Below, piece after piece: positions 1-64,000 of a DNA stretch of 64,000 bases. Source of the DNA: Misgurnus anguillicaudatus (Eukaryota; Chordata; Actinopteri; Cypriniformes; Cobitidae); the NCBI RefSeq assembly GCF_027580225.2, contig NC_073357.2, forward strand, positions 40,820,001 to 40,884,000. The letters are read 5' to 3'. Within the stretch, counting starts at the first letter, position 1; each line of letters opens with the position of its first letter. The notes beneath the pieces are model-generated. The model ran no database searches. It was not told the DNA's origin and was given only the letters and a program-made list of their open reading frames with translations. The position numbers and the translations under genes were made by a program.

Positions 1-2335
1 CTTAAGAATCTTACTGTCAATGATGTGAAAATAATCCACGCAGAGACATTGACTCGTCTGTCAATTCCTCTAGAATGCAGCGTGGGGCACACTTGAGAGT
101 TTATATTTATTTCAGACAGAAATCTTTTTGATTTGTTTATTGAAAAATTGGGACAAATAATAGTCAGTATCGCCTTGTGGCATGAGAATTATAAATTCAT
201 TTGGCATTTTATTTTTTATTAAAAACAGGGGACCCCACTCATTTATATTTACAGATGAAACAATGAATATCGCACATTTATGCCAAGAGATTGCTTATGA
301 ACTTATGTTTATAATTCATAACAATCTTTACTTTTCAGTGTTTTTATGGTAATATATTTTATACTGTTATAAGAGTTAATTTTATCTCCTTAATCTGAAA
401 TCGAATTAGCAGACTAATTTCAAAATAAGAGTCTCGTTGTATTTCGGTCTTGTTTATAATAAACCCACCAAAAAAGATGCATTACCAACTTTCCACTTAA
501 CTCACCTCTCCACTGCACCTTTTTCAATAAAGGATAATTGCCTCCTAAACTGACTTTTTCCATATTTTAATCTTTAAATACATTTGCAAAAGTAATATTA
601 AATAAAAATAGATAAACATGCAATGATGATAAAATGAACAACTATTTTTTTGTAAAATAGTGCAAATACTGACTATATTGTAAAGAAGATCACTTGAACA
701 GTTGTACAAAATAAATGATTGGATTTACTTTTAAGGAAGTTCGATTTTGTCCCCGCCACTTTTTTAAAACATCTCTTGGCCCGAATGAATATATTAGAAA
801 AGCCAGCCTATCTCCAGTTGGTCATCCGGTGCAGGAATGTGTTTCTGAAATCATGCAGGGTCTTCCTTTCTTGAAGTTTCTGCTCTGTCAAGGAGAGCGC
901 AGCTCATGGTTGCTGAGCAATGACACACGCCACTTGAGCACTCTCATTTGTTTCAGTGAAATCACAAAATAAAATGCCCACAATCATGTTCCTACTGTTG
1001 ATATACAATCACCAACTTACTATAAACTACTATAAACTAAAACATTCTATACACTGGCCACTTCGAATGAACCTCTTGCATGCTACCCACAGCCCATATG
1101 GGAATGCAGGTTTTTGTGGCAAATTTTTCTATTAACTGCCGTAAAGAGTCGTGAGCTTAATAAACATACTACAGTTGATCTGATGCTTTTAACAGCAGTT
1201 CTTTGTCAATAAATTAAACTCATGTACTAATTTTTTTGCAATCATTAGTTCCTGCCATTAAAATTTATGAAAAATATGCAAATACAAATACATATATGTG
1301 AGGGTAAGTTAACCTTGCTTTCTGGAGTACCCGCTGGAACTTCTGTGAAGTTCACAAGAACACATTTTTAATGTGCCATTGAAGAGGTTTCAATAAAGAC
1401 AAAAACACTTGATGTGCCAATTCAACAAATTTATTAAAAGATTTAGAAAACGCCTGTTGTGCCAAATCCCACCCATATGCACAGCTAGATCCTAAACTGT
1501 TGTAATAGCTCACATTTAAATATAATTTTTACATTTAAATATACATTTTACAATTTTTTACTAAATGTTAAAAAGGAACAATTACTTTACAGTTGCAACA
1601 ATATACTTTTACTAGTAGAAAATTATATACCTATATATGTGTGGTAACTAACTATGTTAACTTGTTTAAGTTTCTAATACTTTACTGTTGAAATAACACA
1701 ATATAGACGGAGAAAGATTATATACCTATATGTGTAGTAACCACCTTATTTGTTAACTTGTTTAACACAATAATTTTTGCTTTAAATTCTTTTTTCAAAA
1801 CATAAAATTTTTTTCACTTTCAAAATTTCTAACAAAAGTTTTTATTTTGGGATAATACCGGTAAAAAGTTGTTGGGATTATTGTTAACCTTCTGCATGTT
1901 GTTTTCAAAACTATTTTAAAAACTCTATTGCTGTCCACGATTTGGTTTATTACAACGCAGGTATTTATAAGAGTAATAAGTCCCGTGATTTCAGAAAACA
2001 AGAGGGGCTTTTATCATGATTACATTTTTATTTCTAATTAATTGTGGGACCCTGGTTATTTATATTTTTATAATTTCAATTAATAAATAAATATTTTTAT
2101 TGACTTGCAAACTGTTGTTTTGAAAACCCTAGTTGACAAAGACACGAGAGGGACACAGGATTTGGCACAACACCCCCAGTGAGCAAGCCTGTGGCGACAG
2201 TGGCAAGAAAAAAACCTTGAGAGGAGATAAAAAACCTTGAGAGGAACCAGACTCAGCAGGGGGCTGCCCATCCTCTTCTGGCATGGCGTACACATTATTA
2301 ATAACATTCCTATTTTAACTAATATTTATATTTTG
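1..2335. other. AT-rich non-coding stretch, no gene seen
   Basis: I see no supported gene here. Reading frames are short and show no recognisable domain. A ~50 bp segment occurs twice (about 1618-1670 and 1712-1770), both containing TATATACCTATAT and ending in GTTAACTTGTTTA, so a small local duplication is present. The remainder is AT-rich single-copy-looking DNA. Confidence 0.5.

Positions 2336-2386
<51 letters not shown>
2336..2386. repeat. (TA)n microsatellite
   Basis: About 50 bases of uninterrupted alternating T and A. It abuts the minisatellite that follows and may be its source, because each minisatellite unit contains short TATATA runs. Confidence 0.95.
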
Positions 2387-2389
<3 letters not shown>

Positions 2390-2835
2390 ACCAATTATTA
2401 TATTAAACTAATATTTTAGATTTTAATATCTATATATTGAAACCAATTATTATATTAAACTCATATTTTAGATTTTAATATCTATATATTGAAACCAATT
2501 ATTATATTAAACTCATATTTTAGATTTTAATATCTATATATTTATATCTATATATTGAAACCAATTATTATATTAAACTAATATTTTAGATTTTAATATC
2601 TTTATCTATATATTGAAACCAATTATTATATTAAACTAATATTTTAGATTTTAATATCTATATATCTATATCTATATATTGAAACCAATTATTATATTAA
2701 ACTAATATTTTAGATTTTAATATCTATATATCTATATCTATATATTGAAACCAATTATTATATTAAACTAATATTTTATATTTTAATATCTATATATCTA
2801 TATCTATATATAGAAACCAATTATTTAATATGATA
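2387..2835. repeat. 52-66 bp AT-rich minisatellite, 8 copies
   Basis: Units start with GAAACCAATTATTATATTAA at 2387, 2439, 2491, 2557, 2615, 2681, 2747 and 2813. Spacing is 52, 52, 66, 58, 66, 66 and 66 bases. Length variation comes from the number of TATATC/TATATA blocks at each unit's end, as expected of slippage within a tandem array. The last copy decays after about 2835. Confidence 0.93.
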
Positions 2836-3062
2836 AAACTAAATTTTAAATAAAATGAAATTAATTAATGCAATGAGCGGTGTAGTGAACCAGCTCCCGA
2901 CATCTCTCCGCTGGATCTGACATTGCATACAGGCTGGACACCCTGAGGTAGAGAATGTAAAACAGAGAGGATCATATTAGTGTATTTATTTCAATTGTTT
3001 TGATTATGCAAAACTGACAGAGCATTAAGTTAAGATCAGATACATGTCTTGCAAGAAACATT

Positions 3063-4790
3063 ATACACTTTAACGCTGTCTAGGTTTTCACCTCAAAGCA
3101 CATGCCTTTGAACAACACATTGTATGATAAAATGCACTAAAACACTAGACTTTACCAGTAGTATTGACACTTACCTCTACTGCTTCAATGTGGTTCTTCA
3201 TTTGGTTCTTTAGTCTTCAGTATTATCCTAAATGCCAAATGGGTTTGGTCACATTATCTAGCCATGAAACCAATAAATGAATAATGGGGTTACTAAATAC
3301 ACATATACTTACAACAAAAAAATAAAATAAATAAATAAATAAAAGTTACAACTTACTTAAAGATATCCAGCTTTCCTATGAATCCAGCTTGTCATTATCG
3401 GTGTTTTAGCACACTTGATCTTGTCAGACATTCTGACCTGGAGGTTCCTGAAAAACTTCAGAATTAGAATAAAATATTCCTCCAAAAGTAGTTACGATGT
3501 GCAGTAGTACAGTGACTGAAGAAAGTTTTTAAAACACTTAGCTTTAGATTGTATATTGCACACTCATATCCATTGTTGGATAGGACTGCTATCATCTCAA
3601 AATTCTTCCTGCAACTTTACAGAAGAGCACATATTAATAATAACAGAATAGCAGGGAACCGCAAATAAAAAATCCAGTACACATTGTCACAAATTGAACA
3701 CGAAGCAAATACATCACAACAATGTCTTACTACTTCTAACTTTACCTTACTATCATTTATGACTTACTGCCGCTGTTGCTCTCACTGTCTGTGTCCTCCC
3801 TGGAGTTGCAACACTAATCCTCACTGCATTCTGTATGCTGCTGCCGCCACCTTTACTTCCTAGTGTTCTCCCTCAAGCTGCCACATTACTCCTTTGTCCT
3901 TCAGCCACTCTTTCTTCTGAGAACCATGATACACTTTAACACTTGGTTTTCACATCACAGCACATGCCTCTGAACAAACACATTGTATGATAAAATGCAC
4001 TGAAACACTAGACTTTACCAGTAGTATTGACACTTACCTGAGACTGCTTCTTCCTTTGCTTCTTTAGTCTTCAGTATTGTCCTCAATGCCAAATGGGTTT
4101 GGTCACATTATCTAGCCATGAAATCAACAATTGAATAATGGGGTCACTAAATACACATAAACTAACAAACAAACAAAACAAATGAATAAAAGTTACAACT
4201 TACTATAAGAAATCCAGATTTCCAATGTGTCCTGCTTGTCATTATCGATGTTTTAGCACACTTGATCTTCTCAGACATTCTGACCTGGCGATTGCTGAAA
4301 AACATCAGAATTAGAATTAGAATAAAATATTCCACCAAAAGTAGTTACGATGTGCAGTAGTACAGTGACTGAAGAAAGTTCTTAAAACACTTAGCTTTAG
4401 ATAGTATATTGCACACTCATATCCATTGTTGGATAGGACTGCTATCGTTTCAAAATTTTTCCTGCAACTTTACAGAAGAGCACATATTAATAATAACAGA
4501 ACAGCAGGGGATTGCAAATAAAAAATCTAGTACACATTGTCACAAATTGAACACAAAGCAAATACATCACAACAGTGTCTTACTACTTTTAACTTTACCT
4601 TACTATCATTTATGACTTACTGCCGCTGTTGCTCTCACTGTCTGTGTCCTCCATGGAGTTGCCACACTAATCCTCACTGCATCCTGTATGCTGCTGCTGC
4701 TGCCGGCGCCTTTACTTCCTAGTGTCCTCCCTCGAGCTGCCACATTACTCCTTCCTCCTTCCTGCTGCTGTACCTGCTTTGTAGCTCACT
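3063..4790. repeat. Tandem direct duplication, unit about 855-863 bp
   Basis: Two diverged copies lie head to tail. TTTACCAGTAGTATTGACAC occurs at 3151 and 4014 (offset 863), and TAGGACTGCTATC at 3581 and 4434 (offset 853). Both copies keep matching blocks throughout, including CTTACTGCCGCTGTTGCTCT. On the minus strand the copies contain splice-like GTAAGT donors and short open segments, but I cannot assemble a continuous coding frame, and copy 1 has extra stops. It may be a captured or decayed gene fragment downstream of the Helitron-like gene. Confidence 0.85.
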
Positions 4791-4840
4791 GCCATAAGAC
4801 TGTTAAATGACCATAAATGCCACAATCTTATTGCAACACA

Positions 4841-5441
4841 ACCATACGCACCAACCCGTTGGCTAAGGCTGTCAGTGAGCCCCCACTGTCGTCGTTAATG
4901 CAGGTTCAGTGGCCCCCGGTTTTGTATGGCATGACAACACAACGCAAGACAACAAAACAACACAACCATACGCACCAACCCGTTGGCTAAGGCTGTCAGT
5001 GAGCCCCCACTGTCGTCGTTAATGCAGGTTCAGTGGCCCCCGGTTTTGTATGGCATGACAACACAACGCAAGACAACAAAACAACACGACCATACGCACC
5101 AACCCGTTGGCTAAGGCTGTCAGTGAGCCCCCACTGTCGTCGTTAATGCAGGTTCAGTGGCCCCCGGTTTCGTATGGCATGACAACACAACGCAAGACAA
5201 CAAAACAACACGACCATACGCACCAACCCGTTGGCTAAGGCTGTCAATGAGCCCCCACTGTCGTCGTTAATGCAGGTTCAGTGGCCCCCGGTTTCGTATG
5301 GCATGACAACACAACGCAAGAAAACAGAACAACACGACCATACGCACCAACCCGTTGGCTAAGGCTGTCAATGAGCCCCCACTGTCGTCGTTAATGCAGG
5401 TTCAGTGGCCCCCGGTTTCGTATGGCATAACAACACAACCA
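4841..5441. repeat. 124 bp tandem repeat, 5 near-identical copies
   Basis: ACCATACGCACCAACCCGTT occurs at 4841, 4965, 5089, 5213 and 5337, exactly 124 bases apart, with only a few substitutions (TTTTGTATGG versus TTTCGTATGG; CAGTGAGC versus CAATGAGC). More diverged partial copies continue to about 5625 (CCATTGGCTAAGGCTGTCAG, CCGTTGGCTGAGGCCATCC). The array lies 0.5 kb beyond the stop codon of the Helitron-like gene, on its 3' side. Tandem repeats near element ends are common in Helentron-type elements, so it may belong to that element. Confidence 0.95.
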
Positions 5442-5640
5442 TTAGTGCACAACCATTCAAGTCAACCCATTGGCTAAGGCTGTCAGAGCCCTATTGCCAC
5501 TGTTAATGCTTACTGCCCATCGTTCCATTTGTCGAAACACAACAACCATAACCACCTACCCATTGGCTAGGTGGTTAAGTATAACCATACATGCCAAACC
5601 GTTGGCTGAGGCCATCCAAGACCCGAAGCATGCTTCTTAC

Positions 5641-5860
5641 CTTCCACAGCCATGATAGCACCAAAAATCCAACCAGCGCTGCGTCTCCAGCTCCTCCGAT
5701 TACACCTCCAGCACAACACAGCCTAAAGAAAGTTGATGCATGCTAACCGACATTTGCTGGTACCTTCTCCATCCATAATAGCACCAGAAACCCAACCAGC
5801 GCTGCGTCTCCAGCTCCTCCGATTGCACGTCCAGCACCACATAGCTTGAAGAAAGTTAAT
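5641..5860 (-). repeat. ~105 bp duplicated segment with exon-like copies
   Basis: Two copies of about 100 bp (5650-5735 and 5755-5850) share CCAACCAGCGCTGCGTCTCC and neighbouring sequence. On the minus strand each copy is preceded by a pyrimidine tract plus AG (TTTCTTTAG, TTTCTTCAAG) and followed by GT (GTAAGAAG, GTACCAGC). One frame stays open in both and encodes a small hydrophobic, Gly/Ala-rich peptide containing GGAGDAALVGFLVL, compatible with a membrane segment. I do not recognise the family. It could be a duplicated, captured exon in the 3' part of the Helitron-like element. Confidence 0.5.
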
Positions 5861-5924
5861 GCGTAGTCGGTGCCCACGATTCCGTATGGCAAAAAACACA
5901 ACAATATCCGCCAACCACAGAATG

Positions 5925-8900
5925 TCATTTTTGCAAAATACAGTACACAGGATTATGGTAACTGTAATAACTCTGTAACACACCTGACTGGAGACACAAG
6001 TCTGGATGTGAGATGTAAATGTGATCCAGTAGTGTGTGTTTTTCAGTTGTAGCTGATGTGATTAGCTGTGTATATTCCTTTGATTGAAACATATCCAGTA
6101 TAGCCTTTCTTCCAGCACATAAAAGGTCCTCATTAAAGTCTCCACAGATGATTACAGGATGTTTATCCATCATGTCCAGATAATCAAGTAGGCCCCTTAA
6201 ATTTGGCAAGAATGTTTCAAGACTGTAGTGTGGTGGCCTGTACACTGCAGCAATTGTTGCACACATTGGGGTGTCAATTTTGATGACAACAAACTCCAGG
6301 TCTGTGACACTTTGGATGTACTGTCTGGACTGAGCTTGAATATCTTCTTTGCAAAATATTGCAACTCCACCACCGTCTTTCTTTGCCATTTCTGCATTGG
6401 TTGAGTAGGAGGCATGCCTATTCCGTGCAAACATCTTGTATCCTTCCAACTGGAGATGTTGTGGAATACATGAGCCAGACAAGTGACTTTCCGTTATGCA
6501 AAGAATATCCGATAATAGTAGCTCATGATGGCATCTGACATCCTCGATGTGAGATGACAGTCCTTCCGTGTTATGGTGAACTATTTTAAGTGTTTGGTCC
6601 TGGTTGATTTCCCTTATGTGTTGCAAAAGCGGCATGATTCCTTCAACTGTCGCTCTTCTCATATTTTCCAACGATGCTGTGATTTCAGGATCAGCATAAA
6701 TCTTCTTTTCAATGAAGTCTGTAATATGTAATCCAGAAAGCGACGTCGTTCGGCTGAGGGCAACGTAGGCCATTCCAGGTTCGAAAATCTTCTTCAGTGA
6801 CACTACGGCAGACTGCATTGTCATACCTTGAACTTTGTGAGCTGTGCAGGCATAAGCGAGCTTGATGGGAAATTGACGACGAACTGTTCCTTTCCTCAGA
6901 CTTTCTTCAGATCTCTCAATATATACAGAGTTGTCATCTTCACCTTCCACTCTTCTGCGGTGTTTCAGACCTGCATTTGGATTGTCGAGCTGAAGTCCTA
7001 GCATGTGTACAGTGGAGATTCCATCTCTTGTTTTAGTGACAATGTTAACAATCTGACCAAAACATCCATTTACAATTCCATCTTCAACATCCAGATTCCT
7101 TGTCACCATTATACGAGCTCCCACTGCAACTTGTATAGAATCCAGCAAGTCATCCTTCTTTCCAGTGACAGGTTTCTTTTGTCTTTTCATCACTCCTGTT
7201 CTTGGGTCTTTCCTGTAGTCTTCGGCATCAATGGTTATGATGTCAGTGTGAATAGCCTGTATTGTTTTAGTATTGTGCATGTGAACTTCCTTGTTGGTTG
7301 CAAATATGTGCAGAGCATCATGAGGGCAGTCTTCTGGGTTCTTTACAGCTTGGAGTAACAGAACTCGGTCTTCTTCTCTAAGAGCATCAGTCTTCTGCCT
7401 CACTCGCAGTCGATTTAAAAGCTCAGCAAAGGCAAGGTCCTCCTTTTGACGCATGATCTCTGTAAGGGTAATTATTTGAAAACTGTCCTTCCAGAAGTCC
7501 AGAACATCATCTTCATAAACACAGAGCGGTTTGGCTTTACCGAGAGGTGGGAGTTGGAAAAAGTCTCCTACAGCGAGAACAGAGATTCCTCCAAATGCTT
7601 TCTTGCTGCCTCTGATCTGTTGAAGTCTCCAGTTTACATAGGCGAAAAGATCCTTCGAAATCATGGACACTTCATCAATGATGAGAATTTCCACACTGCA
7701 TAATTCTGCTCGTACTTCATCTAGAGCATTTCCAAGTCCTTGATAAGGTGGCTTTAAGTTCCTTGGCAGTTTTAAAATGGAATGCAGTGTTTTACCAGAT
7801 ATATTGAATGCTGCTGTTCCTGTAAATGCACTCAAAATCACTGTAGGCACAGAGAGATCCCCTTCCTCCTGAAGTCGAGGCAGTTGTTTTAGAATCTTGG
7901 TTGCTTCCGTATATATGCACTTAATGACATGTGATTTTCCACAACCAGCACCACCTGACACGAAGTAAAAAAACTGTTCAGGATTATGACCCCAGACACG
8001 CTTCTGACACCAATGACGGACAATGTAGAATATTGCTGCCTGTGTCTCATTTAGACTTTGAAACATCTTCCTGACAAATTCAACACTCATCTGTGGTGCC
8101 TTTATCCGAGGAACGACTCCATCTCCATCTTCAAGAAGAATCTGGTATTCCGGTACATCATCTTGCTCATCCTCTTCATCATGATTGACATCATCTCGTT
8201 CTGCAATGCACTCCAAATTATCCACTTCAGCTTCAGGGGCAAAAGCTGTCCAAGCATTCTCAGATGGGCCTTGTTGCTGCAACTGTTCAATTGCTTTGTC
8301 CACTTCTTCACTGTGTTTTTCGAATTTCTCCTGGTGTGCTTTCACTATTGCGCATACAGGCATTCGGACACCAGGGTGGGAAGGAAGTTCCACGAATGCA
8401 CTTTTGTAAAACTGCTCATACGTTGGAAATGTTGGAGGTTTTAGCTGGGCATTGAAACGATGTGGCACATAAAGTTTCACTAATCTTCCGTAAAACTTTT
8501 CCGGTTGTTTCTCCTCCGAAAACCGTGCATATCGAATAATGGCAGCCTTACCGACAGATCTTTTCTGAACAAATCCCATATCGTTGAGCAGACGTTGTAC
8601 ATTCTTTCCCTTAGTTTGCTGACCGTACACAATGCGGTAATTTGACACAAAGTCTGCCAGACACATCTTTTCAAACTCAGGTGTTTGAGGCCTTGCTCTG
8701 TATTTATCTAATATTCCCGACATCCAAACATCCTCTGAATCTGGATTTTTGTGCAGTAGGACACTAAGGGGCAGACTCATCTTCAGAGCATCGTCATCCG
8801 TTGGTATAAACACAACACTTCGCGAACACTTCTTCATTGGTAGGCTGCACGTTCGTGCAACAGACTCCTGCGAGCTCACTTGTCTGTGTTTCGAATAGGC

Positions 8901-11900
8901 TTGCATAATGTGCTTCATTTCATCCTCTTCATTCACATTTGTTTCACGCACTGCTTTGATCACGTTCTTCAGCATCTCGTTCATTTCATGCTCTGGCTTG
9001 GAAATGTAGGACAACATATACATGATGCAACTGTAAGGGTCAAGTATATACTGAATGTCCATGTTAGCATTCCATGCCCTCAGCAAATCAGGATTGTATC
9101 CATTCACCCAAACCTCCTTTGGATCACGCTTTAGCAAGATCACACTTGAAGTGGACAACTCCCTGGTGTACTTCATGTAATCCTCCATGGACAAATTACA
9201 TTTTGTCAGTAGTTCAGGCAAGTTTTCAAAGGTGGCTTGGGGATCATTCAGCATATCCCACAAAGGTTTGAGTTTCGTCCTAGCATCACTCATTGCTTTT
9301 CGAACAGCATCTGACCTTGAGCTTCTTCTGTCTTGATGGCTATCCTCTTCAGTTTCCTCTTCTTCAGGTCGCTGTGGTCGTGGACGAGTTATTGTGGTGT
9401 CAGACATTGGTAATTTAGGGAACCCAAACCTACACAACACATTTCCTTTCTTGCATGACTTGGAGTGTTTTCTGCTGTGAAGTTGAACCTCTGTAACAAT
9501 CTGATGAAGTTCAGGATCAGTCGTGGAATCAGGAAGCATGCATGTTATGTAGCGATCAATAAAGCCACAAACAACTTCATCAGAATCACTTTCGAACTCA
9601 GGTGCATCCTTTACCCATGCAAGCAGATGTATATGTGGGCTTCCTCTTGCTTGAAACTCAACTCTGTAAAAGTAATCTTCAACCTTACCAATGGGTTGGG
9701 CAGGTGACAAAAGCAGGTGAGTCATTAGCGCGTCCACTCGTTTCTCAAACATCCGCATGACAGTAACAGGGTTACTTCGAAGGATTTCACATTTTGTCAT
9801 CCAGTCAAGCTCTGAAAAATCGACGTCTTCCCCTTGCTGAGCCTTGATTGCCGTAATTACTTCAGGCCATCGCATTTCGGCCGCACTGAATGTGCAAAAG
9901 AAAGTAGGTGTTCCCAACTGCCTGATCATGGCTTGTAAATCTCTCAGCGTTTTCTCCCAATAAGATGGCGAACCTCTCAGGGGTTGCATGAATCGTGTGG
10001 CATCTTTGTTGCGCACCAGTCTTTCAACCTCATGGTTATCTTGAAGCAACCTGTTGGAAATTCTTCTGCCATCTCTTGTTATAGGTTTGCCTTTCCGCAA
10101 CTGGACAGTCATGCTGTTCCTGGCCAGATGTGTTTCTGTCGCAAACTGTGCAAAGAAAAGGTAACTCTGGTCTCTTGCAAACCGTGTATCCACAGAGAAC
10201 AATCTCGCATTGAAATACATACTTGGTGACAATGCTTTTTCTCTTGCCTCATCAATTGTGTTATGTCCAGTAGGGAACTGAACAGGGAACGCCATGGCTT
10301 CCAGCTTTGGGATTTTGAAAAATCCAACAGGTTTTTTTCCCTGAGCAGGTGCAATGCTGAATATTCCCTCGCCATATGATAAAATCTCCTGGCCGATGTC
10401 AGGTGGCTGCATACATGTGTCCAAGGTGAGGCCAGGTCTAAGTTCATCCTGTTCCTCTACACTCACATGTCGCTCCTCCTCTTCAGCAACACCGAGTTCT
10501 TCTTCTTCTTCTTCTTGTTCTGTATCATCAACTTCCCCATCAATGTCACTTTCAAACAATGCAGTTTCGCTTATAGAGATATCTTTGTATTCTGAGTGTA
10601 TCTCTTTTAGTTTTAATAAAGCTGCTAGCACGTTGTGCATATTCACAGTATGGAAGTGCTGGTATCCTTTAAACTTGATGTGTCTTTTAAGCTTTACCTG
10701 TAGTAACTGGGACTCACTACTAGGTCTTGGCAGACAGTTGACCGTCTTCTCCATATCAGAAGGCACACACACAACCGCACCTTGCACCGCTCTTTGTTGA
10801 CCTTTGGGCAGTGCAATAATTTTTGCAAACGGTACAATTTTGGCAATAAGCTGACGTTCAAGCACATTCAATTCCAGTAATTCTGCAGGGATGTGTGCCA
10901 ATTCAAGTTTGTTTGCCACTGCAACTGAAGGCACATTTCCTCTCTTAAGATGGCTGTCGCAAGTGTGGCAAATCCATTCCCGTCTTCTTTGTTCTGGAAC
11001 TGCACAAGGAACACTGCAGCTACTGTCACAAGCATGAACATATTGCTTGGTTAAGCAAGATATGGCTATATGTGGATTTTTAATGTAACAACTTCTATTA
11101 CAGAGCCTGACTTGATTTGGAAACATAGCTCTGTGACAGACTGTGCAGACATGTGTGGGACCATGTTGAATGTTGCATCTGAATGCATCTATGGCACATT
11201 GCATTACTTTGTTGACCAAAGGTTGTGGTGTTTCCTTTCTGGAACTGATGTATGGTTGATATTTCTTTTTGATCCGGAGTGCACATTGCAACTTATGAAA
11301 TATGTGGTATGCAACATCATGGACACGTTTCTGTGTTTTGTACAAGGTACAATGTAGCATGTGATGTGTTCTAAACTCTGGGTCATCTCTATATCTCTTC
11401 ACCATGTACTCTTTCATCTTCTTTTGGAAGTCAGTATCCGTGCTGTACCTCCTCAGCATGTACTCTTTCATCTTCTTTTGGAAGACAGTATCCGTGCTGT
11501 ATCTCCTGACCATGTACTCTTTCATCTTCTCTTGCCTCTGCCTCTGATAAACAGCATCCGTGTTGTACCTGCTCACCATGTACTCTTTCATCTTCTCTTT
11601 CATTTGCCTCTGAAAGACAGTATCCTTGTTGTACCTCCTCACCATGTACTCTTTCTTCTTTGTCTGAGCAACAGCACATGTGTTATACCTCTTGGTCATA
11701 TAGTATTGAATTTTCTTCCTGTATTGAGGATCTTGATTATATCGCTCCTTTATAGCCTCATTTCTCTTCAGTCGATATTTTAAACGGGCAACATACCGCT
11801 CTTTTTCATATTCCCTTTTTTTAAATGTTCTTACTTCTTGAGATGCAGTTTTATCCTTGGGTTTTAATTGTTGTACTGTTAGTTTTCTCTTTACTTTTCT

Positions 11901-12764
11901 TCTCCGCTGCTTATCTGTTTTCATCACCTGCTGGTTTTTATCTCCTTTAATGGTTTGGGCTTTAACAATGTTTCCTGATTTTGGAAGAGCCAAATTCATT
12001 TGTGAGACTTGTGTACAAGCTGATGGTGCTGACTGTTTGTCAGATTGCTGCTCAATTTCAAATGACACAGGCAAAAATTCATAGCTGGCCTTATCAGGGT
12101 GATCCTGAAAGATCTTGAGAATTCTGTCTATCATGTCACTTAGGTGGGTAAAAGTTAACATGACAGCAGTTCCAGCACCAGTAGGATGGCGCAAACCTTC
12201 AGCAGTCCTTGAGTGTGGATCAAAGAATCCATATCTACCAGATCTGTCTCTGAACACTGCAAGACATTCAACAGAAATGATAAGCAGTGCGTGACTAACA
12301 GTGGTTGAAAGACACTGAAGTCTTTCAGTAAGAGGAATAAACCATTCTTCTGTGCCAGGGTTCCCTTTGGCTCTGAGGAATCCCATCTTGAGGTCAGACT
12401 TCTGCACACGGTATGTTTGGGTAAATGTTGAAACGTTCAATGGTACCTCCTCCACAGCCAGATGGTCCTGAAGAAATCTTTGTTCATCCATAAGCTGCAT
12501 TTTAACACCAACATACAAAGCATCCCCCTCCTCTAAAACTCTGTCAAGATCAGACATCCCAAACTGAACCCCTTCGCTGTGGTTGGCCAAGAATATTAAT
12601 GCTACACATGTGCACTGATGATTCCTTGAGAAAACATCATACCTTATATCACCCTGGCAATGGGACGCCTGCACAGACAAAACTCTGGGTGCACTATCAC
12701 AGTCTTCTACATGTAGTCTGCCAGATACCTGAGCTACAGCAGTAGAGATGCTTGCCTGTTCAAC
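5925..12764 (-). CDS. Helitron/Helentron-type Rep-helicase, main exon with C76-like protease and EEP domains
   Basis: A single exon is open for 2,279 codons with no frameshift. Positions below count from the TTG at 12680. Residues 10-160 resemble a herpesvirus-tegument-type (C76) cysteine protease: Cys23 after Gln, then Asp154-Pro-His156. Residues 320-435 are basic KEYM..RY repeats. Residues 510-575 carry CxxC/CxxxC zinc-like pairs. The Helitron N-terminal region (~820-990) precedes the HUH Rep site [11 protein letters not shown] (His1016, His1018) and YMLSYISK (Tyr1221, Tyr1225). The Pif1-type helicase has GGAGCGKS (1576-1583), LIIDE (1666-1670), TAHKVQGMT and ALSR. An EEP nuclease ends the protein (Glu2064, GDFNED at 2180, DH at 2219). 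Its usual final SDH motif reads SYH, so nuclease activity is doubtful. The first in-frame ATG is at residue 42, after the protease Cys, so a spliced upstream exon is needed; TTTACAG|GTTG at 12764 is a good acceptor. The known role of this family is rolling-circle transposition in the nucleus. Confidence 0.95.
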
Positions 12765-13513
12765 CTGTAAATAATCATTAATGGAGTCCTTAAAAAGCCA
12801 TTTAAATAGTCAAATTATTCTCAATTCTAAATCACTCATAAATCTTATAATAGTTCAATGATTTCATTTCCATCAAATATAAATTATAGTAAATAAATTA
12901 CTTTAGTATAATGCAACTGTTTTCTTTAGAAATATCTTTTTCATACCCATATTGTACAAGACATACAACTTGCTTAATAATTTGGACCAACATTTTAAAT
13001 TAGGTTTCACTTTAATAAAGATCTCCCTGTAAACTACTGAATAGACCTGTATGAGATTGATAGAGATTGAGTAAAATAAATAAAAATAAATAAATGGAAA
13101 ATAAAATAAAAATCAAGTTGTTTAAAACCTGAATGTTGTTTTACTAAAACCTTACTGATATGTGACATACATAATAATTTAGAACATTTAAATTTCATTT
13201 TAAAAAATCCAGTGCGTCATGAGCAGCTGCGCCTCTCTCTGTCTCAGGTGCAGGCGCTCTCGTATCTATCCAAAGTCTGAAAATAAGTAGTAATCCTTAT
13301 GTATTTGTTCGGTTTTATGCGTTTCAAGCAAGCTGAGTCAAACTATTCCTCTTGTTTAAAATATAATTCCTGCATATTGGCGCCTCTATCACTTCCGCAC
13401 ACATGCAGAGAGTTGTGCGCTGACATCTGTCTGAAGCATACACGTGTAGTTTTTTTCCAGCCAAGTGGAGCTAGTGGAGGGACACGGGAACTACAATTCC
13501 CATAATCCCATAC

Positions 13514-13673
13514 GTGCCACTCTGATGCCTCTCTACAAGTGGAGCGACAATGGCGGAAGCAAAAGAAACGCAAATTTTAAATCTGATGTGTGGAAAAAGT
13601 TCGCGTTCGCTGTGACAAGAAACAAGAAAGGACAAAATGTGATGGACATACAAAAAATGAGTGTGAGTAAATC
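13514..13673 (+). pseudogene. BED zinc-finger-like fragment (hAT/ZBED-type), probable first exon, broken
   Basis: An open segment encodes NFKSDVWKKFAFAVTRNKKG and then QNVMDIQK. This matches the start of the BED zinc finger (D/S-x-V-W-x-x-F) seen in hAT transposases and ZBED proteins, but the Cys/His half is absent. A donor-like AGT|GTGAGT follows at about 13673, so the rest may lie in another exon. A better start, ATGGCGGAAGCAAAAG at 13550, is out of frame with the BED peptide by one indel, suggesting the fragment is dead. It probably derives from a hAT element inserted in the intron of the minus-strand Helitron-like gene. Confidence 0.45.
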
Positions 13674-14098
13674 CATGAATGAGGAGAGTGTGTATGCCGT
13701 TTCTCAATTAGAAGGCAGCCTTTAGGTCACATATGCAGGCTGCACACGTCATTACACGCCTGGTGTATTTAAGTTAACTGAGTATTACATTCGCAAGTCA
13801 TAAGCGTGTTACAACAATATACAATTAAATAAGAATAATGTCAACTTGAAAAATTTTAATATTCTAAAAATAAGCCTACAAATGCGACCTATGGAGGCTG
13901 TAGACTTCCGATTGGGAAACGCGCCCCTGTATTGAGTGAGCTGACCTCAGCTCTAGGTCCAGCTACAATAAGTAAGCTGCTATTTTCATTTTTACTGGGT
14001 TGTTTTTGTTTTTAGGAATGGACCCATCTTAAAACCCATCGTCTTTTCTTGATTCTATAATCACAACTGTTGCTTTCATAGGAATACCAAGCATTAGC

Positions 14099-14125
14099 AT
14101 TAATAATAATAATAATAATAATAAA
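14099..14125. repeat. (TAA)n microsatellite
   Basis: A run of about eight to nine TAA/ATA units. Confidence 0.9.
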
Positions 14126-15511
14126 CTAGGTAAATTGAGGGAGTTACTCAATTCCTAAAACCTGACTGATTGGGAGTTGTTTAAAGTTGACAAACTAAAC
14201 TGAAACTTTATTTTTTTTATCTTATTACATGGTCTAATTATTTTTGTCCTTTTTATGAAAATTGTAAACACTACACTACACTCTGTGCATTGTAATGTTC
14301 AGTCTTGGAAAAACTGCCATAAGTGTTTATTAAACAAGTCTTCATTTGTTTTTTCCTTCCTGTAAATGTTTCAATAATAACCGTACCGTGGGCACTAGGG
14401 GTGGGCGGAATGACAAAAAATCTATTCTACGGAATGAGTCATTTTATTTCACAGAACGGTATATTTCACGGTATAAATGTTTTTCAGTTTAAATTGTTTT
14501 TTATTATAAAAATGTACAGAAATTTCCCACTCACTCTAGCTTTTAACTAAATGCTCACTGCAGTTTTAAATTATGAGCAATTTTAAGTTAATAATGTTAA
14601 AGTGAAAATGCCCAAAAGATAACAACAGATTAAGTCTTGATAAGACAGAATCTTTTTTTATAATTGAGTTATTCATTTTATAGACTATTGAAGCTATAGT
14701 ATGCCTTCAGTGTTTTTTGTTTTTATGCATACATTACATTAAAAATAGGCAATATTTAAAATTAACAAGTATAAATATATGCAAAAACCTACAGACAGGA
14801 TGAATACCTATAGCCTATATGAGAGACGAAGCTCTAGATATTATATATTTGACAGGTGCTATGATATGATGTCATGATCATGAAGTCTGTTTTAAGGTCT
14901 TGACACCCTTTACTTTCTATTAGACCTTAACATTTGTGTCTCTTTCTTGTAATGTTTGTATAAGCAAATGGCGTGTTAAACTACATCGCTCTAGGAGCGC
15001 ATGTGTCACTGATATAAACGCGAGTTTTGTCTTAGCTTGCTTAAAGTTGAGAAAACTTGACCACTATTAGCATTATGTGCGAGAAGAACCCTTTATTTGG
15101 CGTTGCAGCTCCTTGCGCATGCCTAGAGACAGACTGCGAGACCCGCGGTTGATTCACTGGCAGTTATTATAAAAATTACAGAATTAACTCGTTCATTTTT
15201 TATGAGTGAATTATTTTACATGTTTCTCCGTCACACTAAGTCTAACATGCGTGTGGGCAGAGTTAGCCACGCCCACTTATTTGCATTCCGCGGAATAGAC
15301 GGAATAGAAAAATGTGTTACGTCTGACAGTTTATTCCGCGGTAACGGAATATACCGCATGAACTGCGCTCTGTTGCAGCCACACTTGATTCTGAGGAACT
15401 ACTTTGTTTGGCGGAAGAGTAATATTTATACTAATATAATTACAACTTATTTGTGTTTTATTTTATAAAACCCCGCTAACGTTATGCATATGAAGTAACC
15501 GTTTTATAAAC

Positions 15512-15657
15512 GCAATAAACCCCTCGAAGCGTTGAGTTACCAGTGCATTTTATAACAGCTAAGGGGGTTTAGGCACTCCGCTTCGCGTCGTGCCTAACAA
15601 CGCCCCTTAGCTGTTATAAAATGCACTGGTAACCCACTGCTTCTTGGGGTTTATTGC
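15512..15657. mobile_element. 146 bp near-perfect palindrome (foldback MITE)
   Basis: The left arm starts GCAATAAACCCC and the right arm ends GGGGTTTATTGC. Inside them ACCAGTGCATTTTATAACAG pairs with CTGTTATAAAATGCACTGGT, and TTAGGCAC pairs with GTGCCTAA around a short centre. Arms are about 60 bases with few mismatches. Short palindromic elements of this type are common in cyprinid genomes; the family is not identified. Confidence 0.85.
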
Positions 15658-15974
15658 TTTATTAAATAGTTTCTCAGTAGTTATGCATAGTTTGTTCTAG
15701 TTTTATATTAGAAATAATGAACCAAAAACAAAACTGAAAAATCTGTTTTTTACTGTATTCATTTTCTTTTCTATTGAATTATTTTATTCATTCTTTTCCA
15801 TTTCTTTTGCTATCACACATATTTATGCTTTATAAGTTGAAATTAAATGAATCTGCTATGTCAGTTAAACTTGGTATAATGAAAAACTTTATCACAATCT
15901 TAGTATGTTATTATTTTGTCCAGCCAAACCAGCATGTTATTATCTTAAATGAGCGATAAAGAGATCAATAGTAC

Positions 15975-16064
15975 CTTGTTGGTCCTGGAAAGTCTGGTAA
16001 AGTCCAGGTCCACCTTTCCCCGACGCATCTTCTGAGCCTGAGATCTCTTTCCTTTCCGTGGCAT
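15975..16064 (-). CDS. Candidate first coding exon of the Helitron-like gene
   Basis: A 90-base open segment starts with ATG at 16064 and encodes 30 residues beginning MPRKGKRSQAQKMRRG, rich in Lys and Arg. It ends AACAAG|GTAC, a plausible splice donor, in phase 0. The main Helitron exon starts in phase 0 after an acceptor at 12764, so joining the two gives one uninterrupted frame and a protein of about 2,309 residues. No ATG precedes the protease Cys in the main exon, which makes an upstream exon necessary if the protease is functional. The intervening 3.2 kb would be an intron filled with other transposon debris. The pairing is inferred from splice sites and phase; cDNA would settle it. Confidence 0.55.
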
Positions 16065-18100
16065 CCTTTAAAATATCAAGAGATAAGAAAAATAACCATT
16101 TCAGATATAACACTAATTTGACTTAACCAAGTAATCTTTTCTCTCAAGTCTTAAAAGTAAGCCATAGGTCTTTTCCTAATCATCAAAATGAACTCAGCTA
16201 AAAGACATTGAGAAATATAATTCCTCATTAGTCAAATTTATTTCAACAGGACTCCAATATGCACATACTTCCCCCGATGTATGTTCCCTGTTGAGCCTGC
16301 AAAGATAAAACCTGTAGAGTAGCCTAAAGAATAGAAAACAGTTTAACAACAATGCAAGAATGTATAAATGTAAATGTTAAAATGCAATTGTACAATACAA
16401 TAAACAATTAGGCTTTTTAAGAACAATAAAAGTAAAAATGTAATGCCCTCTATAGGAAGTAAAACACAGAGCACAAAAAAGTCTATAAGATATAAATAAA
16501 CTAATCTATATATAATCTATCTATCTATAAACTAAAAATTGCTATCTATAACTATCTATAAACTAAAAATTGCTATCTATAACTATCTATAAACTAAAAA
16601 GGCAGAACACAGAAAAAGTGCAGTAAAACACCCTTAATGTAAGTATATATATGAACTGCTCTCTGTAGAAAAAGCCAAAACACAAGGAACCTGAAAAAGA
16701 AAAAAGACGTAATTAGCCACAGGAACTACAATCATGGTGGTGATCTCATAAAATTTTTATTATACTGCCAAAAAATCTACCAACACTGACCAAGGTAGAA
16801 AGTGCAGCAATTGTAGTCAAATCAGTAAAGCTGTAAAACAAACAATGATAACCTCATGAAAACTAGAAAACTCAAGACAACTATGCCCAACATGCATGTC
16901 AAACATCAATTAAATATTTCATTTCTATGTAAAAAAGGGTAATTTTTTTTAATGTACCTTGAGAATGTCTATTACTTAGAATAACCAGTCAATATACAAG
17001 GCAAGTTATGCCAAATATACATGTCTTGGACTGGATGAACGGGCATTGATCCAGTAGTACAAGTGGTTTGAAGATTGTTTAATGAATGTAATATTTATTT
17101 TTATATTTTATTTATTTTTACAATGGTCAGGGTTTAAAGCAATACCAAATAGTTTTTTTTAATTTAAAATAACGTTTCCAAAAAGTTTCAGTCATTCATC
17201 CACTCGAAACAGGGTGAACGGCACTTTCACATTCGCTTTGCAGCCCTCTATTGGCCAAAACTGCACTAAAGAAGTTTACAACCATCAGGTAGCAGTCCTG
17301 TAGTTTGAGTGAAAACTACAAAAACTGGCTTTACGGCAGACCTACAATCCAATCAGAGCCAGCTATGCTGCAGTATTTACGACAGTGGTAATTGACAATT
17401 ACGCTTCTAACCTGTAGGGGGAGCAAAGAGCAAAAACTCTTTAGTGTTGCTTTAACGCAATAGGCTTTATGCCCAGCTGCACTACTTCCTGAACTTCAGC
17501 CAGGTCCTTGTTTCCTGTCTGCCATTATTGGACAAACTGAATAATCCAGGTGTGTCTGATTATTGCTGTTGTGACTACTGAGGTCAGGCACACCTGGATC
17601 AATCAGTTTGTTTGTGACTACTGAGGTCAGGCACACCTGGATTAATCAGTTTTATACTGGCCGCTCGGCCAGTGGTTCAGGTTTTCACTTGCCTTGCCAA
17701 AATTTTCACTGGCCCCACCAAAAACATCTCTTTGCTCTACCAGCTAATGTAACACAGAACACGCAAAAGTGTCCACAACAACCATTAACGTAGAAAAAAA
17801 CACATGAGATTGCTGAGAAACATTCGTGATGCTTAAATTGTGTCTTGATTGAAACATTGCATAAGAATAAATACAGAAAACTGGGCACAGGCAGAAAACA
17901 TATTTTAGTGACTGAGGGCAAAGCACTTGCCCAATCAGGTAAGTAACAATGGGCCCTGAAGGTGTTTAAAACAAGTAAAGTCTGAAGCTGGCACAAATTA
18001 ACTTATTACCTCCGAATGCAAGAATGTCAGCTGATGAATCAGTATTCTAAAACGGAGAAAATATTGTCACACATAAAACTCAAATACAGTCATACACAGT
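16065..18100. other. Non-coding stretch with minor repeats
   Basis: No gene recognised. Around 16515-16600 a ~32 bp unit (CTATCTATAAACTAAAAATT) is present about three times. Around 17573-17653 CTGAGGTCAGGCACACCTGG occurs twice about 45 bases apart. On the minus strand 16265-16300 is flanked by a pyrimidine-rich TTTGCAG and GTATGT and could be a small untranslated exon, but nothing else supports it. Confidence 0.4.
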
Positions 18101-18103
18101 AGG

Positions 18104-18141
18104 AATATATATATACACACACACACACATATATATACAGT
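18104..18141. repeat. (CA)n/(TA)n microsatellite
   Basis: A short alternating run of ATATAT, CACACA and TATATA. Confidence 0.85.
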
Positions 18142-18631
18142 ATAATACAGTTTACAGTGCTATCTGTATGGTACGCTATGGATATATTATGTATTGCAAT
18201 ACCATACATATGCAACATATAGGTGACACAAATCAGCTGCTACTGAAAGGAAAACGGACTAACTGCTTAGAAGACAGAAAACAACGATCTATTCTAGAAT
18301 TATGCTGATCTATAGAACAAGCTCAATTTATTTTCATAATGCATTACAATTGATTCAGAATACCTGCATCACGCACACGTGCAATGGTTCAAATTACTCA
18401 AGGTTCGGTGTCACGGTTTGAGGGTCATGGTTTCAGTATGGTTCAATGTGTATGTTTACAGGGATAAAAAGGCTACTGTCCAATTGAGAAAAAATAGTTA
18501 TTTATTGGGTTACAAACAGCTAACAGTTTGGTCACAACAGGCTTCTTTACAACAATAAAAACCTAAGCAGTTTTTAACCAAATCTGCAATTGGATGCTAT
18601 CCCATGACGGCACAATAAGTGACTTGTCATA

Positions 18632-18846
18632 TTAGAACCAAAACATCCATGGACCCCATTTACTTGCATAGTATTCTTTTATCCTACTATGGAAGTGAAT
18701 GGGCTCCACAAATATTTTGTTACATTTCTCAAAATATCTTCTTTTGTGTTCATCAGAACAAAGAAATTTATGCGGGTTTGTAACAACATGAGGGTGAGTA
18801 AATGATAACAGAATTTTAATTTTTGGGTGAACTATCCCTTTAAATG
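18632..18846. mobile_element. Fragment of a high-copy cyprinid DNA-transposon repeat
   Basis: The right end reads ATGAGGGTGAGTAAATGATA, then GGGTGAACTATCCC directly followed by TTTAA. This terminal sequence is familiar as an abundant interspersed repeat in cyprinids. Only one end is recognisable, so the copy is probably truncated. The TTAA edge resembles that of the inverted-repeat elements in the phkb introns. Confidence 0.6.
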
Positions 18847-18920
18847 AAGATGGCGGTGCCTCAGAGGCTTTTCTCCGTCGCTTGCCAAGCTGAACGGTCC
18901 GCAACACAGAACACAGACGC

Positions 18921-18941
18921 ACGCACGCACACGCACACTCG

Positions 18942-18992
<51 letters not shown>
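18921..18992. repeat. (CA)n microsatellite
   Basis: Begins as ACGCACGC and becomes a pure CA run of about 45 bases. Long Cys-Val frames on the other strand are artefacts of this run. Confidence 0.95.
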
Positions 18993-18995
<3 letters not shown>

Positions 18996-19284
18996 AGGAG
19001 GAACTGTTAAGTTAGCAACCGATTTGCATATTACGAGTTGAATGGACATGTACACTGCCTCCCAAACCACCTACTTCCATACTATATAGTAGGCAAAGAG
19101 TACGAGAAGTAGTGCTTTTCGTCTACTATATAGTATGTTAGTATGGGGTTTGGGACGCAGCGGTAGTCTCGTATAAACACACGCAGAACATATTCAGAAC
19201 CATACATTAGCGGTTTTATGCGTTGTTGTTTTTTTCAACAGACTATATAAGAGATGCATGGTCGAATAAAACTTGGTGCATGTG

Positions 19285-19332
19285 CGTGTCGAACCCCAGG
19301 AGAAGAATAACCGAGAACCATTACACCCCTAA
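19285..19332. mobile_element. Possible hAT-type terminus
   Basis: Read on the minus strand the segment begins AGGGGTGTAATGGTTCTCGG, the style of terminus seen in hAT elements of fish. I could not identify a matching opposite end, so this is a weak call. Confidence 0.3.
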
Positions 19333-19859
19333 CGTTGAGCATTTTGCTTAGCAGAAAGAAATCTATTTAAAACGGATTTTTTCGCCAATGACCAATCTGA
19401 CAGTGCATTCTCAAAGTGTGTGATTGGTTCTACTTGTACATCTTCATCTGCGAATTCGCTTAACTTTAATTCTTTTTTTAACTCGCACAAAATGTAGTAT
19501 AACCACATCATCGTGAAGCCCTTAAATAGGCGCCAAAATGAATATATCTCCGACGTACATCATAATCATACGACATATAACATAATTTAAACACTTAACA
19601 TGGCTAAAACCATTGACATAATATCACTCAAACACAGATTTTAGCAAACTTTTGTGGCTAGCAGTAGGTAACGTTAATGCACATGATCACACAAGATCAT
19701 TACAGAGCAGGCTTTAAATTCATCAAACGAAGCTACACGCTAAATGATAATACGAATGATATCGCCTTAATTGATGAAAAAAACTAATATAAAGGGCTAC
19801 ATTTGACATAATTAAAGCTTATTAAAGAGCATATTTATTTAACAGCCGTCATTACTCAC

Positions 19860-19960
19860 CTCAGGGGGAGAATGAATCCCTTGGCAACCGGGCAGCAACA
19901 TCGCTCAGCCATTTCAGCCAATCAGCAGCTAGCACTTTCGCTATAATGAGCCCATGTTCA
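19860..19960 (-). promoter_or_regulatory. Candidate promoter and first exon
   Basis: On the minus strand a CCAAT-type GATTGGCTGAAATGG lies just before an ATG at 19912. The frame MAERCCCPVAKG runs open to CTGAG|GTGAGT, a near-consensus donor at 19860. A possible acceptor (TTTTAAAG) directly before the ATG exon at 16064 would continue in frame. It may therefore be the 5' exon of the Helitron-like transcript or of a host transcript into which the element is spliced. No independent evidence for transcription. Confidence 0.35.
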
Positions 19961-20974
19961 CTGTGATTTTTTTTTGTGTTTCTTATTTTTTATAATAATT
20001 ATTGCACATTCATGTAATCACTTGCACTATATTACAATGGCATTTAATTAAAATATATATATAAAAATAAATGTGTGGGTAATTTATTTCTCTAGGTTTA
20101 GGGAATGTCCCTCTCTAACCTTTTACAAACGTTGAGGAACTTTTTTAAGGTACTGATCTGTAAGAATGATGCTTTATTAGTGCTGTTCAATGATTTTAGT
20201 AAGTTTTTTGACATTTGAATATAAAGTGTTTCAATACTACAATATATGGTGTAAAAACGTGCTGACGAGTACTGCCCTCTTCAGGTTGAACGGTGGCTAC
20301 TGCAGTTGAATTTTCCTATTGGATGTTGGGTCCAAATGACTATTGGTGATATGACTGAATGCAAATAATCAGACTAAAAATCATATGTTGAACAGTGTTA
20401 ATTGTTCAGAGAACATGAACTGGAGCTTTTTGTATAAAAAACCCTCAGCATCACATATTGTATTTAAATAACATTGTATTTTAAGAAAAATATAAATAAT
20501 GACTTCAAAGCAATTAAAGACCCATACAATAATTAACCAAGTTTTTTACAGTTTAAACAAAAAAATTGGTTACTGTAGTAAAACCATGGTTACCACAAAA
20601 TAACCATGGTTTTGCTAATAGTAATCAATACAATAAAAAAACATGGTTACTACACTTTTACCACAAAACAAGATGGTTAATTTCCTTAAATTTTTACTTC
20701 CATTTTTATAGTACATCTTAAATAACTTACAGGGAACGATCTCAGAAGGTCCTCAGTTATTAAGCTACAGGAAATGTTCCCAGAACACTCTTATTTGATT
20801 CCCAAAAAATTAACAAAATAGAAACCATATGAGAACAATAAGGAGACGTTCTATGTTTGATGGGTAGTAGCCAGGGACTACAAGAACGGTGTAACAAATT
20901 TAGAAATGTTCTAAACGTGGTTCTTATTGTTGTGTTTGACTTCATGCAGTATGGTGCAGAAAGACTGTAAGTTA
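19961..20974. other. Non-coding stretch
   Basis: No gene recognised. Around 20570-20690 the motif ACCATGGTTAC and its inverse recur, giving short local palindromes. Confidence 0.4.
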
Positions 20975-23900
20975 AATGGTCCAATCCCCATGTCCTTTGA
21001 TGTTCTGATGCAGATATAAGGCTTTCTTTATTTGGTTACTAGGGTACTGTATTTGGTTGCTAGGGAAAAAATTGCATTCACTAGTGATTACGCTACGAGT
21101 AAAAAAGTCCAACCCCTGTTTCTATGATGTTCTGATGCAGAGATATAAGGCTTTGTTTATTCTGATGCTAGGGTACTGTATTTGGTTGCTAGGGAGAGAA
21201 TTGGCATCCACTAGGGATTACAATCCGAATCACGTGTCAAACGGTCCAACCCCCGTGTCTCTACGATGTTTTGATGCGGAAATATAAAGCTTTGTTTATT
21301 CCGTTGCTAGGGTACTGTAATTGCTTGCTGGGGGGAAAATGGGTATCCACTAGTGATTACACTCCGATTCATGAGTCAAACGGTCCAACCCCGTGTCTCT
21401 ATGATGTTCTGATGCATAGAAATAAGCATTTGTTTACTCTGTTGCTAGGGTACTGTATTTGGTTGCTAGGGAAAAAATTGGCATCCACTAGTGATTACAT
21501 TCCGAGTCACGAGTAAAATAGTCCAACCCCCGCGTCTCTGTGATGTTCTGATGCGGAGATATAAGCCATTGTTTACTCTGTTGCTAGGGTACTGTATTTG
21601 GTTGCTAGGGAAAAAATTGGCATCCACTAGTGATTACATGCCGAGTCACGAGTAAAATAGTCCAACCCCGGCGTCTCTATGATGTTCTGATGCGGAGTTA
21701 TAAGCCTTTGTTTACTCTGTTGCTAGGGTACCGTATTTGGTTGCTAGGGGAAAAATGGCATCCACTAGTGATTACCCGCCGAGTCACGAGTCAAACGGTC
21801 CAACCCCCGTGTCTCTAAGATGTTCTGATGGGGAGATATAAGGCTTTGTTTACTCTGTTGCTAGGGTACTGTATTTGGTTGCTAGGGAAAAAATTGGCAT
21901 CCCATAGTGATTACACTCCGAGTCATGTGTCAAACGGTCCAACCCCCGGGTCTCCATGATGTTCTGATGCGGAGATATAAGGCTTTGTTTACTCTGTTGC
22001 TAGGGCACTGTATTTGGTTGCTAGGGCAAAAAATGGCATCCACTGGTGATTACACTCCAAGTCACAAGTCAAACGGTCCAACCCCCGTGTCTCTATGATG
22101 TTCTGATGCATAGAAATAAGCATTTGTTTACTCTTTTGCTAGGGTACTGTATTTGGTTGCTAGGAAAAAAAATTGGCATCCACTAGTGATTACATTCCAA
22201 GTCACGAGTAAAATAGTCCAACCCCCGCGTCTCTGTGATGTTCTGATGCGGAGATATAAGCCATTGTTTACTCTGTTGCTAGGGTACTGTATTTGGTTGC
22301 TAGGGAAAAAATTGGCATCCACTAGTGATTACATGCCGAGTCACGAGTAAAATAGTCCAACCCCGGCGTCTCTATGATGTTCTGATGCGGAGATATTAGC
22401 CTTTGTTTACTCTGTTGCTAGGGTACCATATTTGGTTGCTAGGGGAAAAATGGCATCCACTAGTGATTACCCGCCGAGTCACGAGTCAAACGGTCCAACC
22501 CCCGTGTCTCTAAGATGTTCTGATGGGGAGATATAAGGCTTTGTTTACTCTGTTGCTAGGGTACTGTATTTGGTTGCTAGGGAAAAAATTGGCATCCCAT
22601 AGTGATTACACTCCGAGTCACGTGTCAAACGGTCCAACCCCCGGGTCTCCATGATGTTCTGATGCGGAGATATAAGGCTTTGTTTACTCTGTTGCTAGGG
22701 CACTGTATTTGGTTGCTAGGGCAAAAAATGGCATCCACTGGTGATTACACTCCAAGTCACAAGTCAAACGGTCCAACCCCCGTGTCTCTATGATGTTCTG
22801 ATGCATAGAAATAAGCATTTGTTTACTCTTTTGCTAGGGTACTGTATTTGGTTGCTAGGAAAAAAAATTGGCATCCACTAGTGATTACATTCCAAGTCAC
22901 GAGTAAAATAGTCCAACCCCCGCGTCTCTGTGATGTTCTGATGCGGAGATATAAGCCATTGTTTACTCTGTTGCTAGGGTACTGTATTTGGTTGCTAGGG
23001 AAAAAATTGGCATCCACTAGTGATTACATGCCGAGTCACGAGTAAAATAGTCCAACCCCGGCGTCTCTATGATGTTCTGATGCGGAGATATTAGCCTTTG
23101 TTTACTCTGTTGCTAGGGTACCATATTTGGTTGCTAGGGGAAAAATGGCATCCACTAGTGATTACCCTCCGAGTCAAGAGTCAAACGGTCCAACCCCCGT
23201 GTCTCTACGATGTTCTGATGCGGAGATATAAGGCTTTGTTTACTCTGTTGCTAGGGTACTGTATTTGGTTGCTAGTGAAAAAATTGGCATCCACCAGTGA
23301 TTACCCTCCGAGTCACGAGTCAAACGGTCCAACCCCTGTGTCTCTAAGATGTTCTGATGGGGAGATATAAGGCTTTGTTTACTCTGTTGCTAGGGTACTG
23401 TATTTGGTTGCTAGGGAAAAAATTGGCATCCCAGAGTGATTACCCTCCAAGTCACGAGTCAAACGGTCCAACCCCCGTGTCTCTACGATGTTCTGATGCG
23501 GAGATATAAGCCTTTGTTTACTCTGTTGCTAGGGTACTGTATTTGGTTGCTAGGGGAAAAAATGGCATCCACTAGTGATTACCCTCCGAGTCACGAGTCA
23601 AACGGTCCAACCCCCGTGTCTCTACGATGTTCTGATGCAGAGATATAAGTATTTGTTTACTCTGTTGCTAGGGTACTGTATTTGGTTGCTAGGGAAAAAA
23701 TTGGCATCCACCAGTGATTACCCTCCAAGTCACGAGTCAAACGGTCCAACCCCCGTGTCTCTACGATGTTCTCATGCGGAGATATAAGCCTTTGTTTACT
23801 CTGTTGCTAGGGTACTGTATTTGGTTGCTAGGGAAAAAACGGCATCCACTAGTGATTACCCTCGGAGTCACGAGTCAAACGGTCCAACCCCCGTGTCTCT

Positions 23901-24127
23901 ACGATGTTCTGATGCGGAGATATAAGGCTTTGTTTATTCAGTTGCTAGGGTGCTCAAATTTGGTTGCTAGGGGCGTGGCTTGGGAGTGGCCAATGATGTG
24001 CCCAATTGTTACACGCCTAGTCACAAGTAAAACGGTCCAACCCCTGTGTCTCTACGATGTTCTGATGCCGAGATATAACTCTTTGAATTTTATGTTGCTA
24101 GGGTGCTCAAAAGTGGTTGCTAGGGGC
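20975..24127 (+). repeat. 139 bp satellite array 1 (module 1), ~23 monomers
   Basis: Each monomer carries TTGCTAGGGTACTGTATTTG, GGTTGCTAGGG, a GTGATTAC segment, CAAACGGTCCAACCCC, and GATGTTCTGATGCGGAGATA. Monomers repeat every 139 bases and are moderately diverged. A five-monomer block is duplicated exactly 695 bases apart (for example 21907-22322 against 22602-23017). The 5' edge has no module head, so this module is truncated. Short open frames of ~60-70 residues recur here because of the repeat and are not genes. Confidence 0.95.
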
Positions 24128-24804
24128 GTGGCTTAGTAAGTCTTTAAGGATCCAGAGAGGCTGATTGGATGCCTGAGTAAAATGAGCCCACCCCCATGTC
24201 TCTATGACATTGTGGTGCAAAGATATCCATCTGGGCATTTTATAATGGCAGTCTATGGGATAGGTTGCTAGGGTGCCCAAAATTGTTGCTAGGGTGAACT
24301 TACACCCCATTGTGGGGTATGTCCTGACAGAGTCTAGCACCCTCTTCAAATGTTGTGACCCACATGCTTCTACGAAATCCTCGCTCAGGCCTATGACCCA
24401 TCAAAGTTTTTCGCAATGTTAAGTCTATGGGATTTTCGCCCATTGACTTTGAATGGGAAATTTCGGGTGCCTCTTACACCCCAGGGGTACAGCTTACACC
24501 CCAATGTGATGTTTGTTCTTAAAGAGCCTAACACCCTCTTCAAATGTTGTAACCAACATGTATCTGCAAAATCCTCGAGCAGAGCTATGACCCTTCAAAG
24601 TTCGGCGCAATGTTAAGTCAATGGGATTTTTCGGGTGGTTTTTCGCCCCCCTTTCGAAAACCCTGCACCCGATTACTTATAAAAGATATAGCCCACTTCT
24701 CCTCAACAATCCGGTCAAGTTGATCGCTCTTTTATGGCTCTACGACAAACCGTGCGGGACGAGTTACGCGCCGAAATTTTGTGCAGACATAAGAATAAAG
24801 ATAT
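24128..24804 (+). mobile_element. Conserved 3' tail of module 1
   Basis: Starts with GGGCGTGGCTTAGTAAGTC and holds landmarks shared by most other tails: TGATTGGATGCCTGAGTAAA, CCCACCCCCATGTCTCTATG, TTACACCCCAGGGGT, CAATGTTAAGTCAATGGG and GACGAGTTACGCGCCG. It ends in AAGAATAAAGATAT where module 2 starts. The tail has the same internal motif order as the 139 bp monomer and looks like older, diverged monomers. Confidence 0.8.
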
Positions 24805-27108
24805 AACTAGATAGAAAAGTTTGTTGACAAACTTTATGTTGGCTTGACAAAGCGTAGCCTGTACGTTTAAAAAGGTTTGACAGATGTATAGTTTAGTAGG
24901 CTATCTGGCTGTTAGTATGTTTAAGTATGAAGCTAGCCTGATTTAGCATGAAGCTAGCATGATTAGCCTGAAGCTAGCATGAAGCTAACATGGTTAACAT
25001 GAAGCTAGCATCAAGTTAGCATGATTAACATGAAGATAGCATGATGCTAACATGAAATAGCATGAAGCTAACATGATGCTAACATGAATAAGCATGAAGC
25101 TAACATGATGCTAACATGAATTAGCATGAAGCTAGCATGATGCTAAAATAAATTAGCATGAAGCTAGCATGATGTTAACATGAATGAACATGAAGCTAGC
25201 ATGATGCTAACATGAATTAACATGAAGCTAACATGAATTAGCATGAAGCTAGCATGATGCTAACATGAATTAGCATGAAGCTAGCATGATGCTAACATGA
25301 ATTAGCATGAAGCTAGCATGATGCTAATATGAATTAGCATGAAGCTAGCATGATGCTAACATGAATTAGCATGAAGCTAGCATGATGCTAACATGAATTA
25401 GCATGAAGCTAGCATGATGCTAACATGAATTAGCATGAAGCTAGCATGATGCTAACATGAATTAGCATGAAGCTAACATGATGCTAACATGAATTAACAT
25501 GAAGCTAGCATGATGCTAATATGAATTAGCATGAAGCTAGCATGATGCTAACATGAATTAGCATGAAGCTAACATGATGCTAACATGAATTAGCATGAAG
25601 CTAACATGATGCTAACATGAATTAGCATGAAGCTAGCATGATGCTAATATGAATTAGCATAAAGGTAGCATGATGCTAACATGAATTAGCATGATGCTAA
25701 CATGAATTAGCATGAAGCTAGCATGATGCTAACATGAATTAACATGAAGCTAACGTGATGCCAACATGAAGCTAACATGATGTTAACATGAATTAGCATG
25801 AAGCTAGCATGATGCTAACATGAATTAGCATGATGCTAACGTGAATTAGCATGAAGCTAGCATGATGCTAACATGAATAAGAATGAAGTTAGCATGTTGC
25901 TAACATTAATTGGCATGAAGCTAACATGATGCTAACATGAATTAGCATTAAGCTAGCATGATGCTAACATAAATTAGCATGAAGCTAGCATGATGCTAAC
26001 ATGAATTAGCATGAAGTTAGCATGATGCTAACATAAATTAGCATTAAGCTAGCATGATGCTAACATAAATTAGCATGAAGCTAGCATGATGCTAACATGA
26101 ATTAGCATGAAGTTAGCATGATGCTAACATGAATTTGCATGAAGCTAACATGATGCTAACATGAATAAGCATGAAGTTAGCAAGATTTATTATGAAATTA
26201 GCATGAAGCTAGCATGAAACTAGCATGAAGCTAGTATGACTTAGCATGAAACTAGCATAAGGCTAACATGACCAAAAGACCCAACCCCCATGTCTCTATG
26301 ATGTTCGGATCCAGAGATATAAGGCTTTGTTTATTATGTTGCTAGGGTGCTCATATTTGGTTGCTAGGGGCGTGGCTTAATACCTCAATAAGAATCCTTA
26401 GAGACTGATTGGATGCCTGAGTAAAATGAGCCCACCCCCATGTCTCTGTGACACTGTGCTGCAAAGATATCCATCTGGGCATTTTATAATGGCAGTCTAT
26501 GGGAGATGTTGCTAGGGTACCCAAAAATGGTTGCTAGGGGCGTGGCTTAACAGCTATGAGACGATCCAGAGAGACTGATTGGATGCCTGAGTAAAATGAG
26601 CCCACCCCCATGTCTCTACGACACTCTAAAGTGAAGATATTCCATCTGGGACGCTTTTATTCCCTTATATGGGCACGTTCCTTGCCCCATTATAAGTCAA
26701 TGGGGAAATTTGGGTGCCTCTTACACCCCAGGGGTGAGACTTACACCCCAATGTGATGTATGTTCTTACAGAGCCTGCCAGCCTCTTCAAATGTGGTAAC
26801 CCACAAGTTTCTACAAATTTCTCGCTTGTAGCTATGACCCGTCAAAGTTTGTCGCAATGTTAAGTCAATGGAAAATTTGGGGTGTTTGAGCGCCCCGTTT
26901 AGGAATTCGGTAGGTCCCATCAGTTAGAAAAGATATAGCATAAATCTACGTACCAGTCTTAAAAGTTTTGTAAAGTTTTGTGGGTGTAGCTTGAAAGCTC
27001 TAGGAGGAGTTACTGTTAGAAAAAGTGTGGACCAGAAGAATAATAATAATAATAATAATAATAAGCTTAGATCGAAGAACAGTATGTTGGCTTTGTCAAG
27101 CCAACATA
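24805..27108 (+). mobile_element. Module 2 (type alpha): head, 32 bp array, tail, hairpin cassette
   Basis: The head starts AACTAGATAG, followed by a hairpin (AAAGTTTGT/ACAAACTTT) and TATGTTGGCTTGACAAAG. The array runs 24925-26270, the conserved tail 26271-27040, then (TAA)n and the closing cassette at 27083-27108, a hairpin whose 3' arm is AAGCCAACATA. The cassette is the inverted complement of the head's TATGTTGGCTTGAC, so head and cassette act as offset terminal inverted repeats. It sits inside module 1, whose own closing cassette follows. No coding sequence, so it is non-autonomous. Confidence 0.75.
24925..26270 (+). repeat. 32 bp minisatellite array (module 2), ~42 copies
   Basis: The unit consists of TTAGCATGAA, GCTAGCATGAT and GCTAACATGAA-like blocks, a 10-11 bp sub-repeat organised into a 32 bp higher unit. 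Copies are mostly identical with scattered A/G and single-block changes. Edges decay into irregular blocks. Confidence 0.96.
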
Positions 27109-27329
27109 ATAATATCCCTGAGGAATAGTAATAGTGATGCTTTGCATAAATGCAAGCACCACTAATAATAATAATAAGTTTAAGTGCAACAACAGTATGT
27201 TGGCTTTTTCAAGCCAACATAATAAGTTTAAGTGCAACAACAGTATGTTGGCTTTCTCAAGCCAACATAATAATAATAATAATAAGTTTAAGTGCAACAA
27301 CAGTATGTTGGCTTTCTCAAGCCAACATA
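27109..27329 (+). repeat. Run of four further hairpin cassettes with (TAA)n spacers
   Basis: After the module 2 cassette come one beta cassette (27134-27163, GTGATGC...GCAAGCACCAC) and three alpha cassettes (27196-27221, 27244-27269, 27304-27329; TATGTTGGCTT...AAGCCAACATA), each preceded by ATAATAATAA and mostly by GTTTAAGTGCAACAACAG. The beta cassette fits as the 3' end of module 1. The other three have no head in the window; they could be 3' ends of elements whose 5' parts are lost. Confidence 0.8.
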
Positions 27330-27446
27330 ACTAGATAGAAAAGTTTGTTGACAAACTTTATGTTGGCTTGACAAAGCCTGGCCTGAACGTTAAAAACGGT
27401 TTGACAGAAGTTTAGTTTAGTAGGCTATCTGGCTGTTAGTATGTTT

Positions 27447-28727
27447 AAGTATGAAGCTAGCCTGATTTAACATAAAGTTAGCATGATTAGCCTGAAGCTA
27501 GCATGAAGCTAACAAGATTAGCATGAAGCTAACAAGATTAGCATGAAGCTAACAAGATTAGCATGAAGCTAACAAGATTAGCATGAAGCTAGCATCAAGT
27601 TAACATGATTAGCATGAAGCTAGCATGATGCTAACATGAAATAGCATGAAGCTATCATGATGCTAACATGAATTAGCATGAAGCTAGCATGAAGCTAACA
27701 TGATTAGCATGAAGTTAGCATGAAGCTAGCATGATGCTAACATGAATTAGCATGAAGCTAGCATGATGCTAACATGAATTAGCATGAAGCTAGCATGATG
27801 CTAACATGAATTAGCATGAAGCTAGCATGATGCTAACATGAATTAACATGAAGCTAGCATGATGATAACATGAATAAGCATGAAGCTAGCATGATGCTAA
27901 CATGAATAAGCATGAAGCTAGCATGATGCTAACATGAATTAGCATGAAGCTAGCATGATGCTAACATGAATTAGCATGAAGCTAGCATGATGCTAACATG
28001 AATTAACATGAAGCTAGCATGATGCTAACATGAATAAGCATGAAGCTAGCATGATGCTAACATGAATAAGCATGAAGCTAGCATGATGCTAACATGAATA
28101 AGCATGAAGCTAGCATCATGCTAGCTTCATGCTAGCTTCATGCTAATTCATGTTAGCATGATGCTAGCATGATGCTAACATGAATTAGCATGAAGCTAGC
28201 ATGATGCTAACATGAATTAGCATGAAGCTAGCATGATGTTAACATGAATTAGCATGAAGCTAGCATGAAGCTAACATGAATTAGCATGAAGCTAGCATGA
28301 TGCTAACATGAATTAGCATGAAGCTAGCATGATGCTAACATGAATTAACATGAAGCTAACATGAATTAACATGAAGCTAGCATGATGCTAACATGAATTA
28401 GCATGAAGCTAGCATGATGCTAACATGAATTAGCATGAAGCTAGCATGATGCTAACATGAATTAGCATTAAGCTAGCATGATGTTAACATGAATTAGCAT
28501 GAAGCTAGCATGATGCTAACATTAATTAGCATGAACCTAGCATGATGCTAACATTGAATTAGCATGAAGCTAGCATGATGCTAACATGAATTAGCATGAA
28601 GCTAGCATGATGCTAACATGAATAAGCATGAAGTTAGCAAGATTTATTATGAAATTAGCATAAAGCTAGCATGAAACTAGCATGAAGCTAGTAAGACTTA
28701 GCATGAAGCTAGCATAAGGCTAACATG
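27447..28727 (+). repeat. 32 bp minisatellite array (module 3), ~40 copies
   Basis: Same unit as in module 2, all in the same orientation except for a short inverted patch near 28117-28163. Several early units read AACAAGATTAGCATGAAGCT, a variant local to this array. Confidence 0.96.
28085..28165. repeat. Inversion within the 32 bp array
   Basis: The run switches to the complementary orientation (CATGCTAGCTTCATGCTAGC, then TTCATGCTAATTCATG) for about 45 bases and then returns. Left and right of the switch the sequence is a palindrome with arms of about 35-40 bases, capable of forming a hairpin. Confidence 0.85.
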
Positions 28728-29589
28728 ACCAAAAGACCCAACCCCCATGTCTCTATGATGTTCGGATCCAGAGATATAAGGCTTTGTTTATTATGTTGCT
28801 AGGGTGCTCATATTTGGTTGCTAGGGGCGTGGCATAATACCTCAATAAGAATCCTTAGAGACTGATTGGATGCCTGAGTAAAATGAGCCCACCCCCATGT
28901 CTCTGTGACACTGTGCTCCAAAGATATCCATTTGGGCATTTTATAATGGCAGTCTATGGGAGATGTTGCTAGGGTACTCAAAAATGGTTGCTAGGGGCGT
29001 GGCTTAATAGCTATGGGACGATCCAGAGAGACTGATTGGATGCCTGAGTAAAATGAGCCCACTCCCATGTCTCTATGACACTGTAAAGCGAAGATATTCC
29101 ATCTGAACGTTTTTATTCCCTTATATGGGCGTGTTTCCTGCCCCGTTATAAGTCAATGGGGAATTTTGGGGGCCTCTTACACCCCAGGGGTGAAACTTAC
29201 ACCCCAATGTGAGGTATGTTCTCACAGTGCCTGCCAGCCTCTTCAAATGTGGTAACCCACAAGTTTCTACAAATTTCTCGCTCGCAGCTATGACCTGTCA
29301 AAGTTTGTCGCAATGTTAAGTAAATGGGACTTTTCGGAAGTTTTATGTCCAGTTTTAGGAATTCTGTAAGTCGGATCCCGTCAAAAAGATATAGCACACT
29401 TCTTTAGACCAGTAAGAATGTCCGTGGAAAATTTTGTTGATGTAGCTTGAAAGCTGTCGGACGAGTTAGCCGCAGAAATTTTAGTCTCAGAAGAAGAAGA
29501 ATAACTAGATAGGTACATTTCCTGAAGAAAATGTGAGTGGTGCTTGCCGTGGCAAAATTCTGGGGAACATATATGATTATACTCCAAGC

Positions 29590-31380
29590 CAAAAGTAAAA
29601 TGATCCAACTCCCGTGTCTCTACGAATATTCTGATGCGAAGATATAAGGTTTTGTTTACTTGGTTGCTAGGGTACTGTATTTGGTTGCTAGGGAACAAAT
29701 TGGCATCCAATAATGATTACACGCTGAGTCACGAATCAAACGGTCCAACCCCCGTGTCTCTACGATGTTCTGATGCGGAGATATAAGGCTTTGTTTACTC
29801 TGTTGCTAGGATACTGTATTTGGTTGCTAAGGAAAATTTTGGCACCCCATAATGATCACACTCTAAGTCACGTGTCAAACGGTCCAACCCCTGTGTCTCT
29901 ACGATGTTCTGATGCGGAGATATAAGGCTTTGTTTACTCTGTTGCTAGGGTACTGTATTTGGTTGCTAGGGGAAAAAATGGCATCCACTAGTGATTACCC
30001 TCCGAGTCACGAGTCAAGCGGTCCAAACCCCGTGTCTCTACGATGTTCTGATGCAAAGATATAAGGCTTTGTTTACTCTGTTGCTAGGGTACTGTATTTG
30101 GTTGCTAGGGAAAAAATTGGCATCCACTAGTGATTACCCTCCGAGTCACGAGTCAAACGGTCCAAACCCCGTGTCTCTACGATGTTCTGATGCAAAGATA
30201 TAAGGCTTTGTTTACTCTGTTGCTAGGGTACTGTATTTGGTTGCTAGGGAAAAAATTGGCATCCACTAGTGATTACCCTCCAAGTCATGAGTCAAGCGGT
30301 CCAAACCCTGTGTCTCTACGATGTTCTGATGCGTAGATATAAGGCTTTGTTTACTCTGTTGCTAGGGTACTGTATTTGGTTGCTAGGGAAAAAAATGTCA
30401 TCCACTAGTGATTACACTCTGAGTCACGAGTCAAACGGTCCAACCCCCGTGTCTCTACGATGTTCTGATGCGGAGATATAAGGCTTTGTTTACTCTGTTG
30501 CTAGGGTACTGTATTTGGTTGCTAGGGGAAAAAATGGCCACCACTAGTGATTACCCTCCGAGTCACGAGTCAAGCGGTCCAAACCCCGTGTCTCTACGAT
30601 GTTCTGATCCAAAGATATAAGGCTTTGTTTACTCTGTTGCTAGGGTACTGTATTTGGTTGCTAGGGAAAAAATTGGCATCCACTTGTGATTACCCTCCAA
30701 GTCATGAGTCAAGCGGTCCAAACCCTGTGTCTCTACGATGTTCTGATGCGGAGATATAAGGCTTTGTTTACTCTGTTGCTAGGGTACTGTATTTGGTTGC
30801 TAGGGAAAAAAATGTCATCCACTAGTGATTACCCTCCGAGTCACGAGTCAAACGGTCCAACCCCTGTGTCTCTACGATGTTCTGATGCGGAGATATAAGG
30901 CTTTGTTTACTCTGTTGCTAGGGTACTGTATTTGGTTGCTAGGGGAAAAAATGGCCACCACTAGTGATTACCCTCCGAGTCACGAGTCAAACGATCCAAC
31001 CCCCGTGTCTCTACGATGTTCTGATGCGGAGATATAAGGCTTTGTTTACTCTGTTGCTAGGGTACTGTATTTGGTTGCTAGGGGAAAAATTGGCCACCAC
31101 TACTGATTACCCTCCGAGTCACGAGTCAAACGGTCCAACCCCCATGTCTCTACGATGTTCTGATGCAAAGATATAAGGCTTTGTTTACTCTGTCGCTAGG
31201 GTGCTCAAATTTGGTTGCTAGGGGCGTGGCTTGGGAGTGGCCAATGATGTGCCCAATTGTTACACCCCTAGTCACAAGTAAAACGGTCCAACCCCCGTGT
31301 CTCTACGATGTTCTGATGCCGAGATATAACTGTTTGAATTTTATGTTGCTAGGGTGCTCAAAAGTGGTTGCTAGGGGCGT
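29590..31380 (+). repeat. 139 bp satellite array 2 (module 4), ~13 monomers
   Basis: Same monomer family as array 1 with local variants (GCGGTCCAAACCCCGTGTCT). A three-monomer block is repeated 417 bases apart (about 30130-30480 and 30547-30898). The last monomer merges into the tail through TTGCTAGGGGCGTGGCTTGG. Confidence 0.95.
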
Positions 31381-32124
31381 GGCTTAGTAAGTCTTTAAGG
31401 ATCATGAGAGACTGATTGGATGCCTGAGTAAAATGAGCCCACCCCCATGTCTCTATGACACTGTGGTGCAAAGATATCCATCTAGGCATTTTATAATGGC
31501 AGTCTATGGGATAGGTTGCTAGGGTGCCCAAAATGGTTGCTAGGGTGAACTTACACCCCATTGTGGGGTACGTCCTGAAAGAGTCTAGCACCCTCTTCAA
31601 ATGTTGTGACCCACATGTTTCTACGAAATCCTCGCTCGGACCTATGACCCGTCAAAGTTTTTCGCAATGTTAAGTCTATGGGATTTTCGCCCATTGACTT
31701 TGAATGGGAAATTTCGGGTGCCTCTTACACCCCAGGGGTACAGCTTACACCCCATTGTGATGTATGTTCTCAAAGAGCCTACCACCCTCTTCAAATGTTG
31801 TAACTCTCATGTATCTGCAAAATCCTCGAGCAGAGTTATGACCTTTCAAAATTCGGCGCAATGTTAAGTCAATGGGATTTTTCGGGTGGTTTTTCGCCCC
31901 CCTTTCGAAAACCCTGCACCCGATTGCTTATAAAAGATATAGCCCACTTCTCCTCAATAATCCGGTCAAGTTGATCCCTCTTTTGTGGCTCTACGACAAA
32001 CCGTGCGGGACGAGTTACGCGCCGAAATTTTGTGCAGACATAAGAATAAAGATATAACTAGATGAGGTTAAAGTTTGTGAACAAACTTTATGTTGGCTTG
32101 AGAAAGCCTAGTCTGAGAGTAATA

Positions 32125-33040
32125 GATGGAGCTGCAGTTGGGGCAGTTAAGTTAGTTGGGGCAGATGGGTTAGTTGGGGCAGAATTGGACAGTTGGGGCA
32201 GAATGGGGCATTTGTGGCAGATGGGGGATTTAGGGTAGTTGGGGCATTTGGGGTAGAATTGGATAATTGGGGCAGACGGGGCACTTGGGGCAGATGGGGC
32301 ATTTAGAGCAGTTGGGGCATTTAGAGCAGTTGGGGCAGAATGGGGCAGATGAGGCAGTTGGGGCATTTGAGGCATTTAGGGCAATTTGGGCAGAATGGGG
32401 CATTTAGGGCAGATGGGGCATTTAGGGCAGATGGGGCATTTAGGGCAGATGGGGCATTTAGGGCAGAATGGGGCAGATGAGGCAGTTGGGGCATTTGAGG
32501 CATTTAGGGCAGTTTGGGCAGAATAGGGCAGATGGGGCATTTAGGGCAGATGGGGCATTTAGGGCAGTTGGGGCATTTAGGGCAGTTGGGGCATTTGGGG
32601 CAGAATGGGGCAGATGAGGCAGTTGGGGCATTTAGGGCAGTTGGGGCATTTAGGGCATTTAGGGCAGTTGGGGCATTTAGGGCAGAATGGGGCAGATGGG
32701 GCATTTAGGGCAGATGGGGCATTTAGGGCAGTTGGGGCAGAATGGGGCAGTTGGGCAGAATTGGGTAGTTGGGGCAGATGGGGCATTTGGGGCAGATGGG
32801 GCATTTAGGGCAGTTGGGGCAGAATTGGGTGTTTGGGGCAGATGGGGCATTTAGGGTAGTTGGGGTATTTGGGGCAGAATTGGGTAGTTGGGGCAGACGG
32901 GGCATTTGGGGCATTTAGGGCAGATGAGGCATTTGGAGCAGAATTGGCCAGTTGGGGCAAATGGGGCAAATGGGGCGGTTAGGTTATTTGAGGCATTTGG
33001 GGCAGAATGGGGCAGATGGGGCATTTAGGGCAGTTGGGAC
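32125..33040 (+). repeat. 18 bp G-rich minisatellite
   Basis: Built from GGGGCATTTAGGGCAG and GGGGCAGATGGGGCATTT variants at 9 and 18 base spacing. Purine-strand runs of three and four G recur every 8-10 bases along about 900 bases of the plus strand. Pro-rich frames on the minus strand are artefacts of the repeat. Confidence 0.95.
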
Positions 33041-33150
33041 ATTTATGTGTGTGTTTGTGTGAGTATGATTGGGTGTGTAATATTGTGTTTGTGTGTGTAA
33101 TTTTGTGGTTGTGTGTCTGTGTGTGTGTGTGGTTGTGTGTGGTTGTGTGG

Positions 33151-33219
<69 letters not shown>

Positions 33220-33333
33220 TCTGTGTTTTTGTGGACGTATGTTATATATAATTTTGTGTTTGTGTGTGTAATTGTGTGTCTGTGTGTAGTTGTGTGTGGT
33301 TTTGTGTCTGTGTCTGTGTCTGTGTGTGATTGT

Positions 33334-33385
<52 letters not shown>

Positions 33386-33492
33386 ATGTCTGTGTTTTTG
33401 TGACAGTATGTTATATATAATTTTGTGTTTGTGTGTGTAATTGTGTGTCTGTGTGTAGTTGTGTGTCTGTGTGTGGTTGTGTGTCTGTGTGT

Positions 33493-33568
<76 letters not shown>

Positions 33569-33689
33569 GTGCATGTCTGTTTTTGTGACAGTATGTTATA
33601 TATATAATTTTGTGTTTGTGTGTGTAATTGTGTGTCTGTGTGTAGTTGTGTGTCTGTGTGTAGTTGTGTGTGATTGTGTGTCTGTGTGG

Positions 33690-33727
<38 letters not shown>

Positions 33728-33737
33728 TTTTGTTTGT
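33040..33737 (+). repeat. (GT)n tract arranged in a ~180-190 bp higher-order repeat
   Basis: Pure GT runs alternate with a conserved spacer that contains GTATGTTATATATAATTTTG and TGTAATTGTGTGTCTGTGTG. The spacer occurs three times (near 33236, 33407 and 33591), so the block expanded as a compound unit. The Cys/Val and Thr/His frames here are not genes. Confidence 0.93.
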
Positions 33738-34349
33738 CTGTGCTATTGAGTGAGTTTTGTGAGACAGAGATAGACTGAGAGAGGTTGAGAGATGATGTAA
33801 TGTATTTGTATGAGTGAGAGTTGACAGTTAGAATTTGAAAATAAACACTCAGCCTAAACATTCTATGAATGTAAGTCTATGGGACTTTTTTGGGATGTTT
33901 GATCGGACGGTTTAGGAGAACCGTAAGTCCGATCCCTTAGAAAAGATATAGCACACCTCCTCAGATCAGACTGAAGGTCTGTGCAAAGTTTGGTGGCTGT
34001 AGCTTAAAAGCTCTAGGAGGAGTTAGAGTTAGAAATTTTGGTCTCAGAAGAAAAAGAATAATAATAATAATAATAAGTTTAAGTGCAACAACAGTATGTT
34101 GGCTTTCTCAAGCCAACATAATAATATCCCTGAGGAATAGTAATAGTGATGCTTTGCATAAATGCAAGCACCACTAATAATAATAAGTTTAAATACAATA
34201 TCAGTATGTTGGCTTTGTCAAGCCAACATAATAACTAGATAGAAAAGTTTGTTGACAAACTTTATGTTGGCTTGACAAAGCGTAGCCTGTACGTTTAAAA
34301 CGGTTTGACAGAAGTTTAGTTTAGTAGGCTATCTGGCTGTTAGTATGTT

Positions 34350-35645
34350 TAAGTAAAAAGCTAGCCTGATTTATCATGAAGCTAGCATGATTAGCCTGAA
34401 GCAAGCATGAAGCTCACATGATTAGCATGAAGCTAGCATGATGCTAACATGAAATAGCATGAAGCTAGCATGATGCTAACATGAAATAGCATGAAGCTAG
34501 CATGATGCTAACATGAATTAGCATGAAGCTAGCATGATGCTAACATGAATTAGCATGAAGCTAGCATGATGCTAACATGAATTAGCATGAAGTTAGCATG
34601 ATGCTAACATGAATTAGCATGAAGCTAGCATGATGCTAACATGAATTAGCATGAAGCTAGCATGATGCTAACATGAATTAGCATGAAGCTAGCATGATGC
34701 TAACATGAATTAGCATGAAGCTAGGATGATGCTAACATGAATTAGCATGAAGTTAGCATGATGCTAACATGAATTAGCATGAAGCTAGGATGATGCTAAC
34801 ATTAATTAGCATAAAGCTAGCATGATGCTAACATGAATTAGCATGAAGTTAGCATGATGCTAACATGAATTAGCATGAAGTTAGCATGAAGCTAGCATGA
34901 TGTTAACATTAATTAACATGAAGCTAGCATGATGCTAATATGAATTAGCATAAAGCTAGCATGATGCTAACATGAATTAGCATGAAGTTAGCATGATGTT
35001 AACATGAATTAACATGAAGTTAGCATGAAGCTAGCATGATGCTAACATTAATTAGCATGAAGCTAGCATGATGCTAACATGAATTAGCATGAAGTTAGCA
35101 TGAAGCTAGCGTGATGCTAACATGAATTAGCATGAAGCTAGCATGATGCTAACATGAATTAGCATGAAGCTAGCATGATGCTAACATGAATTAGCATGAA
35201 GCTAGCATGATGCTAACATGAATTAGCATGAAGCTAGCATGATGCTAACATGAATTAGCATGAAGTTAGAATGATGCTAACATGAATTAGCATGAAGCTA
35301 GAATGATGCTAACATGAATTAGCATGAAGCTAGCATGATGCTAACATGAATTAGCATGAAGCTAGCATGATGCTAACATGAATTAGCATGAAGCTATCAT
35401 GATGCTAACATGAATTAGCATAAAGCTAGCATGATGCTAACATAAATTAGCATGAAGCTAGCATGATGCTAACATGAATTAGCATGAAGCTAGCATGATG
35501 CTAACATAAATTAGCATGAAGCTAACATGATGCTAACATGAATAAGCATGAAGTTAGCAAGATTTATTATGAAATTAGCATAAAGCTAGCATGAAACTAG
35601 CATGAAGCTAGTATGACTTAGCATGAAGCTAGCATAAGGCTAACA
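34350..35645 (+). repeat. 32 bp minisatellite array (module 6), ~40 copies
   Basis: Same unit and orientation as in modules 2 and 3. It ends in the same irregular blocks (AGCAAGATTTATTATGAAAT and AGCATAAGGCTAACATGACC), so the array edges are conserved although the copy number varies. Confidence 0.96.
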
Positions 35646-36424
35646 TGACCAAAAGACCCAACCCCCATGCCTCTATGATTTTCGGATCCAGAGATATAAG
35701 GCTTTGTTTATTATGTTGCTAGGGTGCTCATATTTGGTTGCTAGGGGCGTGGCTTAATACCTCGATAAGAATCCTCAGAGACTGATTGGATGCCTGAGTA
35801 AAATGAGCCCACCCCCATGTCTCTGTGACACTGTGCTGCAAAGATATCCATCTGCGCAATTTATAATGGCAGTCTATGGAATAAGTTGCTAGGGTGCCCA
35901 AAAATGGTTGCTAGGGGCGTGGCTTAATAGCTATGGGACGATCTTGAGAGACTGATTGGATGCCTGAGTAAAATGAGCCCACCCCCATGTCTCTGCGACA
36001 CTCTAAAATGAAGATATTCCATCTGGGACACTTTTATTCCCTTATATGGGCATGTTTCCTGCCCCATTAAAAGTCAATGGGGAAATTTGGGTGCCTCTTA
36101 CACCCCAGGGGTACAGCTTACACCCCAATGTGATGTATGTTCTTACACAGCCTACCAGCCTCTTCAACTGTGATAACCCACAAGTTTCTACAAATTTCTC
36201 GTTCGCAGCTATGACCCGTCAAAGTTGGTCGTAATGTTAAGTCAATGGAAATTTTGGGGTGTTTGAGCGCCCCGTTTAGGAATTCGGTAGGTCCCATCAG
36301 TTAGAAAAGTCATAGCATAAATCTACGTACCAGTCTTAAAAGTTTTGTAAAGTTTTGTGGGTGTAGCTTGAAAGCTCTAGGAGGAGTTACAGTTCGAAAA
36401 AGTGTGGACCAGAAGAATAATAAT

Positions 36425-39400
36425 AACTAGATAGGTACATTTCCTGAAGAAAATGTGAGTGGTGCTTGCCGTGGCAAAATTCTGGGGACCATATATGATT
36501 ATACTCCAAGCCAAAAGTAAAACGATCCAACTCCCGTGTCGCTACGATGTTCTGATGCGGAGATATAAGGCTTTGTTTACTGTGTTGCTAGGGTACTGTA
36601 TTTGGTTGCTAGGGAAAAAAATGGCATCCACTGGTGATTACCCTCTGAGTCACGAGTCAAACGGTCCAACCCCCGTGTTTCTACGATGTTCTGATGCGGA
36701 GATATAAGGCTTTGTTTACTCTGTTGCTAGGGTACTGTATTTGGTTGCTAGGGAAAAAATTGGCATCCCATAGTGATTACACTCTGAGTCACGAGTCAAA
36801 TGGTCCAACCCCTGTGTCTCTACGATGTTCTGATGCGGAGATATAAGGCTTTGTTTACTCTGTTGCTAGGGTACTGTATTTGGTTGCTAGGGAAAAAATT
36901 GGCATCCCATAGTGATTACACTCTGAGTCACGAGTCAAATGGTCCAACACCCGTGTTTCTACGATGTTCTGATGCGGAGATATAAGGCTTTGTTTACTCT
37001 GTTGCTAGGGTACTGTATTTGGTTGCTAGGGAAAAAATTGGTATCCCATAATGATTACACTCTGAGTCACGAGTCAAACGGTCCAACCCCCGTGTCTCTA
37101 CGATGTTCTGATGCGGAGATATAAGGCTTTGTTTACTCTGTTGCTAGGGTACTGTATTTGGTTGCTAGGGAAAAAATTGGCATCCCATAATGATTACACT
37201 CCGAGTCACGAGTCAAACGGTCCAACCCCCGTGTCTCTACGATGTTCTGATGCGGAGATATAAGGCTTTGTTTACTCTGTTGCTAGGGTACTGTATTTGG
37301 TTGCTAGGGAAAAAATTGGCATCCCATAATGATTACCCTCCGAGTCACGAGTCAAACGGTCCAACCCCCGTGTCTCTACGATGTTCTGATGCGGAGATAT
37401 AAGGCTTTGTTTACTCTGTTGCTAGGGTACTGTATTTGGTTGCTAGGGAAAAAATTGTTATCCCATAATGATTACACTCCGAGTCACGAGTCAAACGGTC
37501 CAACCCCCGTGTCTCTACGATGTTCTGATGCGGAGATATAAGGCTTTGTTTACTCTGTTGCTAGGGTACTGTATTTGGTTGCTAGGGAAAAAATTGGCAT
37601 CCCATAATGATTACACTCCGAGTCACGAGTCAAACGGTCCAACCCCCGTGTCTCTACGATGTTCTGATGCGGAGATATAAGGCTTTGTTTACTCTGTTGC
37701 TAGGGTACTGTATTTGGTTGCTAGGGAAAAAATTGGCATCCCATAATGATTACACTCCGAGTCACGAGTCAAACGGTCCAACCCCCGTGTCTCTACGATG
37801 TTCTGATGCGGAGATATAAGGCTTTGTTTACTCTGTTGCTAGGGTACTGTATTTGGTTGCTAGGGAAAAATTGGCAACCCATAATGATTACACTCCGAGT
37901 CACGAGTCAAACGGTCCAACCCCCGTGTCTCTACGATGTTCTGATGCGGAGATATAAGGCTTTGTTTACTCTGTTGCTAGGGTACTGTATTTGGTTGCTA
38001 GGGAAAAAATTGGCATCCCATAATGATTACCCTCCGAGTCACGAGTCAAACGGTCCAACCCCCGTGTCTCTACGATGTTCTGATGCGGAGATATAAGGCT
38101 TTGTTTACTCTGTTGCTAGGGTACTGTTTTTGGTTGCTAGGGAAAAAATTGGCATCCCATAATGATTACACTCCGAGTCACGAGTCAAACGGTCCAACCC
38201 CCGTGTCTCTACGATGTTCTGATGCGGAGATATAAGGCTTTGTTTACTCTGTTGCTAGGGTACTGTATTTGGTTGCTAGGGAAAAATTGGCAACCCATAA
38301 TGATTACACTCCGAGTCACGAGTCAAACGGTCCAACCCCCGTGTCTCTACGATGTTCTGATGCGGAGATATAAGGCTTTGTTTACTCTGTTGCTAGGGTA
38401 CTGTATTTGGTTGCTAGGGAAAAAATTGGCATCCCATAATGATTACCCTCCGAGTCACGAGTCAAACGGTCCAACTCCCGTGTCGCTACGATGTTCTGAT
38501 GCGGAGATATAAGGCTTTGTTTACTGTGTTGCTAGGGTACTGTATTTGGTTGCTAGGGAAAAAAATGGCATCCACTGGTGATTACCCTCTGAGTCACTAG
38601 TCAAACGGTCCAACCCCCGTGTTTCTACGATGTTCTGATGCGGAGATATAAGGCTTTGTTTACTCTGTTGCTAGGGTACTGTATTTGGTTGCTAGGGAAA
38701 AAATTGGCATCCCATAGTGATTACACTCTGAGTCACGAGTCAAATGGTCCAACCCCTGTGTCTCTACGATGTTCTGATGCGGAGATATAAGGCTTTGTTT
38801 ACTCTGTTGCTAGGGTACTGTATTTGGTTGCTAGGGAAAAAATTGGCATCCCATAGTGATTACACTCTGAGTCACGAGTCAAATGGTCCAACACCCGTGT
38901 TTCTACGATGTTCTGATGCGGAGATATAAGGCTTTGTTTACTCTGTTGCTAGGGTACTGTATTTGGTTGCTAGGGAAAAAATTGGTATCCCATAATGATT
39001 ACACTCTGAGTCACGAGTCAAACGGTCCAACCCCCGTGTCTCTACGATGTTCTGATGCGGAGATATAAGGCTTTGTTTACTCTGTTGCTAGGGTACTGTA
39101 TTTGGTTGCTAGGGAAAAATTGGCAACCCATAATGATTACACTCCGAGTCACGAGTCAAACGGTCCAACCCCCGTGTCTCTACGATGTTCTGATGCGGAG
39201 ATATAAGGCTTTGTTTACTCTGTTGCTAGGGTACTGTATTTGGTTGCTAGGGAAAAAATTGGCATCCCATAATGATTACCCTCCGAGTCACGAGTCAAAC
39301 GGTCCAACCCCCGTGTCTCTACGATGTTCTGATGCGGAGATATAAGGCTTTGTTTACTCTGTTGCTAGGGTACTGTATTTGGTTGCTAGGGAAAAAATTG

Positions 39401-42075
39401 GCATCCCATAATGATTACACTCCGAGTCACGAGTCAAACGGTCCAACCCCCGTGTCTCTACGATGTTCTGATGCGGAGATATAAGGCTTTGTTTACTCTG
39501 TTGCTAGGGTACTGTATTTGGTTGCTAGGGAAAAATTGGCAACCCATAATGATTACACTCCGAGTCACGAGTCAAACGGTCCAACCCCCGTGTCTCTACG
39601 ATGTTCTGATGCGGAGATATAAGGCTTTGTTTACTCTGTTGCTAGGGTACTGTATTTGGTTGCTAGGGAAAAAATTGGCATCCCATAATGATTACCCTCC
39701 GAGTCACGAGTCAAACGGTCCAACTCCCGTGTCGCTACGATGTTCTGATGCGGAGATATAAGGCTTTGTTTACTGTGTTGCTAGGGTACTGTATTTGGTT
39801 GCTAGGGAAAAAAATGGCATCCACTGGTGATTACCCTCTGAGTCACGAGTCAAACGGTCCAACCCCCGTGTTTCTACGATGTTCTGATGCGGAGATATAA
39901 GGCTTTGTTTACTCTGTTGCTAGGGTACTGTATTTGGTTGCTAGGGAAAAAATTGGCATCCCATAGTGATTACACTCTGAGTCACGAGTCAAATGGTCCA
40001 ACCCCTGTGTCTCTACGATGTTCTGATGCGGAGATATAAGGCTTTGTTTACTCTGTTGCTAGGGTACTGTATTTGGTTGCTAGGGAAAAAATTGGCATCC
40101 CATAGTGATTACACTCTGAGTCACGAGTCAAATGGTCCAACACCCGTGTTTCTACGATGTTCTGATGCGGAGATATAAGGCTTTGTTTACTCTGTTGCTA
40201 GGGTACTGTATTTGGTTGCTAGGGAAAAAATTGGTATCCCATAATGATTACACTCTGAGTCACGAGTCAAACGGTCCAACCCCCGTGTCTCTACGATGTT
40301 CTGATGCGGAGATATAAGGCTTTGTTTACTCTGTTGCTAGGGTACTGTATTTGGTTGCTAGGGAAAAAATTGGCATCCCATAATGATTACACTCCGAGTC
40401 ACGAGTCAAACGGTCCAACCCCCGTGTCTCTACGATGTTCTGATGCGGAGATATAAGGCTTTGTTTACTCTGTTGCTAGGGTACTGTATTTGGTTGCTAG
40501 GGAAAAAATTGGCATCCCATAATGATTACCCTCCGAGTCACGAGTCAAACGGTCCAACCCCCGTGTCTCTACGATGTTCTGATGCGGAGATATAAGGCTT
40601 TGTTTACTCTGTTGCTAGGGTACTGTATTTGGTTGCTAGGGAAAAAATTGTTATCCCATAATGATTACACTCCGAGTCACGAGTCAAACGGTCCAACCCC
40701 CGTGTCTCTACGATGTTCTGATGCGGAGATATAAGGCTTTGTTTACTCTGTTGCTAGGGTACTGTATTTGGTTGCTAGGGAAAAATTGGCAACCCATAAT
40801 GATTACACTCCGAGTCACGAGTCAAACGGTCCAACCCCCGTGTCTCTACGATGTTCTGATGCGGAGATATAAGGCTTTGTTTACTCTGTTGCTAGGGTAC
40901 TGTATTTGGTTGCTAGGGAAAAAATTGGCACCCCATAATGATTACCCTCCGAGTCACGAGTCAAACGGTCCAACCCCCGTGTCTCTACGATGTTCTGATG
41001 CGGAGATATAAGGCTTTGTTTACTCTGTTGCTAGGGTACTGTATTTGGTTGCTAGGGAAAAAATTGGCATCCCATAATGATTACACTCTGAGTCATGAGT
41101 CAAACGGTCCAACCCCCGTGTCTCTACGATGTTCTGATGCGGAGATATAAGGCTTTGTTTACTCTGTTGCTAGGGTACTGTATTTGGTTGCTAGGGAAAA
41201 AATTGGCATCCCATAATGATTACACTCTGAGTCATGAGTCAAACGGTCCAACCCCTGTGTCTCTACGATGTTCAGATGCCGAGATATAACTGTTTGAATT
41301 TTGTGTTGCTAGGGTACTCAAAAACGGTTGCTTGGGGCGTGGCTTATACCTATGTAAGTATCCTGAGAGACTGATTGGATGCCTGAGTAAAATGAGTCCA
41401 CCCCCATGTCTCTATGACACTGTGGTGCAAAGATATCCATCTGGGCATTTTATAATGGCAGTCTATAGGAGATGTTGCTAGGGTGCCCAAAATTGTTGCT
41501 AGGGGCGTGGCTTAATAGCTCTGGGATGATCCTGAGAGACTGATTGGATGCCCGAGTAAAATGAGCCCACCCACTTATCTCTACGACACTGTAAAGCAAA
41601 GATATCCCATCTGGAACTGTTTTATTCCCTTATATGGGCATGTTTCCTGCCCCATTATAAGTCAATGGGAATTTTCGGGCGCCTCTTACACCCCAGGGGT
41701 ACAACTTACACCTCATTGTGATCTATGTTCTTACAGAGTCTACCCCCTTCTTCAAATGTTGTAACCCACATGTTTCTACAAAATCCTCAAGCGGAGATAT
41801 GACTCGTCAAAGTTGGGCGCAATGTTAAGTCAATGGGATTTTTCGGGTGGTTTTTCGCCCCCCTTTCGGAAATCCTGCACCCGATCGCTTATAAAAGTCA
41901 TAGCAGACGTGTCCTCAACAAGCCGGTCGTTTTGAGCCCTGTTTCATTGGTCTACGACAAACCGTGCGGGACGAGTTACGCGCCGAAAAAGTGTCCAGAT
42001 ATAAGAATAAATAAATAAATAATAATAAGTATGAGCAATAGTAATAGTGATGCTTTGCATAAATGCAAGCACCAC
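36425..42075 (+). mobile_element. Module 7 (type beta) with the longest 139 bp array
   Basis: A beta head at 36425, a 139 bp array (36510-41285), a tail (41286-42020) and a beta cassette at 42047-42075. Module 8 begins one or two bases after the cassette. Non-coding. Confidence 0.75.
36510..41285 (+). repeat. 139 bp satellite array 3 with higher-order structure, ~34 monomers
   Basis: Monomers are far more uniform than in arrays 1 and 2. A diagnostic variant (CCAACTCCCGTGTCGCTACG with CTGTGTTGC) marks the start of higher-order units at about 36531, 38475 and 39724: 14 monomers, then 9 monomers, then about 11. The 9-mer matches the 14-mer with an internal five-monomer block missing. Some monomers lack one A (GGGAAAAATTGGCAACCC), which accounts for spacing two bases short of exact multiples. 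Confidence 0.95.
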
Positions 42076-42076
42076 T

Positions 42077-44129
42077 AACTAGATAGGTACATTTCCTGAA
42101 GAAAATGTGAGTGGTGCTTGCCGTGGCAAAATTCTGGGTAACATATATGATTATACTCCAAGCCAAAAGTAAAACGATCCAACTCCCGTGTCTCTACGAT
42201 GTTCTGATGCGGAGATATAAGGCTATGTTTATCCGGTTGCTAGGGTACTGTATTTGGTTGCCAGGGAAAAAATTGCCATCCACTAGTGATTACCCTCCGA
42301 GTCACGAGTCAAACGGTCCAACCCCCGTGTCTGTACAATGTTCTGATGCGGAGATATAAGGCTTTGTTTACTCTGTTGCTAGGGTACTGTATTTGGTTGC
42401 TAGGGAACAAATTGGCATCCACTAGTGATTACCCGCCGAGTCACAAGTCAAACGGTCCAACCCCCGTGTCTCTACGATGTCCTGATCCAAAGATATAAGG
42501 CTTTGTTTACTCTGTTGCTAGGGTACTGTATTTGGTTGCTAGGGAAAAAATTGGCATCCACTAGTGATTACCCTCCGAGTCACGAGTCAAGCGGTCCAAA
42601 CCCCGTGTCTCTACGATGTTCTGATGCGGAGATATAAGGCTTTGTTTACTCTGTTGCTAGGGTACTGTATTTGGTTGCTAGGGAAAAAATTGGCATCCAC
42701 TAGTGATTACCCTCCGAGTCACGAGTCAAACGGTCCAAACCCCGTGTCTCTACGATGTTCTGATGCGGAGATATAAGGCTTTGTTTACTCTGTTGCTAGG
42801 GTACTGTATTTGGTTGCTAGGGAAAAAATTGGCATCCACTACTGATTACCCTCCGAGTCACGAGTCAAACGGTCCAACCCCCGTGTCTCTACGATGTTCT
42901 GATGCAGAGATATAAGGCTTTGTTTATTCTGTTGCTAGGGTACTGTATTTGGTTGCTAGGGAAAAAATTGGCATCCCATAGTGATTACACTCTGAGTCTC
43001 GAGTCAAACGGTCCAACCCCCGTGTCTCTACGATGTTCTGATGCGGAGATATAAGGCTTTGTTTACTCTGTTGCTAGGGTACTGTATTTGGTTGCTAGGG
43101 AAAAATTGGCATCCCATAGTGATTACACTCCAAGCCACAAGTAAAACGGTCCAACCCCCGTGTTTCTACGATGTTCTGATGTTGAGATATAAGGCTTTGT
43201 ATATTCGGTTGCTAGGGTACTGTATTTGGTTGCTAGGGAGAAAATTGCCATCCCATAATGATTACACTTCAAGTCATAAGTAAAACGGTCCAACCCCCGT
43301 GTCTCTACGATGTTCTGATGCCGAGATATAACTGTTTGAATTTTATGTTGCTAGGGTGCTCAAAAGTGGTTGCTAGGGGCGTGGCTTAATACCTCAATAG
43401 GATCCCGACAGACTGATTGGATGCCTGAGTAAAATGAGCCCACCCCCATGTCTCTGTGACACTGTGGTGCAAAGATATCCATCGGGGCATTTTATAATGG
43501 CAGTCTATGGGATAGGTTGCTAGGGTGCCCAAAATGGTTGCTAGGGTAACCTTACACCCCATTGTGGGGGACATCCTGACAGAGTCTAGCACCCTTTTCA
43601 AATTTAGTAACCCACATCTTTCTACAAAATCCTGGCTCGTACCTATGACCCGTCAAAGTATTTGCAATGTTAAGTCTATGGGATTTTCCCCCATTGACTT
43701 TTCATTGGGGCACTTTTGGGTGCCTCTTACACCCCAGGGGTACAACTTACACCCCAATGTGATATATGTTCTTACAGAGTCTACCACCCTCTCCAAATGT
43801 TGTAACCTACATGTTTCTACAAAATCCTCGAGCGGAGCTATGACTCGTCAAAGTTGGGCTCAATGTTAAGTCAATGGGATTTTTCGGGTGGTTTTTCGCC
43901 CCCCTTTTGGAAATCCTGCACCCGATCGCTTATAAAAGTCATAGCAGTCGTGTCCTTAATAAGCCCGTTGATTTGAGCCCTCTTTCATGGGTCTACGACA
44001 AACCGTGCGGGACTAGTTAGGTGCCGAAAAAGTGTGCAGATGTAAGAATAAAATATAATAATTATTATAATAATAATAATATCCCTGAGCAATAGTAATA
44101 GTGATGCCTTGCATAAATGCAAGCACCAC
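42077..44129 (+). mobile_element. Module 8 (type beta)
   Basis: A beta head, a 139 bp array of about nine monomers (42160-43345), a tail (43346-44080) and a beta cassette (44101-44129). It is complete end to end and the shortest intact beta module here, which makes it a useful reference copy. Confidence 0.78.
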
Positions 44130-44130
44130 T

Positions 44131-47021
44131 AACTAGATAGGTACATTTCCTGAAGAAAATGTGAGTGGTGCTTGCCGTGGCAAAATTCTGGGGAACATAT
44201 ATGATTATACTCCAAGCCAAAAGTAAAACGATCCAACTCCCGTGTCTGTATGATGTTCTGATGCGGTGATATAAGGCTGAGATTATCCGGTTGCTAGGGT
44301 ACTGTATTTGGTTGCTAGAGAAAAAATTGGCATCCACTAGTGATTACACTCAGAGTCACGAGTCAAACGGTCCAACCCCCGTGTCTCTATGTTGTACTGA
44401 TGCGGAGATATAAGGCTTTGTTTATTTGGTTGCTAGGGTACTCAAATTTGGTTGCTAGGGGCGTGGCTTGGGAGTGGCCAATGATGTGACCAGTTGTTAC
44501 ACTCCGAGTCACAAGTAAAACGGTCCAACCCCCGTGTCTGTATGATGTTCTGATGCGGAGATATAAGTCTCTGTTTACTCTGTTGCTAGGGTACTGTATT
44601 TGGTTGCTATGGAAAAAATTGGCATCCCATAGTGATTACATTCTGAGTCACGAGTCAATCGGTCCAACCCCCGTGTCTCTACGATGTTCTGATGCGGAGA
44701 TATAAGGCTTTGTTTACTCTGTTGCTAGGGTACTGTATTTGGTTGCTAGGGAAAAAATTGGCATCCCATAATGATTACACTCTGAGTCACGAGTCAAACA
44801 GTCAAACCCCCGTGTCTCTACGATGTTCTGATGCGGAGATATAAGGCTTTGTTTACTCTGTTGCTAGGGTACTGTATTTGGTTGCTAGGGAAAAAATTGG
44901 CATCCCATAATGATTACACTCCGAGTCACGAGTCAAACGGTCCAACCCCCGTGTCTCTACGATGTTCTGATGCGGAGATATAAGGCTTTGTTTACTCTGT
45001 TGCTAGGGTACTGTATTTGGTTGCTAGGGAAAAATTTGGCATCCCATAGTGATTACACTCTGAGTCACGAGTCAACCGGTCCAACCCCCGTGTCTCTACG
45101 ATGTTCTGATGCGGAGATATAAGGCTTTGTTTACTCTGTTGCTAGGGTACTGTATTTGGTTGCTAGGGAAAAAATCGGCATCCACTAGTGATTACCCTCC
45201 AAGTCACGAGTCAAACGGTCCAAACCCAGTGTCTCTACGATGTTCTGATGCGGAGATATAAGGCTTTGTTTACTCTGTTGCTAGGGTACTGTATTTGGTT
45301 GCTAGGAAAAAAATTGGCATCCCATAATGATTACACTCTGAGTCACGAGTCAAACAGTCAAACCCCCGTGTCTCTACGATGTTCTGATGCGGAGATATAA
45401 GGCTTTGTTTACTCTGTTGCTAGGGTACTGTATTTGGTTGCTAGGGAAAAAATTGGCATCCCATAATGATTACACTCCGAGTCACGAGTCAAACGGTCAA
45501 ACCCCCGTGTCTCTACGATGTTCTGATGCGGAGATATAAGGCTTTGTTTACTCTGTTGCTAGGGTACTGTATTTGGTTGCTAGGGAAAAAATCGGCATCC
45601 ACTGGTGATTACACTCTGAGTCACGAGTCAAACGGTCCAACCCCCGTGTCTCTACGATGTTCTGATGCAGAGATATAAGGCTTTGTTTACTCTGTTGCTA
45701 GGGTACTGTATTTGGTTGCTAGGGAAAAATTTGGCATCCCATAGTGTTTACCCTCCGAGTCACGAGTCAAACGGTCCAAACCCAGTGTCTCTACGATGTT
45801 CTGATGCGGAGATATAAGGCTTTGTTTACTCTGTTGCTAGGGTACTGTATTTGGTTGCTAGGGAAAAATTTGGCATCCCATAGTGATTACACTCTGAGTC
45901 ACGAGTCAAACGGTCCAACCCCCGTGTCTCTACGATGTTCTGATGCAGAGATATAAGGCTTTGTTTACTCTGTTGCTAGGGTACTGTATTTGGTTGCTAG
46001 GGAAAAATTTGGCATCCCATAGTGATTACACTCTGAGTCACGAGTCAAACGGTCCAACCCCCGTGTCTCTACAATGTTCTGATGCGGAGATATAAGGCTT
46101 TGTTTACTCTGTTGCTAGGGTACTGTATTTGGTTGCTAGGGAAAAATTTGGCATCCCATAGTGATTACACTCTGAGTCACGAGTCAAACGGTCCAACCCC
46201 CGTGTCTCTACGATGTTCGGATGCCGAGATATAACTGTTTGAATTTTATGTTGCTAGGGTGCTCAAAAGTGGTTGCTAGGGGCGTGGCTTAATACCTATG
46301 TAAGTATCCTGAGAGACTGATTGGATGCCTGAGTAAAATGAGCCCACCCCCATGGCTCTATGACACTGTGGCGCAAAGATATCCATCTGGGGATTTTATA
46401 ATGGCAGTCTATGGGAGATGTTGCTAGGGTGCCCAAAATTGTTGCTAGGGGCGTGGCTTAATAGCTCTGGGATGATCCTGAGAGACTGATTGGATGCCCG
46501 AGTAAAATGAGCCCACCCACGTATCTCTACGACACTGTAAAGCAAAGAAATCCCATCTGGAACTGTTTTATTACCTTATATGGGCATGTTTCCTGCCCCA
46601 TTATAAGTCAATGGGAATTTTCGGGTGCCTCTTACAGCCCAGGGGTACAACTTACACCCCAATGTCATGTATGTTCTTACATAGCCTACCACCCTCTTCA
46701 AATGTTGTAAACCACACGTTTCTACAAAATCCTTGAGCGGAGCTATGACCCATCAAAGTTGGGCGCAATGTTAAGTCAATGGGATTTTTTGGGTGGTTTT
46801 TCGCCCCCCTTTCGAAAATCTTTTACCCGATCGCTTATAAAAGTCATAGCAGACGTGTCCTCAATAAGCCGGTCGTTTTTAGCCCTGTTTCATTGGTCTA
46901 CCACAAAACGTGCGGGACGAGTTACGCGCCGAAAAAGTGTCCAGATATAAGAAAAAAAAAATAAATAATAATAAGTATGAGCAATAGTAATAGTGATGCC
47001 TTGCATAAATGCAAGCACCAC
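44131..47021 (+). mobile_element. Module 9 (type beta)
   Basis: A beta head, a 139 bp array (44210-46230, ~14 monomers), a tail (46230-46975) and a beta cassette (46993-47021). One early monomer is replaced by the divergent GGGGCGTGGCTTGGGAGTGG type otherwise seen at array ends, suggesting recombination inside the array. Confidence 0.78.
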
Positions 47022-47128
47022 TAATAAGCTTAGATCGAAGAACAGTATGTTGGCTTTGTCAAGCCAACATAATAATAATAATAAGTTTAAGTGCAACAAC
47101 AGTATGTTGGCTTTCTCAAGCCAACATA

Positions 47129-47825
47129 ACAAGCGGCTTACGTGGTCATCACGTAACTTCCGGTAAACTTCGCGAAGAATAAATAACAACAAAGTCCTAT
47201 TAAAGTAGTTTATTTATATAACAAGCTATATAAACAACACGTAGATTACATAGGAACCCAAAACATTTTTTATTTTCGACGAGGTATTAGTTTAAGAGTT
47301 CAGTTTCAGTACCTAGTCAGACCATTAAACAAATAGAAACCGGAAGTAAAGTTTGGACCAGAGACGTTTATCGCGTCACAGCATGTGCGCCCGACGAAAC
47401 GGTCTATAGCACTAACTCTACAGTTATTAGCATTGTAACAACATTGTAATTAATTGAATGTGAAATTTTATGTTGGGGCGTACATCATGACTATTATGTT
47501 GAGATTGGCCTGTTTTTCGGCAGCTGCTTGCATGCACAAGGTTTACATAAGGAGGAGGAAACAATCGTGTTTGAGGCTAACGATATGTCATTGCAATGTA
47601 CAGAACTCTTATTATTAATCTATGCCTAGTATAATATTCTATGGTCCCGTAACCTTTTGGTATTTACTAACTGTATATGCCAAAATTATATATAAATAAT
47701 GTTATTTTTTAAGTTTTAAATTAGGGTGTTTAGTCTATAATAATTCCAAATATATAAATTTTTTGTCCTGATTCACATAACTACAGTAAGTAAACACGTG
47801 TGTATGTGTCTATGTGTGTTTGAAG
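47129..47825. other. Non-coding stretch between repeat block and first recognised phkb exon
   Basis: Probably phkb intron. An ETS-type motif ACTTCCGGT (47156-47164) and its inverse ACCGGAAGT (47339-47347) face each other 180 bases apart. No exon recognised. The repeat block's last hairpin cassette ends at 47128. Confidence 0.4.
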
Positions 47826-47909
47826 GCATACCGCTTCCTCGCCGTCAATAAGAAACTTGGTTTGACTGGGAGACCAGATAGACCCGTTGGCTGCATTGGC
47901 ACTTGCAAG
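47826..47909 (+). CDS. phkb: phkb exon, AYRFLAV... segment
   Basis: Acceptor TTTGAAG|GCATAC, donor TGCAAG|GTAACC, 28 codons, phase 0 at both ends. First phkb exon recognised in the window. Confidence 0.9.
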
Positions 47910-50900
47910 GTAACCCGTGTTCTGTTTTACAACCTCTCCTGAGTGGAAATGCAAACATCTCCTTATTTAATGTTATTCATTACAGTTCTTTGTGATTAAT
48001 CCTCATAAGGCTCAGAGTTAAACAGTGTCTGCAATGATTAAATATTAGTCCAGCCCTTTTTTAACAGCACAAAAACTTGAACTATGACAAGACTTGTGAA
48101 TGAGTCTGAAACCTGGTGAGCTGCCTTAATGCCTATAATTCCTATATAAATATAGCAAGAAAGCCTATAAATATATTACAATAGGGATATATTTTAAACG
48201 CTGTACACAGTCATGTGGTAGATAAGTAGTGCTTTTCTTGGGAAGCGCGAAATCATAATCATGTTACCTGTTTTGCATTGGCAGTACTGTGCCTATACGG
48301 TCTTTAAATGCTTCCTGCGTAGGCAGCTCACTAGGTTTTTAAGCAGAGTCTGTGTTGTAGAGAGAGAAATGCTGTGATGATTGAGAGAATGCTTAATTGT
48401 TTGCACAAAAAAAGAAACAACAAAAATGCACAGTCCAGAAAAGAAAGAAAAAACCTTTCAATTACAGAAAAACAACATTCGTCTACAGATATTCAATATG
48501 CGTTTTCGCCAAATTTGTTTCGTGTTTGTAGTTTTTTATGGATTGTGACATTTTATTAATTGAAAACTCTTAAGTAAAAAAATCTCTGTGCTTGAAGGTG
48601 AATTTAAAGAAGCAATGTTTCTAATCTTTGTGCACCGTATTGATTCAGAAAAAGCACACGTTTTAGTGTTTGTACCGTATGTCTAAAATGAATGTCATGT
48701 GCTGTCTCTGGTTAAGTACTGCACTTGTGTACTATATGTCTAGAGTTTACAGTCATTCAGATCTGTGTCTTTTCTGTCTCTCTCAGATTTATCGGATTCT
48801 TGGTAAGACTGTGGTCTGCTATCCAATCGTATTCGATCTCAGTGACTTCTACTTGTCCCAGGATGTCATGCTTTTGATCGATGATATCAAGGTAAGCTGG
48901 GTGATGTCACACCTCGCCGGTCCCTCAGATGAAGCAAGAATAGGATTCGCTTTATATTCCACCCCATGTCTCTCTTTCTATATAAAGAATCAAATTTAGG
49001 ACAAAAAATGGTCAATGAACAGCATTCTTTCTCATAAATCATCAGTTTCAACCAAAGTATTTTTAAACTTTCCCCAAGCGTATTTACTTTTGTGTTTATT
49101 CACCCCATTATTTTGTATGTGAATGTTTTTTTTTATGTGTGTGCTTTACAGAATGCCTTGCAGTTTATTAAGCAGTGCTGGAAGATGCCAGGTCGGCCAC
49201 TTTTCCTGGTTCTTATCAGAGAGGACAACATCAAGTAAGAGTTTATCTCAACCATAAACAACCAACCTGTTTTTGCATATCAAAATGATAGTCATGTCAG
49301 CGCCTCTTTGATAGGGGGAGCCGATTCAACCCCATTCTGGACATGCTTGCATCATTCAAGAAGGGAAACATTGGTGGAGTTAAAGTTCATGTGGACCGAC
49401 TTCAGGTGTGTGGCTTTTAGAAATAGTTAATTTTACATGCACATATGATGAACCGTTTAGTTGCATTGATAACCAGTGGTTTGCGTCATTCAATAGCATT
49501 ACTGCATGATAAATCTGTCTTTATATCTTTCCACAAATACCGTTTAGACCCTGATCTCAGGCGCTGTGGTGGAGCAACTGGACTTCCTACGTGTCAATGA
49601 AGCTGAGTAAGAATTACCATCCATTTACTCTGTTTTCTTTCAAATCAATGCATGTTCTCTGGGTCTTTTATACTCATTATGGTTAACTCGTTATTTATTT
49701 TGAGGCACTAGAAAGATACTGCCCCCACTGATTTGAATGCACCATGCGGCTTTGTTTTCCTTGTCCTTGTGCCACATTAAGTGCCTTATTGGCTGTTTTC
49801 TCATTGAACCGTCTTAGAATCCCAGAGTTTAAGAGCTTTGAGGAACTGGAGTTGCCCAAGCACTCAAAGGTGAAGCGTCAAACCAGCACACCAAATGCCA
49901 CAGACCTGGAACAGCAGCCCGAGGTCAATGCTGAGGAATGGCTCCATAAATCCACATTTGAGATTCTTCAGAAATTCAATGTGAGCTTAGCAAACCGATG
50001 TGCAAAATGCATTTGGGTTAAAAATGTGCTTTTATATCTACAACGTATTCTTTTTTTAGGACTGTGATTGCTTGGCCAGTCAAGCCCAGCTGGCCAGTGT
50101 CCTGATTAGGAAAGAAGGCGTTGACTTCTTTGATAGAAACGGTAAGTACTGTAGTATCCTAAATAACTCTTAAAGGAATATTCCATTTTCTTAAAAGAAA
50201 AATCCAGATAATTTACTCACCACCATGTCATCCAAAATGTTGATGTCTTTCTTTGTTCAGTTGAGAAGAAATTATGTTTTTTGAGGAAAACATTGCAGGA
50301 TTTTTCTCATTTTAATGGACTTTAATAGACACCAACACTTAACACTTAACTCAACACGTAACAGTTTTTTTCAACGGAGTTTCAAAAGACTATTAACAAT
50401 CCCAAACGAGGCATAAGGGTGTTATCTAGCAAAACGATTGTCATTTTTGACAAGAAAAATAACAAATATACACCTCTAAAGCACAACCTCTCGTCTAGAT
50501 CCAGTCGTGATGCGCCAGCGCGACCCCACGCAATACGCCATGACGTCAAGAGGTCACAGAAGACGAACGCGAAACTCCGCCCCAGTGTTTACAAGTGTGT
50601 TGAAAGAGGACCGTTCCTACGTTGTTGTATGTCAACTGATACTAATTAATGTCTTCGTGTCAGTTTATTGTATACAATGGTCCGCAAATGTGCGTTTTTA
50701 TATATGTAACACGTGACCTCCCTACGTCACTACGCATTTACGTTAGGTCGCACTGGACCGGATCTAGACCAGAAGTTGTGCTTTAAAAGTGTATATTTGT
50801 TATTTTTCTTGTCAAAAATGACAATCGTTTCGCTAGATAAGACCCTTATGCCTCGTTTGGGATCGTTTATAGTCCTTTGAAACTCCGTTGAAAAAAACAG

Positions 50901-53900
50901 TTACGTGTTGAGTTAAGTTTTAATTGTTGGTGTCTATTAAAGTCTATTAAAATGAGAAAAATCCTGCAATGTTTTCCTCAAAAAACATAATTTCTTCTTG
51001 ACTGAACAAAGAAAGACATCAACATTTTGGATGACATGGTGGTGAGTAAATTATCTGGATTTTTCTTTTAAGAAAATGGAATATTCCTTTAATTTGTCTA
51101 CGATGGCAGGTCTTTCTTGCTAATGGATTAATGAATAATAGTTTAAGTCCAGAGTGTTTTAGGGCTGGTAAAACTGCTATTTTAAAGAGCCACAGGACAC
51201 CTCTTACTGCACGGCTGCCTCTGCAGCTCGTCTGAACGAAACATCCACAGCTGTAATCCATTTAGTGCCTTCATGGCTAAGCTCTGAGTTTGGAAATGCT
51301 AGCTCACACAACCCTTGTGTCATGGTCTGCCATTTAACAGTCTAATTCCTGCAGTTACAGTTTATCTTGAAGCTCAAGATCATTTTCTACAAGCCATGGC
51401 GAGATTAAATACGTGGCTATATGTGATTTCACGAATGAGCCATAGGTTGCGTTCCACATGTCTTTGGGCCCAAATGCTTCAGGCATGTTGTTAGTTTTAG
51501 GGACGACCAAAGGTTAAAGAATAAATTGGATACGGTTAATGGGCCGCTGTTAACAAGATTGAACCATTTTTATGTCCAGAGAATCTCAAGGATGAGTTGG
51601 AGAGAATTTATAGAAGAGCTGGAAGCCGAAAGCTTTGGTAAGAGTTTCCTCTCACTTTTCCCCCAAGTATCTTTTAGCACTAGTGTACATTAGGGTTACA
51701 TTTATTTTGTTTTTAGTGGGATAGAGATGTTTACATTTTAAATTGTACTAACTAGGGATGGGCACAAGTGCTCGGAAGTGACAGGAACGTAAATTAAAAC
51801 TGTATTATTGCCGTATTATTCCATTCAAAACATTTTACACCAATTGAAATTCTTTAACAATACACAGAGGCTTCTTTCATAAATTACTATGTAGTCCAAT
51901 TCATAGTAAAGCAAATCGCTGTCCAGTTCATCTGCAATACGCTCTGAGCTGATGAGAGGGCATTTGTAGACTCTTCACAGCACATCATCTTAAGAACTCA
52001 ATGCCCCCTACACCCCATGAATACATACATACAGTAAAATGACCACAATGCCCATCACTAGTAAAACAGTTATCCTTCAGGGTGGTACTTATAATGCTGC
52101 GTTTACACCAGACGCGGTAGAGGCGTCAAGCGCGAGTGATTTCAATGTTACGTCAATGTGAAGACGCGTTGACGCGCGTCTAGTTTGTGCGAATGGCGCA
52201 AATTAAGCGTCTGGCGCGGCACGCACGAATGGTGCTTTTTGTGCATTTTGCGTTTGACACGATTTTGTGGCTGACGCCCGAGTTGCAAAATTTGAACTTT
52301 GGTGGATTTTCGCGCCGCGTTAACCAATCAGGAGCCTGTTTGCTGCTGTGGCGGCAGCCCCGCGCGGAGTCACTCATTCAACACAGAGGAACGCTTGATA
52401 TTGTCTGTGAGCAGTCACCCGGAGCTATACGACATAAGTTCTTATTTCTGTAGAGACAGGAATAAAAGTGAGGACAGTGGGCAACCTGGTTAGTTGTAAA
52501 TACACATTTCACTTTTGAGTCACATGACGTTTATCGACCCGCAGCATTCCCGACATTTTTTAAACTATTTTCCCCCTATAGTAAGGTTACCAAATACAAA
52601 CGGGTAACTCTCTCGATGAACGCACGATCAACATCAGCCATCTTGCAAACAGACAACTGCATAGCACTTGCCCCTCCCACAAGAAGCGGATTTTGCCTCT
52701 GACGCGCGTCAAATGCTTGTTTTTTCCGCGCGTCTACTTCGCTCTAGACACATGAATGCATTCAAAATGTTCAATCAGTAAACTAGACGCGGTAGACGCG
52801 ATTTTGACGCCTCAAACACGGTTGGTGTAAATGCAGCATTATAAGTCAATTTTATTTATTTTTTGAAATGTTCAACTCTCACCCTCTAAATGTGTTAGGA
52901 TATCAATAAAAACAAACTGTGCAAAATTTTTAATTGCTCCTACAACATCTAGAGGTTGCTCAAAGCCTTTGAATATTTCCGAAATCACATATTTTTGCAA
53001 AAACTTTGTTCCAGTTAATTCAGTCTCTTCTGATCCGAGTAACCATATAGCGGACTTTCTTCATGTTGCTTCAGCCATTGTCTCAGTGTATATTGTCTAT
53101 TGTGCTTTATTCACATTAAATCTTTCTTGCTTTAAAAGACATATCATAACTAAAACAGGAGTTTTAATTGCATGGAGCATGGTCAAATAAGTCCATTGCT
53201 GCCATAAGTATATATTATTATTACACAATTATACATGCTAGCACAAAATATCACATAATACGCAAATGTGTTAAACTTCAAAGGTCTTGAGCAACCTCTA
53301 AATATTAATTAATATTGAAAAAAAAATTATTTATTTATTCAAACATATTGGTGGGGTGCGACTGCGAGCATGAACTTTTAAAAGGTGATAAACAAGGACC
53401 ACCCTATTATCCTTGTTTTTGTTTGTTTTTTTCCATTACTGATGTTACATAAAAACTAAACACACTATGCCCATATATTTTTAATCACGCAACCTCCGGA
53501 AGGCTGGCGGTGCGTAGTGCTGCGGCCGTCATCCAGAAGTTTGCCGGTTCTATAGCACCTCATATTACCACTATGTTGGTCCATGGCAAGCAGGTAACTG
53601 GCTAGCGGTGCACATGACCGCTGCATGTGTGGTATAAATGTTGACACTGTGACGGAGGATGTGTTAACTCATAAGCACGCAGCACTCATCCCTTTTTATT
53701 TGTTTTTGTCCTTTAGCTTTTTTTTACACCTGCTTTATCAAGCTGTTGGTCTGATCACCCTCAGGGAAACCATGGGGTTCATTTTTTGTTTGTTAATTTC
53801 CTTTTAATTGCGTCATTTTTTGCCTATGTACAATTAGTTTTATTCCCCTTGTCCCCTTGTTTCACCAAGTTACCAGTATAACAACTGATTTGTCCACTGT

Positions 53901-56900
53901 TTGTCAATTAATTTATATTTATTCCTCAAAGGAATCCATCAGCTAAACACGAAATTGGTGAACATTAAAATAGTTCTTCTCCTTTTTAAAGGAAAGTGTA
54001 TTTCAGAACTGTAGTTCAGGGTCAGCATTAAGTCAGCAGCACTGTGCTTGAATAGCTTGTGCAACCTTGTCACTTTATAAAGCAGAGGGTCAAAGTTTGT
54101 CATATAAATGATTTTGAATTTTACAGGGAGGCACAATCTTGGAATATCAAATACCTTATTTATTCAAATGAGCATCATGCTGTATTAGACTATTTGAAGG
54201 TGATTGTTGCTGTGGCTGCTCCCTGAGTGAGAATCTCTCTCTGTTGTGTTGTGTTGTACTGTATTGTGTTGTTGTGTTCACCAGGTCCGTTGTGCGCGTT
54301 GCTGCCAGTCTCTTAACTAAACTAGTGGACAGCCTTGCACCGAGCATTACTAGCATTTTAGTGCATGGCAAGCAGGTAAGTGAAAAACAGGAACAGGGCC
54401 TTATCAGTTGCAAAAATTTACAAAGGTCAGTAAGTCTGCATTTTGATGATCAATCAGGGATATCCCACCAACATTTTAATGTTCACCGATTATCAATCGG
54501 TTCAAATTTGTCATGTATGCTTCACCTACACATCATAGGTTATGATGGACCCCCTCTAACTAGTAGAAACCTAACCTGCTGCCCTTTTATTTATGCTTGT
54601 AAGTTGCTTTACCCAGTGTTGTTGCAGCCATCCCATGTTTTATTTTGTGTAACACAATTTTACATCTGTGTACATTTGCTTTGTATTAAGACAAACATTA
54701 CGTGTGGTGTGCAGTGTTTGTTTAATGAACTGCCATAGCTTCCCAACCTAGAGCCTTTGAGCCCCTGGTGGTTGTGATGTGATTCATCAGAATAGAGCAC
54801 TAGCAGAGAATCTGCATATAAATTGCATCCTAAGGGCCTAATGTTATGGGAAAGATAAATGAGTACATTTTGGTTTGAAAATATGGGTCATTCCTTGCAT
54901 ACAAGAGCAGATTGGCCTGACCTGCATGTTGAAATGCTTGTCTTTGCCTACTTAATATAAAGTAAAGATGAGGCCGCCTTTGTGCTCTTCCAGTTATTTA
55001 TGTATTTAAGTAAATCACAGCAAGAGGTTAATTTATAACAGAGATACGTGGTATACAAATGAGAGTGCTTTGTCTCTTGGGAACTTTAAGGAGATGCAAG
55101 CCAACACATACAGTGTGACCCAGAAATTACACTACATAGCCAAAAGTATGTTAACACTTCTATCTACAGTAGTTAACAGGTTTGGCTAGGCTACTTAATT
55201 CCAGTGAAAATAATCTTAATGCTGGAGCATACAATGGGATTGAAGGGAACTGTGTGCTTCCAACTTTATAGCGACAGATTGGACAGGCTTTTTTCTGTTC
55301 AAGGTCCAAAAAGAAATGGTTACTTACTCTAGTGTGAAACTTGCCCAGACCTGAATGATTTGAGCACCTTTAGGATGAATTAGAACCGAGACTGCAAGAT
55401 GGTGCCCAGTATTCAGCTTTGGTGTCTGACCTCATTGTTAAAAGACAAGTAGGTGTTTTGCACTTAAAGCCCTGTTTTCGGATTGTTTGTGATGAGGTGG
55501 AGCGGTTTTGACTGAAATTTCGACACGTGCGGGTGCCCTGAGAGGTTTCGGGTGTTTGTTGTTTCGCCTCCCACCTCTGTAATGGCTGTGTGGGTGCACT
55601 GGAGCAATCCTTCCTAAAATGCATTAAACTTTTGTTTACAAAGACGTAAACTCACTGAGTGGTCGGGGGTGTTCACTGATGTGCTCACACGGGGGTCGCT
55701 GCAAAGGATGCTTTCCAACAGGTTTTATAGTAGTTTTTGTCCAACTCCATTGACTTGTATTAGATGTGCTGTGAGGTACGGTATTACTCCGCGCCGGGAA
55801 CCTTGTTTGTATTCTTGCAATTGGCAGGTGGATTATCGCCACCAACTGGGCTGGAGTGTCTTTTATTCAAGCTCTTAACGGAAGAGTGTGAGGCGTTTGG
55901 AAAAAAAGGTCCACAAGTTTACAACGAATGGTAACACCTGTTGGAGGGCATCTTTTGCGGCGATTTTTGTGTGGGCGTGTCGGTGAGCACCCCTGACCAC
56001 TCGGTGGGTTTCGCGTCTTTGTGAACGAGGGTTTGGTGCATTTTAGGAAGGATTGTTCCACCCGAAGATTCTCGGGCCAGCATCATGTGTCCAAATTTCA
56101 GTCAAAACCATTCTATTTCATCATAAACAATCTGAGGGCGGGGCTTTAAGTGTAAAATACCGAACTTTAAAAGGAAGCAAATGAAGAGTTTCGTTGCAAA
56201 ACGAGATAACCACAGTTTTTTTAATTGTTCAGAAATCTCGTTTTTTTGGTTGTGCTTTCCAATTAATTTCATTTCAACTGCAGTTGGTTTGTTTTGATTT
56301 TAAAATTCATAACTTAAAAAATACAGCTAAGTAGCACCATAAAACAAAATAATAACATGATAACATAATAATAAACATGTTTTGACAAAATGTTAAATAA
56401 ATGATTTATCTCGTTTTGCAACGTTTTTGAAACTCTTCAAATTCTCAGACATATTTTAAAAATTGTCAAAAAGATGGAACCAGTTTGGTAGAACCAACTC
56501 TTAAATCTTTTTCTAGTAAATGTCTGCAAAACAACTACATATTGGTTTGTGTGTGGGAGTACACATACTTTTGGCTATACAATGTATTGAAGTTACACAG
56601 AAAATATGTATGAGTTTCTTTGCAAAGATAATTTAACTAAATTGTGCTAGATGTTAGATGCTAAATTTTTACCAAATAACATTGGCGTCTTTTCAATTAC
56701 TTTTAACCAGTTGGTCTCAAAGTTTTATTTTAAAGGGGACATTTCACAAGACTTTTTTAAGATGTCAAATAAACTTCAGTGTCCCCAGAGTACGTATGTG
56801 AAGTTTAAGCTAAAAATATCATATAGATAATTTATTATAACATGTTAAAATTGCCACTTTGTAGGTGTGAGCAAAAATGTGCCGTTTTGGGTGTGTCCTT

Positions 56901-59900
56901 TAAAATGCAAATGAGCTGATCTCTACACTAAATGGCAGTGCCATGATTGGATAGTGCAGATTAAGGGGCATTATTATCTAAGAAAAATTACACATTTTTT
57001 AAGTTGATAGAAGCACTGGGGACCCAATTATAGCACTTAAACATGGAAAAAGACAGATTTTCATGATATGTCCCCTTTAAGGTATTGTTTTAGGTTGTTG
57101 GGTCTAATTTTTAGTTAATTTATGAAGTCAGTCTTACTTGTTAGACAGGTGCGCTAGCAGAGAAACGGCTTCACGGCTGTAAAACTGTGGACATAACACT
57201 AACATTAGTCAACCGTTAATTTTCTTCACACTTGAGGTGCATTTATTGTCTTGTTTGTTAAAACAGACCCCCTAATGGTGCGTTCACACCAGGCAACAAA
57301 ACGCGCTAATTGCGGGTAGTTGGACGCTTGAACATTTTGAGTTTACTCGCTGCATGAAATTTTAGTCATTCGAGACATTCACGTGGAAATTTGCGTCATG
57401 GGAGGGGCTTCGGCGACTCCGCTGAGACTCCTTCCTGTAATCACGTCACTACTACAGCAAGGTCCTGATTGGTTAACGCGGCACAGAAATCTGCCGAAGT
57501 TTAGATTTTTCAATTTGCGCGTTTCCCGTGGCGCCGCGCCACAGGATGCCTAATCGCGTCTTTGCATTGACTTAAAGGAACACGCCCACATTTTGGGAAT
57601 TTGGCTTGTTCGCCGTGTCCCCCGGAGTTGGATGGGTCCGTGCATGCCCTTCTCATCTCCGTGCGTGCTGTGGCTCTGTCTGGCGCAGCCCCCGCTGGTT
57701 TGGCTTGGCGCAGGGACTGTGGGTGAATGGCTCCAGCTAGCAAACTGCTCCCAATAATTGACAAAATAGCGCGAACATTTTCCTATTTATGTGTTGTGAT
57801 TTGTATAGTCACACCGTGTACAAATAACAAGGTCATATGAGACACAGCCTTCTTTTAACAGTATACATACTGGGACTATGTTCTCGGAGGACGAGGCACT
57901 GCTGCTTGGGCGGAGTGATTTGCTCACAGCACCCGAGAAGCCCCCTGGTGAGGAGCAGAGAGTTCGGTCAGAGTTGTGCGAGTCACTCCGCCCAAGTGGC
58001 GGTGTTCGCCTTCTGAGAATATAGTTTGCTGGCTGGAGCCATTCACTTGCAGTCTTTGTGCTAAGCTAAGCTAGCGGGGGCTGCATCAGACAGAGTTACA
58101 GCACGCACAGAGATGAGAAAGGTATGTATGGACTTGTCTAGCTCTGGGGGATACGGTGAATAAGCTAAATTCCCAAAATGTGGGCGTGTTCCTTAAACAT
58201 GTAAATCACCCGCGCTTGCCGCCTCTACCGCATCTGGTGTGAACGCCCAGTAAGATATGCGGTGCTTATAAAGTGTGATTCTTTACAAGAAATCCCACTT
58301 GGTTTGATATTTTGTTATCCAATGCAATGAAATTCATAGATTTAATATAGCAAGTCATAAAAGTGATTAAAAAGTGTGGCTTAAGCATAAATACTTAAGG
58401 GGATGTTGTATCAATTTATGCCAAATTGTCAGCTTTATTACTGGAGGGACTCGGGCATGTATTTATATCATGTTTGATGAGTTTACTTGTTAAAATTTAG
58501 TGTCGTACATGTTTTAATTTGGTAGAGCAGTTACTGATGAAAGATTAGCAGTTAAATTGTGAATCTATAAAGCAACTATAACACAGAGACTGATTAAAAT
58601 GTCTCTTTTGCCAGGTGACTCTTGGACTGTTCGGGCATGAGGAGATTGTAATATCTAACCCCCTGTCTCCAGGGGTCATTAAAGACATCATCTACAGTAA
58701 GTGCAGCCCACACGGTGAGCGAGAGGCCGTGCTGCAGCAGGAGCTGGTCATCCACATTGGCTGGATTATCTCCAACAACCCAGAGCTCTTTAGTGGGATG
58801 CTTAAGATCCGTGTGGGGTACGCCATCAGCATGCATGCACAACATATCAAGAGCTCAGATTCAAAAGTGCCTCTGACATAAGTTCTTGTAAATGAGCATT
58901 TTTATCAGGCTCTTAGGTTTAGGTTCAGTAATTTTACTTTAATATCAATAAAAAGGTTATTATTTAGTAATTGAAATGCCTTATTTTCACAAATTACATG
59001 CAAAACTCCACTTCAAAAGAAAGTTACTCTTTACTGTCCTTTTTGAATAAATGTAAAAGGCTCAAAATATCCTCCAGTAATAAATACTATATTGGGTAAA
59101 CCTCCTTTAACCTAAAACTCTTGCACCCTGATGTACCGGCCCGTTGTTCGTTTTCTCGGAGGACCTTGCTGAAAAATCAACATGGCATTTAATGGATTCT
59201 GCCAAAAAGCTTTTTCTCTGAATGGTATTTCTGAGTCTGGGATTAAGCCGATTTTAAGCAAAAGTATATGATGAACGTATACTACGTCCTGAGGGCCAAT
59301 AGCAGTATCTCATTTTTGACAGAGGTGGCGTCAAATTGGACTCTGAGCTCTTCATAACAGATTGAATTTCGGTTTTGCACAGATCATTTATCAGGTTATG
59401 TAACTTATGTATTTGTATGTACTTTTCATTCAGGTGGATTGTTCAAGCCATGAAGCACGAGTTGAAGATTCGAGCCGGGGACATGCCATCCCAGGACATC
59501 TACCAGATGTCCCCTAGTGATGTCAAACAGCTACTGTTGGATGTCCTCCAGCCCCAGCAGACTGGCAGGTGCAGGATGCCCACCATCTGTCTGTTACTGT
59601 ATTGTAGATTCTGCCAGATTCATGTTACCTGCTGTGTTCAGTCAGCAACAATAGTATTTATCATAGTGTTTGTCATAATTAAAGGCGGAGTCCATGATGT
59701 TTGAAAGCCAATGTTGATATTTGAAATCACCTAAACAAACACGCCCCTACCCCAATAGAATCTGGACCTTCTGTTGATAGACCCGCTCCACACATACGCA
59801 ACCCGGCATTTGATTTGATTTGATTGGCTATAAGTGTGTTTTGGTAGTCGGCCCGTCTCCTTTTCCAACGCATTTTTCAAACATCGTGGACTCCGCCTTT

Positions 59901-61256
59901 AATACTAGTTTTTAGTGGGGCAACTGAGGTTAATTATTCTGTTATTATTAAGTTAAAAGATTAAGTGGCGTTTTCCTGGACAGGGATTAGACTAGTCCTA
60001 GACTAAAATAAATGTAAGAGCTGTCCAAACTGAAAACGTGTACTGACATATCTTAAAATGCATCAGTGCTTTTTGTTTTGTTTTGCACGCCAGTAATGTT
60101 TTTAGTAAGGCATGTTTGTTAAAACTAGTTATATTTCCTAACTCCCTGTCTGGGAAGCCCCCCTAAGTGATTACGTATGGAGAACACAGTCTTCTCAGAA
60201 TGTACAGTACTAACATGCTTTTAAGGTTAAAGTTTTACATTGTGAAGTGATGTAAAATGTCAGGACTTCACTTTATTTATTCAAAAAGTCTTTCTGCAGA
60301 GCTATAGTAATATTCTAGTATGGCATCATTACAGCTGTTGATCTTTATAAACCTTTTTCAGATCCTGGCTTAATAGAAGGCAAGTTGATGGCTCACTAAA
60401 CCGAACCCCGCTTGGCTTTTATGACCGTGTTTGGCAAATCCTGGAGAGAACACCTAATGGCATTACAGTTGTTGGAAATCACCTCCCTCAGGTTACCTTC
60501 TTAGAAATCTTTAGTCATTTATTGCGAAATAGTAGGTGTTGTTTTGTTAGATACAGTATTTCAGGAATGCATTACTTGTTTAAATGGTAATGACCCATTT
60601 TTTACTCTTTTACAGCAACCAACACTATCAGATATGACCATGTATGAAATGAACTTTTCACTGTTGGTGGAGGACACACTGAAGAACATTGTTTTGCCTG
60701 AGTATAGGCAGATTATTGTTGAGGTTAGGCACCATTTTTATGAATATAGTCTCCTGTAACCTTGTTTTCAGCTGTTTAACATTTTATCTTTAATTGACTG
60801 AATGCAGCTTTTGATGGTGGTGTCAATTTTGCTGGAAAGAAACCCAGAACTGGAGTTTCAGGAGTCAGTGGATTTGGACCAGCTTGTTAAAGATGCCTTT
60901 GCAGACTTTCAGAAAGACCGCAGCAAACTCGAGGGCTCAGAGAAGAAGGTGAGGGCACTTAAAAAGTGGACTTCTAGTTTAAATCATATCATCGATTTTA
61001 AAAGATTGTTTTAGACCCAGCAAAAGGATGAAAAGTGTAAATTTAAACCTGAAAATAAACTTATGCTAAAGTAAATCAGCACTTTGTGGTAATGCTAATA
61101 ACATCATACGCTACACAGGATAGCATGGAGGCCTTCTACAACACACCAGCCCTGGGAAAACAAGGCACGTCCAGCTACCTGACCAAGGCGGTAATGATCC
61201 AGCTTCTGCAGGGAGAGGTTAGGCCAAGTAAAGATGACCCTTGCTCTGTCAGCTAA
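47826..61256 (+). CDS. phkb: Phosphorylase b kinase regulatory subunit beta, 3' half of gene (15 coding positions, spliced)
   Basis: PhKB is the beta subunit of the (alpha-beta-gamma-delta)4 kinase that activates glycogen phosphorylase in the cytosol; alpha and beta are large regulatory scaffolds that restrain the gamma catalytic subunit. The exons conceptually join, with phases agreeing at every junction, into about 556 residues plus stop, matching the C-terminal half of vertebrate PHKB (about 1,090 residues). Diagnostic stretches are [53 protein letters not shown] and [20 protein letters not shown]. Beta-specific wording excludes the alpha paralogues. The protein ends CSVS, a CaaX-type box; mammalian alpha and beta subunits are known to be farnesylated. 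Two copies of one exon are alternative. The 5' half is not recognised in the window. Confidence 0.97.
48787..48891 (+). CDS. phkb: phkb exon, [13 protein letters not shown] segment
   Basis: Acceptor TCTCTCAG|ATTTAT, donor ATCAAG|GTAAGC, 35 codons, phase 0. Contains [12 protein letters not shown]. Confidence 0.95.
49152..49234 (+). CDS. phkb: phkb exon, [11 protein letters not shown] segment
   Basis: Acceptor CTTTACAG|AATGCC, donor ATCAA|GTAAGA. Ends after two bases of a Lys codon. Contains [13 protein letters not shown]. Confidence 0.95.
49315..49405 (+). CDS. phkb: phkb exon, [11 protein letters not shown] segment
   Basis: Acceptor TTTGATAG|GGGGAGCC, donor CTTCAG|GTGTGT. The first base completes Lys. 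Contains [11 protein letters not shown]. Confidence 0.94.
49548..49606 (+). CDS. phkb: phkb exon, [14 protein letters not shown] segment
   Basis: Acceptor CCGTTTAG|ACCCTG, donor GCTGA|GTAAGA. Ends after two bases of a Glu codon. Confidence 0.94.
49818..49980 (+). CDS. phkb: phkb exon, [17 protein letters not shown] segment
   Basis: Acceptor GTCTTAG|AATCCC, donor TTCAAT|GTGAGC. 54 codons after the split Glu. Lys/Ser/Thr-rich middle, then EILQKFN. Confidence 0.96.
50060..50141 (+). CDS. phkb: phkb exon, [15 protein letters not shown] segment
   Basis: Acceptor TTTTTTTAG|GACTGT, donor AAACG|GTAAGT. Ends one base into a Glu codon. Confidence 0.94.
50170..51092. mobile_element. Long-inverted-repeat MITE 1 in phkb intron, TTAA-bounded
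   Basis: The left end is TTAA|AGGAATATTCC and the right end GGAATATTCCT|TTAA. Arms of roughly 330 bases are inverted copies (TTTACTCACCACCATG against CATGGTGGTGAGTAAA; GACAATCGTTT, GTTTGGGAT), with a CpG-containing centre (50520-50760). No transposase. The TTAA borders suggest a piggyBac-type origin, an inference. Confidence 0.9.
51580..51637 (+). CDS. phkb: phkb exon, [19 protein letters not shown] segment
   Basis: Acceptor TATGTCCAG|AGAATC, donor GCTTTG|GTAAGA. It ends after two bases (TG) of a Trp codon that either alternative downstream exon completes with G. Confidence 0.93.
52089..52844. mobile_element. Inverted-repeat MITE 2 in phkb intron
   Basis: The left end TGCTGCGTTTACACCAGACG and the right end GGTGTAAATGCAGCA are inverted copies, with TTATAA outside both. 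The interior is CpG-rich with repeated GACGCG motifs (GACGCGCGTC, GACGCGGTAGA). No coding capacity recognised. A common style of cyprinid non-autonomous DNA transposon; superfamily not determined. Confidence 0.85.
53503..53593 (+). CDS. phkb: phkb mutually exclusive exon, copy A
   Basis: Acceptor CCGGAAG|GCTGGC, donor AAGCAG|GTAACT, 91 bases. The first base completes the split Trp; contains [20 protein letters not shown]. Same length, phase and C-terminal LVHGKQ as copy B downstream. Matches the mammalian exon that reads LAVR...[15 protein letters not shown]. Confidence 0.93.
54285..54375 (+). CDS. phkb: phkb mutually exclusive exon, copy B
   Basis: Acceptor TTCACCAG|GTCCGT, donor AAGCAG|GTAAGT, 91 bases. 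Contains [18 protein letters not shown]. Using both copies in series would join CAG to a G-starting exon out of phase (91 is not a multiple of 3), which enforces mutual exclusion. Mammalian PHKB has an equivalent alternative pair (exons 26/27). Confidence 0.93.
55464..56149. mobile_element. Long-inverted-repeat MITE 3 in phkb intron, TTAA-bounded
   Basis: The left CACTTAAAGCCC and the right GGGCTTTAAGTG are inverted copies. Arms of about 300 bases contain GGTTTTGACTGAAATTT / AAATTTCAGTCAAAACC and CAATCCTTCCTAAAATGCA / TGCATTTTAGGAAGGATTG. No transposase. Confidence 0.88.
56730..57080. mobile_element. MITE 4 in phkb intron, TTAA-bounded
   Basis: The left end is TTAA|AGGGGACATTTCACAAGAC and the right end TTTTCATGATATGTCCCCT|TTAA. 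The ~350 bp element has imperfect inverted ends and an AT-rich centre. Familiar as a high-copy cyprinid repeat. Confidence 0.88.
57276..58249. mobile_element. Inverted-repeat MITE 5 in phkb intron, interrupted by MITE 6
   Basis: The left end TGGTGCGTTCACACCAG and the right end CTGGTGTGAACGCCCA are inverted copies. TAA stands outside the left end and one base beyond the right end, compatible with a Harbinger-like 3 bp duplication. The interior is CpG-rich, like MITE 2. A second element lies inside. Confidence 0.82.
57572..58196. mobile_element. MITE 6 nested in MITE 5, TTAA-bounded
   Basis: The left TTAAAGGAACACGCCCACAT and the right GGGCGTGTTCCTTAA are inverted copies, with arms of about 200 bases (CCCAAAATGTGGG, GGAGCCATTCAC, AGCCCCCGCT). 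The centre holds a second short inverted pair (GGGCGGAGTGA / TCACTCCGCCC). Confidence 0.85.
58615..58817 (+). CDS. phkb: phkb exon, [19 protein letters not shown] segment
   Basis: Acceptor TTTTGCCAG|GTGACT, donor GTGTGG|GTACGC, 67 codons plus two bases. Contains [20 protein letters not shown], one of the most conserved PhK regulatory-subunit stretches. Confidence 0.97.
59434..59568 (+). CDS. phkb: phkb exon, [16 protein letters not shown] segment
   Basis: Acceptor TTCATTCAG|GTGGAT, donor TGGCAG|GTGCAG. Contains [20 protein letters not shown], split inside the final Arg. Confidence 0.96.
59679..59902. mobile_element. MITE 7 in phkb intron, TTAA-bounded, 224 bp
   Basis: The left end is TTAA|AGGCGGAGTCCATGATG and the right end CATCGTGGACTCCGCCT|TTAA. 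Inverted ends of about 25 bases with few mismatches. Confidence 0.9.
60362..60491 (+). CDS. phkb: phkb exon, [20 protein letters not shown] segment
   Basis: Acceptor CTTTTTCAG|ATCCTG, donor CCTCAG|GTTACC. 43 codons after the split Arg; ends LPQ. Confidence 0.96.
60616..60723 (+). CDS. phkb: phkb exon, [20 protein letters not shown] segment
   Basis: Acceptor CTTTTACAG|CAACCA, donor GTTGAG|GTTAGG, 36 codons, phase 0. Confidence 0.97.
60808..60948 (+). CDS. phkb: phkb exon, [20 protein letters not shown] segment
   Basis: Acceptor GAATGCAG|CTTTTG, donor AAGAAG|GTGAGG, 47 codons, phase 0. Charged C-terminal part ([15 protein letters not shown]). Confidence 0.97.
61119..61256 (+). CDS. phkb: phkb last coding exon with CaaX-type C-terminus
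   Basis: Acceptor GCTACACAG|GATAGC; 45 codons then TAA at 61254-61256. Contains [19 protein letters not shown] and ends CSVS. A C-terminal Cys four residues from the end is conserved in vertebrate PHKB and is a farnesylation-type box. Confidence 0.97.
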
Positions 61257-64000
61257 ACCAGCACACACGCAATGTTACATTAACTCTGTCAGATAGTCTA
61301 ACCTAGGGTTGGTTTTGCCCACAATAAAAAATGTTTATAAATGTGTTTATTCAAACAGCTTGACTTTGGGGGGTTCCCAAACTAGAAATATTAGAAATGT
61401 TAGAAATATCTCCAAGGCTTCAATCCATTGGCTTTGTTTTTTGCAATTAATCTCTTATTGTCTACCACAATTGACTACTAATAATTCACTTAAGGTCAGT
61501 ATGTTGCATAAGGTTAAAATACCACTGAACTAATGTAATAAGTCTGCATGTCATTATTTCTGCACATGGGTTTCTTTGAATGACATGACATAGATGTTGT
61601 CTGATATGAACTGTTTTAAAAGTGATAATATATAAGCGATTTTGCAGCTGTTAATATTAGATATGCCAGGAGGCCTATGTAGTCTTGAAAATCATTGATG
61701 TTGTGTAGTACAAATATGTTTCTTTATGTAGTTTGTATTTAATTCTGATCCCATTATGAGTTTACTTTAGAGGCTATGGCTTCTAGTTATTGTATCATGT
61801 GTCAGTTTTCTTTGTTTTGTGAATGCTAATATGAAAACTGTTTTTTTTTCAGTGCATTACTATTTAAGAAAATATATATTAAAAGGAATAGTAGAAAGTG
61901 CCATTTCTTTTCTCTTCGCTCAAAGGTTTGTCAGTAATATAAAACATGCTCATGTTGCATTAGACCTAGTTATTGGAGAAAATCTCAAGGGAAACTTTCA
62001 GTTGAAGTCTTGTTTGTTGGAGTGAGTGGGTGTGCACACCGACTTGCTGGTTTATTATGCTGTCTACAGATATCAGCCTGAACTTATGAAAGTGTGATCT
62101 GAAATCTCAACAGTTCTCCTGAGGAATGACTCGAGGAGATATGTCCGAAACTCAAAATATATTAAAATGGAGAGCATATTAAGAGCCCGAAGAATGCGTG
62201 TCTGTCCCTGAGGCATCGCAGAAGCTTTGAATGAATAGCAACATTTATTTGCAATAGAGTTTATGGCTGAAGTTTTGTCGATTATTAAACTTGAATCATA
62301 AGCTATTAAGGCAGAATTCCTCATGTAAACTGTGGCCAGTCACATGGCCATTATGTTCAAATAGGTCCATGTGATAAATGTCTCATCTGTTAAAAGAGCT
62401 GACTGAGGTTTCTTCTTATGACAGTTTGTGGAATAAAACGCAATTCCTGTGGTATGTTTCTCATTTATCGTACGTTATTAATCAATGCACCATTACACAC
62501 TAACATGCACATCCAAATGAAGGTACACTTCAGCATAACCGTTTCATAAATCAGTCCAACCGCTAGAGAGAAGCAATCAAGACTAGTGTTTTCTCTTTAA
62601 GATTCCTCATAAAAGTTAACAGGCCCACTTAAAGTCACAGTGTATCTGGCACTTCCGAATGGGTTGTCTGTCATTCATGCATTACTGCTCTTTGTACCCT
62701 TGAGGGTCACATCTTATTTTTAACCCAATGCTGAGTAACTATTCGACCGAACACATGTTTGATTAATGAATAAACCTATTCTGTGTTGTTTCAATGCAAT
62801 GCTGGGTTGTTTCAACTCATGGTTGGGTTAACAACAACCCATCACAGGTTTGTTTATAACCCAACATGTGTTCTGTCCAATATTCATCGAGCATTGATTC
62901 ACAAATAACCCAGCAGAATTTAGTGTGCGAGACATGAGTGAAAGGACATGCAGTTTTAACCAAAATAGGGCAAGTAGGGCACTTATTGATAATGTGAATG
63001 GATTTTAAACTACATGTGGTGTTTATTTTATGTGTTGTCTATTATTGGTTGTATGACAACACGTTAGAAGTTACAGTATGTATGAATGAGCAAAAAGTGT
63101 TGTTTTTTTGTGTTAACTGTCAGCAGTATAAGTCATTTGTTTTTTGGTTGCTTTAACACTCGCCAGTGATGCAATAAATCCTGATTATGTACAGTCCCAA
63201 AGAGAGCCAATGCACCATCTTTCATTTTACCTAAAAATCAATTTTGCATTTGCTGTGGAAATCACTTCTATTGCAAACGCATAGCTATGCACTTTAAAGC
63301 ATGCCAACCATTTCAATCCCACTTCAGTCTCGAATCATTCTCATATATGCTTCTGTGCCCAGGAGATGGTGTTAAAACGGGTCAGTAGCTTAAAAGTTCA
63401 ATTGTTTTATAAGGTATTTCTTACCACAAAAAAAATCAGATTTTTTTTCTTCGGATTTTAAAGGTTCTTTATGGGACCATTCAGCCAAACATGATTAGTC
63501 GGTATAGGCTTAGATTCCCAGAGCTTTAGGAAGTAATGGCTTACGTAATAACCACAAACGTTAGTCAACAAGCCATCAACGTCTCAAAGATTTCCAAGTT
63601 AAGGGAGTTTCAAAGAATGTGAGCTATCTATAATCATGCTGTGCTTGTGAAAGCTTCTTATTTACTGTCTTGTGACAAATACACTGTCATCATTGTGAAA
63701 GCAACATTACTAAAACAAGCTGTGCCTCATTTTGAACACAGGGTCACATTTGTCAGCCGCATATATAATCAAGTTTCTCAATTTTTAGAAAGAAAAACCA
63801 TTTTTAAAAACATTCACTGTAAGTCATAATCACTGCAGTTTGATTCTTATTTTTCTAATGGTTGATCTACTCTACTGAAATAAAAAGCAAGTTAAAATAA
63901 TAAAATCGTGATTTAAGATTTTTATTTGTCACATACAGTACAGAGTTATATGCATACACAACCTGTAGTGAAATATAGATCTCTACTGTGCTATATATTA
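61257..64000 (+). other. phkb 3' UTR and 3' flank, no further gene recognised
   Basis: Frames are short and unrecognised. Around 62725-62915 AACCCA/TGGGTT motifs recur in both orientations (GCTGGGTTGTTTCAACTCAT, GGTTGGGTTAACAACAACCC), a further small inverted-repeat-like element. Confidence 0.45.
61323..61328 (+). terminator. phkb: Candidate polyadenylation signal AATAAA of phkb
   Basis: The first AATAAA after the stop codon, 67 bases downstream. Others lie further on (near 62432, 62765 and 63173), so alternative ends are possible. Confidence 0.4.

Follow-up and report, generated by a model that had tools for sequence, protein, structure and literature searches.

Our data indicate that an array in the window (the whole stretch of 64,000 nucleotides analysed here, C21:40820001-40884000 of a 1.12-Gb genome in 61 contigs) consists of satellite-bearing transposons that are nested like brackets, each younger one lying in the short TTA repeat of its predecessor. 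The last-in-first-out (LIFO) pairing of their ends is right. The elements are very probably of the HINE type, non-autonomous relatives of Helentrons, with two end-families (alpha and beta) on the minus strand, nested in LIFO order.

Nested elements of the window

An earlier note, made from the sequence alone, had described the array as heads and hairpin cassettes and had read these as opening and closing brackets. We recovered all eight heads where it had placed them: the alpha heads at 24805, 27329 and 34233 are exact, the beta heads lie at 29503, 36425, 42077 and 44131, and the fourth alpha head, at 32056, is present but divergent (AACTAGATGAGG...). The 13 cassettes were likewise found at their reported places, with the last T of CAACAT or CACCACT taken as the coordinate; eight are alpha (27107, 27220, 27268, 27328, 34119, 34229, 47070 and 47127) and five are beta (27163, 34175, 42076, 44130 and 47022). 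The inverted relation claimed for heads and cassettes is present in all eight window pairs, where the longest exact match measures 18-19 bp in alpha and 12 bp in beta. A stack parser reproduced the proposed groups M1(M2), M3(M4(M5)) and M6(M7,M8,M9) with matching types and, as in the note, left four alpha cassettes unpaired; it lists five unpaired cassettes, including the beta cassette of M1, because M1 is without a head. The finer agreement reported for alpha ends (GAG with CTC in M5, otherwise GAC with GTC) and the lead-in common to M2 and M6 are also correct.

The 5'/3' polarity assigned in the note is reversed, since the elements read on the minus strand according to the HINE plan. What the note calls a head is a 3' end, and its cassettes are 5' ends; insertions do sit in the microsatellite near an end of the host, as described, but this is the host's 5' end and not its 3' end. 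On the right the array ends at 47127, and its left limit lies at about 20969, inside a satellite, rather than at 20975. The final 600 bp of the 3' part of M1 are 96% identical to M4, and by eye the join of M1 and M2 resembles the M4 join and the uninterrupted M8.

Table 1. Features of the nested array in the window, and beta 3' ends near Helentron copies elsewhere in the genome. HINE denotes the very probable assignment given in the text.
Feature	Position	Strand	Basis or remark
M1, beta HINE, 3' part of host with body and satellite	20969..24804	-	own 3' end missing, truncated in 139-bp satellite
M2, alpha HINE, complete, within M1; lead-in CTTAGATCG	24805..27107	-	GAC/GTC pair
Landing-pad example (candidate): (AAT)n, which is (TTA)n on the transposon strand, at the boundary of M2 body and 5' end	27039..27064	.	
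M1 5' end (beta subTIR palindrome), resumed past M2	27108..27163	-	bracket parse
Three alpha 5' ends without partner (27220, 27268, 27328)	27164..27328	-	bracket parse
M3, alpha HINE, host, 3' part	27329..29502	-	body end predicts lead-in TTTAAATACAATATC
M4, beta HINE, host, 3' part	29503..32055	-	bracket parse
M5, divergent alpha HINE (GAG/CTC), complete; carries TGGGGCAG and TG repeats	32056..34119	-	
M4 5' end, beta	34120..34175	-	bracket parse
M3 5' end, alpha, lead-in TTTAAATACAATATC, GTC	34176..34229	-	parse and lead-in
M6, alpha HINE, host, 3' part	34233..36424	-	parse and body continuity
M7, beta HINE, complete, about 4.8 kb of 139-bp satellite	36425..42076	-	
M8, beta HINE, complete, abuts M7 5' end	42077..44130	-	
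M9, beta HINE, complete, abuts M8 5' end	44131..47022	-	
M6 5' end, alpha, lead-in CTTAGATCG, GTC	47023..47070	-	parse and lead-in
Outermost alpha 5' end, unpaired (TTTAAGTGC, CTC); right limit of array	47071..47127	-	
Beta 3' ends beyond window-type Helentron copies	C6:7014011, C6:6772124, C21:42893803		same polarity

Pairing of ends across arrays

Candidate places in the genome numbered 1728 for the alpha junction and 1823 for the beta end, and the best 40 of each were scored. We fetched 20 stretches of 10 kb, representing 20 of the 40 full-length junction places (one further place is the window itself), joined neighbouring stretches and ran the stack parse on the window and 15 stretches. 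Since the stretches were selected by an alpha cassette-plus-head query, the sample consists of arrays and nesting is over-represented in it. Ends were compared by subtype, namely beta or alpha with loop GAC, GAG or GAA.

In the first set, LIFO pairing gave subtype agreement in 14 of 15 non-innermost pairs, while for the same cassettes first-in-first-out (FIFO) pairing gave 9 and pairing with the nearest head gave 6; shuffled pairs agreed in 5.3 cases on average, and approximately 1 shuffle in 100,000 equalled the observed value. With an extension of the array C11 added, 18 of 19 non-innermost pairs agree, far above shuffled pairs (mean 7.5), and none of 200,000 shuffles reached 18. When one copy of a duplicated pair is dropped, agreement is 17 of 18 against a shuffled mean of 6.8. 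Innermost pairs agree in 33 of 34 cases, or in 29 of 34 if near-variants are not pooled into the GAC class (cassettes with loop GAC for GTC, and GCC heads); pooling affects four of the 33 innermost pairs, and no non-innermost pair relies on it. The pair L049 355/3366 was included among the matches on account of its variant stem, although the loops differ by one base, and the divergent head L034:9336 lies outside the count of the stricter parser. The non-innermost mismatch is between a beta cassette at L042:8560 and an alpha head at 4150; our guess is that the alpha cassette of host 4150 has been lost, and by eye the beta cassette belongs with the end of the beta body at 2174, a combination also seen in M1 and M4. 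The innermost mismatch is L041 5889/8000 (GAC against TTC).

The first parse of C11 left five heads open, for which LIFO order set the closings GAA, GAC, GAC, GAC, GAG before the sequence beyond had been read. We found that the next 4 kb contain five closings in exactly this order, the last two with the lead-ins that the interrupted host bodies imply (by eye), and that the remaining 3.5 kb past these closings hold no further end. Both arrays with two visible edges are balanced, C11 having eight heads and eight cassettes at depth 5 and C17 five of each at depth 4. An extension of C22 by 1 kb yielded one more head, in the (TTA)n tract of the last open host, instead of closings.

Host bodies were compared over the 200 bp ahead of the first nested head with uninterrupted copies. 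The first set has 15 interrupted hosts; in 11 of them the best-matching uninterrupted copy shows an identical lead-in, three have a same-type variant (M4, C11:9236 and L049:3367), and one disagrees (L042). The nested self-insertion proposed for the window is thus supported by subtype agreement, by the continuity of host bodies and by the closing order in C11.

The left edge and the unpaired cassettes

The loose ends of the window are the four alpha cassettes and the headless M1, and seven of the fetched stretches also contain cassettes for which the stretch itself offers no open head. The four alpha cassettes of the window are probably the remains of outer elements that lost their other halves at a truncated left edge. 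With a single truncation from the left, M1 would have lost its 3' end, and of four outer elements only the 5' ends would survive, each now unpaired. A 78% copy of the right flank that lacks the array lies in another stretch (L035, about 8760-8830), and the left continuation of that copy was not found in the window, so the left edge is unlike an original insertion edge.

The extra 5' ends could instead have arisen by composite transposition, starting at an outer 5' end and stopping at the first inner 3' end, a process that has been proposed for Fusarium Helitrons, or by unequal exchange between (TAA)n tracts. Several 5' termini with a single 3' terminus are described for FoHeli in the available part of that report (PMC5148889), the three adjacent orphans of the window are near-identical with a spacing of 48-60 bp, and a cassette has apparently been lost in L042. 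However, C11 and C17, the two arrays with both edges seen, are without orphans, the five missing 3' ends of the window would all fall to the left of one truncation inside the satellite, and the array-free copy of the right flank continues leftward into sequence that was not found in the window. We therefore consider such an origin unlikely for the window and prefer left truncation; it is possible that composite elements are likelier in the other stretches whose edges are cut.

The flank at 47128-47408 is itself repeated sequence, with a counterpart lacking the array at L035:8797-9053.

Anatomy and class of the elements

On the minus strand, the elements run in the order TT, palindromic subTIR, lead-in, (TTA)n, body with satellites, subTIR, hairpin, CTAG, TT. 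The subTIR repeat (18-19 bp in alpha, 12 bp in beta) has an offset of 0 at the 5' end and begins 31-34 nt from the 3' end. The 5' palindrome folds in both families (z -6.7 in alpha, -4.0 in beta); the 3' hairpin folds in alpha (z -2.9 and -4.9) and is weak in beta, with a 6-bp stem and z -0.6. An inverted-repeat scan of two trial regions returned no pair of at least 12 bp, because the stems are shorter or farther apart than the regions span. Between the end modules lie the microsatellite and central tandem repeats, and open frames of at least 90 codons in the array reach a maximum of 277 codons and fall mostly within repeats. Read on the given strand, all 69 of 69 cassettes are followed by AA, in agreement with insertion at TT, and interrupted hosts are split at AA. 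An empty copy is available for one flank of the window array, where a TT duplication and a T/T insertion with terminal Ts are indistinguishable.

The opposite polarity, with the head as the 5' end and the hairpin cassette as the 3' end, is quite improbable: a hairpin close to the 3' end is a Helitron feature too, but this reading puts CTAG and a second hairpin at the 5' end and the microsatellite by the 3' end, while the other strand places them at HINE positions. A canonical Helitron was rejected because, although the 3' CTAG fits, the elements lack TC at the 5' end and insert at TT, not between A and T. A TIR/MITE transposon was rejected because the repeat is terminal at one end only and lies 31-34 nt internal at the other. 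Replitrons were also considered, and none of the literature matches listed concerned Replitron ends.

In a variant alpha end at L049:294-3367 the head reads AAGTTGG and the cassette CCAACTT, so that the stem is changed at both ends together while the loop is unchanged.

Insertion site and orientation

Insertions lie at a TT in the host's microsatellite or at a TT just ahead of the host's 5' end, in the orientation of the host. All 34 of the 34 heads that interrupt a host body sit in the (TTA)n that this host carries close to its 5' end (flanks read by eye), and their left flanks end in an AAT/AAG-rich tract that separates body from lead-in. Another 33 of the 80 heads lie directly against a 5' end, a figure inflated by the selection of stretches, and one head (L042:8576) lies within a lead-in. 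Head orientation is that of the array in 80 of 80 cases, with none opposed. We took the 45 nt ahead of the lead-in as the candidate pad in the 34 innermost elements, where it holds on average 12.6 of the element's 212.9 AA and 1.8 of its 169.7 TT. A TT rule alone would place approximately 6% of same-orientation insertions in the pad and would allow many opposed ones; 34 of 34 were observed there.

It is possible, and we propose it tentatively with rather less than even confidence, that the (TTA)n tract is a dedicated, strand-asymmetric landing pad that steers insertion into the element's own family, always at one place and in a single orientation, and that arrays thereby grow inward as a stack. 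We infer that such a pad would have been selected for rather than being a by-product. To judge from what is known of the family, the Rep/helicase of an autonomous Helentron would copy the element from its 5' end, copying would stop at the 3' hairpin and CTAG, and the copy would be joined at a TT. One strand of (TTA)n has many TT and the other few, so the tract would offer a landing pad on one strand and thereby set the orientation.

That tandem rolling-circle copying or template switching instead set copies side by side, with the brackets merely read in, is very improbable: M7, M8 and M9 do abut head to tail, and 28 of 30 loci have an exact AACTAGATAG head directly after a cassette with 0-3 AAT between (the query favours such loci), but tandem copying gives neither the LIFO agreement of distant ends from different families (14 of 15, against 9 for FIFO and 6 for the nearest head) nor the continuity of an interrupted host body, and the closings of C11 in stack order also speak against it.

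With nesting as the preferred reading, the brackets themselves record the relative age of the copies, and one genome is enough to read the order of transposition. If the pad is real, a TT-preferring transposon can turn self-targeting and collect satellite DNA into blocks, which would give a rolling-circle transposon a route to large satellite-rich blocks without hitting genes. Single-strand choice by Helentrons also becomes testable, since TT sites are abundant on just one of the two strands of a (TTA)n tract.

Alpha elements at 24805, 32056 and L042:2174 share the first TT of the beta host pad (...AGATAT/AA, the slash marking the insertion). The groups M1(M2) and M4(M5) look alike, though M2 differs from M5, because the same TT of the pad was hit.

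Comparison with known systems

Our data indicate that the parts of these elements are of a known kind and that their ordered nesting is the unusual feature; the sources below are cited for the portions available. HINE elements have palindromic subTIRs of at least 11 bp, at a distance of 2-4 nt from the 5' terminus and of 38-60 bp from the 3' terminus, together with a 3' palindrome and a T-rich target, and some copies carry microsatellites or tandem repeats (PMC4067079). The window elements resemble HINE/DINE-1 in having subTIRs at both ends, a palindromic 5' subTIR, a 3' palindrome, repeats (in some HINE copies) and a TT or T-rich target, for which that paper found no target modification (PMC4067079). 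They differ in their 3' CTAG and in a subTIR that lies slightly nearer to the 3' end (31-34 nt), and regular nesting in one orientation is not described for HINE/DINE-1 in the available text (PMC4067079). The 3' end of proto-Helentrons is CTAG and that of canonical Helitrons CTRR (PMC4067079). Cg_HINE of the Pacific oyster likewise has left and right modules separated by short arrays of satellite, a subTIR with inverted repeat and palindrome, microsatellites and a preference for TT; for Cg_HINE itself the portion available gives no target duplication. Unlike our description of the window, the main text of that paper has no occurrence of the word 'nested' (PMC7492417).

FoHeli elements of Fusarium (Helitron2 type) share asymmetric inverted repeats, self-insertion and multiple 5' ends with one 3' end, and two subgroups have hairpins at both termini, as here (PMC5148889). 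The available part of that source gives one nested case and describes no landing pad, whereas arrays of the window type reach depth 5, and a 5' end that may have received two insertions is mentioned for Metarhizium (PMC5148889). In lepidopteran Hel-2 Helitrons the 5' subterminal repeat is directly followed by a microsatellite, and the 3' end has CTRR with a hairpin, similar to the window elements (PMC4344730).

The choice of a microsatellite as target also has a parallel. The lep1 Helitrons reportedly disrupt (GAAA)n microsatellites. In contrast to the window, the target microsatellite of Hel-2/lep1 is not described as element-borne in the portion of the source available (PMC4344730). Self-insertion of Helitrons, multiple 5' ends, tandem copies and microsatellite targets have been published already (PMC4067079, PMC7492417, PMC11955569, PMC4344730, PMC5148889, PMC3833285). 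Neither deep nesting in one orientation into an element's own microsatellite nor a strand-fixed pad appeared in the available portions of the literature searched, which included few subscription papers; this absence is weak evidence that the nesting depth and the pad are new.

Helentrons as candidate partners

The genome contains 114 matches to PF14214, many of them in open frames of more than 2,200 codons, and the window itself has an uninterrupted Helentron frame of 2294 codons at 5928-12809 on the minus strand, with DUF6570, Helitron_like_N (Rep), PIF1 helicase and endonuclease domains. No alpha or beta end was found beside this Helentron in the window, and the 3' region of its family extends past the left window edge. 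We found that 21 of 86 Helentron places lie within 50 kb of HINE places, compared to 0.45 expected if evenly placed; the 86 are the 114 matches minus 28 weaker or fragmentary ones, hand-sorted into three size groups, and the 80 HINE places are the best 40 of each of the two queries. Shared accumulation in repeat-rich DNA would produce the same proximity.

Beta 3' ends of the same polarity occur 2.7-4.7 kb past the last compared base of three window-type Helentron copies (Table 1), and no such end was found for the other window-type copies among the best 40 beta places. The window-type family is thus a candidate partner through these nearby beta ends, as a lead and not a proof. The Helentron of another stretch, L044, gives no evidence for a partner, because foreign sequence interrupts the neighbouring HINE host near L044:799 (by eye).

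In the 3' region of the window Helentron (3300-5960), a 124-bp unit is repeated in tandem approximately five times, and a segment several hundred bases long is nearly duplicated. At 14126 on the minus strand, upstream of the Helentron frame, a signature resembling a 3' end, with a hairpin, ACCTAG and then T(TTA)n, may represent a third end-family.
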